NCBI GenBank assembly: GCA_012845835.1 | Contig: JABAKD010000028.1 | Span: 4,523,090-4,587,089 of the forward strand | Length of the DNA stretch: 64,000 nucleotides | Source of the DNA: Undaria pinnatifida | Lineage: Eukaryota; Sar; Phaeophyceae; Laminariales; Alariaceae | Direction: 5' to 3' | Shown here: in pieces, positions 1 to 64,000 of the stretch | How the letters are laid out: every line of letters starts with the position of its first letter | How positions within the stretch are numbered: position 1 is the stretch's first letter | Notes under the pieces: generated by a model | Told to the model about the DNA's origin: nothing | Seen by the model: the letters and a program-made list of their open reading frames with translations, nothing else | The model's database searches: none | Program-made: the position numbers and the translations under genes

Positions 1-519
1 ACTCTGACAGCACTCCAGACAGTAAACGCCTTCGTCTGTGCTCACGAATACCGTGCGGTTCGTACGGTGCAGGCAGCCCAACCGCTGTAGTTTGTAGCCA
101 CGAGTTGGTTAGTTGTGGGCACGCGGGAACATCTTCTATGCTGTAGCGGAGTGGATACCCGCGGCCATGTGAGTTCAGTTTGCACATTGGGTCATTGCAC
201 TTGTGCGCCTTCTTCGTGCCGTGCGTATTTAGATGGGAAAGCGTAGTATTTCTCGGACGGATTCTGAGTTCAATTGGTTTTTCGGATCTTTCTAGGGCTC
301 CAGTACCTTTGTGTGAACACGGGCTCTTCTAGATGTTTGACAAGAGCAAATGTGAGACGAAAACAACAATCGAAGAATCATGCCTGGCTACCTACCTATG
401 TGATACGCAGGTTGAAATAGAATGCCCATTAGGAAAGGTCGTGCACTGGCATACGGCGTATTACCATGCAGGTATACTGTATAACCGTATGGTAGAACAT
501 TCGACAAGGTGCTAGTATT

Positions 520-640
520 ACAAAAAATGAAATACACTTCATGGACCAGCTGTGAGATCGAAGATTTTGTCGCAACTCATCTTTGCAAGCTGTGTGTGAT
601 ACTCCGATCGCGCGTATTACGGGTTGTGTGTCCTCGACAA
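520..640 (+). repeat. Dispersed repeat W (terminal module of repeat V), copy 1
   Basis: The module contains AGCTGTGAGATCGAAGATTT and CTTTGCAAGCTGTGTGTGAT. The same stretch recurs at 6572, 20523, 24228 and 41395 (plus strand), at 55105 (minus strand) and, more diverged, at 37690. The corresponding place in the duplicate (45260-45370) carries different sequence, so the module arrived or was replaced after duplication. Confidence 0.7.
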
Positions 641-795
641 TGCCACAAGAGTTGTTCAAAGCTTGCTTTGATTGGAGCTGCTGTTCAAACTCCGACCGTT
701 CGCCGTTGTTTATTCTCTGGAATCGACAAATGTTAACTTGGTTTACCAATTGAAAACTCAAAATGCGATCATCGGCTCAATCAAATTGAAAAAGT

Positions 796-987
796 AGAGC
801 TCTGACCACGTTTTCGACAACATGGTTGACACACACTGCACGAGACAAAGGGGGTTTCACCGTACATATACAATGGTTGTTGTGTTTCATTGGGCTAGTG
901 TTAGGGTGGGGGTATATGTGAGTTAAATACTATATGTGAGTTAAATACTATGTCAACCATGTTGTCGAAAAAACGGTGAGGTACCCT
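796..987. mobile_element. MITE-like inverted-repeat element 1
   Basis: The left arm (796-830, containing TTTTCGACAACATGGTTGAC) is the reverse complement of the right arm (952-987, containing GTCAACCATGTTGTCGAAAA). The arms enclose about 120 bp. The element is absent from the homologous intron of gene B. Confidence 0.6.
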
Positions 988-1073
988 CAATTGAAACGGC
1001 GTCTGAACAACTACTACTACTCCTGTATGTTTACGGTAGCGTTTGTCGAGGGCATCACTAAAACAGTAAAAAA

Positions 1074-1252
1074 AGAGCTTACCGCTTCTTCGAGGAAATG
1101 GTTGACGCACACTGTGAACACAGTTTTACAAAACAAAGGGGGTTTCACCGTAAATCGGTTGTAGCTTCTCCTTGAGTTGGGGTTAAGATTAGGACATGAA
1201 ACGTAAAGAGCATGTCAACCATTTTCTCGACAAAGCGGTAAGGTACGCTCTG
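1074..1252. mobile_element. MITE-like inverted-repeat element 2 (same family)
   Basis: The left arm (AGAGCTTACCGC, then TCGAGGAAATGGTTGAC) faces a matching right arm (GTCAACCATTTTCTCGACAA, then GCGGTAAGGTACGCTCT). Internal text such as GGGGGTTTCACCGTA is shared with element 1, so both are copies of one short family lying almost head to tail. Confidence 0.6.
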
Positions 1253-1546
1253 TTTGATGTTTTTGATAATTTTTGTTTTTTTCTCTTCATATTTTTTTGT
1301 TTGGTCTGGATTGTTTTGTTGTGTTCTCGTTAGCTAGTTCTCGTACCCGGTACGCAATCATTTCACTTGCGTTACCTTGATGAACTGCGACTTTTTTTGT
1401 TTCCTCTGACTCACAGGTCACAGGCAGTGGTCTGTAACCGCAGTATGTGTATCTATCTGGGATGAAAAATCAGCACGAGCACTGACCGGGTGTACTGATG
1501 ATGATGTCGTTGGGTGGAAAGAACGGTTTAATGTGAAGACGACACA
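1250..1546 (-). repeat. Old relative of short retroelement X
   Basis: T-rich start, then GTTCTCGT, TACCCGGTACGCAATC, CTGTAACCGCAG and the end GAACGGTTTAATGTGAAG. These match, with divergence, the reverse complement of element X (51229-51622). Similar relics lie at 2060-2320, 24560-24765 and 47145-47395. Confidence 0.45.
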
Positions 1547-2011
1547 AAAACGGATTGAACTAAAAAAAATGCTTAGTCACCAAGTCTTACAATATCAGTC
1601 GGCGTCAGACTGCTTAATTAACTACTAATATTGACGTCGTAATTATATACCTGGTATCCTGAATCATGTTTTATATAAGAGTTTGACAGGCCCGAACGTG
1701 GGAGCGCTTGAGTGGGCAAAATTCGATACAAATCGACGAGAAGTGGGAACATTGAACCGTTTGAACGATAAAAATTAAGGGACAAACCGATTGCCGGGAT
1801 AGAAAAGGGATGGCACCTGTGACCTGTGAGCATGCAGGATGGCTCGTCCAGGTGTTCCACAAGGTAAAAGGGGAGGGTAAAAGCCCAAGAAAGTGGCCAT
1901 CATACGACCATACGATTTAAGATATCGAGGGTGCTAAAAATGATAACAATTTATCCAATAAATCAAAATAAACGAAAAACAACTGATAGAAATATCTGAA
2001 AGCAGCAGCAA

Positions 2012-2031
2012 CTACTAGACTAGTCTAGTAG
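2012..2031. other. Perfect 20-bp palindrome
   Basis: CTACTAGACTAGTCTAGTAG is its own reverse complement. A 14-18 bp core of it is kept in the gene B intron near 47070. It lies 17 bp from a TACCAGGTA palindrome at 2048. Confidence 0.8.
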
Positions 2032-2059
2032 CGTATAAAATAAAACGTACCAGGTAGCA

Positions 2060-2330
2060 TGTTTCCATTATTTTCTTTGTTTTTATTTTAATTTTTTTTT
2101 CATCTTTCTTTGCATGTTTTGTTGTGTTCTCGTACCCCGTGCGCTAACATTTCAATTGCTTCACATTTATTAATCGAGACTACTGTTCGGTTTACTCTGT
2201 TTCACGGTCTGGCACCACATAGTTTGTATCTCTGTACCCTAGATGAATCAGCACGGACTCTGGGTGTACTTTTTTATGTCGTTTCAGGTAGAAAGAACGG
2301 TTTTCTGTGTACTGTGAAGAAAACACACAC
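2060..2330 (-). repeat. Old relative of short retroelement X, partly overlapping the gene A donor region
   Basis: TTGTGTTCTCGTACCCCGTG, TTTCACGGTCTGGCACCACA and GAACGGTTTTCTGTG match 47145-47395 closely and the X family more distantly. It lies at the start of intron 1 of gene A and is shared with gene B, so it predates the gene duplication. Confidence 0.45.
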
Positions 2331-2378
2331 AATCAATGTCATTTGCACTACTAGCATGATACTTGTACCAACACTCAC

Positions 2379-3425
2379 CGCACCACCCCCGTTAGATGCC
2401 GAGTTGTGTGTCAGCTGCGTGCGCCCCCCCAACGTAATTGAAGACGCGGAAATTGCGCCACCATACTCATTCGAAGTGTTGTTTCCCAAAATGCACCCGT
2501 TGATCGTTATGTTGGTGAGAGGCCCTCCGTTCAACGCCCCGCCCGAACCCATCGCTTGGTTTCCGCTGAAGGTAGACTCAGTTATATCGACAATGGCAGA
2601 AAGGAAGACAGCGGCTCCGTCTCCCTCTTGGTATGCAAACTCACTTGTTGTAGAAACTTGGTATTTGCGGGTAGCACTGTTGGACGCGAACTCCGCCTCT
2701 GTGATGGAGCATACGGCCGCCAGCTTCGATGGTCCCGTTTCTTCGGCCCCACAGAACAGCGCGCCACCTGCGCCAGCTTTGTTGCCTTCGAAAATCGATC
2801 CTCCTGTTACCAGCAACTTGCCGTCAACGGCATGCACGGCACCGCCGTATCGAGTCGCTCTGTTGTCCAAGAACTCTCCGCCCACTATCGTGACATTCCC
2901 CCCGTCCGCCCACACCGCACCACCGCTGCCGTTCGTGGCGAGGTTACCGTCAAATACGCAGCTTTCCAGTGTTAACGTTGCAGAACGCGAGTATACCGCA
3001 CCGCCTCCGTCTGCAGAACCCCCCGAAAGCTTGAGCTGAGTCAAGGTCAGGCCACCACCTTGAGCAACTTCGAACAGACGGGTTCGGTTGGCCTGGGAGC
3101 TGGCTGCATACACCTCGGCCAGACTATTCTCTCCCGTCACGGAGAGGAAGGCGCCTTCTGCAATTACAATCGGAGCTCCAACCGAAACACGGCCAGCCCA
3201 GTCAGCCTGCACATCACTGCCGCCGGCGGTGCAAGCTAAAGCGGCTCGAAGTGCACTCACTCCAGTTGCGTTCACAACTCTAATGGGCTCAGTTTGCGCT
3301 ACGCCGCAAATTGGCTGCGCCGAAGACCGCGACGAGCCGGGGAGAAGCACATACGGCAGCAGTGCCATAGGCAGTAGCATCTGATAGACCGGGAGCGCTT
3401 TCCCGATGTGACCAAGAATGTTCAT
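2379..3425 (-). CDS. Gene A exon 1 (partial): paralogue of gene B, continues past left edge
   Basis: A single open exon encodes 349 aa, about 95% identical by eye to gene B exon 1. It has the same start (MNILGHIGKALPVYQ), the same signal peptide, the same series of GGA(V/L/I)/FxxN beta-helix repeats and the same GCG|GTGAGT donor at 2378. No frameshift or stop is visible, and substitutions are scattered. The rest of the gene would lie to the left, because intron 1 of gene B is 10 kb and the homologous intron here reaches the window edge at base 1. The gene could be functional or truncated; the window cannot tell. The upstream 3.1 kb is also duplicated with gene B, so both may share promoter sequence. 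Confidence 0.75.
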
Positions 3426-4491
3426 GTCCGGCGAGAAGCTTCGATTGATCGGGGAACCGGAAGAAGTATCAAGAGAGAACGATACACGGGGTATGAGGCT
3501 GCAGCGAGTAAAAACCGACTGGCTATTCAGAGGGTAAGTGCGCACGGTTTCTTGGTTTTTTTGTTTTGGTTTGGCATGTCGTTAGCGCGTGTGTTTTTTA
3601 CATTGAACGGATCTTTCCAACCATTTACAAGCAGCACAACCATTGACCACACAGATAACTCCAATCACAGAGGGACGAGCTTTGAAGTCGCAAATTGCAA
3701 GGCAGAGATACTCATTGCAATTAATTGCAGAAGTGCAGCTGAGAGACTGCTGTGGATGTTCTTCACAATTTATCTGTCTGGTATTTCTACCAGTCTAAAT
3801 CCAACACAACCAATGTCCGTGACGATGCCCTCTCATAAATCTCCTCGTAATGGAGAGTAGGGAGATAGGATCTCTGCGTAATCACAAACTGCGAGACAGA
3901 TAGACTACACACGCAGCAAGGCTGTTTGGCCATCCCACTTATACCGCAATGAACACGCGAGCCAAACGTATGCAAGAAGAAAACCAGCTTATATTAATGT
4001 TAATGGTGGACATCCCCCAATAAGGCGACATCTCTATATAAGGCGGTATTCCGATATAACGCGGTCAAAATCGCTCGGCGCGACTGGGGAATTGCTCTCA
4101 TTTTGTTTAATGTTTTACTTGTTTCCATGTTTTTTTCCCATCCCATTCATTACCCTCGCACTACTCTCGCCCTCGCTCCCACACATGATGGTAGTAGTAG
4201 CAGTAGCAACTCAGATCCGGGGTCACAAAAGCTGGCCCTCCTCCCCCCTCCTCACTACGGTACAGTACATGCCTTCATTTTTATCGCGAGAATCATTTAG
4301 AATTTCATTCCCTCGTCGACTCGCCTCGAATTGTGTGCCTAGTCATAGCTTGGAACAAATACGGCGGTTTCCTCAGAAACAAGGCGGTGATATTGGCCGT
4401 ATTGGTCATATCGGTAATAACATTGGTCATATTGCTCTCTATAGCACACCACAGCCTTACTGCGGGACCCCTACCATGGCGGCGGCGATGG
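3426..4491 (-). promoter_or_regulatory. Upstream region of gene A (putative promoter and 5' UTR)
   Basis: This region lies directly 5' of the gene A start and is duplicated upstream of gene B (48484-49815). No defined promoter motif can be proved. It includes a stretch related to the X family (about 3740-3900) and a C/T-rich stretch (4130-4300) shared with 49495-49700 and 57605-57800. In the gene B copy, 310 bp of it has been tandemly duplicated. Confidence 0.4.
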
Positions 4492-4768
4492 ACCCAGGCT
4501 ACGGTAGGAGGGTCCCTTCTTGGGCCTTTTACTTCAGTGGCTAGGGGTCACTCGCGCGAGTGACCCCTTTGTTCCTTTGCGATGTTAGTTTTTCTTCATG
4601 TTTTATACTTCGAAGTATTGACGAAATCAATCCGCAATACAATGGTAATCTAAGCTGCGCCAAAACAACTGCCTAAACCATTTTCATCCGTGAGGAACAA
4701 AGCCACTCGTGCGATTTGCTCAAACACACCAGTGAAAGTAGGGGTACCCCCCCTACCGTAGCCTTGGT
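4492..4768. mobile_element. 277-bp MITE with 6-bp target duplication and empty site in the paralogue
   Basis: Flanked by CGATGG (4486-4491 and 4769-4774). The termini are inverted: ACCCAGGCTACGGTAGG on the left, ACCAAGGCTACGGTAGG read from the right. The duplicate copy near 49815-49835 runs straight through the site without the element, so this is an insertion. Inside are a perfect 26-bp palindrome (4543-4568, AGGGGTCACTCGC and its complement) and ATACTTCGAAGTAT (4605-4618). There is no coding capacity. Confidence 0.8.
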
Positions 4769-5138
4769 CGATGGCGATATCGATGGTGTATGCTGTATTT
4801 ATATGCTGTATCCTGTAATCAGTATGCTGTATTTGAAAGGATTCAAAGGAAGAACAAAGAACGAGAATGACGAGAGAAACGAAAAAAGGAAAAAAGCAAA
4901 CCAACTGAAGGAAATAAATACGGAAATTAAGGAAACAAATAGAGAACGCAGGGGGGAGCAAAAAGTTGCCCAGTACACAGCAGTACCCAGGCAGCACGAT
5001 GAAAACGAGTCAAACAAGAAGGGGCACGACAAAAATAAAAACACAAGCAAACCAGACAACAGGCGAGCATTCATTTCTATTGATGGCAATGAATGGCAAA
5101 GACGGTGCTCCTTCCCCCTCGGGGGTGCAGTGTCAGCC

Positions 5139-5285
5139 GATGTCAGCCGACGTCAGCCGATGTCAGCCGACGTCAGCCGATGTCAGCCGACGTCAGCCGA
5201 TGTCAGCCGATGTCAGCCGACGTCAGCCGATGTCGGCTGATATCAGCCGATGTCAGCCGACGTCAGCCGATGTCAGCCAATATCA
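5139..5285 (+). repeat. 10-bp minisatellite (YGTCAGCCGA)n
   Basis: About 14 units of TGTCAGCCGA or CGTCAGCCGA, with one inverted-looking unit (TGTCGGCTGA). The duplicate at 50177-50200 has only two units, so the array expanded after, or shrank since, the duplication. Since 10 is not a multiple of 3, the array stays open in all three forward frames (SADVSRCQP repeats). Those frames are not evidence of a gene. Confidence 0.9.
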
Positions 5286-5329
5286 TGCGGCGGTACTACC
5301 ACCCCCAGTATGCAGGTTCTCGCTGAAGC

Positions 5330-5640
5330 GGTGTTCCCCTTTTCCCCTTCGCCCCTGATGTTCCCTTTCTTCGTCCCTTAAACGTTTCTATAGGTCTATT
5401 CATTTTTCCTTTTGTAAATTTCCCTTTCTGGTTTCTATTTTAGTGCCGCTGGGGGTTCTATAGGCGACAATATCAAGAAGGCCACACGACGTCGAAGATA
5501 CAGTAAGTAGGTGGGACAGAGCAGGCAGCAATGCTCCTAACTCTAGTAGTAGTTGCATTTGGATCCCAGTTTGGGTGCTGCCCCGACTCCGCCTGGGTGG
5601 TGTAATCGGTGGTGTCATCTGCAATATATCTGCGTTTGTT
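5330..5640 (+). repeat. Dispersed repeat family with conserved GAAPxPxGWC coding-like motif
   Basis: TGCCGCTGGGGGTTCTATAG, CAGCAATGCTCCTAAC and GGTGCTGCCCCGACTCCGCC recur at 50840-51030 (duplicate), 38420-38640, and inverted at 39840-40060. Translated, the copies share GAAPTPPGWC or close variants, hinting at an ancestral exon. Here the frame is broken by stops. Confidence 0.55.
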
Positions 5641-5807
5641 CTTTCTTGACTATTGTCACTAGGTATTGTTGTTGTATCGGATATAATACAGGGGGGACGA
5701 TGACGACGGCATTGGCATCACTTGTCGTCAGAAGCAGTTCGCAGGTGATACACCATGTGATACTGGGTGTCCTACATTATAGTGTTTTTCACCATGGATG
5801 GATGGAG

Positions 5808-5835
5808 CTAACCCTAGCCCTAGCCCTAGCCCTGA
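5808..5835 (+). repeat. Short interstitial telomere-like repeat
   Basis: CTAACCCTAGCCCTAGCCCT: four units of CCCTAG/CCCTAA. The duplicate at 51630-51660 has the same with CCCTAA/CCCTAG mixed. It resembles TTAGGG-type telomeric DNA but is only about 26 bp long. Confidence 0.5.
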
Positions 5836-5929
5836 TATATGCGGAGTATACCGATGACTAGCCTATAATGACGCCATTGGGGTGAAATTGTCAAAAAAAC
5901 ACACGAATGTGTATCTCTGCTCCTACTCC

Positions 5930-6550
5930 AAGAGTTAGCAGCAGTATGGTGGTCGTATAGGGTAGTTCAAAATCCAACATGGTTGCTGCGCCCGGTCTTG
6001 GTAGGATGTGGCCCCATCTGCTTGGGTTCGAGTTAGTTGCTGCATGCATGCTGTCTGTTGTGTTTCGCCGTTTGGTTTCGTTTTTGTTTGTGTGCCGCCC
6101 TGTTTCACTGCAATACTTTTCTCCAATAAATAACGAATGTTACTGTTTTTACAATTGTTAATATCAGGGCGCAGACCACAGGAAGCGGCACACCGCCACA
6201 ATTCCGCGCCACCGTGCGGTACGGCAGAATACACCCAGGTTTTTCACCAGATCCCCGACGTTGATTGGTCAACTCAGCCTTGTACCGGTTTATGACACCA
6301 ATTCCTTGCGGTACATCGTACCGCGGCTTCTCAGCTTGTCCGTCACCGTTTCCTGGCGCGACCCATAACGCTTTAAGTTGGACAATACACAGTAAGTCAT
6401 GACTTTGCCCCAGGCTCTTCACGGCCATAACCCTTCAATTTCCGACCGAATCTTAACCATGGGCACAACGTCATGTAGCATCCATAGAACGACGCGCTTT
6501 CACATTCCTTTATATTTCGGATTTCTCCAGAGATATGAATATATATATAT
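5930..6550 (+). repeat. Duplicated non-coding block, also present inverted at 55215-55590
   Basis: Shared with 51730-52400 as part of the large duplication. Its second half (GCGCCACCGTGCGGTACGGC, CGCGGCTTCTCAGCT, CCCCAGGCTCTTCACGG) reappears on the opposite strand at 55215-55590. No convincing reading frame was seen. Confidence 0.6.
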
Positions 6551-6571
6551 ATTATAACAATTAATATACAA

Positions 6572-8219
6572 TCCAGCTGTGAGATCGAAGATTTTGTCGA
6601 AACTCATCTTTGCAAGTTGTGTGTCATATTCCGATCGCGCGTGTTACGGGTTGGGTGTCATCATTAAGGATATAGGTCGGCGACTCCCCTTGCAACTACA
6701 GTTTAGCTATCAGGGTCAACAGGGTGATGTCAGTTAGTCTGTGCGCGGAAACTGTAAAACCCGTTTTTGAGGGGGACAAAAATCTGACAGCTGTGGAAGG
6801 AAATGCATCAGTTTATCAAGTGAGTCCTGTAAGTCGAATAACCGGTGAAGGAGGGCGGAGGTTGGAAGGACGTGGAGGGCTGGGTTTGATCAAGAGGGAG
6901 CGCGGGGGGGCGGGGGGGGGGGGGGGGGGGCTGAATGGGCGGGGCAGCTCAATCTGTGCGTGAAAACTATAAATCCTATCCTGTAAGTCGTACAACCCGC
7001 GAGGAGAGGGCGGAGCGTTCGAGGGGGTGGGGGTGGGGGTGAGGAGTGGGGGGGCGCGAAAGGGGTTTTAAACGACACATCAGGTCGCATAGATGTAGGG
7101 GTTTGCTATACGCGTGGTGCTAGGTGTCTAGGCGATGGTGCGGATAGTGGGGAACGCGGGGGCGTTAGGGGGCGGGGGGGGGTGAATTGCAGCAGCGGCA
7201 TGGATGGCTCTAGAAAGATGATGAGGCGATATCAAGCGCGTGGAAGTGTTTACTACTCTGGCAGATTTCGATGCTACGTGGGGCGTTCGAGCAAGAGGAA
7301 GCGGGAAATATACAAACATATATATATATATATGTGTTTCTCACACTTCAAGTTTCCAGCTTCTGGCCAAGCCGTGGCCACAGGTATCGTCCCTTCTCCC
7401 CCGCGGGTCCTGCCTTCAATTTTTACCGCACATAGGGTTCAGCAATCCCACTGCTCGTCGAGTTTCCATCGAGTGTTGTTATCTCACGCTCTCGCGCTTT
7501 CCGGAAGTCAATTTGTGCACAAGAAAAAGTCCCAAAAAATTTCACGAGTATGTACTTGGCGGGGCTTGAACTCACAAAACTGACCTATAATACCAGGCTC
7601 GAGGATAACCTGATACACCACCGAGGCGACCGGTTATCCCTTCCCCCAACGCAGCTCACCCGTTTGACACTCAACAACCCATCTTCCTCGCCTCGGCGAA
7701 ACGCTTCTATGCCGGAGCATGCATTGTGAAAGAGTCATGCTGCTGGGAGGTGAGAGGGAAGGGACGCAGGGCTATCAGCTTCTATTGGAGAGAGCACCGG
7801 TTCTTCTTTATAGATTTCTCATCATTGCCATTGAGCTATGAGAAGTTCGAGGAGACAGGATAGGAAGAGGAGGAGGAGGAGTGAGAGCACGGGGGTGGGG
7901 TGAAGCTCACAGAGTTCGCTTCACCCCAGTATTGCTGCTGTGCTCTCTTCTGGACATTTACCTATGGAACGTACAATGAACGTTCTCCTAGATGTTCTAT
8001 ATTCCCACGATCGCCTAAAGCGCTTACTTCTATCTATCTTGTCCAGAGGAACGTTCCATTACCGAGAACGCTCTTGTGCTTACGCTAGCTAGATTCTACG
8101 GGTTATCCGTTCCACCCAGAATATTCCGTTCAAGAAAATCTTCTAGTGGCCAATAGACCATAACTCTGCGGGCTATTTTACCGGATCTATTGCCAGCTAT
8201 TCTGACACTCTATTACATT
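6572..8219 (+). repeat. Dispersed repeat V, longest copy (1.65 kb)
   Basis: Starts with module W and TATAGGTCGGCGACTCC, continues through poly-G tracts (19 G at 6912-6930) and ends with GAACGTTCCATTACC and GATCTATTGCCAGCTATTCT. It shares both ends with 20523-21601 on the same strand and is partly represented, inverted, in 53740-55105. Only small unrelated frames occur, so it is a non-autonomous repeat. Confidence 0.7.
7561..7632 (-). repeat. tRNA-like sequence (tRNA-derived SINE head or pseudo-tRNA)
   Basis: On the minus strand GGTCGCCTCGGTGGTGTATC resembles a D-arm/box A, and about 50 nt later GAGTTCAAGCCCC resembles a T-arm/box B. Acceptor and T-stems do not pair properly, so it is not a functional tRNA. 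A related sequence lies at 57868-57945, which favours a tRNA-derived SINE family. Confidence 0.4.
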
Positions 8220-8639
8220 GGCCCACCCTGAATAGTCGTATATGCAGACCTCAAAACGGTCGAGGAGTGACGACAAAGTTCATCCTAAAAGACCGGGAAC
8301 GGGGGTCGAAGATGCGGCTATTCGAAACAAATACGTGATGATGAGGCTCAAATGCCTCATCGCAAGACATACAACCCTATGGTGGAGCTCGCAACCGCGA
8401 GAGCTCGAGAAAGGGTATATACCTACGGTATACCAGTAGCAATCGGCCTACGGAAACACGAAAGGCGCGGCCACTGAGCGCAAGGATGCGAAGGGGGCCA
8501 AGAAAGAAGGTATAGACGCGGAAACCAAGTCAGAAGAGAAGAAGGGAACACGTGTCACGCTATGAAGGCCAGACAAGTTTACGACCTGAAGTGCAGGAGT
8601 GAAGGTGCGGGCGGTCGGCCCATTTGCCGGAAGATAATG

Positions 8640-9320
8640 GAGAAATCAATAAACACTGTCTAAAAGAACGTCAGAGTCCGCTACGTTGGACATGGACAGC
8701 TGACGTGGGGCCATCGGTTGGATGGTGAAAGAAACAACCAAGACGTTGAGAAGTACGCAAGCGTCGGGCCCTTGGTCGAAAGGCAGAAGAGAAAGAGCCT
8801 GAAACAAGAGAAAACAAAGAACAGTGCCTAAAATAATGTCAGGGTCCGCAAGGTTGGACCTGGAAGGCTGACGTAGGACCATCGGTCGAAAGGCAAAACT
8901 ATAAAGAACCAGTACGCTGAGGTGTAACGGAAGCACAGGGGCCGCATTGTAGGACCTAGGAGGCTAGCATAAGGCCCTTGATCGAACTGTAGCACGGGAA
9001 ACCGAGGCTACCAAAAGAAATCGCGAAACCCGGAGAAAGACAACACCTAGACAGTGACACAGACGACACCAAAATGGTGGTACTGGGGGCGTGTGTGATA
9101 AGCCGGAAAGCTGAACCGGGGGGAAACAGTGGAGTACCCCTAGACGCTATCAGGGTACAGTACCAAGAAAACGGGAAGAGATAAGTGGTGAGGTCACCTA
9201 GCCAAAGCAGTACGGAAACAAGGAAGAAACTGAAACGCAGGCACAGGAAGACGGAAGGTACTATCAAAAGCCGGAAAGAGTCGACATATTACACCTTGAG
9301 AGGCTAACTAATAACGGGAA
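8640..9320. repeat. Degenerate tandem repeat, period about 120-175 bp
   Basis: GTCAGAGTCCGCTACGTTGG ... CCATCGGTTGG (8670-8715) recurs as GTCAGGGTCCGCAAGGTTGG ... CCATCGGTCG (8838-8888) and more weakly at 8950 and 9290. The plus strand is strongly purine-rich. Small frames on both strands look like products of the repeat. Confidence 0.45.
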
Positions 9321-11630
9321 CAATGCCAGCGAACGTAGCGAGGCTATTCAACCATAACAAAGCAAGCCAAAAATGAGGTCAACAAGAAGATACTCGTTCA
9401 GCTCGAAGCAGCGCTGGAAGTGTCTAGCTCCAGAAAGAATGCAGGGAACAGAGAAGACAATGTGCCAAAAGCCGTAGCTAGGTACTATACGTCGAGAACA
9501 CGGAGTGGCCAACATGGAGCAACCCTAAAAAGGTAACCGAAAAAAATGCACGAAAAAGCAGGAAATAGGCAAATCGTATCATAGCAACGTGCTGCAGCCT
9601 GAAACAAAGAAGGAGGGCCCATAGCAAGGAACCTTGAAAGGCTACTTGAAGAAAACGAGCAACACTGGGTACGTAGCAAAGGAATCCCTCCGAAAGCGAT
9701 TCCGCCGAAAAAACAACACCAAAAGGGGGTCACCAGGAAACGACCTATATGGACTGCGAAGCCAAACTGGAATCAAAACGTGGGACCGATGCGATAGGTA
9801 CGCCTACAAGTCAAGAGGAAAACGGGGGCCAAGAGGGGACGGCCTGTGGACTGCACGGTCAGGACGGGCTGTAAAGCGATGATTAAGGCCGACGTAGTTG
9901 AACCCTGTGGGCAGGTATGCCGAAAAGAATCAAGAAAAAGTGGTCGAGAGAAACAAGACCTGTTGGCTGCAAAGCCAAGACGAGGATCAGTGTCGTTGGA
10001 CCGTAGGGGTAGGGGTGCCGAGAAAAAGTAAGTAGGAAAGAGTGGCCCAGGGGAATGGATCCGCTGACTACAAAGCTAGAACCGAGCCCGATGGCAAGGG
10101 GCTCTTGGGGGCAGGTACGACCAAACAAGAAGGTAGAGGCCAACGAAAACCGACAGATGGGCTGGAGAGTCAGCACAGAACCGCTAACGTGGAACCTAAG
10201 GGGGCCTATCAATGTGGAGCCAGTGGTCGACAATATGGGACCATAGACAATAGCAACAGCTGGAATGCCGTAATTATAAGTGGCTGGGGCTAACGTGCAG
10301 CGACGTCGGTCGTGGGAAGAAGTACACCAAGAAGCAAGAAAGGTCCAACAACAAAAGGGAAGTATGCCAAAGGGCAAGGAACGTCCAACAGCAACAACAA
10401 GAAAGGAGGTAATGCCTCGCGAAAAACGAAGATAAATAACGCGGGAAGCATCTATGTTGTCACCAATCGTACAAGACGAGGTGGAAACGAGACGATGGAA
10501 AACCTCGACGTGGGTCGGAAACGCCATGTTTCGTCGGTATGCACGAAACGTAGACAGGCTACATCGGCGGTAGAAGGCGGAAGGAAAACCACAAAGGTGA
10601 ACACTCGTCGTACTGTAGAATAGTAGAACAACTTGGGCACAAGTTCAAGGTCAAGGCGCCCATGAGGATCACTGAAAAAAGAACTAACGCCATACTTTGA
10701 ATGCGGCAAATGAGACAGAAGGCATACTACTACGGTAAAACGTTTTTGGAGCCTCGACGATAGTCAGACTTTAAGGGGGTACTTTTGGGGAGCCACGAGG
10801 CGATAACACTCTACCAGGTAGAGTTGTGCTGAGACAGTAGGGTCCAAAGCTAATACGCGCACTAAGCGTTGACCGACAAATTGTCCCAAAAGAAAGGAGA
10901 GAAGGCTACTACGGTCGGTCGCTAGCTGCGCACAGCGATAACCACTGAGGAGCAAGCGCGTCCAGAAATACCAAGGAAAAACAAATATTACCCGCGTTGC
11001 ATGGACGCGAAAGCAGAAGGTAAAGGTTCCGAAAATGCACGAAATCTAGAGCCGGGAGGAAATACGTTCCGAAAATGCACACGCTGCAGAGGGGACGGGG
11101 TGTACGTTCCCATCCGGCACATAGTGCAGGGAAAAAAAAACAAGATAGAAAAATCAAGCTAGCACGATATTATTTCCAACTCATACCATGAGAGCGGTAA
11201 AAACGGGGTCTTAACACAATGGAGGGCTCAGAATTTTTTCGAAAGAGCACGCACATGGTGCAGACGATATCTCGGCTGAGAAGGAATCATACGAGACTGT
11301 TACGATGTCGCGGGCTGATACCGTAAGCCGGACAGAGGGAGGGGGCAAATCACGTACAACTCTAGAAACGCTAGCGGGGCGCATGCACAGCGTGCAAGCG
11401 AAGTTCAGGCTAATGAGGATCAAGTGAAACTACCATGGTTTCGGGGGTTGATACTATAAAGGAGCCTAGAGGGGGGGGGTGGTGAACAAACGACGGACCT
11501 CAAAATACTAGTTAAACGTTGACGTCGTGAAACTCAAAAAATGTGGCCTACTATAAGCCATTCCTGTTGAAAGCTAAGACACCAAAAATCGAGGGAAACA
11601 TACGCGAAAGCACTTGGATGTCCAACCGAG
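9320..11630. other. Purine-rich non-coding stretch
   Basis: No convincing gene. The plus strand is rich in A and G with recurring words (GAAAACG, CCAAGAGG, CAAGAAAGG), so minus-strand frames look Leu/Ser/Phe-rich and open by composition. Best read as continuation of decayed tandem DNA. The duplicated word GTTCCGAAAATGCACGAAAT / GTTCCGAAAATGCACACGC lies at 11027 and 11067. Confidence 0.4.
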
Positions 11631-11639
11631 AAGAGGGGA

Positions 11640-12050
11640 CTTGTGCAGGGCGATACGACGCAAACAAAGGGGACATCACGCCTCAATAAGCACCTACGGC
11701 GTGCGTAGTGCAAAAAACAGAGGAAGGGCCAGAGCACATACCAGGTATACCACAGTGGTTAGAGAAAAAAAATACGAGGCCTCAAGAAGCACCTATGACG
11801 TACGTAGTGCAAAGAGTTGAGGAAGGGGTAAGCGTGTATGTCACAGCAGTAAGGATCCAAATACGACGCCTCAAAAGGTACCAATGACGTACGTAGTGCA
11901 AAAAGCAGAAGAAGAAGCCAAGATGGGCATACCACAGCAGGTTTGGAGACATATACGATGCCCAAATATGCACCTATTTCGTACTTAGTGCAGAAAGCAA
12001 GAGAAAGGCCAACAAAACAAATACCACAGCGCTTTTGGGGGCTGCGAAAC
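11640..12050. repeat. Tandem repeat, four units of about 90-100 bp
   Basis: The core word ACGTACGTAGTGCAAA occurs at about 11700, 11799, 11888 and 11980, each preceded by CCTCAA...GCACCTAT and followed by a CATACCACAGCAG-like stretch. Unit 1 carries an additional TACCAGGTA (11739-11747) absent from the others. Confidence 0.8.
11739..11747. other. TACCWGGTA palindrome (one of eleven exact sites)
   Basis: Exact sites: 1648-1656, 2048-2056, 11739-11747, 21846-21854, 22268-22276, 23455-23463, 29733-29741, 30213-30221, 41021-41029, 49475-49483, 51662-51670. The central base is A or T. Four extend to ATACCWGGTAT. This site interrupts a tandem repeat unit whose siblings read GGCATACCACAG without it. 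Nature unknown: excision footprint, tiny insertion or protein-binding site. Confidence 0.7.
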
Positions 12051-12186
12051 AAGTGTACGCTAACCGACGAGAGGAAACGAAAACACGGCAGGCTAAACCG
12101 GGACAAACAGGAAGTCGGAACCATCCCAATTTTTCTGACTCTTTACGAAAATAGAGCCAGATTAATCAGTGGCTGGAAGGCCATGG

Positions 12187-12320
12187 TAGCGCACCGACGC
12201 AAACACGCAAACACATGTGCTGGTCAAAAGTGGGACAACCCGAAATGTCAGGGTAGCAAACCGACTCAAACACGCGAACACACGTGCTGGTCATAAGCGT
12301 GACAACCTGAAAAGTCAAGG
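12187..12320. repeat. Tandem duplication, 66-bp period
   Basis: CACGCAAACACATGTGCTGG ... GACAACCCGAAATGTCAGG is followed by CACGCGAACACACGTGCTGG ... GACAACCTGAAAAGTCAAGG. Two units. Confidence 0.75.
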
Positions 12321-12479
12321 CAAAGAAGAGGCATCTTGAAACTAACTGAACAACAAAATCAATCCCAAAAGTGAATATCAATATGCCAATGGAGACAAAA
12401 AAAATCCCATTAATAAAAATCTCGAGAAGAAACTCAAAAAACATGGTTAGGAGGAGAGACAAGACAAAAGGGTAAGTGC

Positions 12480-13370
12480 GACTTAACGCGAAAATACCCT
12501 GGCTGCAGATATACCTGTCGCGTGGCGTTGTACACGCCAATCCGTAGATGGTGCTCTCCAAAGATGTGCAGTAGATACGCCGTAGGTTGATCCTGGAACC
12601 GGGTGGTGTAGGGTCCGACATAGTATATGATGAAACGCGGCTGGTGGTCTTACTGGGGTGTGCTGCAGCGCTTCGATCGCGAGACAGTGACGTCGTAGTG
12701 TTCGCGGAAGATGTGGTAGGAGCGCCGGAGAGGATGATGGTCGAGTAAAACGCGTTGAAGAGCTCCGAGCACGAACCAGTGAGGGTGGGGTGTTCGCGGA
12801 CGATACGGTAGGGGCTCTGTGACGGAAGAAGACGAGGCTGTAGTAGCTCAAAATGGTAGGTTAAAGAAGGTGTCGGATTGCGTACGCGGCGGTGAAATGT
12901 GCATGTTCCGCAGCGTACATGTAAGCGCAAGCGTTGACGTTGCAATAGTCCTTTAAAGTGGGCCAGTGGAGATGCCTGCGGTGCGCGTGGTGTGGGAGTT
13001 AGCATTTTGCGCGGCGGGGATGACGGCGTGGTTGCTGGAGTAGGCTGTAGAGAAGACCCGAAGTTGAAGACGATGACGTTGTCGCCGAGGGCGGCTGGTA
13101 GCGGACTGAAGGAGCAGACCTATCGGCGCGGTGGCTACAGTAGTCGGCGAAATATGTCCCAGCTGGTCGGCGCTGATGGTGCGATGACGCCGGAATTGGT
13201 GGTAGTGGCCAGAAAGAGGGCGCCTCGCCGCTGGTAGTGGTTTGCAGCGGCAGGCCCATCGGTGCATGGCTGCAGAAGTCAGTGAAATAATTCCCAGATT
13301 GTCGGAGTATATGGTGGCGACGATGCCGGGGCCGGTGGTAGTGCCTTGAAGGGGGATAACATAGAATGAA
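12480..13370. repeat. Degenerate tandem block including a 137-bp pair
   Basis: AGTAGTCGGCGAAATATGTC ... GGTGGTAGTG (13134-13205) is repeated as AGAAGTCAGTGAAATAATTC ... GGTGGTAGTG (13271-13345). Earlier, GTGTTCGCGGAAGATGTGG and GTGTTCGCGGACGATACGG recur about 90 bp apart. Overlapping long frames on both strands (for example minus 13005-12166) are compositional. Confidence 0.55.
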
Positions 13371-13379
13371 GTAGTGGCG

Positions 13380-13715
13380 GAAGACGGAAGCGGAGCTCAG
13401 GTGAAAGGTGGAGCTTTGGCGAAGGTAGAGCTCTGGTCGAAAAGCTCAGGTGACGACAGGTGACGACGAATTTCTGTCAAAGGTGGAGCTCTGAAAAGGG
13501 TGGACCTCTGGTCTTGAAGCTCGGGTGACGACGACGCTCTGGTGAAAAGTGAAACTCCGGTGAAGGTGGAGCTCTGGTCGCGAAGCTCAAGTGACGACGA
13601 AGCTCAGGTGACGATGGAGCTCTGGTGGCAAAGCTCAGGTGACGACGAAGCTCAGGTGACGACGGAGCTCTGGTGGCAAAGCTCAGGTGACGATGGAGCT
13701 CTGGTCGCGGTGCTC
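13380..13715 (+). repeat. Minisatellite of about 48 bp built from GAGCTCTGGT / AAGCTCAGGTGACGACG
   Basis: Units such as GACGATGGAGCTCTGGTGGC followed by AAAGCTCAGGTGACGACGAA repeat from 13570 to 13715, with more decayed units from 13380. One forward frame reads as a repeated 16-aa phrase (SSGDDEAQVTTELWWQ). Such an array could be coding, but no flanking exon is recognisable. Confidence 0.8.
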
Positions 13716-14100
13716 GATCGTCTTGGAACAGGTTGCACAGGTACTGGCGAGAACACCGTAGTCGGTAGCGCTGTCCACAGTTTCCAGCGGCGGCTGTGGA
13801 GCGATGACGGCTCTGGGAAAACGATGGTCCGACGATAGATGAGGAGGGCCAAAAAGGAATGCGCCAATGGTTGGCGCTGGGGAGAACGAAGGACGGCCTG
13901 AAAGCCGATCCAGTAAGAGCGCCAGCGTCCTCGGCCCCTTTCTCGGAGCTGGCTAGCGAACCGGAGGCGATGTTATGGGCCGAAATAGACCCGACGGAGG
14001 TTTTGGGGCGGAGAGGGGGTCGACGGATTGATTTTGGTATGGTGCGCAACGGTGGGTTGCCGAACGTATTTCCAGCGAAACATAGTGGTGCATAGAGCAA

Positions 14101-14570
14101 GAGGGAGGGGGTTTGAGCCCACCCAAGTCAATGCCTAGCAAGAAAGGTGCACGGGTTGCGCGTCGCCCGTGGATGGGGGCGGATGGTGATGGTGGGTCGA
14201 AAGGGAGGGGGAACTAGCCCACCCGAGACGATACCCGGGATGGAATGCTCACATATTTCGACGTGGGCAGCGAAGAGGCCGTGGAAGGGCCCGATTTCCG
14301 GCTTAAACGGTCCCTTACGCACCAGGTTCGGGAGGTTCAAGAGCCAGAGAAAAAGAAATAAATAACTCGGAAAAAGGGTGGTATGGAATGGTAGAAGTGG
14401 GTCGTAGAGGAGAGGTAGCGAGCCCACCCAAACCAATAGTCAGTTCGAAACGCTCATGCCCGGAAAAATAAATTGACTCCAACTCAGAATATGGGAGCGG
14501 CGGGATGTGGTGGTGGGTTGGGAGGGACGGGGGAACGCGCCCATCCAAGCCGATGCCCGGCTCAGAATGG
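14101..14570. repeat. Interspersed motif GGGAGGGGGAACTAGCCCAC, four copies
   Basis: The motif occurs near 14101, 14205, 14410 and 14515, each followed by CC(A/G)A(G/A)xCxATxCCxxG. Spacing varies (about 100-200 bp), so this is a decayed tandem or higher-order repeat. Confidence 0.6.
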
Positions 14571-17500
14571 TCATAACCGGATAGTAACAAAACCACAGGT
14601 TCAGATGGTAGACCTATAGAAATGTTAGGGTAGGGGTGGTGGCGACAGTGGCGTCAAAGAGGTACCTTCAGGGACGGGTAGGGGTTGCATAGGTTCAGGT
14701 GGTTAACCTACAGGGCTATTGTCCCAGATAGGTAATAAAGGAGAAGCTCCGGCGTTTGTCCGCCTCGGAACCAATATCCATGGCTGGTAATAGGAACGGT
14801 TCAGATACTTGGTCGAAGCCGGGTGAGCTGCGGGGTCCTTGTGTTGCTCGAAATGTCGGTCTCGGACGATGTCGGCAACTCTCCGCACGGCGATAAGAAA
14901 AACTGTAGGAGAAGAATCCAAAAGGGTGGCACTGCTAAAGGTTGAACTTGTAGTTCGGTGTAGGCTGGCTGCGGTGAGCCGCCAAGCAGTGGTCAGTTGC
15001 GGCTGTCTGTAAGACTGTCGCGTGGCGATGGCGAGGGTGCAGCTGGCAGACCTAGGGAAGAGATCCGGCTGGGTCCACGTGATCGTAAAGGGAGTATTGT
15101 ATCACCGAGGCTCTGGGAGGGTCTCCATGGGTGGGGTTTAAAGGAGCGGGGCGAAGATACCCTGGGGTTCCTGTCTCCAAGCGGCGTTGAATGAGCAGGA
15201 TAGGACTCGCTAGGAAATGCTGTACCTGTGGTCCGTGTCCATGCAATCCACGAGGGATGCGGGGAAGATGGGGCAGGAGGCTCAGGGCATATCCTGGTCA
15301 ACTATGATCGCGGTTCTTCCGTCGTCATGACGGGGACTGTCCCTTTGGCCAAGGAGCAGTGATGCTCTCGACACCATGGCAGCGAGTGGGAATCCGTCGT
15401 TCGCGGGCCCAACGTTGCCACTGAAAAGCGCGCACGTCCTAGGACGAGCGCAGGTAGAGCCGCCGATAAATAGGCGAGGCTGGCTCAGGATGCGATGACC
15501 CGGAATTGGAAGCAGAAGTTTCGTGCTGTAGTCCGGAACCGCTGGTCGCCGTGGTCTTCGGCAAGTAGCGTTCCTCATCGGTGGAAAGCGTCGAGTGGAG
15601 CATTCCAGTAGGGCTCGACGTCTTGGCCTCTTCGCACCCACACCTCAAGACCATCGCTAGAACAAGGGGATCAGGCTTGTACAAGCGATATCGCATGTAT
15701 GGGGCTGGGCGGGGGGGGGTAGATTGTATGGGGGCAGGGGCGTGAGTAGAGCTCGTTCTATTAAAGTTGAAGCTGGAACCTCGTTCCGCAATTAGATGGC
15801 CTAGCGCTGGTAGTGCTGTATCGGTTGATCAGCGTGCAGCGTCCAGGCATTTGTGCCGTGTAATAGTTATCGGCCGGCCACGCTTTTGCTGTCGATGTTG
15901 TTGTCGTTGTCGCAGCAGTTTCCCGAGGGAGAAAGGCAATCATGGCGCTTTCGACCCAGAAAATAGTTGCCGCGGTATTTATAACGAGCGGCATTGGTTG
16001 TCGCGGGTTATAGCCGGGTTATAGCGCCGGGTGTACGGTCCGCACGTTTCCGCAAATACCAAAAGTAAAACCAATATCCTGAAGCATGCCCATACCTGGG
16101 TTGAGCGACCAGAGGCGTAGCGGTTTGCTACAGTGCGAGAGTGTCGCTGGCACGATGCAGGCGTCAGGAGGAACGCCAGAAAGCCAGCGGAGTGATAGTC
16201 GATGGCCAGGTGGTTGATAATGATCCTCGTCGTAGTTTGTACCCCGTATCGCAATATGTGGTATTTGCGAGCCACCCCCTTTTGCGGTTAGTGAGACAGA
16301 CGCAGGCGTTGTGGCCCTCACAGTTCGGATGGTCGCGACCGCCGTCGCGTCCACTACGGATAGTATGGCGTCTGCGTCGTTGGGCGACTTTGCTGTCGCT
16401 GTTACTGCGGTCAATATCGGTGATGTAGGTTGTAGGCCGAGAGGAATGGCTGTGTAGGTGGTAGTCGGAGAAGAACGGTGGTCTTGAACCGAGCGGTAGG
16501 AGATGCGAGGGGGTGCGTGCGGCGTTTTTGGGGGCTGGTTGCGGAGGGCGTGTGCGGCGTTTTAAGGCCGTGGGTTGACGGGAGGGAATCGGAATTGCAA
16601 GGAAATCGACCGAACCGGCAGATTACCGCAGACGGAGCGTCACACGACGCCGACATGAGTCTTAGTCGGGTAGGTACGACGTGGCCAATAGCCGAAAAAA
16701 TATTTACCACAGACAGGGGTATCTTTGGGTGCCGCCCGTTCGAGATCGTGGGCGCGCCGTATGCAGTTGTGAGCGAGTACCAGCAAACAAACGCAAGGGT
16801 GATTGGGCGCAGAGGGTTGAGCGCAGTGATGAGCGGGCGATTCTGAACCGTTGTGGTGATAGACGCGGCCGCGTGGGGTGGGTGGCTATGGGAGCCGGGG
16901 ATGGGGTGTGAGCAGCAACGTGTCGTTTGGGTCGGTAGTCGTGGCTCAGATGGGGAGGGGTGGAGGATGTGCAAGAGACTGTCAAACTCGAGTACAAGAG
17001 CTGGTGGGGCACAAAGGGCTGTAGACGCGGGGGCGTAATACGTTGAAGCCATCGCGGCACCGGCCTCATGGATGCCATTGCGACGGCACACTCTGTGGTA
17101 GTCGTAGCTGTACTTGCGGCGTTGTTGCGATCCCCCACGGAAAACAAATGTTAACTTCTTGCCCTCAGGCGCTAAACAAAATCGCAGTCGCATCAGGTGG
17201 GCGTCTCTCGTAGAAACATCCGTCCTCCAAGTCTCGGCGTGTAAGGTGGCCGTACCAAACGTCGAGGGATCCGGTTTGACTGAAATGGGCCGGGGTAAGT
17301 GGCGGCGGTGGGAATGCCATTAACGATTTTATTGAACAGAATGACAAGGATATTCACCGCAACTGTCTCACTCATGGCTACAGCAGGAGAAGAACGCGAA
17401 GCACACTGTTCAATGTGAGGGTTAAAAGGTTGGGTCCTCGTTGGTGCGGGATTTACCGCGAGGGTTGGGGGTGGGGTCCATGTTGGTCCGGAATGGATAG

Positions 17501-17640
17501 GGAAGGTATCGCACGCACCGGAGTAGAGAAGTAGGATGTAGTACAAGTAGTTTTCGAACGTCACCAAGGAGACCGGAGGGTGATGGATGATTGTAGATAT
17601 TCCCGAGGGGTGAGCGTGGTGCTCGGGAGATGGTTAGAAC
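14570..17640. other. 3-kb stretch without a recognisable gene
   Basis: Frames up to 260 aa occur on the minus strand (17193-16411), but they are Pro/Ser/Thr/Ala-rich, overlap other open frames, start at arbitrary Met codons and show no known motif. The sequence seems a continuation of degenerate repeat DNA (GGTTATAGCCGGGTTATAGC at 16006). I see no exon that can be supported. Confidence 0.35.
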
Positions 17641-18560
17641 CACCGAGTTATCCAGTCGAAAAAAAAAACAAAATCAGGCCATACAACACGGAAAATATGT
17701 GTACCTCTTGTAACCGTCGATAACGTAAGCTATACTTGAGGTTTTCCGAAAGAAAAATCCAAACCTAAAAATGACGGTGTAGTTCAGGAGTGCACTGTTT
17801 TAAAAATACCGGGGGGGGGTCCGTGTAACACGCACAGTGTACTCGTGAAAAAGAGAGAGAGAGATGGCACTCGGAGCGCGACGCACTCGTAGTGCGGTTT
17901 TACTAAACAGTATATTGGTTCAAGCACGATCCTAATACAGTTCGGGTCATTCCAACGCTGCATCAGGGCGGGGGTGCGTAACAGCAAAAACGCAAGCCTC
18001 ATAAAAATAGCTCAAACACGCGTGGGGTATAAAGCGTATTGACGAGGCTCGTAGCACGTTGAGTCTTCAACCTCACAGAGGTTTTCCAAATAGAACACAG
18101 TGCACCGTGAGAGGATTTTGTAAAAGGTGGTCATACTACCGATATGATATAGTGGCATGCTCGACGTGAATTACCGTCGTTCGCGCTTTCTGGGGTTGAA
18201 ATCCCCAAAATATTCATGCACCGTGACAAAGCAATCATTGTCAATTGCGTACGTCAGCGGTATTTGCAGCGCGTGTTGATGCTTGTGACAAGGCGATCAT
18301 GGTTGCATGACCATTTTTGATCGTACTTTGTACGACGGGATGCGCGCCGGCATAATGAAGGCAACATGTGCATCATAGACACCTGTACTATTGTGATTTT
18401 TCGGCACGAACAAGAAAAAAAAACACGGGCGGCACGTCAGAATTAATTGAGACATGCCAAACGAGTGTCCATATGGCAGGGAAACGGAGGGGGGGGTATC
18501 CCGTGGTTGCTCGCAAAATTATTGTCAAGCAGCTAACAGCAGAAATAAAATCCTTCGAAC
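17640..18560. other. Unassigned stretch
   Basis: No gene seen. Contains a G-run (17810-17818), a (GA)n microsatellite (17850-17862) and two related segments with GTGACAAAGCAATCATTGT (18225) and GTGACAAGGCGATCATGGTT (18285). Confidence 0.3.
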
Positions 18561-18569
18561 CATAAAAAA

Positions 18570-18606
18570 TTAAAAAGTAAAATAAAATAAAATAAAATAA
18601 ATAAAC
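18570..18606 (+). repeat. (AAAAT)n microsatellite
   Basis: AAAGTAAAATAAAATAAAAT continuing to ATAAATAAA. It could be the A-rich tail of a retroelement, but no body was recognised. Confidence 0.7.
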
Positions 18607-18627
18607 AGTTGTTGACTTTCAAGCTTG

Positions 18628-19240
18628 CGCAGCAACGTTACAATTTTGAGCAGAGTAGACCCTGCGATATCGTAAAATTGAAACGGAAAATGCGTTAAAG
18701 TTAGGGCATCACCTACCCTATATCACCAGAAACGGAGACAAGTAAACTCGGTCGAGTGACAGAATTTGGGCGAATCTGAGCAGCGTCTACTCCACTTCAT
18801 CATACGAGATGGGGCAGATGCGCTGGGACTTTGATGCTTTTTGTCGAACAAAATGGTAGCGTAGAGCCTGCTCTTGTTATGGGGTTAAAAGCTGGCCAAA
18901 CGCGGGGGGGGGGGGTTATCCAATATCTGACCGCGTAGAGCTCGGGCACGACAAATAAACTGACAAAACGTGCTTACAGCAGAAGCATATGGGCATGATA
19001 TAGCCCATATATGGCATAAACCTGGTAAGAAACACGGTTCCTGCAGCATTTCGGATGATGTGAGCAGCATAGGAGGCCGTGCGTTAGACACACCGACGGA
19101 ATTCGCATATGATACTAGCATCCTTACAAATTAAGGCAGCATAAAGAGTGTGTATGACAGACGGCTGGCGAGAGATACGTACTAGTCTACAGCAGCATTT
19201 TGTCGAATATGAACAGCGTAGATGCGATGCATGACCAAAA
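18628..19240. repeat. Degenerate interspersed motif (GCAGCATTTTGTCGAATNTGAGCAGCGTAGA)
   Basis: Variants lie near 18628, 18764, 18831, 19042 and 19191, for example AGCATTTTGTCGAATATGAA and GCATTTCGGATGATGTGAGC, at spacings of about 70-210 bp. There is also a 12-G run at 18904-18915. No gene. Confidence 0.4.
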
Positions 19241-20520
19241 CGTGCGAAGTGTACGCTAAACAGCAGCTTAGAGATAAATAGCAAAATAGAGCCCTGCATC
19301 TTAAAGCTGAAAGAATTGCACACCGTACAACGATAATTTAGCCAGAGCAGTGCAGGGCCCGTGTATGTCTTATGAATGGAGAGATGTACGTACGACACTA
19401 CTAGTATACAAAAATAAAACGAAACTTTGCACAAAAAAAAAAGAAGCAGCAATTCCCAGAGGACAAATTTAAGCAGCACAAAGTTACTCGTACGTACTTG
19501 TTAACCAAGCAAAAAACAAGCAAGCAAAATAGCTATTAATAAAGCCAACAAGGGAAATGCATCGAAACAAAAAAAACAAAAAAATGAGGGACAAGCCAAA
19601 ACGACTTTGAGATGGCGGAGGAAACAGGGTACTACTGGGAGTATCAGGACAAGACGCAACCGTACATACAGGCCTGAAACCCCGAGAGTCAGACTCGGTA
19701 CAACACCATACCTGGTGGGGAGGTCTGCTACATGTCTAATAGGGTGTGCCACGCCCGTAAGGTACGTGTCAACCCATTCTTGTGTACGTACCAATAGTAG
19801 TGCTGTGTACGAGGTACGCAAATTGTTATTGAGCCGCTGTCTCGCGAATGTACGCAAGCAAAAATATGACTAATACGTCGTATCCGATGCCACTCACACG
19901 CCGTATAAATAAATGCTGGCTCAAACACCCCCAGTTAAATGTGCGCCCAGAATAAGAAAAAAGCCAAGAGTTCGAAAACTGGACGGGGTACCTCCCTGGC
20001 ACCTTGTGTCTATCTCCTGTAAATGAGGACCTATACCTCAATCAGTGGAGAACACAATCGAGAGCTCTCGTTTTGTTGCGTGGTCACAGGGATTGGGTCG
20101 TTCTTGTACATAAAAGTGTGTTTTGGGGATGGTATAGCGCTTGCCTGGTGACGGACGTACTGCAGCAGGAGTACGGTGACACGAAAGCGCCCAGGAGGCA
20201 TCCCGTACCGGAGGGCTTGTATGTACTGATAATGTGTAAACGTTTGGTGTGAGGCAAAGGGAACAAAGGAGATCGTTTGTAGCACACTACCGGTGCTATA
20301 CCTACCTACGAGGGGGAGAAGAGACGACTGCCTACAGCACTCAACTGCTTGTGCTCGAGTCTATACTATATAACCTATCTGTGTTGTCAGGCGGAGCTCG
20401 CATGTGGTTGACACACGGAGGTTCGATATAAGAAGGGAGGCAAAAGAAAGGATGAAGAATACGAAAAACCAATCCAAATATGACCCCTATATATCCTGCC
20501 TCTCGCCATATATTATAAAA
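19240..20520. other. Unassigned stretch
   Basis: No supported gene. Short frames on both strands lack recognisable motifs. The sequence between 19860 and 20300 is less repetitive than its surroundings and could hide a small exon, but nothing is identifiable. Confidence 0.25.
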
Positions 20521-20522
20521 AT

Positions 20523-21601
20523 TAAAATACACTCCAGCTGTGAGATCGAAGATTTCGTCGAAACTCATCTTTGCAAGCTGTGTGTGATACTCCGATCGCG
20601 CGCATTACGAGTTGTGTGTCCTCATTAAGGATATAGGTCGGCGACTCCCCTTACAGCTACAGTGTAGCTATCAGGGTCAACAGGATGATTTTAGTCAGTC
20701 TGTGCGCGGAAACTATAAAACCCGTTTCTGAGGGGGACAAAATCTGACAGCTGTGAAGGCAAAGGGGGGGCCTGGTTTTGATCAAAAGCGAGCGGGTTTG
20801 GAGGGGGGCGGGGGGGGGGGGGGGGGGGAAGGGGCAATTTGTGCATGTAAGCTATAAATCCTTTCGAGGGGATAAATCTGACGGTTTTGGCACCAGTATA
20901 TTATTGGGGGCGGGGGGGGGGGGGGGGGGGGGGGGGGGCAGCTCGATATGTGCCTGGAAACTATACATTATTTCGAGGGGACAAATGTGACATTTGCCAT
21001 ATATGTGGTGGCTCACATTATAAGATAACAAGAAACCGAGAAGAGGTGGGTCGTTCCAAGCTTGAAGCTCACACGTCGTCGATTCGTCGACGCCATGTTG
21101 TGAAAGAGTCGTGGTGCGGGGAGGTGAGAGGGAAGGGACGCAGGGGTATCAGCTTCGCTTGGAGACAGCGCCGGTTCTTCTTTATAGATTTATCATTATT
21201 GGCATTGAGCTATGAGAAGCTCGAGGAGGCAGGAAAGGAAAATGAGGAGAAGGAGGAGGATTGAGAGCACGGGGGTGGGGTGAGGCTCACAGAGTTCGCT
21301 TCACCCCACCATTGCTGCTGTGCTCTCTTCTGGATCTTTACATATGGAACGTAAAAGGAACGCTCTCCTAGATGTTCTATATTCCCTTGAGTGCCTAACG
21401 CGCTTACTTCCATCTGTCTTGTCCAGAGGAACGTTCCATTACCAAGAACGCTCTTGTAGTTAAGCTAGCTAGATTCTACGGGTTATCCGCTCCACCCAGA
21501 ATATTTCGTTTAAGAGAATCTTCTTGTGGCCAATAGACCATAACTCTGCGGTCTATCTTACCGGATCTATTGCCAGCTATATTGACCTTCTATTACATTG
21601 C
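20523..21601 (+). repeat. Dispersed repeat V, copy 2 (1.08 kb)
   Basis: Same ends as 6572-8219 but lacking its middle (about 7000-7690). Contains G runs of 19 (20810-20828) and 27 (20912-20938). Its first 480 bp are nearly identical, in reverse, to 54640-55105, so those two copies are younger relatives of each other than either is of copy 1. Confidence 0.75.
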
Positions 21602-21714
21602 AGCCATACCACTTGCGCCTTCGGCTAAAACGAACCTACCCGACCATGTCTGTGTTGGTAGACAGACTGCATGGCTACAACACTATGTAGAAGGCTATGA
21701 TGTACAAGAAGACT

Positions 21715-22240
21715 ACATGAAGTATACTCCCGATATTTTCAAGGTCCACATTTCAATAATCGAAAGTCGTTGTTGTTTTGTACATAATCAGCAGTGTACG
21801 GCCACACACATGGCGCCACCACTCATGAACCTCTTTTTCGTTTAATACCAGGTATGTTTTAGGGTATGGGTAGTGTATTATAGGTTATTTTCCGGGAATC
21901 TCAAAATTGTGTTAAAGTTTCTGACTACCAAGGTGGCGTCTTCTCCTTGCGTGGATTTCAGCATAATGCGGTGTACGAGCTCACAAGGCAGACGGCGAAC
22001 ATTATCGGGTGTATGTGTGAGCAATCAAGGTCGTGCGCGTGTAGCGGAACTGTCACTACCTCTTAGTCCCTTTGCCCCAGATTTTTTCCCGCCAGCCCAA
22101 GCCCTTTCCCCGGTATCCATACATACCTAACCCAATGCTGGAGCCTGTCCTGTGACCACGGACTTGATTATTCGAGTTAATGAAAGAACAACAGACTGCT
22201 ACAACAACAACAACAACAACAAAAACAACAAAACTGCTGC
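21715..22240 (+). repeat. Dispersed repeat U with (CAA)n tail, copy 1
   Basis: Starts at TATACTCCCGATATTTTCAA, runs through GTGTACGAGCTCACAAGGCA and GTCGTGCGCGTGTAGC, and ends GACCACGGACTTGATTATTC, then (CAACAA)n. The second copy is 52654-53710, and isolated 3' ends are at 57410-57475 and 58085-58155. Multiple 3'-end copies with a simple-sequence tail suggest a non-LTR retroelement (inference). Confidence 0.65.
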
Positions 22241-22539
22241 TCTTGAAGCTCCGAATTGAAAACAGCGTACCAGGTATATATCGTCGACTATTATTACAGA
22301 TTATTTAGTGCTGTATCATCGATTGCTCGCGCACACGACATGTTGTCAAAAAGATACCTATTACTACTATTTCGAAGTATATATAATAGATTGCTGCTGT
22401 GCCATCGATCAGTACGTCACGCGTTGACTCGTTCTCGGCAAAAAACCTGTCCAGGAATCCAAACTTCAAAATCGTCGCCCATTCTCAGATATGTATTTCT
22501 TGCCTCCCGTACGTATGTAGTACGCGTTCACGACCAGGT

Positions 22540-22625
22540 AAGGATGAGGGGCGTTGGATGCCGGCCTTCGAACAAGGTTATTCGACCGAGAAATCATACA
22601 GCACTGCCTACTGAGCTCCTCAATC
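22540..22625 (-). repeat. tRNA-like sequence
   Basis: The minus strand reads GAGGAGCTCAGTAGGCAGTGC (box A-like), followed about 40 nt later by TTGTTCGAAGGCCGG (box B-like). On the plus strand just beyond (22629-22646) AGTAGCTCAGTGGGTAGT is also box A-like, and the two form an ACTGAGCT/AGCTCAGT hairpin. Stems do not give a standard cloverleaf. Confidence 0.3.
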
Positions 22626-22639
22626 ACTTGACTCAGTAG

Positions 22640-23450
22640 CTCAGTGGGTAGTGCCAAATATATTAAACTATGAAAAAGTCCATGCACAATGTCGTGAGCG
22701 CGCACGCTTGGAAAAGACAAATATGAAGTTGATGAGAACCAAACTCACGGCACTTAACACTACGTACTGTCACGTGACTCACTAAAACTCACAGTGGGTT
22801 ATGAAGGAAAACAACCATATGTTTTCGAGTTTGTTGACAAATTCTCACCGACTTCGTGAGAGGGATTTCCGGAGCTATCCCCTCTCCACGTACTACAGTT
22901 AGTAGTACTCAGGAGAACACTAGCAACTTTCATAACCATCCAGAACGGCTCCAGCGCGCACGCTTCTGAACACCAAATATGATATGGTAGAGAATCGTAC
23001 TCACGACACATCCTTTGTTGGTTATATAGCACTATAACCCCCACTGAGCAGAAAGGCAACGGCACATACATAGCAGTAGTAGCTACGATAGGGCAAGTGC
23101 TTCGAGGAGCCATGACAAAACCGTCGTCGGGAAGAAATTTGGATGCCAAGTTGGAAATGTTGTCCCTTGATTTACTCGTCCAAGCTCTGCAAATGCCAAG
23201 ATCCAAGAATAGCTCGGGCGTATACCGCCCAAAATACAATAAAAAAGCACTGCTCGCTTATCTCGTTCAGCGTCTATCCGCGTTCACGTCGAGGTGCAGA
23301 ACGGATAAGGCAGGGCGAGGGGCGTTTGAGCCTCCTCTCGAAGACGACGCTCGAACGAACCGATTTGATGAAAAAAATACAGTCCGAGAATCCCATACTG
23401 GGGCCGACATGAAAATAAACTCCTGACCGAATGTAAAAAAAAAGAATAAT
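22640..23450. other. Unassigned stretch with a possible small frame at 23097-23426
   Basis: A plus-strand frame of 109 codons (MLRGAMTKPSSGRNL ... KYNKKALLAYLVQRL) has fairly normal composition and could be an exon, but no family is recognised and no partner exon is seen. Upstream, two similar segments contain GAGCGCGCACGCTTGGAAAA (22698) and CAGCGCGCACGCTTCTGAAC (22953), followed by CAAATATGA. Confidence 0.25.
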
Positions 23451-23520
23451 CATATACCAGGTATATATTTATTATAGTAGTATTTTCAATCTTGTTTATC
23501 TATTCAATTTTTCGTTTTGT

Positions 23521-23823
23521 TCGGAGAGCGTTCGCAAACGACGCCTACTTTTCGCGGGAGCTGTACAACGGACGACCAATGAGCGACTGATCCATCTTGT
23601 GATGTTCAGGACACTGACTGGTGGGGTGAACCCGCGACCAGGCCGACCAGAAAAGAAATGGGCCCAGAGTCTAGCAGACAACATCAAGGTATTCAAAGCC
23701 ACCGAGGTGTCCATGGATGATAGCTCCCCTTTGCTGTTCGGAGTAGAGACTGCTGTGCGAACTAGCACCGGCGGACCGCTTGATGAAGAGACGACACAGA
23801 GGGTACGTGGCGGAGAAGAGTAG
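23521..23823 (+). pseudogene. LINE (non-LTR retrotransposon) ORF2 3' end, 5'-truncated
   Basis: A frame of about 100 codons reads RKRRLLFAGAVQRTTNERL, then NPRPGRPEKKWAQSL, then SPLLFGVETAV. The phrase RKRxLLFAG.xxR...RL followed by a GRP-W-L stretch is the usual region after the reverse transcriptase domain in LINE-type proteins, and this wording is common in brown-algal LINEs as I remember them. No reverse transcriptase motif (YxDD) lies upstream: the sequence before 23520 is A/T-rich and unrelated. It is therefore a 5'-truncated insertion, as is normal for LINEs. The frame ends in TAG at 23821. Confidence 0.55.
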
Positions 23824-23829
23824 GCTACA

Positions 23830-24228
23830 CCTCACAACAGAGGACGCCAAGAGCAGCAACAAAAAAGGGAAACCGGGGGGGCGGAATGGGGGGCAGCCGT
23901 ACTGATACAGCTGCATGTAGAAGAACGCAGAATCGAAATGATAGATCGTGTGGCGAGGCACCAGTTCGATTAATGAGCGGAGCGTATGCTACTACTGCTG
24001 TTAGTACTAATATAGTATCGATACTATTTATAGTATACCCCCGAACCCCTTACAGGGTAGTTTCTGCTTCGTTATAAATAGTCTTCCTTGAGTTCAAGAG
24101 AGGAAGCGAAGGCGACAACAACAGTAAAGACATGTGTACTCCTTTCGTTCTTCATTGTACTTATTTTCTTCTCTTTTTCACTTATTTGTTTACTTTTTAT
24201 TTACTCGGAGTATTCACATATTATGAAA
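23830..24228. other. Unassigned stretch with AT-rich palindrome
   Basis: No gene. Contains ATAGTATCGATACTAT (24012-24027), a perfect 16-bp palindrome, and TACTCGGAGTA (24204-24214). Confidence 0.4.
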
Positions 24229-24310
24229 AAAAAAATACACTCCAGCTGTGAGAAAAATATTTTGTCGAAACTCATCTTTGCAAGCTGTGTGTGATACTCC
24301 AATCGCGCGT
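24228..24310 (+). repeat. Dispersed repeat W, truncated copy
   Basis: AAAAATACACTCCAGCTGTG, then a small internal change (GAGAAAAATATTTTGTCGAA) and CTCATCTTTGCAAGCTGTGT. Ends at GATACTCCAATCGCGCGTA. Only the first 80 bp of the V terminus is present. Confidence 0.7.
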
Positions 24311-24426
24311 ACAATTATATATTTTAGATTTATTTGAATATTTTTCTTAATTTATTTGTTTTTGTTTCCTTATCTCCCCCCCGCCGCCCGTATCTTCTTC
24401 CCCTTCTTCGTATTGTTTTGTCCGTG

Positions 24427-24500
24427 TAACAGTTATCTGTTCGTGCAACAATTAATTATCTGTTCGTGTTCAACAGTTATCTGTTCCTCTTCAGCACGTA
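24427..24500 (+). repeat. Triplicated 20-30 bp word CAACAGTTATCTGTTC
   Basis: Near-repeats AACAGTTATCTGTTCGTG, AATTAATTATCTGTTCGTG and CAACAGTTATCTGTTCCTC lie in a row. Each is partly palindromic (AACAG...CTGTT). Confidence 0.6.
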
Positions 24501-24559
24501 TGTATGCTGTTCTTCTTGACCAGCCTCGGCTTTCTGGTCGTCTTTGGCATCACATTTTT

Positions 24560-24765
24560 CACAACACCATTGTTCTGTTTCGTTTTGTTTTTTTCTTTTC
24601 TCTTCTCTTCTTTTCTGTTTCTTATTTTCATGGCCTGGCTTGTTTTGATGTGTTCTCGTCCCCGGTCGGCTGACATTTCATATGATTTACGTTGATCAAT
24701 CGCAACTGTGTGGTTTGCTTTGTCTCACACAGTAGTCTGTGGCAACATAACTTGTATCTCTCTAG
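24560..24765 (-). repeat. Old relative of short retroelement X
   Basis: TGTGTTCTCGTCCCCGGTCG, GCTGACATTTCATATG and CAGTAGTCTGTGGCAACATA align with 1310-1450 and 2113-2250. Confidence 0.4.
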
Positions 24766-26783
24766 TGCTCCGATGGTCTAGTGTGGTTACCCTCGGCCGA
24801 CGCTGCCCTTCCTCATGTTACTCCCCGTAATCCCAATGTGGCTCCTGTTTTCCTCCCATTCGCTCGTCCTTCTCTTCCTTTTTCACGTCTGGTGGAGCTT
24901 CTTCGCGGGAATTGCGCTGAACTCCAGCCGTATATATGACATCCTGTTGGAAACATTCCGTAACCTTCGCCCTCATATCCCGGTCGGGCGGAGGTTAAGG
25001 TGACGGCAACGGCGGCCGCGACGGCGGCCGGGGAGTAACGTGCCATTTGTTTTCTTCCCTATCACTTCCCTTCCATTCCTCTCCCCGTTTCCGTTTCCCC
25101 TATCCCTCCTCCGGCCTCCTCTTTCTTCTCCCCGTTCCTTGCTCCTTTTTTTCTATCACCTTCCATGCGATCGCTTTGGCTTTGGCAGCTTCTGCTCTAC
25201 GGTGTGTTCGCCACCAAGGTCACACCTACATACCAGCTCATGTTAATGCGTGGGCTTACGGGGCGGGGGCACTGCTGGTGCTGCTGCTGGAACTGTACAA
25301 GATTCACGTCCCCGTTCCCATTCTTCCACATAGATTCCTTCCGCCTGCTCGCAAACTCCAAAACCTTCGATGAGAACAACCCAATTGCCCCACTCCGCTT
25401 CGTATCGTTTCTACTCCATGCTAAAGAGCCAGACGGTTCAAGACACCTGTCTACTTGCCGATCGTCAAGCGCCCATCGCTGCTTCGCTCAGAGGTACGCT
25501 GTTCATCATAATTCTGCCCTCGGTTCTCAGCGCTCTAACCGGCACAACCTGCTGACGCCTCCGTTTCGACATCTCCAATCACTTTCCTCCAAACATCACC
25601 ACATACACTACCAGGTGATACGGCGATTTTGGACGTACTTTCAAGTCCCGATCTCCCACTTTTCTCATTAGAAAAAGTAATTTCTTCCCACAAGCAAAGG
25701 TGGTCATGTTCACGTTTTCTTCAGCTTCCACATCAATTTACTGGCCCACTAGCGTGCTCCTTAGTACGTGAGGCGTTGGTAAATAAGATACCGCAAGACG
25801 GGGTTAGGGTATCGACACTCAGGACTCATCCTCATGAACCAAACATGTCATATTCGCTAGGCTGCGCAAACGCGGTGCAATAACCGAGAGGTACCTCGGG
25901 GACGAATACATGATCGCACGTATATCCCCACGTCCGAATACCCCCATACACGATACCAGGAACCTCATCAATCGTGGAAACACATCTAATAATCTAGTCT
26001 GTATGTCGAGTCTTCATGATGAAACGAGAATACGATCGACAGACCAAAATCCAGTTTTCAGGAGATAACCTATGCGCGAGGAACACCAACATCAACTACC
26101 CAATTACTGATCCTGTGATAGTAGACGTGGAACACTTGGCCGTCAGCCGCGGAAATGCTAGGCTGGCAAGTGTCGAATGTTCTTCCAGCGCACATGATGA
26201 ATAATTCTTAGTATCGCCGTGGCCAAAACCTAGAACTTGGGTCTATGAAAATCAAGCAACCCGAGTAAACACAACACGCAAATACTATCGCACCCATCAA
26301 TTCACCCACTCTCTCAGCCATGATAATCTATCGCGCAGTGGCGCGATACTTGTCGTTCACGGTTAGGCAAACAGAGTATACCACGCTCTTCAACATGCGA
26401 TACTTGGTGTTGGTTGTCGACGCAAAGTTGTTGCATTGTGAATAAGGCCTGCGGTGCAACACTGAAACCTCGTCAATCGCGGTTTTCACCTTCCACATAC
26501 ACCAGGTAGGTCTAACTTCGGCGGGTCGATCAGCATTATCGGGAGGACATTCTCGATACGGCTGGGGTGTGTCGACAACCGTAGGTGCTCGACGTTGCTG
26601 GCCGTTCAGGTAACTTTTTCTGTTTACGCTTGACCTAACTCAAGCTACGCAGCGCATGATAGGTAGATATCATGCCTAACAAACAATCTCGTTCAAACGC
26701 TGCGGATGAATACCGACACCACATGAATCTGGAGATAACCTGATTCATATAAAACCCTAGCCAAAATCAATACATCACGAGCC
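24766..26783. other. Unassigned 2-kb stretch downstream of gene B
   Basis: No supported gene. A tRNA-like 5' half (TCCGATGGTCTAGTGTGGTT) lies at 24773-24792 without a matching T-arm. 25050-25150 is C/T-rich. Plus-strand frames near 25040-25670 overlap in three frames and show no family signal. 25680-26700 has ordinary composition but only short frames. The 3' UTR of gene B (minus) should occupy the right end; no polyadenylation signal was fixed. Confidence 0.3.
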
Positions 26784-29700
26784 CTAGCCACGCCAGACCA
26801 CGCCTGGGCCGGATAACGACATGGCGGGGCTGGCAGAAGGGGGTGCAGACGAAATCGGAGCGTTTCTACCACGTGCGGATTGGGCGCTGTTTCTTGCTGC
26901 TTCGTCGCCCACTTGATGACGGTCATGGTGAAGGCTTTCATCCTTCTGAGTGTCATCGACCGACTTCTGCACGGTAATCCAGGAGCTCGTGATAACAGCG
27001 AGAGCGAGAAATACGTTGGTGGCGACTAAAATACCTCCCAACACGGCGCGGTCGCTCTCGTCTCCAACGTCCACTTTGATCAGCAACGCCAAGAAATTAT
27101 TGAAGAAGATGATAACGCAGCCCTGTAGATGGTTTAAAAACGGGTGCACGTGTTGGGTGCGGTAGTAGACGATAAAATATCACGTTGTTCATAGTCATCG
27201 GTGGCGACGTCGACAGGCTGGAGGTGGGGATTCTGCAGTAGTGATTCCACGTCTCCATTACGCATCCTATAGTGTAAATTCTCCCGGCTCGATCCCCTCC
27301 CATGCTGCCAAGATGCGGCGTACGCATAACGTGCAATACAAAGACAACACATATTGGAAGGTTGGGATTGACAATGCCGATAGTGTATCTACGCATGAGA
27401 TTCAATTATATGTACCAACACGCTTGCACCAACCGATGAATGCCATAAATCACACGACTCACCAGGCGGTACAACCACGAATTCGTTGGGTCCGTATGGG
27501 GCCGCATGAGTTCGAAACCCAGAAGGCTTAAGAATGCAAATATGCATGCCGTCGCTGCTTGTGAGGCGGTGCGAGGGGCGATGAAGACAAACACCCCCGT
27601 CAAAACCATCCTCCGGCCGCACTCGATCACCTCGTAGTAGTACAACTCGGGAGCTGCGTAGGATTCGACAGCAATCAGAGACGATAACGAATTGACGGTC
27701 TTTGACGCGCGTCCTGTCACATGACTGAAGGCCAGCACACCACAAGGTCGCAGACAACTGATCATGCTCAATTAGACTACTAGGTACCCGACACCTGGTA
27801 TATGATTGTATGATTGCACTCCGTGCGACATTTTGATTTCGGCCAGAATTAGCTCAAATCTTGCACATTGGACTTCATCTTGGCACCATGAATGTCCTCA
27901 AAGGTTCGCAAACGGCTCCAAGACTGTCGAGTGACCTAAGGCCCCACGCTGTCTAGTCTATATATGTTGTAGCTCAACACGGGATGTTTCAAACTTGTAC
28001 GGCTCGTATTTTCTACAGAAAATTTCGCCCGTGTAAATAATTGGTCTAAAATACCAGGTTTAAATTTCAACAAAAGCCGGAAAGCTGTGCAAACCAAGTC
28101 CTGCCAGCACAAATACAGCATTCAGCGACGTGGTCGCGTCCCTAAATCGACATAAAATGAACCGCCGTTTGGGTGAGAGCACTAAGATTCACGCTTTTAT
28201 CCTGCATTATTTCCTGGGCAAAGTACAGAGTGGTAGTTGTGTGTACGTGTCGCGGGATTGCGGTTCTTTCTAAAGGAAGGCGATGTGATTCCCGTCTCTC
28301 AAATGAGTCCCGATTTATTTCGTTTTGTGAGGGGTGGGTTGGACGTACTCCAAGGTATGATTGTAGAAAATTTCGCGCGAACAATCAAAAATCTGATCTG
28401 CCTGTGTTCAATATTAAGCAGAATCTAGCGAAAAGACTGGATCCTACACTCTAAAAACAAGTAATATGAAGGTATATGAAATATAAAAGGAAATAACGTA
28501 TCTTGCTCATTTTTGACAACAAAAGTCAAAATATCCACGCCGCTTTTAGAGGTAGACCCCTTTGCAAAAGCGTTTTTCATGCCCATCCCGAGGTCTAACT
28601 TCCGAGTTTTAATATTCTTTTCTTTTTTTTCGCCGATATCATTTGGGTTATGTATCAGCTCATGGGTGTTGTTGTGACTGGATGTCCCGCCTCTGAACCT
28701 TGTACGCACCCACCGACGGCTGGGATGCCCAGATGTGCTAGGCCACCTTCGCCAGTCGCTCGGCTGTATGTACCAGCCTTTAGCATCTACATACAGTAGC
28801 ATAGAACAAGTTGTTAGTGCTGGTGCTGCTAAAAAGGAGCTCCCAAAATACAGTAATAATAACTAGCTAGTTTGACCACGGTACCGTTTTTTGGGATCGA
28901 GACACGATCTCGCGGGGTGGAGCCACAACGCCTGTTGCGAGCTAGGGGACCCCCAAGTCAGGGAATAAATTTTTTGCTTGCGGGATCCATGTACGCTTTT
29001 GCGGGATCTCACGTTGGCTTGTGAAATATCTCTGTACAACACTGGTTCGCAACAGAGTTTATGGCCTGTATCATCCCAGCGCCAAATTTCGTCCTTCGCT
29101 TGTGCCAGGTTTGGTGCAGAGAAGATTTCGGTGGGATCATGCTGGGAAAAAAAACGTATTTGTGTACGTAACGAGTACATTTCTAGACTAATCAAAAAAA
29201 TATAATTCAGAAGATATTGATAGGAAAAGAATGTTCGCACTGGAGTAGTGCAAGAGTTCGTAGTGATCATCGGCCACCTCCTCGGCACTCAATTGCACAA
29301 TTTTAGCCCGGCTCAATAAGGGGTCAACTGTGCTTGATTGAGATGTTTCAGTTCATTCCCTTCTCTTTTTTTATAGTGACTGCTGTGAGACACGCTGTGT
29401 CGGCACACACTCTTATGAACGGGGCGGTTTTACTACTGCTGTATTTAGCACCCCCCCCTCCCTTCCCGGCCGTATGAGCCTCACCGGAGGTGCGGTGGAG
29501 ACAAAAACCTGTTCGTATTGGCAAATAAGAAAAGCGGTCTAGATGTGATGTTCAGCAATGGTTGTTGCTGATTGCTCTTTTTCTGTGAATATTTGAAACC
29601 ACAACAACAGCGGGATGAGTGCTGATGCAGCGCACCAGGTGCCGATGGTACGAATTTAAGTTTTGTCCAGAAAAATAGCGTCGGGGCCCAAAGCCGTAAC

Positions 29701-31902
29701 AAGGCCATCGAGAGGCTGACAAATTATATACATACCAGGTACATATCGTGTTGCGGATACATAGTGTACCAATACAGGAGTAGCATCATCTCACAAGAAC
29801 TTTTACTTTGTCACAGTACCCTTTTGTCCAACCGCTTCATCCGTGCACTTATACTTTCTCCCTGTTTTAGCCATAGGCAGTGAGAAAACGGTGTAGTTGC
29901 TGCTGTCGGTGTTGTTGTTGCCTCTGCTCTGCAGAATATTGAACAAGTTCTGCTGCTGGCGAGTGAACTCGTATTTCTTGATTCAGCCTCCCTATGATCA
30001 CTTCAATGGGAAGCCTTGTATATTGTACCCACAGGTATAGACACGCATATCAATTGCGGTTCAACGCCTTTCTTCTGGGGCTTAGGTCTATACCTGGTTC
30101 GTATAACGTTTCCCTCCTATCTCTACATGTCTACAGGCTGGTTCGCGTTAGAAGCTCGAAATTTTTCTCCCCTACGAATGCCGCTCGCAATATCTAGCCC
30201 AAGGTTACTTGGTACCTGGTATCATACTGACCTCCAAGACCAGTGGAAGAGGGTAACATGACCAGTTTTTATTTAACTGCCTCGGGCTGTTTGTCGGAAC
30301 AAAAATCGTATCGACCAATTACCGGCATTCAAAAATTTTCAATGATATTCAGGCGTTTTCCAAGCGGGAGGTAAAAAACTAATTGCGCCGCAGTTTGCAC
30401 GAACCGATTGGAGGCACTTCAAGGCATGTTAGTGGAAGGTTTCGCGCGAAAAGTAGAAGATCTGACCTGCCTACATTCATCAATGCACAGAATTTAGCGA
30501 AACGCTGAATGCTAGACTAAAACCATGTCAATTGAAGGAATTAAGGCATCTTACTCATTTTGGCGCACGAAAGTCCAAATGACCACGCTGTTTTTGAGAG
30601 ATAGACGCTGATTTTTTCACACGTATTCTACATGCCCATCCCGAGGCCTGACCTTCGGTTTTTCTTTTTTCTTTTCTTTCTTTTCGCTGATTTGTTTCGG
30701 TCTAAGGTAATCCACATTTCCCAAACGATCTTAACTGACGAGAACTCAGCCCTCTCTGTCCTTGACAAGTGACGCCTTGCAAGGGCACAAAAAAGACGTG
30801 CGCAAAACTCCACGGTTTGAATCGAAAAAACGGCGTGAACATTCGCCGGGGAATAGATTTCGGGCTTTCAACTTCAACCAGCCTGTATTGCCAACAACGT
30901 TGTTAGTCCCTGAGATCCTGGGAATATAGTCACGCCGCCGTTGAGGCGGAGGCGACGGCCCTAGTCCCTAGCATGCATATCAATATATCATGTATATATG
31001 TTGTACACGATTTCCCGTCGGGATCGTTTGATAATGATAACAAAGGCGCGGCGCAAAAAATTACTAGAGCCACGAAAGAACCTGACAAATTGCCAGTGTA
31101 TCCACGTGTTTTGTATTCGTTTTGTTTTAAACTTTTTGAATTATAGCGCTGGGGACCTGTGTTGTTCTAGAAGTTGTATGGCGTCTGCAGGGTATTATTT
31201 TGACTTCTTTTTCACGCGAACAATAAACGCAAACGCATAAAACAAACGTCCGGAGTGGCCAATCAACTAACTGCCGCATCCAACTGTTTTGAGGTACGGA
31301 ATGGATTCGCAACACTCACCGAAATCCTTCCACAGGAATATGGACGGGACTAGTTGCGGATGTTCGCGCCTTGCCTCCACCTTTTCTTCCAACTCTCGCA
31401 ATTCCTCAGAGGACAAGTTGGCCTTGGTTTGAGATTTTGATGCGGTACATACTTTCGTCGAGGGGTTCCCGTCGTTTCTCGACGAGTTTACCGCCCTGAC
31501 TGGCCCGATGATTTCGGTGGGCTCGATGTAGATGCGTGGATTGAGCAATTCCCGTTTCTTCCACAAAATGGCGGCGTAAAGGACGGGGATGCCGATCGGG
31601 TATATCTGGGGACGGGCAAAACACGTTTGTCGAGGGAAATCAGGCACCTTTCCTTAAACCGGCCTCACTCGCATGACGAATGTATTGCATGGAAACAATA
31701 TCATTGTTACACACCCACGGCTACTCTGTCGTCTTGCTGGCCCGCTCACCACGATCATGAGCATGGCGTAGACTCGGAAGAACGTGTGCAACCTCGAGTT
31801 GCATGACAGACTGTAGTCAACTCTGAGATAGCTCTCCCCCTCCACAACGTTGTCGTTGCACGCGAAAGTTTTGAACACCGAGGTAGACACCGACGTAAAC
31901 AC
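26784..31902 (-). CDS. Gene B exons 7-10: conserved polytopic C-terminus
   Basis: Exons 31902-31750, 31605-31320, 27653-27463 and 27122-26784 encode residues 1274-1595. Conserved-looking blocks include YLRVDYSLSCNS, the junction IV|IYPIGIPVLYA, YYYEVIECGRR, ACIFAFLSLLGFELMRPH, and the junction WLYRL|GCVIIFFNNFLALLIKVD. These form about five hydrophobic helices. Exon 8 adds a charged, coiled-coil-like loop (SSEELRELEEKVEARREH). The tail after residue 1520 is hydrophilic. Intron 8 (31319-27654, 3.7 kb) contains a direct pair of roughly 300-bp repeats. The arrangement recalls the multi-span domain found at the end of many stramenopile POMP proteins. Ion-channel function is speculative. Confidence 0.8.
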
Positions 31903-34900
31903 CTGCAGTTATCGAGATAAGACGAGATCGGTCTTCAGAGGCTTAAAGTACAGGCGTCTCCGCAGTGCACAACAGGAACCGCGAAGAAGTGAATGGCGAG
32001 GGTGGGGCAGTCGTTGGAAACGGTGCTGCACCAGGCAACCGTTAATGAAAGTCGATCTGTTCATCAACATCGGGTCCAACGTGTGTGGCGTGTAGACACG
32101 CTGTGGTTCGCACTTACTCCTTTTGTGTAGCTGCAACATAGTCTGACCGGTAGAAAAGGGACGACCGAAGCTGGCTGGTGGAATGATATTATCGTGCTCG
32201 AATTGCTCTCAGCATTTGCCAAACCCACGTGCTGATACGAGCTGCACAGACAAGCCACACCCACGCTGTTTCCCACATATGCTACTAATAGTACGGTATC
32301 TAGATGTGTACATTTTTTTTCTCATTGATCTTCTTCATTTGAGGATATTCTGTTTCAAATTCCTCACCCAACACGTCATTCATTTTAAGCAAACCGAAAG
32401 CGCAATCCGATTGAAGGAATCCGTGTTCCAAGCATACAAAACTGAGGTTGCGCTAAACAAGAATGTCATTCCGACATTTTATTTTTATTAGGTTGTTAGT
32501 AGGTTATTAAAATTTTATTAAAAGGTTACAAAGGTTTTAATAACAGGTTATTAATAGGTTAACGAGCCGCGTCATCAAGAAATGAATGGCCCAAAAGTGA
32601 CACCTCTATCATCGTAGCACGCATCATTCACCAACATCTCAATAGTGCCTCTTAAATCTACAGATTGTCATGAAACCTCACCAAGAACGTTAGCAGCAAC
32701 CCCGCCGCCATATGCCTCGACCACGCAGCCCTCCTTGCGACGCCCCGGGATTCCTCGATCCCCGCACGGTATTTCGCGATTTGGTACGTCAATACTAACA
32801 AAGCGATCAACAGCAGAGGGGCCAGCGTTGAAACTAGCAGACCAACGTAGAAGTTGACTGATGGTAGAATACAGGAGACCGAGAACATGTTCCCTATGTC
32901 GAGATTAACAACGCTGATCCACGACAAGAATTTCGAGTAGGACTCCGGGAACTCAATCCCGGTGATACTCGAGGATAGAGTAAGAATCTGCCACACTACC
33001 ACGATGATCTTGAGCTTGTCCAGTGGCAATCTCGACACCCATCGCTTAACCTTGTCGCCGAACCCACAATGCGTTGGTTGCCCGCCATTGGTGACTTCGG
33101 CCCCTACTCCCGTGCCTGGGAGTACCTCGCCATCACCACTGCCAGTGGCATTCAAACAACTATCCTTTGGGTGGGAAGACACCTCCGGGTTTGTAAGAGA
33201 TCGTCTGTCTGTTACACCGCCCCCCCCTTTACCGGTGCCAACTACAGCTTGAAGAAGCTCGGCATATCTCTGATCAAAATCATCTGGCTCCAAAGATTCG
33301 ACTGTGTTCTCTCTACTGCAATTCTCACCACCCTCACCACGGCAACGGCTAGACGAGTTGTCCAATACGCAATCACATTCCGAAGATATGATTGGTTTGA
33401 ACGAGGTTGGGCCCGTGGTTGTTCCGAATTTGTTCTCCTTTTGCATGGTAGAAGACACGCGGCACCATACTGGTGGGTATCTGCAAACAAACTGACGGGC
33501 AACGCTGATGGCGGCAAGACCTCCAATAAGGTACACCACTGCGGTTAGCAGCAGCAGAAGAATCACTAATGAAAAGAACGTTCCCATCGCAATGTGCACG
33601 TGCATCGTGGTGTCGTCACAGTAGTGGCACGTGTTGCCGACACCTCTTCCATACCCTTCCATGCACACGGCGCAATCTGACAGGAGAGCGGTAACAATTG
33701 TGCACGAAGATAAATTAGCAAAGTCGGTATGTAATGGTATCATTAGCTACCATTATCGAAGGGTCCAAGCAGAAAAATGAGATATAGCGCGTCTGCTCAG
33801 TTGAGAGGTATAGCCCAACAACAGTAAGCCGGGTTGGTGTCGAATAGGTACGTGGGTTCTCAGTAGCACAAACACAGCAATTGTCATACATCATCTCCCG
33901 TCAGCACCAACGCAGATAGCTACTAGCAACAGCAAATGCACAGAACTGGTATGACCGGCCAAATAAATGCTAGCCGATCGATTGGCACGGATTGGCTGTC
34001 CATAGACTCACATGGACCCCTGTATCCTACTTCACAGTAGTCGTCCGGGCTCGAAACCTTCGTCGCGCCCTTGCACGCTTCCGTTTGTAAGCATTCAAAC
34101 ACGATCGGAGAGGTCAGGTTCGGCCGCCAGTAACCCTGCCGAATAGGAAGCGAAGCCAACGTCGCTCCCGGGCGCTCGCAATCTAACACCATGCCATCAC
34201 CAACCGTATCGCACGCTTCGCATGACACACCATTGGCGTGGTCATTTTCCGGCTTGGCGTATTCACCAGCTTGGCAAAGATAGAACGTCGAATTCACTTC
34301 CAGCTTGACAGCGCTGGCCGAGTCCGAGCTGGCGCTGCCTATGGATGTCAGCGAGAAAATGCTTGTCAAGTTGCCACCCACGTCCTGCTTGGAGGGAGCA
34401 CCGATAACCTCAACGGTGATGGACGTCTCAGGAGGCAACACTCCCTTCGACGGGACTACGACCAAGTCCAGGTGAACCGCTTCGAAGTCCAGGTCCCAGA
34501 TGATGTTTGTCGTTCCGTTCCCCGCTGAGACCAAGAGTTCAAAGCAAACCAGTTCGGGACTGTAAGTCACTTCAGCTGGGGGCGTGCTGAGACTGAGGGA
34601 TAGCTCACCGCCATCATTTAGGCACTCGCCGTCCTCGAGACACTCGCAAAGCACTCCGATTATGGCATCCACACACAACCCGGGCCCGCACGCGTTCGGG
34701 TCGCTGCAGTCTATAACCTTGCTCACAAGCGCCAGGGAGCTGTTCTGCGTGCCAGTGCCGGCGTTTTCGAACGTTTTACTGCTCACGACGGCGTTGCGGA
34801 TCTCGGCGACCGAGTTGGGCGCGACGATCGGCACGATTGGAGAGCTTTCGCTAAAGCCACAACTGTTGAGGACAAGCGAACCGTTAGCCGAATTCATGTG

Positions 34901-37900
34901 GTAGATAACAGCGTCGCCGTTCCAGCCAATACAACTACAGTTGTGCAAAGTTAAGATAGTATCACCGTCGGTTTCTATCGCGCGGGTGGATGTCGCTTCT
35001 CCGAGGCTGGGACTCGATATCATCGTGACGCTTCTGGCAAACAATTCGGTCACAGCCACATATGCCACGCTTCCGCCCGAGGCTAAGTTGTCGGTCATGC
35101 GGTTGTTTTCAAACGTGGCGTTTTTTACGTTTGTCAGGTACATGGCCGCTCCTTGAGGTGCCACGTTCGCAGTCAGGTCACAGCTTGAGTGCACTCGTTT
35201 GGCGTTTCGGGCATAGTACCCTCCGCCATGGTCGCCCGCCTGGTTCCCTCGGATGATTGCCCCCTGGCACATGATGCTGGCTCCCTCCTCTAGAAAAGAG
35301 AACCCGCCATACTTTCTGGGACCGAGTGGCGTGCGGTGCGGTGCGTTGCGGTGCAGGGTAAACGTGCGTCAGGATGACGGCACTCATTCCAAACAAAAGT
35401 AGTCGTGCAACTCACCCAGGGATATATCATATGGGTTACAGCTTAATCAAGGCGCAGGCATGTCGACATGAGGCGTCGCGGTGTATTACGCGTCGGTAGA
35501 CGTTGACATGTTTTCGCTGCAAGTTTGTTCAACGATTGAGACCCGACCGAACATCGAACGAAAATCCAGTTGGCCGTTCTCAGACTCACATTGCTACGTT
35601 GCTTTCAAAAAAGCCTCCGGTTATCGTCACCAGCCCCAAAGCCCCCGACAACATGACAACGCCTCCGGATTCGAGCGCCTTGTTGTTTCTAAATGTGCCT
35701 CCCGCGATCGAAATGTCTGATGCCGAATTGCCGTTGCAGTATAGCTTAACGGAACATCGGACAAAGAAGCGGATAGAGCGCGTCAGCGACGTCTACTTGT
35801 TGGGTGTAACTACCCGTAACAACTGGTGCGGTGGAAGCAAACGTCGTCAGCCCGGCCTTTGAGCAAGAAGGTCGTTCGGGTTTCTGGGCACATGCAATAT
35901 GTTGGGAACCCTTTCTCCCTTCCAATCTGTTGATTCAACAATAGGGTGGACGTGGTCCAACGAGAAGGCCAGCTCTGCTAATACACTTGACGTGAACAGT
36001 ACGCCAAGGAACTCTGGTGCTTTCAGATGGACATGCCGAACTTTGCACACCAACCATTCTCTAGACGCCACTATGCACCCCACGTAAGATTCGCTGATGA
36101 ACTCTTTGATACCGTGTTGGACAACGGGTACACCCACTAAATAAAACATATGTAATCCGCCTGTTTCAAGCGCGGTGCGGCGCAAACGATGAAAACGTGA
36201 AGACTAAACTGCGACGTTTGGGTCGTAGGCGATGTCAACTCTGAGTTACCGCAGTGCTGGGTGTTTTCCCATTAAAACTACCAAAATACTTACCGCGCCC
36301 CCGCTGTTGGTCGCGACATTGTTAGCGACTAACCCCCCAGCTATTGTAACTCGGACGTTTTCTTCAGCGTAGAAAAACCCGCCTCTTGTGCTGGACCCGC
36401 CAGAGAATTTTCCCGAGATGACGCTGGTGTTGCTACCCTCTGCTCCAACTGCAAGTCATAAATTAAAGGATCACAAGAGGCCAGTTTGCAGCTCAAGTTA
36501 AGTCGATGAAGAAGACGGCGAATCACACGTGTCTATGGACAAAGGGGCGAGAGGATAAGTCTTCCTCTAAGGAGAGCCGAATCACCGTTGTAGACGCATG
36601 GCGCGTCCTTGGGCCAGGCTACGTGATGCATATTGCTTGATCCAACCACATTCTTTTTCATTTTATACGCCGGCGGAAGGGGAAAAATAGCGATTGAGCT
36701 CAGCACACTTCCACGTATTATCACACGTCATGTGTCAATTTAACTCAACTGTGTTCGCAATCCAGCGCTAGGTGGCGTATCCTTTAGTTCCCGTGGAAGC
36801 GACGGCGCGAGCTGTCCCTACCGGCGGTCCCCGTTACTACTCCAGCACAGCAAGCTCCCGTTGAATACGGATGCATGAGTACGTCGACCCGACCACAATA
36901 TATCAACTTTCGCGGTGATATACACCGGGATATATTGGTGTAAAATGCAGTCAAGCTCAAATGACAAGAGACTTCCACTGGAGCGTGCTTCACAGATTTC
37001 GTGTTGGCGACAACCTCGTAGGCTCCACCTTGCATCTCTTCCGAATGGTCGTTTTGTCGCGCAGCTATGAGTGCGAGAAGCGGTTGTCGGATTTCTCTCG
37101 GTGATCTTCTCTGCTGGTGTTTCAACGTCACCTGCTGATCTGAACATATGATGCCGATGAGCTATGATATCACCCTTGTTCGAACCGAATGATAAACCCC
37201 AAACAACACTTCTTGCGCTCACATATACTGCCTCCATTCCCGGCCATGTTATCTAGCATAACCGTTCCGTTGTTGAAAATGCTCTTGCCTAATCCGTAGA
37301 AGCAGCCTCCATCGCGAACGGCGTAATTTCGTTCACAAACAACGTCGTTGAAGACGACCAAGCCGTTTATATCCCACCCCACCACCTGCGTAACAGAGTG
37401 AGCAGGTATTCGGTCATAGTTCCAGAGTCTCGACGTTAGCCAGTTTACTTCAAAACCTGTTGTTGCTTCAGAGTTCCATTATATTCGCCACGCAGCAAGT
37501 CGCCAGATTGGTTTATTTCGTGTGTGTACGATAATACGCAAATGTATCACGAAGGCTTGGGTAGAGAGGTTGCTGTATTGGCGTCTCTTTTAGCGACTCA
37601 AATACACTGGAGCGAGCGACTACTACTATACCTATCTATCATGTATGTTTTTCGGTCGCAACATCCACCGCGCGCCATGTAATATTTCATTTTTTTTCTA
37701 AACACGTCAGCTGTGAATTCGATTGAATTTGCGGTCGATACTCATATTTGCAAGCTGCGTGATACACCGGCCGCTCGCTCGTTTGTACCTATGTTTCATC
37801 CTTCGAACACATATATATATGACTCCTACAACGGATTGGATGGGTTTTATTGTTACGCTGCGCCAGCACAACAAGTTCAAGTCCGTTTTCGAATAACGTG

Positions 37901-40813
37901 CTGAACCACGAGCGAGCGCGAGCAGTCTACACTACTCGTACAGCGCAGTGGAGAAAAAGGATGTACGCTACTATACTCATAGTATACCAGATATATACTA
38001 TGGACAAGGGCCCTTCGTCGCGGCGGCCTGACGCCCGCCTGTGGCTCCATTCATGTCCGAATTGGCTGAGAGCGCACGGGTGTGCAACTCGCGACCACTA
38101 GCAATAGATATCAGGCCGACTAGTCTAGGTAGAAGCTAGTTTACTCAAAATCAAACGACGGCGATTGCACTATGTTATTAATAGTGTTATTAAGTTGTTG
38201 ATAGTGTTATTAATAGCGAATTTAATAGTGTTGATAATAGTGTTATGGGTAGTGTTATTAATAGCGTTATTAATAGTGTTATTAGTAGTGGTACCTGATA
38301 CTGCGCACTACAACAACCGCGGTGTGCTTGCTGAACCGGTTTTCCCCTTTGATCCCTTCGTCTCCCTGTTTGTCGTTTGCTTTGCCCCTTCTGGTTTCTT
38401 TGGGATACCCTCGGGGGCTACGGAGGCGATGACGTCGGTATGGACATCGCCGCCGAAGATTCAGAACGTAGAGAGAAGACCAGGCAGCGATGCTCATAAC
38501 CCTACTTACAGCAGTACTATTGATAGTACTGATAGCACCAATAGTACCAATATTATTAGTTAGATGTAAGAGTTGTTGGATTCGGAGCTCAGTCAAGGTA
38601 CTGCCCCGACGCCCTCTGGGCGGTGTCATATCAATACAGTCGTCCCCGCTGTAGTGTCATCTCCTCTGTTGTGTTTTCACTTCACCTACACTATCTATAC
38701 TACACTACTGCTGTACGCTACTCTACACTTCACTGCACTACTGTACACTACTATACACTAAGATACACCACTGCGTGTATGTAGGCGTAGGACAAATGCC
38801 ACGTGGTTTGTAACCTGCTTTCTACCCTGTTTCTGGCGACGGTAGCTGTGTCCAAAACAATGCGAGTCGACGAGGGAAGCAAGGGCCAATTTTTTTGGCC
38901 ATGTATATCAAGATATCACCGCACGTATCCCGCAGTAGCGGAGAAGGGGGGAAGTAGCCTGCCTAGTGACCATCATGGATCTGACTCAAAGATTTGCTAC
39001 CATATGATATGGTATGATAAGGAGTGAAACATAGACAGAATAGTGCCAAGATAATGTGACTAGAGTAAAGTTGATTAAACAAAAAAACGTGACTTCGCCC
39101 CGGCGGTCTATTAATAGTGGTTTCCCTCGAATTCCACGTGGTGGGTCAGACGTTTGGGTATATAGCAAAAACAGAAAACTAGAGGAATCAACTGCCGAGA
39201 GCAGCTAGCAGTGTAGGTAGGGGCAGTTCGAGGCGAATCGACGAGGGAAGAAAGGGCTGAGGTATTTTGTCGCGATATGAATGAAAGCACGTACGGCAGT
39301 GGGGAAGGGTGAAAATAGCCTGTTTAGAGACCCGTGATATGAGTTACATCTTGGGAGGAAGAAAGAGAACAAAAATAGCGAAGATAATACTCGGAGTATA
39401 TGGGATAAGCAAAGCCGAAACAGACGAAATTGTGCCGGTCGCTCCGGCGGTCTTTCCTATGGTGGATGACCTCGAACAATATACCAAGAACGTTGGGGTC
39501 AGGTCAAATCTCGGTACGGAGATGCAAATTTTCTAAAGACACCACCTGGCGAGAGCGCTTTCTAGCGCGGTTAAGTACAATTCGATGCGAGTCGACGGGG
39601 GAAGAATGTGCTGGATTCTTATCGCAATAAAATGAAGGCAAGTACCGCACGTAGTGGGGAGGGGGGAAAATAGCCTGCTTGGTGACCCCGAATCTGAGCT
39701 CCGCCTAAGTATTGAGGGAGATGGAGTATGCGAAGATAATAGAAGGGATGAGAATGGAATAAAATACCTTCATCATCCCCCCGTACTCGATACAATAACG
39801 AAGCTAAGTAAATAAACTGAACAAAAACACAGCAACAAAGGAGATGATACCACCGATGACACTATTACCAATACACCACCCAGCCGGCATCGGAGCAGCA
39901 CCCAGAATTGGTTCTCCGAACGCAACCACCATCAGAGGGTTAGGAATGTTGCTCTCTGTTCTGTCCTCTACTAATCTTATCCACGTACGACGACGGCGGT
40001 GTCCGTACCGACATCGTCACCTCCGTGACCCCCAACGATAACCAAAAACAGACAGAAACGCGAAGAAAAAGAGGAGAAAAAAATATGGAACAAGATGAAC
40101 GAGATATAAAAGTGGTTCGACAAGAACCAACATACCGGCGGTGGCATTTGTGGTGCCATTGGTACCATTGGCACCATCGGTATCATTGGGCGGCACTGCC
40201 CCCCCCGAGGGAGGTGTAGCAGGCATTATCAATAGTAGGATATCCCAATCAAACACGAGGTAGTCGCAGTATTTTGAATCCACGCTTGCGCAGGCGTGTG
40301 TGGTCTAAACCCACACCAGGCTGTGTGCCCTTAAACTTAAATTGCTATTTGTACGTGCGCAACACAACAGTACCAACACCAACACCAACACCAACACCAC
40401 CAAACCCACCACCACCACCACCACGACGGTCACGACCACCACGACTACCACCACGACCACGACCACGACCACGACGACGACCACCACCACCACCACGACC
40501 ACCACCACCACCACGACCACCACCACGACCACCACCACGACCACCAACCACCACCAACCACCAACCACCACCACCAACCACCACCACCAACCACCAACCA
40601 CCAACCACCACGACCACCACCACGACGACCACCACCACCACCACGACGACCACCACCACCACCACCCACCACCACCCACCACCACCCACCACCACCCACC
40701 ATCAACCACCACCACCAACCACCACCACCACCACCACCCCCACCACCACCACCACCACCACCAACACCACCACCACCACCACCACCACCACCACCACCAC
40801 CACCACCACCACC

Positions 40814-40844
<31 letters not shown>

Positions 40845-43800
40845 TGACACAACGACATAACAACACAACAACGCAAGAGCACAATAACACAACAAAAAAC
40901 GGGTCGAGTTTATGCAAGGTGCTGTCGCCGACACCCATCGATTATCAATGGAAATGTTAAATGTGCACTACTTTTAATATCAACATCCACTACGATCATA
41001 TAGTCTACGTATACGTGTTGTACCAGGTACAACAAATGTATGGATTCTGCGCTGACGCTCATCGATAAACAACAAATCGATAAACGACAAAATTATCTTC
41101 TATCATTACTTACAAAATACTAACTGTTAGTAGTAACGCAAGGTTTCAGCGCTGACGCGCATCGATGGATGACAATGAACCTAAGGCCGAACTACTCCTG
41201 CTGGGGTATGCATCAGACGGAGCACGAGAACACATGCATGACAACACAAGCACCGCCGAAGCCGTACGACGAAACTAGCTGAAAGTAGTTCGGAGTTGAC
41301 AAATGCCGTAGGTCTAGCATGTTCTTCGTTCTTACGCTTCTTGTACTGCCGACAACGGTTACAACGCGATGACTATTAACTAAAACATTGAAAAAGCATT
41401 CCGTCCAGCTGTGAGATCGAAGATTTTGTCGAAACTCATCTTTGCAAGCTGTGTGTAATATTCGCCGATCGCGTGTATTACTTTTGCTACTGGGTTTGTG
41501 TCCTCGTTACGGACATTAAGCCGGCGACTGCCTTTTTGAACTATTGTGTTGTAGACTGTATAATACGAGGGTCAACAGGGCACCACGGGGTGATATATGA
41601 ATATGGGAACATGTGAATCAATCTATGGGGGAGGGTTGGGGTGTAAAGGGCGGATAAGTCGCATAAACGAACAGGACCTTACTGCACACGTGTTGATAGT
41701 TGGCGTTGTTGGGGGGGGTTGGGGGTGAAATTGGAATTTGAAGGCTATACTCGTATAAAATATCAGGGTGGTGTTCGGTAACGATCTTTTAGGCGGTCTC
41801 AGACGGGGCGGCACTGCCACTTTCCGGTAGTTTTGCTGACGGTCGTCGGTATTTCGTTATTTGACGGTTACTACCTTGACGGAAACGGCAAAACCAAAAT
41901 GTACCGGTAATTATGTCGGTGGTAATAGGACACGACGGTAATGTTTCGACGGTAGACGGTATTTCGATATCTGACGGTAACTGCCTTGACAGAAACGGCA
42001 AAACTAAAATATGCCGGTAATACTCCGGCGGTAATGCAACACGGCGGTAATTTCTTGACGGCAGACGGTATTTCGTTTAATGGCGGTAACGCCGTTGTTG
42101 GTAAAAGGTAACACAAAAATGCCGGTATTTGGCAATTGTTGTTGGATATGTGCGTGCCTCACTGGCGGGCAAGCTACTTCTCTTTCCATCACATCGGGAT
42201 TGAGCAGTCTCATGCGAACAACAACCACCGGAAAAAAAAAAAAGTCCCTAGACAAAAGGGGCAATAAGCTACTTCTCTTTTCATCACATCCGGATCAAGC
42301 AGTCTCATGCCAACAACAGCCACCGGAAAAAAAAAAAAAAAAAGGCGCCTACTCAACAAGCGGGCAAGCTACTTTTCTTTCCTCGGGGTCTGGCGAAACA
42401 GCAGGCGGGACTAACGAAGCAGCAGGCCCAGCCTCTTCACTTGTAGTGGCAACAGGCCCATACTGTCCGCACCGCTCATACTTCTGCTGACCACGCTGGG
42501 CGTGATGTGGTGTGCGTGCGGTGGCAGGTGAGCGACGCTCCCTGTCCACACGTCCACACACGCATACAAGGTTCTCCCGAAAGGGAACCAGTGGAACCTT
42601 CTGACCAGAAAAATATAAAATTTAAAAGAACATCCGCCACATGTCGCGCGGCATCTAGTAAAACAAACTACTGACGGTGCGTTTTGGGCGGTACCCATTG
42701 TTGGCGGTACTCTTCTGGCGGTATACAATGTTGGCGGTACTCTCTTGGCGGTATCTACAGTTGCCGGTATTTATTTGCCGGTAAACGGTTGAACTTTAAT
42801 CTGACGGTAATTCCGTCTGACGGTGATAAATGTAACGGTAGTTTCCTGACGCTGGACGGAATTTTATTTTTCGGCGGTAACGCCCTTGGCGGTAGACGGT
42901 AACACGAGAATATGCCGGTAAACGGCGGAATACCCGGACCGTCAGACGGGGCGGTAAAACCAACGACGGGCAGATTACCGAACACCACCCTGTTGGAATA
43001 TAAACGAATTGGAGCTACTGAATGTGTGGCTCGATAGGTAAAGATATGGTATCACCTGTCGGGTAGTGTTTATGCTCTGGCGGATTTTGTTTTTGGGTGG
43101 GGCCGGGGGGGAGAGCGGGGCGTGGTGGAGGAGATGTCAGGAGGAGGGGGGTGGACGGCAGTAAAATATTCTACCTGGATGCTAAATGCAGATGCCCAAT
43201 ACAGTATTTCAAAGATAATGCATGAGGTGGAAGGGAGAAAAATGTACGTGGTGTTTTTAGTTCGTGGTATTACATTGATAATAATATTAGTGGCTTTCGA
43301 TATCGGAATAAGATGAATACTACCAACGGTACTTGCGGTGTACTGGGGATTTTTGTGTTGGTTTTTCTGTATGTACCCTGGTTTGATATATTTGCAGATC
43401 ATCTAGATGAATAATCGATGGTGTCACCTGACCTGTACTAGGCAACCAACTCTCGGCCATTTCGGTACAACTGCTGTATGTATGATCGAACATCCATGTC
43501 TGGCTATCAGCTTGCCTATGCGTCTTCGTTCCCGTTGCCCCCTCCGTAAGGCATGCTGCAAAGCATGCCCTAGAAGGCGTGTATTGGGAGGGGTCTTTCT
43601 GGCGGATGTAAGGACTCACCCTCAAGGAGGAATACCTTCTTGCTGCCGCGTGTGGCCGCGAGGCTTAGGCGTTGCGGTAGGGTTGGGTCGTACGTGGTGC
43701 GTTAGGCATGGTCACCTGCGATTCGCGCGTCGTTTTAGGCAGCAGCGGCGGAGCAGCAATGCATAATCGGAATGCTCGTGCGCGGAGGCAGGCGCCACCA

Positions 43801-46800
43801 CGGCCACACTACGGCACACTTTCGGTTTGCGTGGAGGGAACAGCACCGGCAGCAGGGTGGATTCGACGACGAAGGAGGAAGGCGACTGGCCGTCGACGGG
43901 CGAGGAAGAAACGGGTTGAACTCTCCCTGAACGAAAAGTTTGGTTTTTCAGATCAGCACCGCAAGCTGCTAGAAGCGTTTTGTTTTATGGGACAGGGGAG
44001 AAGAGGAACCGACTGTAATTGAGTGTCAACGAGAGCAAGTGCGAAAGAGCGGGCCGAGTGAGCTAAGGCGATGAGGCGGCCACGGAGAACCACAGCAGCA
44101 GGAGGATGGCACACGGAGACCCACGACACGCACGCACACCATCATCACGAGAGCAGCGATCGTCTATTTCCTGGATTTTTCACGAGGCGGTAGTACACCA
44201 AATTACTTACGTTACTGATTACTGTAGAGTTTGTAAAAGAGTTGTACACCCTCCATGGAGATCGACAACCCGCAATTTTCAGGCACGGGCATCGTAGCTG
44301 CGCTGCGACTTATCAGATTACTCGGGAAGACGTGGCGATCATTGATATTGGTATGGCTGTTTTTGGTTCGATTACTCTGTTTTCACTGCATGCCGGCGGG
44401 TCGTCACTCTGACAGAACTTCAGACAGAAGGCACTTTCGTCTGTGCTCACAATTACCGTGCGGTTCGAACGGTGCAGGCAGCTCAACCGCTGTAGTTTGT
44501 AGCCGCGAGTTGGTTAGTTGTGGGCACGGGGGAACTCTTCCATGCTGCTGTCGTTGAGCGGATACCCGCGGCCATGTGAGTTCAGTTTGCACTTTGATCC
44601 ATTTCACCTGTGTGTGTGTGTGTTCTTCACATTAAACCGTTCTTCTACTCGTCGACATCCAGCACACCCAGTGTCCGTACTGATTCTTCACCCTAGAAAG
44701 ATCAGCTCTGTGGTCACAAGCTACGACACAGAGATAATGCATCGTAATGCATTCGACAACGCAATGTCATGCCCTAGTACTGGGTACGACAGGCACAACA
44801 TACATACGTCAGCAACAGAAATACATTGGAAGAGAGAAATACGAAATAAACAAAAACAAAAACAAAAACAAAAAACAAAAACAAAATAAGAAAACAAAAT
44901 AAGAAAACAAATAAAAACAAGGATAAAAATAAAACCTGTGGACCTTCTTCGTGTCGTTCGTTTTTAGATTGGAAAGCGTAGTATTTCCCCGACGAATTCT
45001 GATTTCATTTGGGTTTTCGGGTCTTCCTAGGGCTCCAGCACCTTTGTGTGACCACGCACGCACTCTGGATTTTTGACTCTGGATTTTTGACAAGAGCAAA
45101 TGTGAGACGAAAATAACAATCGAAGAATCATGCCTGGCTACTTATCTATGTGATACGCAGATTAATATAGAATGCCCATTAGGAAAGGTCGTGCACTGGC
45201 ATACGGCGTATTACCCTGCGGAGATACGGTAGTTGGATATAACCGTATAATAGACCATCCGACACCGCGCTATTATTATTTAGTGGATCCAGATACAAAA
45301 CTGAACATCTCAATGCAGCCATACTTCCTGGGTTCTCACCATTACAACTGCTGTTGTGCATTTTTGTGATGCCCTCAACAATGCCACAAGAGTTGTTCAA
45401 AGCTTGTTCCGATTGGAGCTATTGTTCGACCTCATCATGGTATATAGGAGAGTTTGACAGGGCCGATCGTGAGAGCGCTCGAGTTGGCAAAATTCGGCAC
45501 AAATCGACGAGAAGTGGGAATATTGAACGTTTTAAGCGATAGTAATAAAGGGACGAACCGGCTGCCGGGGTAAAAAAGAGATGACACCTGTGACCTGTGA
45601 GCATGCAGTAAAGCTCGTCCAGGTGTTCCACAAGGTAATAAAGGAGGGTAACAGCTGAAGAGAGTGACCATCATTGTTGTTGTTTTCTCGAATGAATTCT
45701 TCTTGTATACGATACAAATCTAGAGTCCGTGGTCACACGAAGGTGCTGGAGGCCTAGGAAGATCCGAAAACCCAAATGAAATCAGAATTCGTCCGGGAAA
45801 TACTACACTTTCCCGCCTAAAACGCACGATACGAAGAAAGCGCACAAGAGAAAAGGTCCAATGTGCAAACTGAAGTCACATACATGGCCGCGGGTATCCG
45901 CTCAACTACAGCATAGAGCTCCCCTGTGCCCACATATAACCAACCCGCGGCTACAAACTACAGCGGTTGAGCTGACTGCACCGTACGAACCGCCTCGGTA
46001 ATCTTGAGCACAGACGAACGCGCCTGCCGTCTGGATTGCTGTCAGAGTGACGACCCGCGGGCATGCAGTGAAACCAGAGCAATCAAACCAAAAACCAGAA
46101 TAAAAAATATCAATGAGGCCCGCTCCGCCTTCCCGAGTTAATTGACAGGTTGCAACGCAACTACTACACCCGAGACTGAAAATTGGAAATTGCGGGGCGT
46201 CGTTTCCCATGAAGAGTATACAACTCTTTTACAAAATCTACAGTAATCAGTAACGTAAGTAATTTGTTGTACTACCGCCTCGTGAAAAATCCAGGAAAAA
46301 GACGATTGCTGCTCTCGTGATGGTAATGCGCGTGCGGGTCGTGGGTCTCCGTGTGCCATCCTCCTGCTGTGGTTCTCCGTGACCGCCTCATCGCCTTAGC
46401 TCACTCGGCCCGCTCTTTCGCACTTGCTCTCGTTGACACTCAATTCCAATCGGTTCCCCTTCTTCCCCGCCCCAACAAAACATGCTCCACGCAGCTTGCG
46501 GTGCTGATCTGAAAAACAAAACTCTTCGTTGAGGGAGAGTTCAATCCGTTCCTTCCTCGCCCGTCGACGGCCAGTCGCCCTCCTCCTTCGTCGTCGAATC
46601 CAGCCTCCTGCCGGCGCGGTTCTCTCCACGCAAACCGAGACTGCGCCGTAGCGTGGCTCGTGGTGGCGCCTGCCTCCGGGCACGAGCATCCCGATTAAGC
46701 ATTGCTGCTCCGCCGCTGCTGCCTAAAACGACGCGAGAATCGCAGGTGACCATGCCTAACGCACCACGTACGACCCAACTCTACCGCCACGCCTGAGCCT

Positions 46801-48483
46801 CGCGGCCAAACGCGGCAGCAAGAAGGTATCATTCCTTGACGGTGAGTCCGGCCTTGCACACACCAGAAAGACCCCCCCCCCACTCGCTACAAGCCTGCTA
46901 GGGCATGCTTCGCATCATGGCTTACCGAGGCGGCAAGGGGAACGGAGGTATGATACGACCATACGACTTGAGAAAGAGAAAGTGCTGAAAATGATGATCA
47001 TTTATCCAATCCAATAAATCAGAATAAACAAGAAACAACTGAATGAAATATCTGAAAGCAGCCGCAACTATTACTAGACTAGTCTAGTAGATTATCCGCG
47101 ATATGAAACGTACCCAGGTAGCATATTTCCATTATTTTCTTTTTATTTGTTTTAGACTATAATTTTTTTATCTTTTTTGGCATGTTTTGTTGAGTTCTCG
47201 TACCCCGTGCGCTAACATTTCAATTGCTTTACTTTTATTAATCGCGATTACTACTGTTCGGTTTACCCTATTTTCACGGTCTGGCACCACATAGTTTGTA
47301 TCTCTGTAATCTAGATGAATCAGCACGGACTCTGGGTGTACTTATTGATGTCGTTGCGGGTAGAAAGAACGGTTTTTTTACAAGACAGCACACACAATGT
47401 CATGTGCACCAGCATGACACTTGTACCAACACTCACCGCACCACCCCCGTTAGATGCCGAGTTGTGTGTCAGCTGCGTGCGCCCCCCTAACGTACTTGAA
47501 GACGCGGAAATCGCGCCACCATACTCATTCGAAGTGTTGTTTCCCAAAATGCACCCGTTGATCGTTATGTTGGTGAGAGGCCCTCCGTTCAACGCCCCGC
47601 CCGAACCCATCGCTTGGTTTCCGCTGAAGGTAGACTCAGTTATATCGACAATGGCAGAAAGGAAGACAGCGGCTCCGCCTCCCTTTTGGTATGCAAACTC
47701 ACTTGATGTAGAAACTTGGTATTTGCGGGTAGCACTGTTGGACGCGAACTCCGCCTCTGCGATGGAGCATACGGCCGCCAGCTTCGATGGTCCCGTTTCT
47801 TCGGCCCCACAGAACAGCGCGCCACCTGCGCCAGCTTTGTTGCCCTCGAAATGCGATCCTCCTGTTACCAGCAACTTGCCGTCAACGGCATGCACGGCGC
47901 CGCCGTATCGAGTTGCTCTGTTGTCCATGAACTCTCCGCCCACTATCGTGACATTCCCGCCGTCAGCCCACACCGCGCCGCCGCTGCCGTTCGTGGCGAG
48001 GTTACTGTCAAACACGCAGTTATCCAGCGTTAACGTTGCAGAACGCGAGTATACCGCACCGCCTCCATCTGCGGAACCCCCCGAAAGCTTGAGTTGAGTC
48101 AAGGTCAGGCCACCACCTTGAGCAACTTCGAACAGACGGGTTCGGTTGGCCTGGGAGCTGGCTGCATGCACCTCGGCCAGACTATCCTCTCCCGTCACGG
48201 AGAGGAAGACGCCTTCTGAAATTACAATCGGAGCTCCAACCGAAACACGGCCAGCCCAGTCAGCCTGCACATCACTGCCGCCGGCGGTGCAAGCTAAAGC
48301 GGCTCGAAGTGCACTCACTCCAGTTGCGTTAACAACTCTTATTGGCTCAGTTTGCGCTACCCCGCAAATTGGCTGCGCTGAAAACCGCGACGAGCCTGGG
48401 AGAAGCACATACGGCAGCAGTGCTATAGGCAGTAGCATCTGATAGACCGGGAGCGCTTTCCTGATGTGACCAAGAATGTTCAT
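26784..48483 (-). CDS. Gene B: POMP-type beta-helix surface protein with polytopic membrane C-terminus, 10 exons
   Basis: Joined exons (minus strand, 5' to 3'): 48483-47437, 37385-37223, 36448-36294, 35744-35590, 35315-34012, 33676-32682, 31902-31750, 31605-31320, 27653-27463, 27122-26784. Every junction is GT-AG and every phase matches, giving 4788 nt and 1595 aa ending in TAG. Domains: signal peptide (about 1-36); right-handed beta-helix with repeated GGA(V/I/L) and FxxN motifs of the chlamydial PMP type (about 60-600); EGF-like Cys cluster (about 710-732); Cys-rich segment with GYWRPN (about 853-965); roughly eight hydrophobic spans from residue 970 on; a Ser/Ala-rich, probably cytosolic tail. 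The family is known to me as large algal and stramenopile proteins usually labelled polymorphic outer membrane protein. A cell-surface receptor, adhesin or channel-like role is inference. The start at MNILG is chosen because it begins the signal peptide and conservation with gene A drops just upstream. Intron 1 is 10,051 bp and packed with mobile DNA. Exon assignment was done by eye. Confidence 0.85.
28320..28640 (+). repeat. Intron 8 repeat T, copy 1
   Basis: TTTCGCGCGAACAATC, AATCTAGCGAAAAGACTGGA and CATGCCCATCCCGAGGTCTA align in order with copy 2 at 30380-30690. It lies inside intron 8 of gene B. Confidence 0.6.
30380..30690 (+). repeat. Intron 8 repeat T, copy 2
   Basis: TTTCGCGCGAAAAGTAGAAG, AATTTAGCGAAACGCTGAAT and CATGCCCATCCCGAGGCCTG. 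Roughly 70% similar to copy 1 by eye, same orientation, about 2 kb apart. Confidence 0.6.
32682..33676 (-). CDS. Gene B exon 6: first membrane spans and cytosolic loop
   Basis: This 995-bp exon encodes residues 942-1273. It finishes the Cys stalk (CAVCMEGYGRGVGNTCHYC). A strong hydrophobic helix follows (about 970-995, VILLLLLTAVVYLIGGL), then a low-complexity loop of about 165 residues rich in Gly, Ser and Cys. Two more spans come next (about 1163-1181 and 1218-1240). The exon ends in RHMAAGLLLTFL, which runs on into exon 7. The loop CDCVLDNSSSRCRGEGGENC has many Cys residues. Donor TTG|GTGAGG. Confidence 0.8.
34012..35315 (-). CDS. Gene B exon 5: end of beta-helix, EGF-like and Cys-rich extracellular part
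   Basis: This 1304-bp exon encodes residues 507-941. It begins KYGGFSFLEEGASIMC and carries the last helix turns (GGGYYARN, FENN). An EGF-like cluster follows (CSDPNACGPGLCVDAIIGVLCEC at 710-732), then a roughly 120-residue Ser/Thr-rich beta-type stretch with several NxS/T sites, then a Cys-rich stalk (CQAGEY, CEACDTVGDGMVLDC, GYWRPN, YCEVGYRGP). It ends in a split codon completed by exon 6 to give GYRGPYCAVCMEGY, a typical receptor-stalk motif. All features point to an extracellular location. Confidence 0.85.
35590..37385 (-). CDS. Gene B exons 2-4: short beta-helix exons
   Basis: Three exons of 163, 155 and 155 bp (37385-37223, 36448-36294, 35744-35590) encode residues 350-506. Read together they continue the POMP pattern: GGCFYG, FNNG, GNGGSIF, ISGKFSGG, GGFFYA, NSGGALYC, GGTFRNN, GGFFESN. 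Splitting a codon across exon 2/3 and exon 4/5 restores these motifs exactly, which is the main reason to trust the junctions. Intron 2 (37222-36449) contains a copy of a dispersed repeat also found at 50385-50610. The similar exon sizes and the boundaries inside GGA motifs suggest the helix grew by exon duplication (inference). Confidence 0.8.
36695..36900 (+). repeat. Dispersed repeat Z, copy 1 (intron 2 of gene B)
   Basis: ACACTTCCACGTATTATCAC, CAGCGCTAGGTGGCG, GCGAGCTGTCCCTACCGGCG and ATACGGATGCATGAGTACGT. Copy 2 is at 50385-50610, upstream of gene B. Confidence 0.65.
37690..37790 (+). repeat. Dispersed repeat W, diverged copy (intron 1 of gene B)
   Basis: CAGCTGTGAATTCGATTGAA ... GTCGATACTCATATTTGCAA ... 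GCTGCGTGATACACCGGCCG follows the W module with many substitutions, so it is an old copy. Confidence 0.5.
38165..38290 (+). repeat. 12-bp minisatellite (ATAGTGTTATTA)n
   Basis: About ten imperfect units (ATAGTGTTATTAATAGCG and variants). The open hydrophobic frame it creates (LLIVLLIANLIVL) is a product of the repeat. Confidence 0.8.
38420..38640 (+). repeat. GAAPxPxGWC repeat family, copy in intron 1 of gene B
   Basis: GATGACGTCGGTATGGACAT, GGCAGCGATGCTCATAACCC and GGTACTGCCCCGACGCCCTC match the family at 5330-5640 and 50840-51030. Its translation reads GTAPTPSGRC. Confidence 0.5.
38640..38775 (+). repeat. Degenerate (CTACTRTACA)n microsatellite
   Basis: ACACTACTGCTGTACGCTAC, CTGCACTACTGTACACTACT and similar, about ten imperfect units. 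Confidence 0.65.
38850..39790 (+). repeat. Degenerate tandem triplet, period about 360 bp
   Basis: GCGAGTCGACGAGGGAAG (38862), GCGAATCGACGAGGGAAG (39234) and GCGAGTCGACGGGGGAAG (39588) each begin a unit that continues with (T/A)ATAGCCTG(C/T)(T/C)TAG(T/A)GACC. Second halves share GATAATxxxxxxGxAT and CGGCGGTCT. Units have diverged substantially. Confidence 0.65.
39840..40283 (-). repeat. GAAPxPxGWC repeat family, inverted copy with longest open frame
   Basis: The minus strand encodes an open frame (40283-40017, 88 aa): short N-terminus, PATPPSGGAVPPNDTDG, a run of NGT/NAT glycosylation-like sites, then a strongly hydrophobic helix (LVHLVPYFFLLFFFAFLSVF). A second frame further on reads VVAFGEPILGAAPMPAGWC followed by another hydrophobic segment. 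This is the least broken of four copies. It may be a decayed gene or transposon exon. No known family recognised. Confidence 0.35.
40364..40843 (+). repeat. (CCA)n / (ACC)n trinucleotide tract, about 480 bp
   Basis: Almost pure ACC triplets with scattered ACG, AAC and CCC variants, flanked on the right by (CAA)n. All frames on both strands are open (polyT/P/H forward; polyW/G/V reverse). Treat as simple-sequence DNA in intron 1 of gene B, not as protein-coding. Confidence 0.95.
40919..41180 (+). repeat. Short motif GCGCTGACGCxCATCGATxxACAA, three copies
   Basis: GCTGTCGCCGACACCCATCG (40921), GCGCTGACGCTCATCGATAA (41049) and GCGCTGACGCGCATCGATGG (41149). Spacing about 100-130 bp. Confidence 0.5.
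41395..41600 (+). repeat. Dispersed repeat W plus neighbouring part of V
   Basis: CAGCTGTGAGATCGAAGATT, then TCATCTTTGCAAGCTGTGTG and TTGTGTCCTCGTTACGGACA, GCCGGCGACTGCC, GGGTCAACAGGGC. The order is the same as at 20533-20690, with more divergence. Confidence 0.65.
41764..42992. mobile_element. 1.23-kb non-autonomous DNA transposon with 18-bp perfect terminal inverted repeats
   Basis: Left end CAGGGTGGTGTTCGGTAA (41764-41781); right end TTACCGAACACCACCCTG (42975-42992), the exact inverse. Both subterminal regions are crowded with GGCGGTA, GACGGTA and CCGGTA words, as transposase-binding subterminal repeats often are. The centre (42165-42440) has a 100-bp unit in about three copies. CAGGG ends are seen in hAT elements, but no clear 8-bp target duplication was found, so superfamily is left open. 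No transposase frame. Lies in intron 1 of gene B. Confidence 0.75.
42165..42440 (+). repeat. Tandem repeat, about 100-bp unit, inside the 41764-42992 element
   Basis: GCAAGCTACTTCTCTTTCCA, ATAAGCTACTTCTCTTTTCA and GCAAGCTACTTTTCTTTCCT begin three units. The first two continue with AGCAGTCTCATGC, CAACAACxxCCACCGG and poly-A. Confidence 0.75.
43523..45065 (+). repeat. Repeat K, direct arm (interrupted by element X)
   Basis: Matches, in reverse, 45728-46945. Its right half (44406-45100) also matches 1-330. It contains a 104-codon frame (43708-44022: MVTCDSRVVLGSSGG ... WIRRRRRKATGRRRA ... LSLNEKFGFSDQHRKLL) whose inverted counterpart is frameshifted. No family recognised; the Arg-rich stretch is notable. 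Element X sits in it at 44613-44933. Confidence 0.6.
44613..44933 (+). mobile_element. Short retroelement X, copy 1 (SINE-like), with target duplication
   Basis: Flanked by ACCTGTG on both sides (44606-44612, 44934-44940). Body begins TGTGTGTTCTTCACATTAAA and includes CGTCGACATCCAGCACACCC, and the 3' end is A-rich (AAACAAAAACAAAAACAAAA). The inverted arm of repeat K and the copy at base 200 lack it. No reading frame, so it is mobilised in trans if mobile. No clear tRNA head. Confidence 0.75.
45675..46947 (-). repeat. Repeat K, inverted arm inserted into intron 1 of gene B
   Basis: The homologous place in gene A intron 1 (1890-1900) reads through without it, so this 1.27-kb piece was inserted after the duplication, in inverse orientation to the nearby arm at 43523-45065. 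A minus-strand frame (46753-46396) resembles the 43708-44022 frame but is split by a frameshift. Confidence 0.65.
47145..47395 (-). repeat. Old relative of element X near gene B exon 1 donor
   Basis: Counterpart of 2060-2330: TTGAGTTCTCGTACCCCGTG and TTTCACGGTCTGGCACCACA. Part of the ancestral intron. Confidence 0.45.
47437..48483 (-). CDS. Gene B exon 1: signal peptide and first beta-helix block
   Basis: This 1047-bp exon encodes residues 1-349. It starts with MNILGHIRKALPVYQ, followed by a hydrophobic stretch ending near RFSAQPICG, a plausible signal peptide. Then come six or more POMP repeats (GGAVYS, GGAVWA, GGAVHA, GGALFC, GGALNG, GGAISA, GGAVSV) alternating with FxxN strands such as FDSN and FSGN. 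The donor is GCG|GTGAGT, read on the minus strand at 47436. Because 1047 is divisible by three, the exon ends in phase 0, which fits the acceptor at 37386. An upstream in-frame Met at 48720 exists, but that stretch is poorly conserved with gene A and is probably 5' UTR. Confidence 0.85.
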
Positions 48484-48546
48484 ATCCGGCGAGACGCACC
48501 GATTAATCCGGGAACTCGAAGGAGTATCAACAGAGTATGTTACACA

Positions 48547-49166
48547 GGGCATGAGGCTGCAACGAGTAAAACCCGACTGGCCATTCAGAGGGTAAGTGCG
48601 TACGGTTTCTTGTTTTTTTGGTTTGGTCGGCATGCCGTTAGCGCGTGTGTTTTTCACATTGAACGGATCTTTCCAACCATTTACAAGCAGCACAACCATT
48701 AGCCATGCAGATAGCCCCAATCATGGAGGGACGAGCTCTGAAGTCGCAAATTGCAAGGCAGAGATACTCATTGCCAATTGCAGAAGTGCAGCTGAGAGAC
48801 TATTTGTGGATGTTCTGCACATTTATCTGTCTGGTATTTCTACCAGTCTAAATCCAGGGCATGAGGCTGCAACGAGTAAAACCCGACTGGCCATTCAGAG
48901 GGTAAGTGCGTACGGTTTCTTGTTTTTTTGGTTTGGTCGGCATGCCGTTAGCGCGTGTGTTTTTCACATTGAACGGATCTTTCCAACCATTTACAAGCAG
49001 CACAACCATTAGCCATGCAGATAGCCCCAATCATGTAGGGACGAGCTCTGAAGTCGCAAATTGCAAGGCAGAGATACTCATTGCCAATTGCAGAAGTGCA
49101 GCTGAGAGACTATTTGTGGATGTTCTGCACATTTATCTGTCTGGTATTTCTACCAGTCTAAATCCA
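48547..49166. repeat. Recent 310-bp tandem duplication upstream of gene B
   Basis: Unit 48547-48856 is repeated at 48857-49166 with one visible mismatch (CATGGAGGG against CATGTAGGG). Gene A has a single copy. It covers the region just 5' of the gene B start, so it may double promoter or 5' UTR sequence. Confidence 0.9.
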
Positions 49167-50384
49167 ACACAACCAATGTCCGTGACGATGCCCCCTCTTA
49201 GCCCTCCTCTTAGAAGAGAGTAGAGAGGTAGGATCTCTGCGTAATCGCAAACTGCGAGACAGATACACACGCAGCAAGGCTGTTTGGCCATCCAACTCAA
49301 ACCGCGATGAACACGCGGGCCAAACGTATGCGATAAGGAAACCAGCTTGTATTAATGTTAATTGTAGACATCCCCCAATAAGGCGGTATCCCTATATAAG
49401 GCAGTATCCCGATATAGCGCGGTCAAAATCGCTCGGCGCGACTGGGAAATTGCACTCATTTTTTTTTTTTTTTCTACCTGGTATTTTTTTTTTTTCCCCA
49501 TCCCATTCATTACCCTCGTACTGCTCTCGCGCTCCCTCCCACACATGGTAGTAAAGTAGTAGCAGTAGCAACTCAGATCCGGGGTCACAAAAGCTTGCCC
49601 TCCTCCCCCCTCCCCACTACGGTACAGTACATGCCTTCATTTTTATCGCGAGAATAATTTAGCATTTCATTCCCTCGTCGACTCACGTCGAATTGTGTCT
49701 AGGCATAGCTTGGAATAAACACGGCCGTTTCCTCCAAAAGGTGGTGATACTGGCCATATTGGTCATATTGCTCTATGTAGTACACCACCGCCTTATTGGG
49801 AGACCCCTACTATGGCGGTGGCGATGGCGATAGCGATGGTGTATGCTGTAAATGCTGTATCCTGTAATCAGCATTTGCTGTATTTGAAAGGAAATAAAGG
49901 AACAACAAAAAACAAGAATGACGGAAAGAATGAAAAAAAAACAAAAAAAACGAACAAACAAACAAACAACTGGAAGGAAATACGGAAGTAAAGGAAACAG
50001 AGAACGCAGGGGCGAGGAAACAAGTGGTAGTGCCCAGGAAGCACGAAAAAAACGAGTCAAACAAGAGGCGGCACAACATATATGAAAACACAAGCAAACC
50101 AGACAGCAGGCAATCATTCATTACTACTGATGGCAATGAATGGCAAAGACGATGCTCCTTCCCCCTCGGAGGTGCAGTGTCAGCCGATGTCAGCCGATAT
50201 TATGTAGCTGTACTACCACCCCCGATACGCGGGTCTCACTGAAGAGGTGTTTCCCTTTTCCCCTTTGACCCTGCTATTCCCTTTCTTCGTCCCTTTAACG
50301 TTTCTATATTCCTTTTTCCTTATTTATATTGTCCTTTATTATTTTTATTTTTTTTATACTCTGGCGGATGGGAAAAAAAAAAAA

Positions 50385-50760
50385 AAAAATAAGCTCACCA
50401 CACTTCCACGTGTTTACATACGCGTCGTATGTCGATTTAACTCAGTTGTTCTCACAACCCAGCGCTAGCTGGCGCGTCCTTTGGCTCCCACCTATGGTGA
50501 CAGCGTGAGCTGTCCCTATCAGCGGTCCTCGTTACAAACCCGGCAGCGCAAGCTATAGTTGTATACGGATGCGTGGGCATGTCGACCCGGCCTGTCCCCT
50601 GAGGGTCAGGTTCGGTGGAGATAGCCACCCGGAACGGCATCTTTCCGGGTAGTGTGGGACGTGCGCAAGCTCACCCACTAACAAATCCCCGGCCATGGGA
50701 GATGGCTTTCCGCCGGACCTGGTCCAGTTGCGGTCCACCCTACCCATTTCTTCGTCCCTG
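50385..50760 (+). repeat. Dispersed repeat Z, copy 2, within a post-duplication insertion
   Basis: ACACTTCCACGTGTTTACAT, CAGCGCTAGCTGGCGCG, GTGAGCTGTCCCTATCAGCG and ATACGGATGCGTGGGCATGT match 36695-36900. The insert is bracketed by two copies of CTTCGTCCCTTTAACGTTTC (50291 and 50780), so about 490 bp was added at a site that is single in gene A. Confidence 0.65.
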
Positions 50761-50839
50761 TTGTTCCGTCTCTTCGTCCCTTTAACGTTTCTTTATTCCT
50801 TTTTCCTTTCAAAAATTGCCCTTTCTGTTTTCCACTTTA

Positions 50840-51030
50840 GTGCCGCTGGGGGTTCTAGAGGCGATAATATCGATATGGACCCACGGCGTCGAAGACACAG
50901 TGAGCAGGTGGGACAGGACAGGCAGCAATGCTCCTAACGCCTAGTAGTAGTTGCATTTGGATCCCAGTTTCGGTGCTGCCCCGACTCCGCCTGGGTGGTG
51001 TAATCGGTGGTGTCATCTGCTATATTGCTG
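50840..51030 (+). repeat. GAAPxPxGWC repeat family, duplicate copy
   Basis: TGCCGCTGGGGGTTCTAGAG and GGTGCTGCCCCGACTCCGCC. Partner of 5450-5620. One frame reads FGAAPTPPGWC. Confidence 0.55.
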
Positions 51031-51228
51031 CGTTCGTTCTTGTTTACTAATAGTTATTGTTACTAGACACACCGTTTTTGTATTTGGTATAATACAGGGC
51101 GACGATGACGGCGGTATTGGCACCACGTGTCGTCAGAACCAGTGCGCAGGTGATACACCATGTGATACCATGCAGGAACGCTCTACTACTGGGTATCCTT
51201 CATTATTGTGTTTTTCACCATGAATGGA

Positions 51229-51622
51229 TGTGTGTGTGTGTTCTTCACATTAAACCGTTCTTCTACTCGTCGACATCCAGCACACCCAGCGTCCGTACTG
51301 ATTCTTCACCCTAGAAAGATCAGCTCTGTGGTCACAAGCTACGACACAGAGATAATGCATCGTAATGCATTCGACAACGCAATGTCATGCCCTAGTACTG
51401 GGTACGACAGGCACAACATACATACGTCAGCAACAGAAATACATTGGAAGAGAGAATACGAAGTAAACAAAAACAAAAACAAAAACAAAATAATAATAAG
51501 AAAACAAATAAAAACAAAGATAAAAATAAAACAAAAATGAAACAAACAAAATGAAGGGGAAATCGAAGAAACAACCCAACCGGAAAGGAGAGCCAAAGCT
51601 CGGAAAAGAAACATAATAAAAT
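51229..51622 (+). mobile_element. Short retroelement X, copy 2, with target duplication
   Basis: Flanked by AATGGA (51223-51228 and 51623-51628); the gene A side (5795-5810) has the uninterrupted site. Same 5' start as copy 1 but about 80 bp longer at the 3' end (GGGGAAATCGAAGAAACAAC, GAGAGCCAAAGCTCGG). A-rich throughout the second half. Confidence 0.8.
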
Positions 51623-52429
51623 AATGGAACTAACCCTAGCCCTAACCCTAGCCCTAAACCATACCTGGTACACAATATACCGATGACTACTCCATAATGA
51701 CGTCATTGCGGTAAAATGGTTGAAATTCCACACAGATGTGTATCTCTGCTCCTACTCCTACAACAACACTTCGTAGCAGCAGTGTGGTGGTCGTATAGGG
51801 TAATTCGAAATCCAACATGGTTGCTGCCCATGATATTGGTTGGATGTGGCCCAATCTGCTTGGGTGCGAGTTGCTGCTTGCAGCTGTCGGTTGTGCTTTG
51901 CCGTTTGGTTTCATTTTTGTTTGTGTGCCGTCCTGTTTCATTGCAATACTTTTCTCCAATAAATTGCAAGTATTCCTGTTTTTCCCTTTATAAATAATAG
52001 GGCAGACGACAGAAAGCGGTATACCGCCACCGTTCCGCGCCACCGTGCGGTACAGCAGAATACACCCAGGTTTGTTACCCCGATCCGCGACGCTGATTGT
52101 TCAACTCAGCCTCCTACCGGTTTAGGACACCCGACTCCTTGCGGTGCATCGTACCGCGGCTTCTCAGCTCGGCCGTCACCGTTTCCTGACGCGACCCAAA
52201 ACGCTTTCTGTCGCACAATACACCATGCAGACCGACTTTGCCCCAGGCTCTTCACGGACATGACCCTTCAATTTCCGACCGAATTTCAACCATGAACACA
52301 ACGTCGTGTAGCATCCATAGAACGACGCGCTTTCACATTCCTTCATATTTCGGATTCCTTCAGAGATATGGATATACATATAGATATTCTATAGAATAGT
52401 CTATAGTCTATATATATATATATATTTTT

Positions 52430-52650
52430 GCTCACACTTCTACTTTCCAGCTTCTGGACAAGCCGTGGTTACAGGTGTCGTCCCTTCTTCCCCCCGGTTC
52501 CTGCCTTCAGTTTTTATCGCGCATAGGGTTCAGCAATCCCACTGCTCGTCGATTTTCCATCGAGTGTTGATCCAACGCACGCTCTCGCCCTTGCCGCAAG
52601 TCAGTTTGTGCACGAGAAAAAATCCCAACAAATTTAGACTAAACGAGTAC
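52430..52650 (+). repeat. Copy of part of repeat V (7340-7560)
   Basis: TTTCCAGCTTCTGGACAAGC, GGGTTCAGCAATCCCACTGC and GTCAGTTTGTGCACGAGAAA match 7350-7540. Confidence 0.7.
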
Positions 52651-52716
52651 GTATACTCCAGATATTTTCAAGGTCCACATTTTATAATCAAAAGCCGTTG
52701 TTGTTTCGTACATAGG

Positions 52717-53268
52717 TACCAGGCCGACTAGTAGGTACATAGCACTTTTCTGCTTTTTCTGGGGTATTTTTTTTTTTTTTTCCCCTTTGTTCCCTCCTTG
52801 CGTGTCCAGGTTTTTGGCTCGTGTTCGGATCATCTTATTTTGGTTTTACTTTACTTTATTTTATTTTATTTTATTATGTTTCTTTTCCGAGCTTTGGCTC
52901 TCCTTTCTTTCCGGTTGGGTTGTTTCTTCGATTTCCCCTTCATTTTGTTTGTTTCATTTTTGTTTTATTTTTATCTTTGTTTTTATTTGTTTTCTTATTA
53001 TTATTTTGTTTTTGTTTTTGTTTTTGTTTATTTCGTATTCTCTCTTCCAATGTATTTCTGTTGCTGACGTATGTATGTTGTGCCTGTCGTACCCAGTACT
53101 AGGGCATGACATTGCGTTGTCGAATGCATTACGATGCATTATCTCTGTGTCGTAGCTTGTGACCACAGAGCTGATCTTTCTAGGGTGAAGAATCAGTACG
53201 GACGCTGGGTGTGCTGGATGTCGACGAGTAGAAGAACGGTTTAATGTGAAGAACACACGCACATAACA
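52717..53268 (-). mobile_element. Short retroelement X, copy 3 (inverted, longest)
   Basis: The reverse complement of X: starts on the minus strand near GAACGGTTTAATGTGAAG (53235-53252) and runs through AGGGCATGACATTGCGTTGT to TTCCGAGCTTTGGCTCTCC, then a further T-rich 150 bp. It interrupts repeat U, near ACATA on each side (possible target duplication). Confidence 0.65.
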
Positions 53269-53322
53269 GGAGTGTACGACCACACAGATGGCGCCACCGC
53301 TCAAGAACCTCGTCCATGTTTG

Positions 53323-53336
53323 ATACTTCGAAGTAT
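53323..53336. other. Palindrome ATACTTCGAAGTAT
   Basis: Occupies exactly the place where the sibling repeat U at 21845-21855 has ATACCAGGTAT. The same 14-mer is at 4605-4618. Confidence 0.75.
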
Positions 53337-53715
53337 GTTTTGCGGTATGGGTACGAGTTTATTATAGGTTAAATTCCGGGCATCTCAAGTGTGTCGAAGT
53401 TCTTGGTTACCAAGTTTAAGAAGTGGCGTCTTCTCCTTGGCAAGTTGCGTAGATTTCAACGTAAGACCGTGTACGAGCTCGCAAGGCGGACGGCGAACAC
53501 CATCGGGTGTATATGTGGGCAACCAGGGTCGTGCGCGTGTAGCAGAACTGTCACTCCCTCTTTGTCCCTCTGCCCCAGCCTTTTTCTCGCCAGCCCCAGC
53601 CGTTTTCCCGCCATCCATAGATACCTAACCCAATACTGGAGCCTGTCCTGTGACCACAGACTTGATTATGCGAGTTAATCTTAGAACAACAACAACAACA
53701 ACAACTATAATTATT

Positions 53716-54600
53716 CCCCCCCCCCCCCCTTCCAACGCCCCCTCTTTTCCGACCACCTACACGATCGCCTAGACCTAGCACCATGCGTATAACAAGCTGC
53801 TGCATATCATTGATCTCACAGCCGAAGTGTATTTGAATATTATTTGTGACCTAAACCTCCTAAAAATCCCCCCCCCCCCCCCCCCCCCCCCCCCCTCTTC
53901 CTCTCCCTTACTCAAACGCCCCACCAAATATCGAAATCCGCCACATTAATAAACACTTCACGCACAAGATATCACCTCATTATCTTTCGAGAGCCATCTA
54001 TGCCGCTGTGTTCCCCCCCCCCCCCCCCCCCCCCCCCTCCCTCCCCCCCCCCCCCCTCCCCCCCCCCCCCCCCCCTCCCCCCCCCCCCCCCCCCCCCCGC
54101 TCCAACCCCCCCTCTTTCCCGACCACCTACACGATCGCCTAGACCTAGCACCACGCGTATAACAAACTGCTACATATCATTGATCTCACAGCCGAAGTGT
54201 ATTTGAATATTATTTGTAACCTACACCTCCTAAACCCCCCCCCCCCCCCCCCCCCCCTCTTGCTTTCCCTTACTCAAACGCCCCACCAAATATCGAAATC
54301 CGCCACATTAATAAACACTTCACGCACAGGATATCACCTCATTATCTTTCGAGAGCCATCCATGCCGCTGTGTTTCCCCCCCCCCCCCGCCTCGAACGCC
54401 CCCTTCTTCCCCATCACCCGCACCTTCGCCTAGACCTAGCACCACACATATAACAAACCCCTCACCTAAAGCCGTCCCCCCCCCCCCCCCCCCCCGCCCC
54501 CACCCCTCCCCGCCCCCACCCCCCACCCTTTCCCCCCCCCAACCCATCCCAACCCCACCCCCTCGAACACTCCACCCTCTCTTTACTCACTGATTGTACG
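53716..54600 (-). repeat. Tandem 370-bp units bounded by long poly-C tracts
   Basis: CGACCACCTACACGATCGCC ... GATCTCACAGCCGAAGTGTA ... poly-C ... CGAAATCCGCCACATTAATA ... poly-C is repeated about 2.5 times (53745, 54121, partly 54420). C runs: 53716-53729, 53868-53896, 54013-54037 and further to 54098, 54234-54257, 54374-54388, 54476-54495. Inverse relative of 6990-7330. Confidence 0.8.
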
Positions 54601-54639
54601 AATTACTCCAGGATATACATGATAAACTGATGTATTATT

Positions 54640-55105
54640 TCCAAAAATGTCACATTTGTCCCCTCAAAATAATGTATAGTTTCCAGGCACATATTGAGCG
54701 GCCCCCCCCACCCCCCCCGCCCCCAATAATATACTGGTGCCAAAACCGTCAGATTTATCCCCTCGAAAGAATTTATAGCTTACATGCACAAATTGCCCCT
54801 TTGCCCCCCCCCCCCCCCCGCCCCCCTCCAAACCCGCTCGCTTTTGATCAAAACCAGGCCCCCCTTTCCCTTCACAGCTGATAGATTTTGTCCCCCTCAG
54901 AAACGGGTTTTATAGTTTCCGCGCACAGACTGACTAAAATCATCCTGTTGACCCTGATAGCTACACTGTAGTTGTAAGGGGAGTCGCCGACCTATATCCT
55001 TAATGAGGACACACAACTCGTAATGCGCGCGATCGGAGTATCACACACAGCTTGCAAAGATGAGTTTCGACGAAATCTTCGATCTCACAGCTGGAGTGTA
55101 TTTTA
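54640..55105 (-). repeat. Dispersed repeat V, copy 3 (inverted)
   Basis: Near-perfect inverse of 20523-20990, including the G/C runs and the W module at its outer end (GATCTCACAGCTGGAGTGTA). The pair could form a 34-kb inverted-repeat loop spanning gene B. Confidence 0.8.
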
Positions 55106-55214
55106 ATTTTTATAATATACGTGTACGTGGGGTGTGCGAGCTACGTATGGTGCGAGCTACGTATGGTTGATGGTTCAGCAGCTGTTCGTGCCGTGTGCGG
55201 AAGGGGTGTTGAGA

Positions 55215-55590
55215 TGATTGCTCCAAAGGGATCCGAAATATGAAAGAATGTGAAAGCGCGTCGCTCTATGGATGCTTCATGACGTTGTGCTCATGGTTGA
55301 AATTCGGTCGGAAATTGAAAAGGCTATGGGCTGTGAAGAGCCTGGGGCAAAGTCGGTCCGCATGGTGTGTTGTGCGACAGAAAACGTTATTAAGGGTCGC
55401 GTCAGGAAACGGTGACGGCCGAGCTGAGAAGCCGCGGTACGATATACCGCAAGGAGTCGGGTGTCCTACACCGGTAGGAGGCTGAGTTGACTAATCAGTG
55501 TCGAGGATCGGGGTCAAAAACCTAGGTGCGTTCTGCTGTACCGCACGGTGGCGCGGAATGGTGTCGATATACCGCTTTCTGTTGTTTTTC
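55215..55590 (-). repeat. Inverted copy of 6185-6530 / 52010-52350
   Basis: TGTGAAAGCGCGTCG, GAAATTCGGTCGGAAATTGA, GAAGAGCCTGGGGCAAAGTC and GCGGTACGATATACCGCAAG are the reverse complement of the two duplicate copies. Confidence 0.75.
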
Positions 55591-55599
55591 CTTAATGGT

Positions 55600-56520
55600 A
55601 CTTCTGAACAAGGGCTCCGCATGAACGCCGGCATTCGCCGGCGCCCACGCTTCGGGTAGGGTAGGGCAGTGCTTCGACAAGTGAAGTTGTTGCTGTTCGA
55701 TTGAGCTTTAGCTTTCATTGAACTTTAAAGTAATACCAAGAGTTGATACGAACATGATATTCTGAAGGTCATAATTTAAGAGAAGAAAAACGTCATATAT
55801 ATCCAACGAAGATGGCAAGGATGCTGTTGTTGTTAAATGCGCCGTCCATCCAGTAAAAGTTGGTGAAAATATCAAACAAAAATACCGAAAAGAGTTTTGA
55901 TAACCTTCGCCTCTAGGCGAAACGAAAGAGGACTTGGCATTGAAGAAAGAAGAAGAAACTGCGCTGCTGTCCCAGTGGCAATGGAGGCTCGAAGTCGACA
56001 GGATGCAGAGTCGGTTTGCATCAAGCGTCGACATGGGGCCATGTCAGCCGGCGAGAAGAAGAGCTTTGTTTATTATTGCCTGAAGGCTGTCACATTGCTC
56101 TGCGTGGTCACGGGTGAGGAGGAAAACGAAGGAAGAGGAGAGCGATCTCTCGTTGCGGCGGCGTTGTCTAAGATAGATGCGGGGGTGGCTTTGCTCGTAC
56201 GGGAGGTTGGCGTAGCGCTCCTTCTCTGTTTTTAGGCGGGATGTATATGTGTATCTGCCCTCTTTGCTTCGCGCTTGCTTTCACGTTTTCGAAATCGGAC
56301 GCACCCCCTCAATAAATAATATCCGGAGTGTCTCTACCATGCCGACTGACTGCTGACAGTGTCGTTTGTATTTTCTACTTAAGAGACTACTATTATTTAC
56401 TGGTAGCAGTATTTTTTCGTTTCGGACTATGCGCATAGCGCAAGGTCGATGTTTAGTTTTTTTTCGTTTCTGACTGAAAATCCAACTTCAGAAAAAAGTA
56501 GGCCCACTCTAGTATCTTAG
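55600..56520 (+). other. Unassigned stretch with a possible coding fragment (55897-56235)
   Basis: The plus strand has a 112-codon frame, and an alternative frame reading KEDLALKKEEETALLSQWQW that looks coiled-coil-like. Neither belongs to a family I recognise and no splice partners are clear. Confidence 0.2.
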
Positions 56521-56540
56521 TTCAGGGTGTACTACTACTG

Positions 56541-56955
56541 CGGGGCGAAAGGCTGCTCAGAAGGCCGGCAGGTGGTTTCGACGAGTAGAAGAGGGAGCCG
56601 AGTTGTTCATGCGGAATTGGCATGAAACGGAGAGACGCAAAGCTGCAGAGCGACGCGCAAAGGCTGCGGCAACGCCATCCACCGTCGGCATCTCTAAGCG
56701 GCCGGGGGGGAAGGGAGGGGGGATGGGGGGACGGGGGAGGGGGGGCGTCATGCCCAAGAGACTGAAGTCTGGATTTGGCCATCATCGTCTTGAATTTGTG
56801 GGCCTTCCAATGGCCGTCACAAGGTAGCGTAAGACCACCCTGACTTCTTCGCCATGTTGCGCTCTCTTCCAAGTGCCATTGATGATGCACTTGATACTCT
56901 CTATGAGCCCAATGCCGTCTTTAGACAGTTCCTAGGGTCTGTTGATATGACATTT
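56541..56955 (+). pseudogene. Possible decayed coding fragment
   Basis: A plus-strand frame reads RRVEEGAELFMRNWHETERR, then KAAERRAKAAATPSTVGISK, then a G-rich low-complexity stretch and GFGHHRLEFVGLPMAVT. In another frame follows LPSAIDDALDTLYEPNAVFR. Composition looks protein-like, but the pieces are out of frame and the family is unknown. Confidence 0.2.
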
Positions 56956-57120
56956 TTTTTCCTTTTTTCCTTTCCTTGCTTCCTCTTCTTGTCTCCTCGT
57001 CTTTTTTTGCTTTTCTTGTCTTTCTTTTCTTTCCTGTCCTTTTTCGTTTCTTTTTTTTGCTTTCTTCTCTTTTCTTTCCTTTCCTTAATCTTCTTTTCTT
57101 TTTTTTTCCTTTTTTTCCAA
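56956..57120 (+). repeat. C/T-rich low-complexity tract
   Basis: About 165 bp almost entirely of T and C (TTTCCTTTCCTTGCTTCCTC and similar), a polypurine-polypyrimidine tract without coding value. Confidence 0.85.
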
Positions 57121-57409
57121 TTGACTTGCGTCTGTCGTGCGTATGCGTAGTGATGTATACTACGTGTAATATGTACATCGTACTCTTTCTTCGGTGACAA
57201 GAGGTATAATAGTCGGTTTTTTCAGGCGCGAGTAATGAGACGTACGTATGCACCGGTACGGACCTGGCACATCGTAGACTGAATCCCGATTTTACTTTAT
57301 TTTATATGTTTCTGGTGGAGGCATGAATTGCGTCAGCTGTGATATAGGTCTATGCGTGTACCAGGGTTGTTTGTATTTTTTCCCTGGGGTATTCCTCGGC
57401 TCCAGAGTT

Positions 57410-57475
57410 ACTGGAGCCTGTCCTGTGACCACGGACTTGATCATGCGAGTTAATGTGAGAACAACAACAACTACT
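57410..57475 (+). repeat. Repeat U 3' end
   Basis: ACTGGAGCCTGTCCTGTGAC ... CATGCGAGTTAATGTGAGAA, then (CAACAA). Only the tail of the element, as expected for 5' truncation. Confidence 0.7.
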
Positions 57476-57604
57476 CCTGCACAAAAAAAAAGTGATAAAT
57501 ATGTCAATATTTATTGCGTAAAGAATGAACAAAAAAATACAAATAAAAAAATCCCGGAAATGGATAGAGGTGATGCTGTGTGGTAGTAATAACATACCTT
57601 TGCA

Positions 57605-57800
57605 ACATTTTTTTTCCTTCGTCCCATGTACTATCCTCGCACTACTTTCGCGCTCCTTCCCAGTAGTAACTCAGATCCGGGGTCACATAGCGGGTCCCCC
57701 TCTCCCCTCCCCACCACGGCACGTGCCTTCATTTTTATCGTAAGAAGAAGTCAGCATTTTCTTCCCTCGTCGACTCGCGTCGAATTGTACCTACCCACGC
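57605..57800 (+). repeat. Third copy of the 4140-4340 / 49495-49700 repeat
   Basis: CTCAGATCCGGGGTCACATA, GTGCCTTCATTTTTATCG and CCCTCGTCGACTCGCGTCGA. Confidence 0.65.
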
Positions 57801-57867
57801 TGCTAGGCGCTCTCAGCCGTTGGTCCCTTGTTTTATTGCATTTTTGCAAATAAAGTCAAAGCTCATC

Positions 57868-57945
57868 ATGGTGGGAATCGAACTCAAGGACAAACAAACG
57901 TTAGTAGTATTCAAGGGTAACCACTAGACCACCGGGGCGACCGGC
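57868..57945 (-). repeat. tRNA-like sequence (related to 7561-7632)
   Basis: The minus strand reads GGTCGCCCCGGTGGTCTAGT, then GGTTACCC (box A-like) and, about 35 nt later, GAGTTCGATTCCC (box B-like). Good internal promoter boxes but no proper stem pairing. Likely a tRNA-derived SINE head or tRNA pseudogene. Confidence 0.5.
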
Positions 57946-58084
57946 TGACCATTGAATAAAACAAATCAGGATGTTTGCATATAATAATGTAGATTACATT
58001 CCCCTGAAATTGTTATTGCGATGGTTGACGCCGCGTTATCCAGAGAGGTGTTGCCTGGGTACACAGTGTGCAGTGGTGTCAGTC

Positions 58085-58158
58085 AACTATTTGCTGATGA
58101 TGGCGCCTGTTCTGTGACCACGGACTTGATTATGCGAGTTAATGTGAGAACAATACAT
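58085..58158 (+). repeat. Repeat U 3' end, further copy
   Basis: GCCTGTTCTGTGACCACGGA ... TTATGCGAGTTAATGTGAGA, then ACAATAC. Confidence 0.65.
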
Positions 58159-58224
58159 GTTTCGTCAAGTGCTTTTTGGTGTTAAGTGGAGAAGTGTTTT
58201 GTCGTACTTGACTGGTGGCTCGCT

Positions 58225-58520
58225 GCGCGAGAAGGCACTTGACGATCGTCGGGAGTGGCGGAATGTTTTATCACAATTGACTGCGCGAGAAGTCACTTGG
58301 CGATCGTCTGGAGTGGCGGAATGTTTTGTCACACTGGTCCAATGGACTGCGCGAGAAGGCACTTGGCGATCGTCGGGAGTGGCTGAATGATTTTTCACAC
58401 TGGATTGCGCGAGAAGGCACTTGGCGATCGTCGGGAGTGGCTGAATGTTTTGTCACACTTGACTGCGCGAGAAGGCACTTGGCGATCGTCGGGAGTGGCG
58501 GAATGTTTAGCCGGCGACTT
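58225..58520 (+). repeat. Tandem array, five 58-bp units
   Basis: Units start at 58225, 58283, 58349, 58407 and 58465, with GCGCGAGAAGGCACTTGGCG, ATCGTCGGGAGTGGC and GAATGTTTTGTCACAC. Spacing 58, 66, 58, 58. Units are nearly identical and contain the palindrome CGATCG. No coding signal. Confidence 0.9.
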
Positions 58521-58739
58521 TCGCTTTGAGGCGGAGAATGTCACCGATAGGATGCTCGTACTTAGTCCCCCGTAAAGGGAACAGCAGAATTTGGCGAGGA
58601 AGGCCGCATGGTGTAATGACAATGTGCGCATGGGTTACGTTGTACGCAGGTGTAGGATGTAACGTGCTGAAATACACGAACACTTGTTACAGGACGCACA
58701 GCCGTAGCTGGAGACGCATAGTCTAGACTACATACGTGG

Positions 58740-59395
58740 GAGATGATGCATACACAGGTGATGGAAGGGATTTGTACCGCAGGAACGCTGGAGAAGGGTG
58801 AGGTAGTATGGCAGGTTCGAACACGTACGCGTATCCTACACACGCAAACACACAGGAGTACTGCTGCGCTACACATGTCATGTATGTGCTACACACAGAC
58901 AGCGATAGCTGTGTGCACACCGCTGTACACACCCGCATACACGGGTGATGGAAGGGATTAGTACCACCGCAGGAACGCTGGAGGAAGGTGAGGTAGTATG
59001 GCAGGTTCGAACACGTACGCGCATCCTACATACGCGAACACACAGGAGTACTGCTGCGCTACACCTGTAGAGTATGTGCTACACACAGCGAGAGCTGTGT
59101 GCACACCGCTGTACATACACTGCTGTGACCATGCTGAGTGCGCAGCGTATAAGCAGTGCCGTGTACACACCTGCATTCACATGCGATGGAAGGGATTTGT
59201 ACCGCAGAAGCGCTGGAGGAAGGTGAGGTAGTATGGCAGGTTCGAAGACGTACGCATTCACATGTGATGGAAGGGATTTGTACCGCAGGAGCGCTGGAGG
59301 AAGGTGAGGTAGTATGGCAGGTTCAAACACGTACGGGTATCCTACACACGCAAACACACAGGAGTACTGCTGCGCTACCCATGTATGTACCACAC
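58740..59395 (+). repeat. Higher-order tandem repeat around TGATGGAAGGGATTTGTACC
   Basis: The word occurs at about 58758, 58945, 59184 and 59265, followed by GCAGGAACGCTGGAG and TGAGGTAGTATGGCAGGTTC. Between them lies a CA-rich part (ACACACGCAAACACACAGGA, TGCTACACACAG). Unit lengths differ (about 186, 238, 82 bp). Confidence 0.75.
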
Positions 59396-59689
59396 AGAGA
59401 GAGCCCTGTTAATGTGTATCGGAAGAGTTGGTGTCCCCAGTCGTCAAGATACCGCTCTGCTGTAGGGACGTTCCGCTGCACGGTGTATGCAAAGATTCTG
59501 CCGCAGCACGAGGAGGTGGTACGCCGTAAGGTTCAAAGAGGGCGAAGAACACGCAGCCGCAGGGAAGGAGGAGCCTAGAACGAGGGAAGAGGCTCATAGG
59601 AGACACCCACAGCACGCGGCGGAGATGAGCTGCGACAGGAACCAGCGAGAGAAAGTATGCAGCAGCCGAACTGAAGGACGCAGTCGCCG

Positions 59690-60072
59690 CCGTACGCAGA
59701 CACGGCAGATAACACAGGGCAGGATCGAACAGCAGAGGCGCAAGTTCCAGCGCAACGCCGAGGAGCGCAGTGTATCCGACGAGGGATATAAATACAGGGT
59801 GTGCGGTGTGCGCTGCGAGGGTGTTTGTGCCAGGGTGTAGTTCGTAGCGCCGTTTGATTTGAAGCGCGGCCGTTTGATTGCACGCAGACACGGCAGACCG
59901 CAAGGGCAGGATCGAACAGCAGAGGCGCAAACGTTCCAGCGTAACGCCGAAGAGCGCGGTGTACCCGAGAATGGATAGAATAAGAGGGTGTGCGGTGTGC
60001 GCTGCTCGTTGTTTGCGTGCCAGGGTGTAGTTCGTAGCGCCGTTTGATTTGAAGCGCAGCCGTTTGAATTTT
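59690..60072. repeat. Tandem duplication, period about 187 bp
   Basis: GCAGACACGGCAGATAACAC ... GTAGCGCCGTTTGATTTGAA (59695-59865) is repeated at 59882-60055. Long minus-strand frames across it read the same peptide twice (ASNQTALRTTPWHK) and are probably chance. Confidence 0.7.
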
Positions 60073-60074
60073 AA

Positions 60075-60900
60075 GGGTTTGTAAGGACGAGGAGGGTTTT
60101 TTGGGAAGGATTGTTTTTGTCCGCAGCCCAGGGCACAACGAAGTGAAATGTTTTTGCTGTGTGTTGCACGGGTGCACGAAGATCCTAATCCAGCACACTT
60201 ATGTACCCCCCCCCCCCCCCCCGGAGGGGCGATTTTTTTTATTTTTTTTATTTTTTCCATTTTTTTTAAGCGACATCCCGATTGACCTGTACTCTTGCTG
60301 TACTCGTAGTAGTTGATCTCGTTTTCTGTCCTAGTTTCAGACGTCTGCATGCTTCGCAGAATTGGTTAACAAGTACTCCATCAAGGCTCCCCGCTATATT
60401 CAGGCAACACAATTTGAACGAAGAGTCAACATCACAACATGGTGCATTGCGCGTGACGCACTAGGGATGCACCACGAAGTGAGGGTTCACACCAAAGGAA
60501 ACAAAACAGTCAATCAGTAGATAGATGCTTGGCATGATGAACGAAGTATTGTTGCACGCTGAGACTTGTGTAAGAAGAGGTAAAGCTTGAGTGAAGGAGC
60601 TCGCCTGAAGCAGACACATCGAAGTTGTTGCCGTCGACACGATTTATGGTGCTTGTCGATAAGGACAACCCCCCATCTATCATCCCCGCGGCAGCGGATG
60701 CACTGCAAAACACGGCAGCACGTTTCTTGCCGTACCTCGGCCGTACCAACAACATTTTGGAGCCCCTGGGTGAAAGAGTATAACAGCAACGAACAAATAA
60801 TGTTTGCCTTCTAACGCATACCCCCTTCATCACGGGCGATATCTTGTTGACACCCAGTCAATGCGACACCCTACAAGTGTACCGCTGCATGACTCTCATG
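60075..60900. other. Unassigned stretch downstream of gene C
   Basis: Holds a C run (60206-60221) followed by a T-rich tract, and short frames without motifs. The 3' UTR of gene C should lie here if its last exon is right. Confidence 0.25.
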
Positions 60901-60903
60901 GGA

Positions 60904-63844
60904 TCAAATGAGAGCGAAGTGACTCTTCTTGATACGCGTGCGCCCCCTCGAGCTTACGCTCGGCTGCAGTGTACCCTCCTCCTCCTCGTCGTCCTCCTCC
61001 TTCTCCTCCTCGTCCTCCTCCTTCTCCTCCTCGTCCTCCTCCTTCTCCTCCTCGTCCTCCTCCTTCTCCTCCTCGTCCTCGTGCCTAAGGTCGTACTTGT
61101 GACGGGCTAGTTCGTTGTCGTTCATACGGATGGCATCCAGCACAGCCAACCACACGCGGCGCATGAAAGAACACGTACGCGAAGATGCTGATGAAACCAC
61201 CAATTGTACAGCAACAATCCTTCTAAAAACGTACTCTTCGTCCACGTTGAACAAGCTGCTGTAAGTCTCTTCCGACTTGCCGTCGTACCACCGAAAGAGC
61301 TCTGGATAGCTGTCGCGATTTAGCGGAAGCCCCTCCCCCGAAATCGTGACACCTTTCTGCGAAAGATCTCTCGTTCGACTTCGTTTGTCGTTGTGCTTCA
61401 TGTCAAAGCTCTGCACCACGCCGCAGATGCTAGTGTTCGAGTCGATGAGCTTCAAAGGGGCCAATTGCGTGGACTTCACAGCAGAAGTGAAGTCGAAGAG
61501 CATCGGCCGCCAAACCCCATCCCCGTCCGAAGCCAACAGCACGATCGGTCCAATGGTGCCCGCGAACCGGTCCTCCCACACCCCCAGTATCTGGTGTTGA
61601 CGAAGGAGGTATAAAAACATAGCGACTGGTCGTCAATGATGCAAAGGTACGGCCCACAGGTGCAGCGAGGTTTCAAAAAGTTCAACATCAACCTTAGATT
61701 GCCTAGGAGTAAGAGCTAGCAAATTTGTTTTACACACTCGGCCGTTGTTCATGTTATTTGTTGAAGATGCACTTCCGTTGTTGGAGTTGGAATGCCGTTG
61801 AAAGGGAAACGGGGCCTAGACCCGCACCAGAACGGTGCAACACAAATCTTGCTTACCGTCTTCAGAACCCGCATCTGCTGTTGAGGATTAGGTGCCTTAC
61901 AGCTGGCAAAGGCCGCCACTGGTACGGCGTGGTGCGGACGACGCCCAAGAGCCATAGCGGCGATGACAGTGTGCTCGCTGCCGATGTGCGAATGTCCCTC
62001 GCCGAGGTTCTTCAACAAGTTTTCGAGGTTGGAGAGGCCGCCGAACTTCGTGTTCTCGATGGAAGTATGCTGTACGCACAAACCCAAAGTCTGGGGGGCA
62101 GCAGAAACGAAAAGAACACAGACCGCACATTGGATGGGTTGCTTCTCCTGAAGGAATAACTTGATCGGAAACCCTTGCAATCCTTACTCGCGGCGTAAGC
62201 CTTGATCACCAGAAACACAACATGTTCAACGTAGCCAGCACTACCGAAAGAGCATGCGACGACAGCACACAAAACTTCCAACCACCTACCTCGTCCGTCG
62301 GACCATTATAGCGTTCACGTTGGTCTGTCGCAATCTCGTCGATCTGAAGAATGATCACTCTCTTCTCGCCCTCGTACAGCCCCGCAAAGCGCTGTAGGTT
62401 CGCAGTGATGGCTGCGATCAGGCACTGTCGCTCGAGCGATGCACAGACCACGAACTTCATCTAAAACAGTCGGAACGACATCGTTGCCGGAAGGACCAGA
62501 GAACTTGCGTTAGGTGTAGTACCAATAGCAACAAACACTTGAGGAACAGGTGAGAAACAACTGAGAGACGCCATGACTTCTGATGCGACCAAACGATGAG
62601 TTCTACTTTGCGCCAGAGCGATCTAGCTAGTTCCACTCACCGAACGTGCGGCGATCTTCGCGTACACCGCCGTTGCTCCCGGAAAACCTGCTGCTTGGTG
62701 TAAAGCGTGCAGCATGGCTTGTCCTCCGAGCCGCATCGCGAGAATCGCCAGGTCAAACTCGTCCTCACTGTAGCCCTTCGCCTTGTAGGTACCACCCACT
62801 GCCTTCTCTAGTCTGTGCAGAATGGCGTTCATCGACAACCCGTCTCTCCGGGCCTGGCCCATCAGTCTTCTCACGCCACCCACATCGTGGTCCGCTAAGT
62901 AAATAAAAATGCTCTTGGCGAGTGCTACCCGACGATGAGAGGTGGCGCATTTCCTGAACTGGTTCAGGGTACAAAGCTTCTGCACTTCAAATCTCCCCTT
63001 CCACCTTTCGGAGCGGTTTCTTTTCTGGTACGGAGTCAAGAAGTCGATAGACAGCCTGTTCAGCCTGTCGTCTTCTGCTTCCAGCGCCGATCTCTGAACC
63101 AAAGCTGAATACAGACGGCACAGCGGTAGAGCAAACAAGCAGCAGCTAGCGTGTGAGCGAACACGTGTGATGGAGCGACGTTAAATACGCCCAGCATGAA
63201 CCACGTCGCGTGCCGACTCGAATTCAATGGTCATCACTACCCTAGTTTGAAGACTCGAACTGACTCTCACCTCTGTAAGCCTTGCCGTACTTGATTTCCG
63301 TACACGGGCGGCATGTTTGTCCCGGCTGTTCCACCGTCACGGTACAACCTGGACTGAAGATGCCGCGGGACGTGGTCGCCAACGCGTGGAGGGCTTTGCG
63401 ATTTTTGCGCACCCGCACTTCCCAAGCCACTGCCGTTGCCTGGCTGCCGATGCCATGCACAGTCAGAGGGTAGTGTTGAAGAACAGGCTCCCGGACTTCC
63501 GAAGCTGTCCCTACACAGTAGTGGGGAGTTTCAACACTTGGTGTGTTGTTGGAGTCTCGCCTATCTTCAGCGCCAGAATGCATGTCGTCATCCTCGCCCC
63601 ACTCGCCCGAAATCCCCTCAAGCCCGCCCGACTCTTCATCCATACGCTCCCCAGCATCACTACCAACCTCGTAACCATCTGCACCGCCCGCCTGAAGCAC
63701 CTCAACTTCATCGTCTTGGTCTACATGGCTACTGCTGTCCGCATCCCTCGTTGAACTCGCAACTGCCACGGGCGTGGAAAAGGAAACGAGCGAGCGCTGT
63801 TTCGCGGCATCCACGGCGTCCCTGCCAACGTAAACAACGGACAT
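60904..63844 (-). CDS. Gene C: putative transposase-derived protein of a fungal/algal multicopy family, 5 exons
   Basis: Joined exons: 63844-63271, 63104-62641, 62460-62290, 62090-61857, 61590-60904. All introns are GT-AG with matching phases, giving 709 aa. The N-terminal 190 residues are acidic and then Cys-containing (SPGCTVTVEQPGQTCRPC, a possible zinc-binding site). The middle has an alpha-helical block (YLADHDVGGVRRLMGQAR, LGGQAMLHALHQAAGFPG). It continues with ILQIDEIATDQRERY (D near 387), TLGLCVQHTS, GSEHTVIAAMALGRR, FASCKAP, LLASDGD (near 503) and SFDMKHNDKRSRTR (D near 544). This order of motifs matches, from memory, uncharacterised multicopy proteins of basidiomycetes and algae. 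The three acidic motifs could be an RNase-H-like catalytic set (inference). The C-terminus is odd: it ends in (DEEEKEE)n coded by a 21-bp repeat, shorter than family members I recall, so the gene may be truncated or miss 3' exons. Confidence 0.65.
60979..61085 (-). repeat. 21-bp coding minisatellite in gene C last exon
   Basis: CTCCTCCTTCTCCTCCTCGT repeats about five times and codes (DEEEKEE)n on the minus strand. It keeps frame because 21 is a multiple of 3. Confidence 0.85.
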
Positions 63845-63855
63845 TCCTTGGTAGC

Positions 63856-64000
63856 TTAGTTTATGCCGAGAGATTCAAGGTGAACGTCGTCATGCAGAAC
63901 CTGTGGAGCAACATCATTTGTTTCGCGGATGCCACGTACACGCACAACTACTCCTGTAGCATTAGGAGGGCACTACTTTCGAAGCTGCGCAAAATGCTAC
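63856..64000 (+). other. Open frame running off the right edge
   Basis: From 63856 the plus strand is open to base 64000 and reads SLVYAERFKVNVVMQNLWSN, IICFADATYTHNYSC and IRRALLSKLRKML. It diverges from gene C, starting 12 bp from its first codon. It looks protein-like but is too short to identify. Confidence 0.2.

Follow-up and report, generated by a model that had tools for sequence, protein, structure and literature searches.

The nine-base word TACCWGGTA is present in a real, genome-wide excess in Undaria pinnatifida, and we consider it probable (about 0.78) that it is the scar left by excision of a cut-and-paste DNA transposon that targets TA. The window, by which we mean the whole 64,000-nt stretch of DNA that was analysed, contains 12 exact sites rather than the eleven of the original prediction. 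In 100 dinucleotide shuffles of the window the mean count was 0.42 and the largest 3. The word was also the commonest odd 9-base palindrome of the window, with 12 copies against 5 for the runner-up. Across the genome (511,146,479 bp) we counted 85,263 copies and 3,475 of the reversed control word, which is an excess of about 25-fold. Two 100-kb pieces picked regardless of the word contained 15 and 21 copies, and 48 were observed where a third-order Markov model expected 1.5. Few 9-base words in the DNA sampled are as strongly over-represented as TACCWGGTA. The enrichment belongs to the full 9-mer: on both strands of 264 kb, the dinucleotide after TACCWGG was TA in 96 cases, and no other dinucleotide exceeded 13. 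The strong excess claimed at the outset was borne out against shuffled controls, against other 9-base palindromes and genome-wide.

TACCAGGTA and TACCTGGTA are reverse complements of each other and represent one word in two orientations. The A or T in the centre thus reports orientation only and is silent on mismatch repair, so the original argument, which took the ambiguous central base as a sign of such repair, is void and was dropped. The sites in the window are given in Table 1. Since the paralogue of the site at 2048 carries TACCCAGGTA, the word at 2048 is older than that duplication. Neither this state nor the TACTTCGAAGTA word in the paralogue of 21846 was part of the original prediction.

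Table 1. TACCWGGTA sites, two other footprint-like words and informative paralogous states in the window.
Feature	Start	End	Strand	Evidence and remarks
TACCTGGTA word, putative excision footprint	1648	1656	.	exact match
TACCAGGTA word	2048	2056	.	exact match; paralogue 47111..47120 is TACCCAGGTA
TAGACTA, third footprint-like word	3901	3907	.	paralogue 49225-49305 has just TA, 94% over 81 nt
TACTTCGAAGTA, second footprint-like word	4606	4617	.	aligns weakly (68%) with one word-less copy
TACCAGGTA word within longer palindrome 10808-10824	10812	10820	.	exact match
TACCAGGTA word in one unit of diverged tandem array	11739	11747	.	exact match
TACCAGGTA word	21846	21854	.	exact match; paralogue has TACTTCGAAGTA at 53324
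TACCAGGTA word	22268	22276	.	exact match
TACCAGGTA word within ATATACCAGGTATAT	23455	23463	.	exact match
TACCAGGTA word	29733	29741	.	exact match
TACCTGGTA word	30213	30221	.	exact match
TACCAGGTA word within longer palindrome 41016-41034	41021	41029	.	exact match
TACCCAGGTA, paralogous state of site 2048	47111	47120	.	paralogue comparison
TACCTGGTA word in T run	49475	49483	.	exact match; paralogous stretch 3489-4491, comparison ambiguous
TACCTGGTA word	51662	51670	.	exact match; 7-nt gain against paralogue from 5802 on
TACTTCGAAGTA in paralogue, same place as TACCAGGTA at 21846	53324	53335	.	paralogue comparison

The cleanest pair of a filled and an empty site lies outside the window, at C1:1002715, where one of three tandem units gains exactly CCTGG and one TA. 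Its flanks are identical over 82 nt in both word-less units. The pair at C1:51014 is weaker (82% over 56 nt), and the site at 51662 is 82% identical to its paralogue over 78 nt once 7 nt are removed. Duplication of TA at insertion was seen at C1:1002715 and in two weaker pairs. When the flanks of 82 sites were aligned to empty paralogues, a check proposed with the original prediction, 7 were flagged; 4 of these were unusable and 3 usable, with a clean 7-nt gain at C1:1002715 only. The earlier claim that the word is present or absent between sibling repeats was borne out only in part within the window: 51662 fits a 7-nt gain, while at 49475 and 11739, where the siblings in the tandem array are about 71-74% alike, the alignments are ambiguous.

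The sites follow a target rule. The bases outside TACCWGGTA are mostly a purine on one side and a pyrimidine on the other, and R-TA-Y was found on both sides at 53 of the 82 sites, compared with 33.6% of 13,433 TAs (p about 1e-8). Placement was close to Poisson, with a mean of 1.78 and a variance of 1.73 per 10 kb (27 bins). The flanks of the 82 sites are unrelated: five pairs were flagged as similar, three being neighbouring sites seen twice and two being matches of 19-21 nt. The word therefore does lie in unrelated contexts, as had been predicted, and does not belong to a single repeat family.

Next to the intact word we observed an excess of its one-step mutants. The nine transition words occurred 52 times against 14.6 expected and the 17 transversion words 42 times against 27.5, with no protected position apparent; the transition-biased excess was also seen genome-wide. 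Over control, the genome has an excess of about 82,000 words in intact form and of about 97,000 that are decayed by one step. Two-step mutants showed no excess (569 against 562), where slightly more would be expected if all words had one age of 12%. There were 3,654 double words with a shared TA, against 2 for the control. This is about eight times a rough estimate for random TAs (460) and is not predicted by the footprint model itself. Cross-nesting with other TA words was not seen for 7 patterns in 338 kb, where little was expected.

The clean filled and empty pair, the R-TA-Y target, the nesting and the transition-biased decay all argue for the excision footprint proposed originally, as do the excess itself, the near-Poisson spread, the unrelated flanks and the scarcity of the word in long open frames. 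We infer the transposon as the cause, together with its terminal sequence, overhang length and repair route. The element would insert at TA, preferably R-TA-Y, and duplicate the TA. On excision by staggered cuts, both flanks would keep a few of its terminal bases in the form of 3' tails. If it started with CCAGG (or CCTGG) and left 5-nt tails, the two identical tails could anneal to each other through C:G, C:G, an A.A mismatch, G:C and G:C. Repair of the annealed tails would then give TA-CCWGG-TA, 7 nt longer than the empty site.

The identical word would arise from a shorter stagger, if the last bases of 3-nt tails (CCA) were opposed and the gaps filled by polymerase to give CC(A/T)GG with no 5-nt overhang. 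Three-nucleotide 3' overhangs are indeed left by Sleeping Beauty and mariner (PMC7827188, in part). We find this route possible, though rather unlikely. The simple join of both 3-nt tails, TACCATGGTA, occurs once in 264 kb, and TA-CCA-TA is not prominent in the list of TA-N3-TA words; both observations speak against this route, though not decisively.

Two other TA-flanked words behave like TACCWGGTA. TACTTCGAAGTA, likewise a palindrome and with an 8-nt core, occurs 4,167 times against 16 for its control, and TAGWCTA has 108 sites in 264 kb where 14.2 were expected. Unlike at TACCWGGTA, the R-TA-Y preference is absent at TAGWCTA sites in raw counts that include a minisatellite. A stretch starting with TAGTCCGTTTGACC, found in a boundary screen, was rejected as the TAGWCTA donor; because most of its copies share the flank TTAGTGGGGTAT, it is an internal part of a larger repeat. 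TAAGSCTTA and TACASTGTA, taken from the k-mer list as further footprints, were also rejected since the majority of their copies lie inside repeat families.

In 338 kb we saw no element with inverted repeats and CCWGG ends that could be the donor; the originally proposed search for full elements beginning with TACCAGG or TACCTGG gave none in the same DNA. In a screen for inverted repeats adjoining TA, a CCWGG start was found in none of the 80 listed among 113 matches. TACCWGG ends did coincide with alignment boundaries in 4 of 104 cases, and these do not read as ends of inverted-repeat elements. The DDE_3 transposase family is present in the genome with 8 matches. At locus L051, the only transposase locus read, there was no CCWGG end in 5.8 kb and no convincing inverted repeat adjoining TA, and a relative of its transposase was not confirmed in viral contigs. 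PF01359 had no match in the genome, in a search that also matched in no control genome.

The excision footprint of Sleeping Beauty has the form TACWGTA. Sleeping Beauty and mariner, both of the Tc1/mariner group, resemble the case here in the duplicated TA and in the few terminal bases left between the TAs as TA-core-TA (PMC7827188, in part). The core of 5 nt exceeds the Tc1/mariner lengths given in the papers cited here, which are three-nucleotide overhangs in Sleeping Beauty and mariner (PMC7827188, in part) and footprints of 0-4 bp in Passer (PMC9976928, in part). In further contrast to Tc1/mariner, scars far outnumber any donor in our sample. When Stowaway MITEs and plant Mariner elements excise, a small duplication and short sequences from the element ends usually remain, and both features resemble TACCWGGTA (PMC4561436, in part); the terminal consensus of rice Mariner is CTCCCTC, not CCWGG (PMC4423477, in part). 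PIF/Harbinger fits poorly, as its target duplication is a 3-bp TNA or ANT (PMC12477816, in part) and C1:1002715 duplicates TA only, with the outer bases of the sites being mostly a purine and a pyrimidine. PiggyBac targets TTAA and excises seamlessly (PMC7351741, in part), compared with a TA target and a 7-nt scar here. The related brown alga Ectocarpus has 17 Tc1/mariner families with 11,912 copies, many of them non-autonomous, and the words 'footprint' and 'excision' do not occur in the main text, whose section 5 gives no terminal sequences for them (PMC12477816). We found no description of such scars in brown algae among the matches listed from the open-access literature or in the available part of PMC12477816, and by title none of the matches listed for the exact word concerns such a word. 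The TACCWGGTA scar would work like Tc1/mariner excision, and since no donor was found, we infer a Tc1/mariner-like element and regard the attribution as unproven.

A protein-binding site, spread and held by selection, would account for a palindromic word, as many dimeric binding sites are palindromes, and for its depletion in long open frames, those of 150 codons or more (2 of 48 sites, against 21.5% of TAs). It would not account for near-Poisson placement, the R-TA-Y rule or the gain of 7 nt as one unit together with a duplicated TA, and the excess of transition-biased mutants with no protected position indicates that the word is not kept against mutation. We consider it very unlikely. Even less credible is a minimal mobile sequence in which the 5 or 7 nt themselves move. 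Numerous independent copies with target duplication would agree with it; however, it needs transposase-binding ends within five bases, an assumption that the footprint does without, and to our knowledge five bases leave no room for such ends as they occur in DNA transposons. Both ideas had been offered as alternatives in the original prediction, and the filled and empty sites, target, nesting and decay disfavour them.

The great number of scars and the lack of donors in the sample would also be expected from programmed excision, as of the TA-flanked eliminated sequences of ciliates, if the assembly were somatic and lacked the eliminated segments. Scars remade in every generation should, however, lack transition-biased ageing, and such a process fits poorly with the 3,654 double scars and with a scar carried by a single member of a set of three identical tandem units. 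We know of no programmed excision in brown algae and hold this to be similarly improbable. Base composition or a single repeat family might also produce such an excess as an artefact, and two other TA-flanked words that seemed enriched, TAAGSCTTA and TACASTGTA, did lie mostly within repeat families. For TACCWGGTA the probability of an artefact is negligible, given the roughly 25-fold excess over control, the 48 sites against 1.5 under the Markov model and the unrelated flanks of the 82 sites.

With excision of a TA-targeting transposon as our preferred reading, it is conceivable, though somewhat less than evenly probable, that a transposase lineage with a 5-nt stagger, longer than in the Tc1/mariner relatives of the papers cited, excised well over 100,000 times and is now rare or extinct, its history surviving almost only as scars. 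The double words suggest that such a lineage would prefer to re-enter its own scars. A 5-nt stagger would broaden the known range for TA-targeting transposases. If the reading is true, excision scars provide a record of cut-and-paste transposition that can be counted and dated and is independent of surviving copies. One could then measure the rate of transposition, the choice of target and the outcome of repair for elements that are no longer visible.

We found 12 exact copies of TACCWGGTA, a palindrome with a CCWGG core between two TAs, in the window. The original prediction had counted 11, but the strong excess it reported was confirmed by 100 dinucleotide shuffles, which contained 0.42 copies on average and never more than 3. 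No other odd 9-base palindrome was as common in the window (12 copies; the next had 5), and when up to one mismatch was allowed the count rose to 27 places, the 12 exact matches among them, where 10.9 were expected. Two 100-kb pieces, picked without regard to the word, contained 15 and 21 sites, so that the combined 264 kb held 48 against 1.5 expected from a third-order Markov model. The predicted excess held throughout the genome (511,146,479 bp, 68 contigs), with 85,263 copies compared to 3,475 of the reversed word, our control. The sites were placed close to randomly (mean of 1.78 and variance of 1.73 per 10 kb; 27 bins, the window's last bin being 4 kb). They do not form a single repeat family: the flanks of 82 sites (the 48 of the 264 kb and 34 in loci cut out around listed places of the genome-wide search) were not common to the sites. 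Five flank pairs were flagged, of which three were neighbouring sites and two were 19-21 nt matches.

Filled and empty sites were then compared. The best case is the tandem array at C1:1002715 (on a contig of the genome, outside the window), where three units have the same 82 flanking bases. The sequence is GTGCGTACGTT in two of them and GTGCGTACCTGGTACGTT in the third, which differs by a gain of precisely CCTGG and one TA. Two weaker pairs agree with this gain, each at 82%: C1:51014 with C1:1057076-1057131, over 56 nt, and window 51662 with the window from 5802 on, over 78 nt. The screen for empty paralogues flagged 7 of the 82 sites, of which three were counted, while none of 16 was flagged with three control words. 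The other four were discounted: two were overlapping sites, one was a simple repeat, and 49475 matched itself in a T run. The proposed presence and absence between sibling repeats fits at 51662, and the comparison at 49475 is ambiguous. The paralogue of site 2048 reads TACCCAGGTA at the matching place, so this site predates the duplication of its segment.

The bases outside the TA pair, read outwards, were T or C in 131 of 164 cases. R-TA-Y was present on both sides of 53 of the 82 sites, compared to 33.6% of 13,433 TAs (p about 1e-8). Long open frames are avoided: frames of at least 120, 150, 200 and 250 codons contained 12, 2, 1 and 0 of 48 sites against 37.1%, 21.5%, 11.3% and 7.6% of TAs, respectively. 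The ambiguous central base had been taken as a sign of mismatch repair. This does not hold, since TACCAGGTA and TACCTGGTA are reverse complements, one word from either strand; for this reason their counts in the 264 kb are equal (24 and 24) and uninformative about such repair. On the + strand of the 264 kb, the central base was C twice and never G.

We also looked at how the word decays. In the 264 kb, its nine transition neighbours occurred 52 times against 14.6 expected and its 17 transversion neighbours 42 times against 27.5. Genome-wide, up to one mismatch gave 255,019 places against 76,145 for the control; after subtraction of the control, one-step mutants number about 97,000 and intact words about 82,000, which corresponds to about 12% divergence if all words are of one age. 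The spectrum looks like that of neutral ageing, unlike what a maintained word would show. The one-step class may also include scars that were imprecise from the start, and the 264 kb showed no excess of two-step mutants (569 against 562), which is in mild tension with neutral ageing.

These findings are consistent with a TA-specific cut-and-paste transposon that, on excision, would leave flanks with some of its terminal bases, able to pair with each other. This would work like Tc1/mariner excision. For comparison, the 3' overhangs of Sleeping Beauty and mariner are three nucleotides long (PMC7827188), and the footprints of Passer measure 0-4 bp (PMC9976928). Since the 5-nt core is longer than either, we do not claim membership. 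Among the papers listed by searches of an open-access library, we found no description of such brown-algal scars; the main text of an Ectocarpus transposon paper (PMC12477816) contains neither 'footprint' nor 'excision'.

Two words with a common TA, TACCWGGTACCWGGTA, occurred 3,654 times genome-wide (control 2). If TAs were targeted at random apart from the R-TA-Y preference seen above, roughly 460 would be estimated, and the surplus may come from scar re-entry, hot spots or duplication. Among the first 50 places listed, 34 were same-centre and 16 opposite-centre pairs (p = 0.015 against equality); these places are partly dependent, since C1:9383769 and 9383776 overlap and a duplicated segment accounts for two others (near C1:3097607 and C1:3132504). 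Some double words may be 7-nt duplications, the opposite-centre ones are not. Word positions in C1:3089251-3107912 recur at nearly equal spacing in C1:3124151-3142778, with an offset of about 34.9 kb, which resembles a recent segmental duplication.

Other TA-flanked words were also in excess. The perfect 12-base palindrome TACTTCGAAGTA, which begins and ends with TA, occurred 4,167 times genome-wide (control 16), with five scattered copies in the 264 kb. The copy at window 53324 occupies the TA where its paralogue (window 21846) carries TACCAGGTA, and 5 nt separate a double TACCWGGTA from a TACTTCGAAGTA at C1:4575501-4575533; because of these two cases, both kinds of scar may have hot spots in common. 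TAGWCTA had 108 sites in the 264 kb against 14.2 expected (about 8-fold), in 63 clusters, one a 29-copy minisatellite. Four of its window clusters are double words with a common or adjoining TA, and the site at window 3901 shows a clean 5-nt gain compared to 49225-49305. Raw counts in the 264 kb showed no R-TA-Y preference at TAGWCTA. TACTTCGAAGTA would be the product of a 5-nt tail, CTTCG, through its self-complementary CG, and TAGWCTA that of a 3-nt tail, GAC.

Positions of further words and other features in the window
Feature	Position	Remark
TACTTCGAAGTA	4606-4617	
TACTTCGAAGTA	53324-53335	
TAGWCTA, 14 clusters	2016, 3901, 19183, 27773, 27954, 29184, 30513, 38121, 41001, 47075, 47153, 52397, 52635, 58719	
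Duplicated gene copies	1899-3803 / 46950-48856	91% over 1.9 kb, PMP-like repeats
Open frame with PF02415	47320-48720	
310-bp tandem duplication	48545-49166	99% identical
Short interstitial CTAACCCTAGCC stretch	51630-51657	telomere-like
Encoded beta-helix protein		76 relatives found

Finally, we searched for the donor and its transposase. A profile search gave 8 DDE_3 matches in the genome at E <= 0.001. One locus (L051:1422-3734, that is C29:8198422-8200734) has a 771-aa DDE_3 transposase open frame with no stops. Relatives of this protein are found in Pylaiella (86%; for P. littoralis over 85% of the length), Ectocarpus (71%) and Scytosiphon (64%), and an Undaria protein is 89% identical over 16% of the length, which suggests that the genome is that of a brown alga. 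The element ends were not found at this locus, and this copy is not linked to TACCWGGTA because the 5.8 kb read around it contained no CCWGG end. The PF01359 profile had no match in the genome, and the same search matched no control genome either. Paired TACCWGG ends with matching inverted repeats were not found in 338 kb. By the rule of three, the genome would contain less than about 4,500 donor copies of up to a few kb; long elements are less well excluded, since the sequence outside the window and the two 100-kb pieces consists largely of 3-7-kb fragments. Because neutral scars accumulate at the rate of their formation, a small, long-active donor population would suffice.
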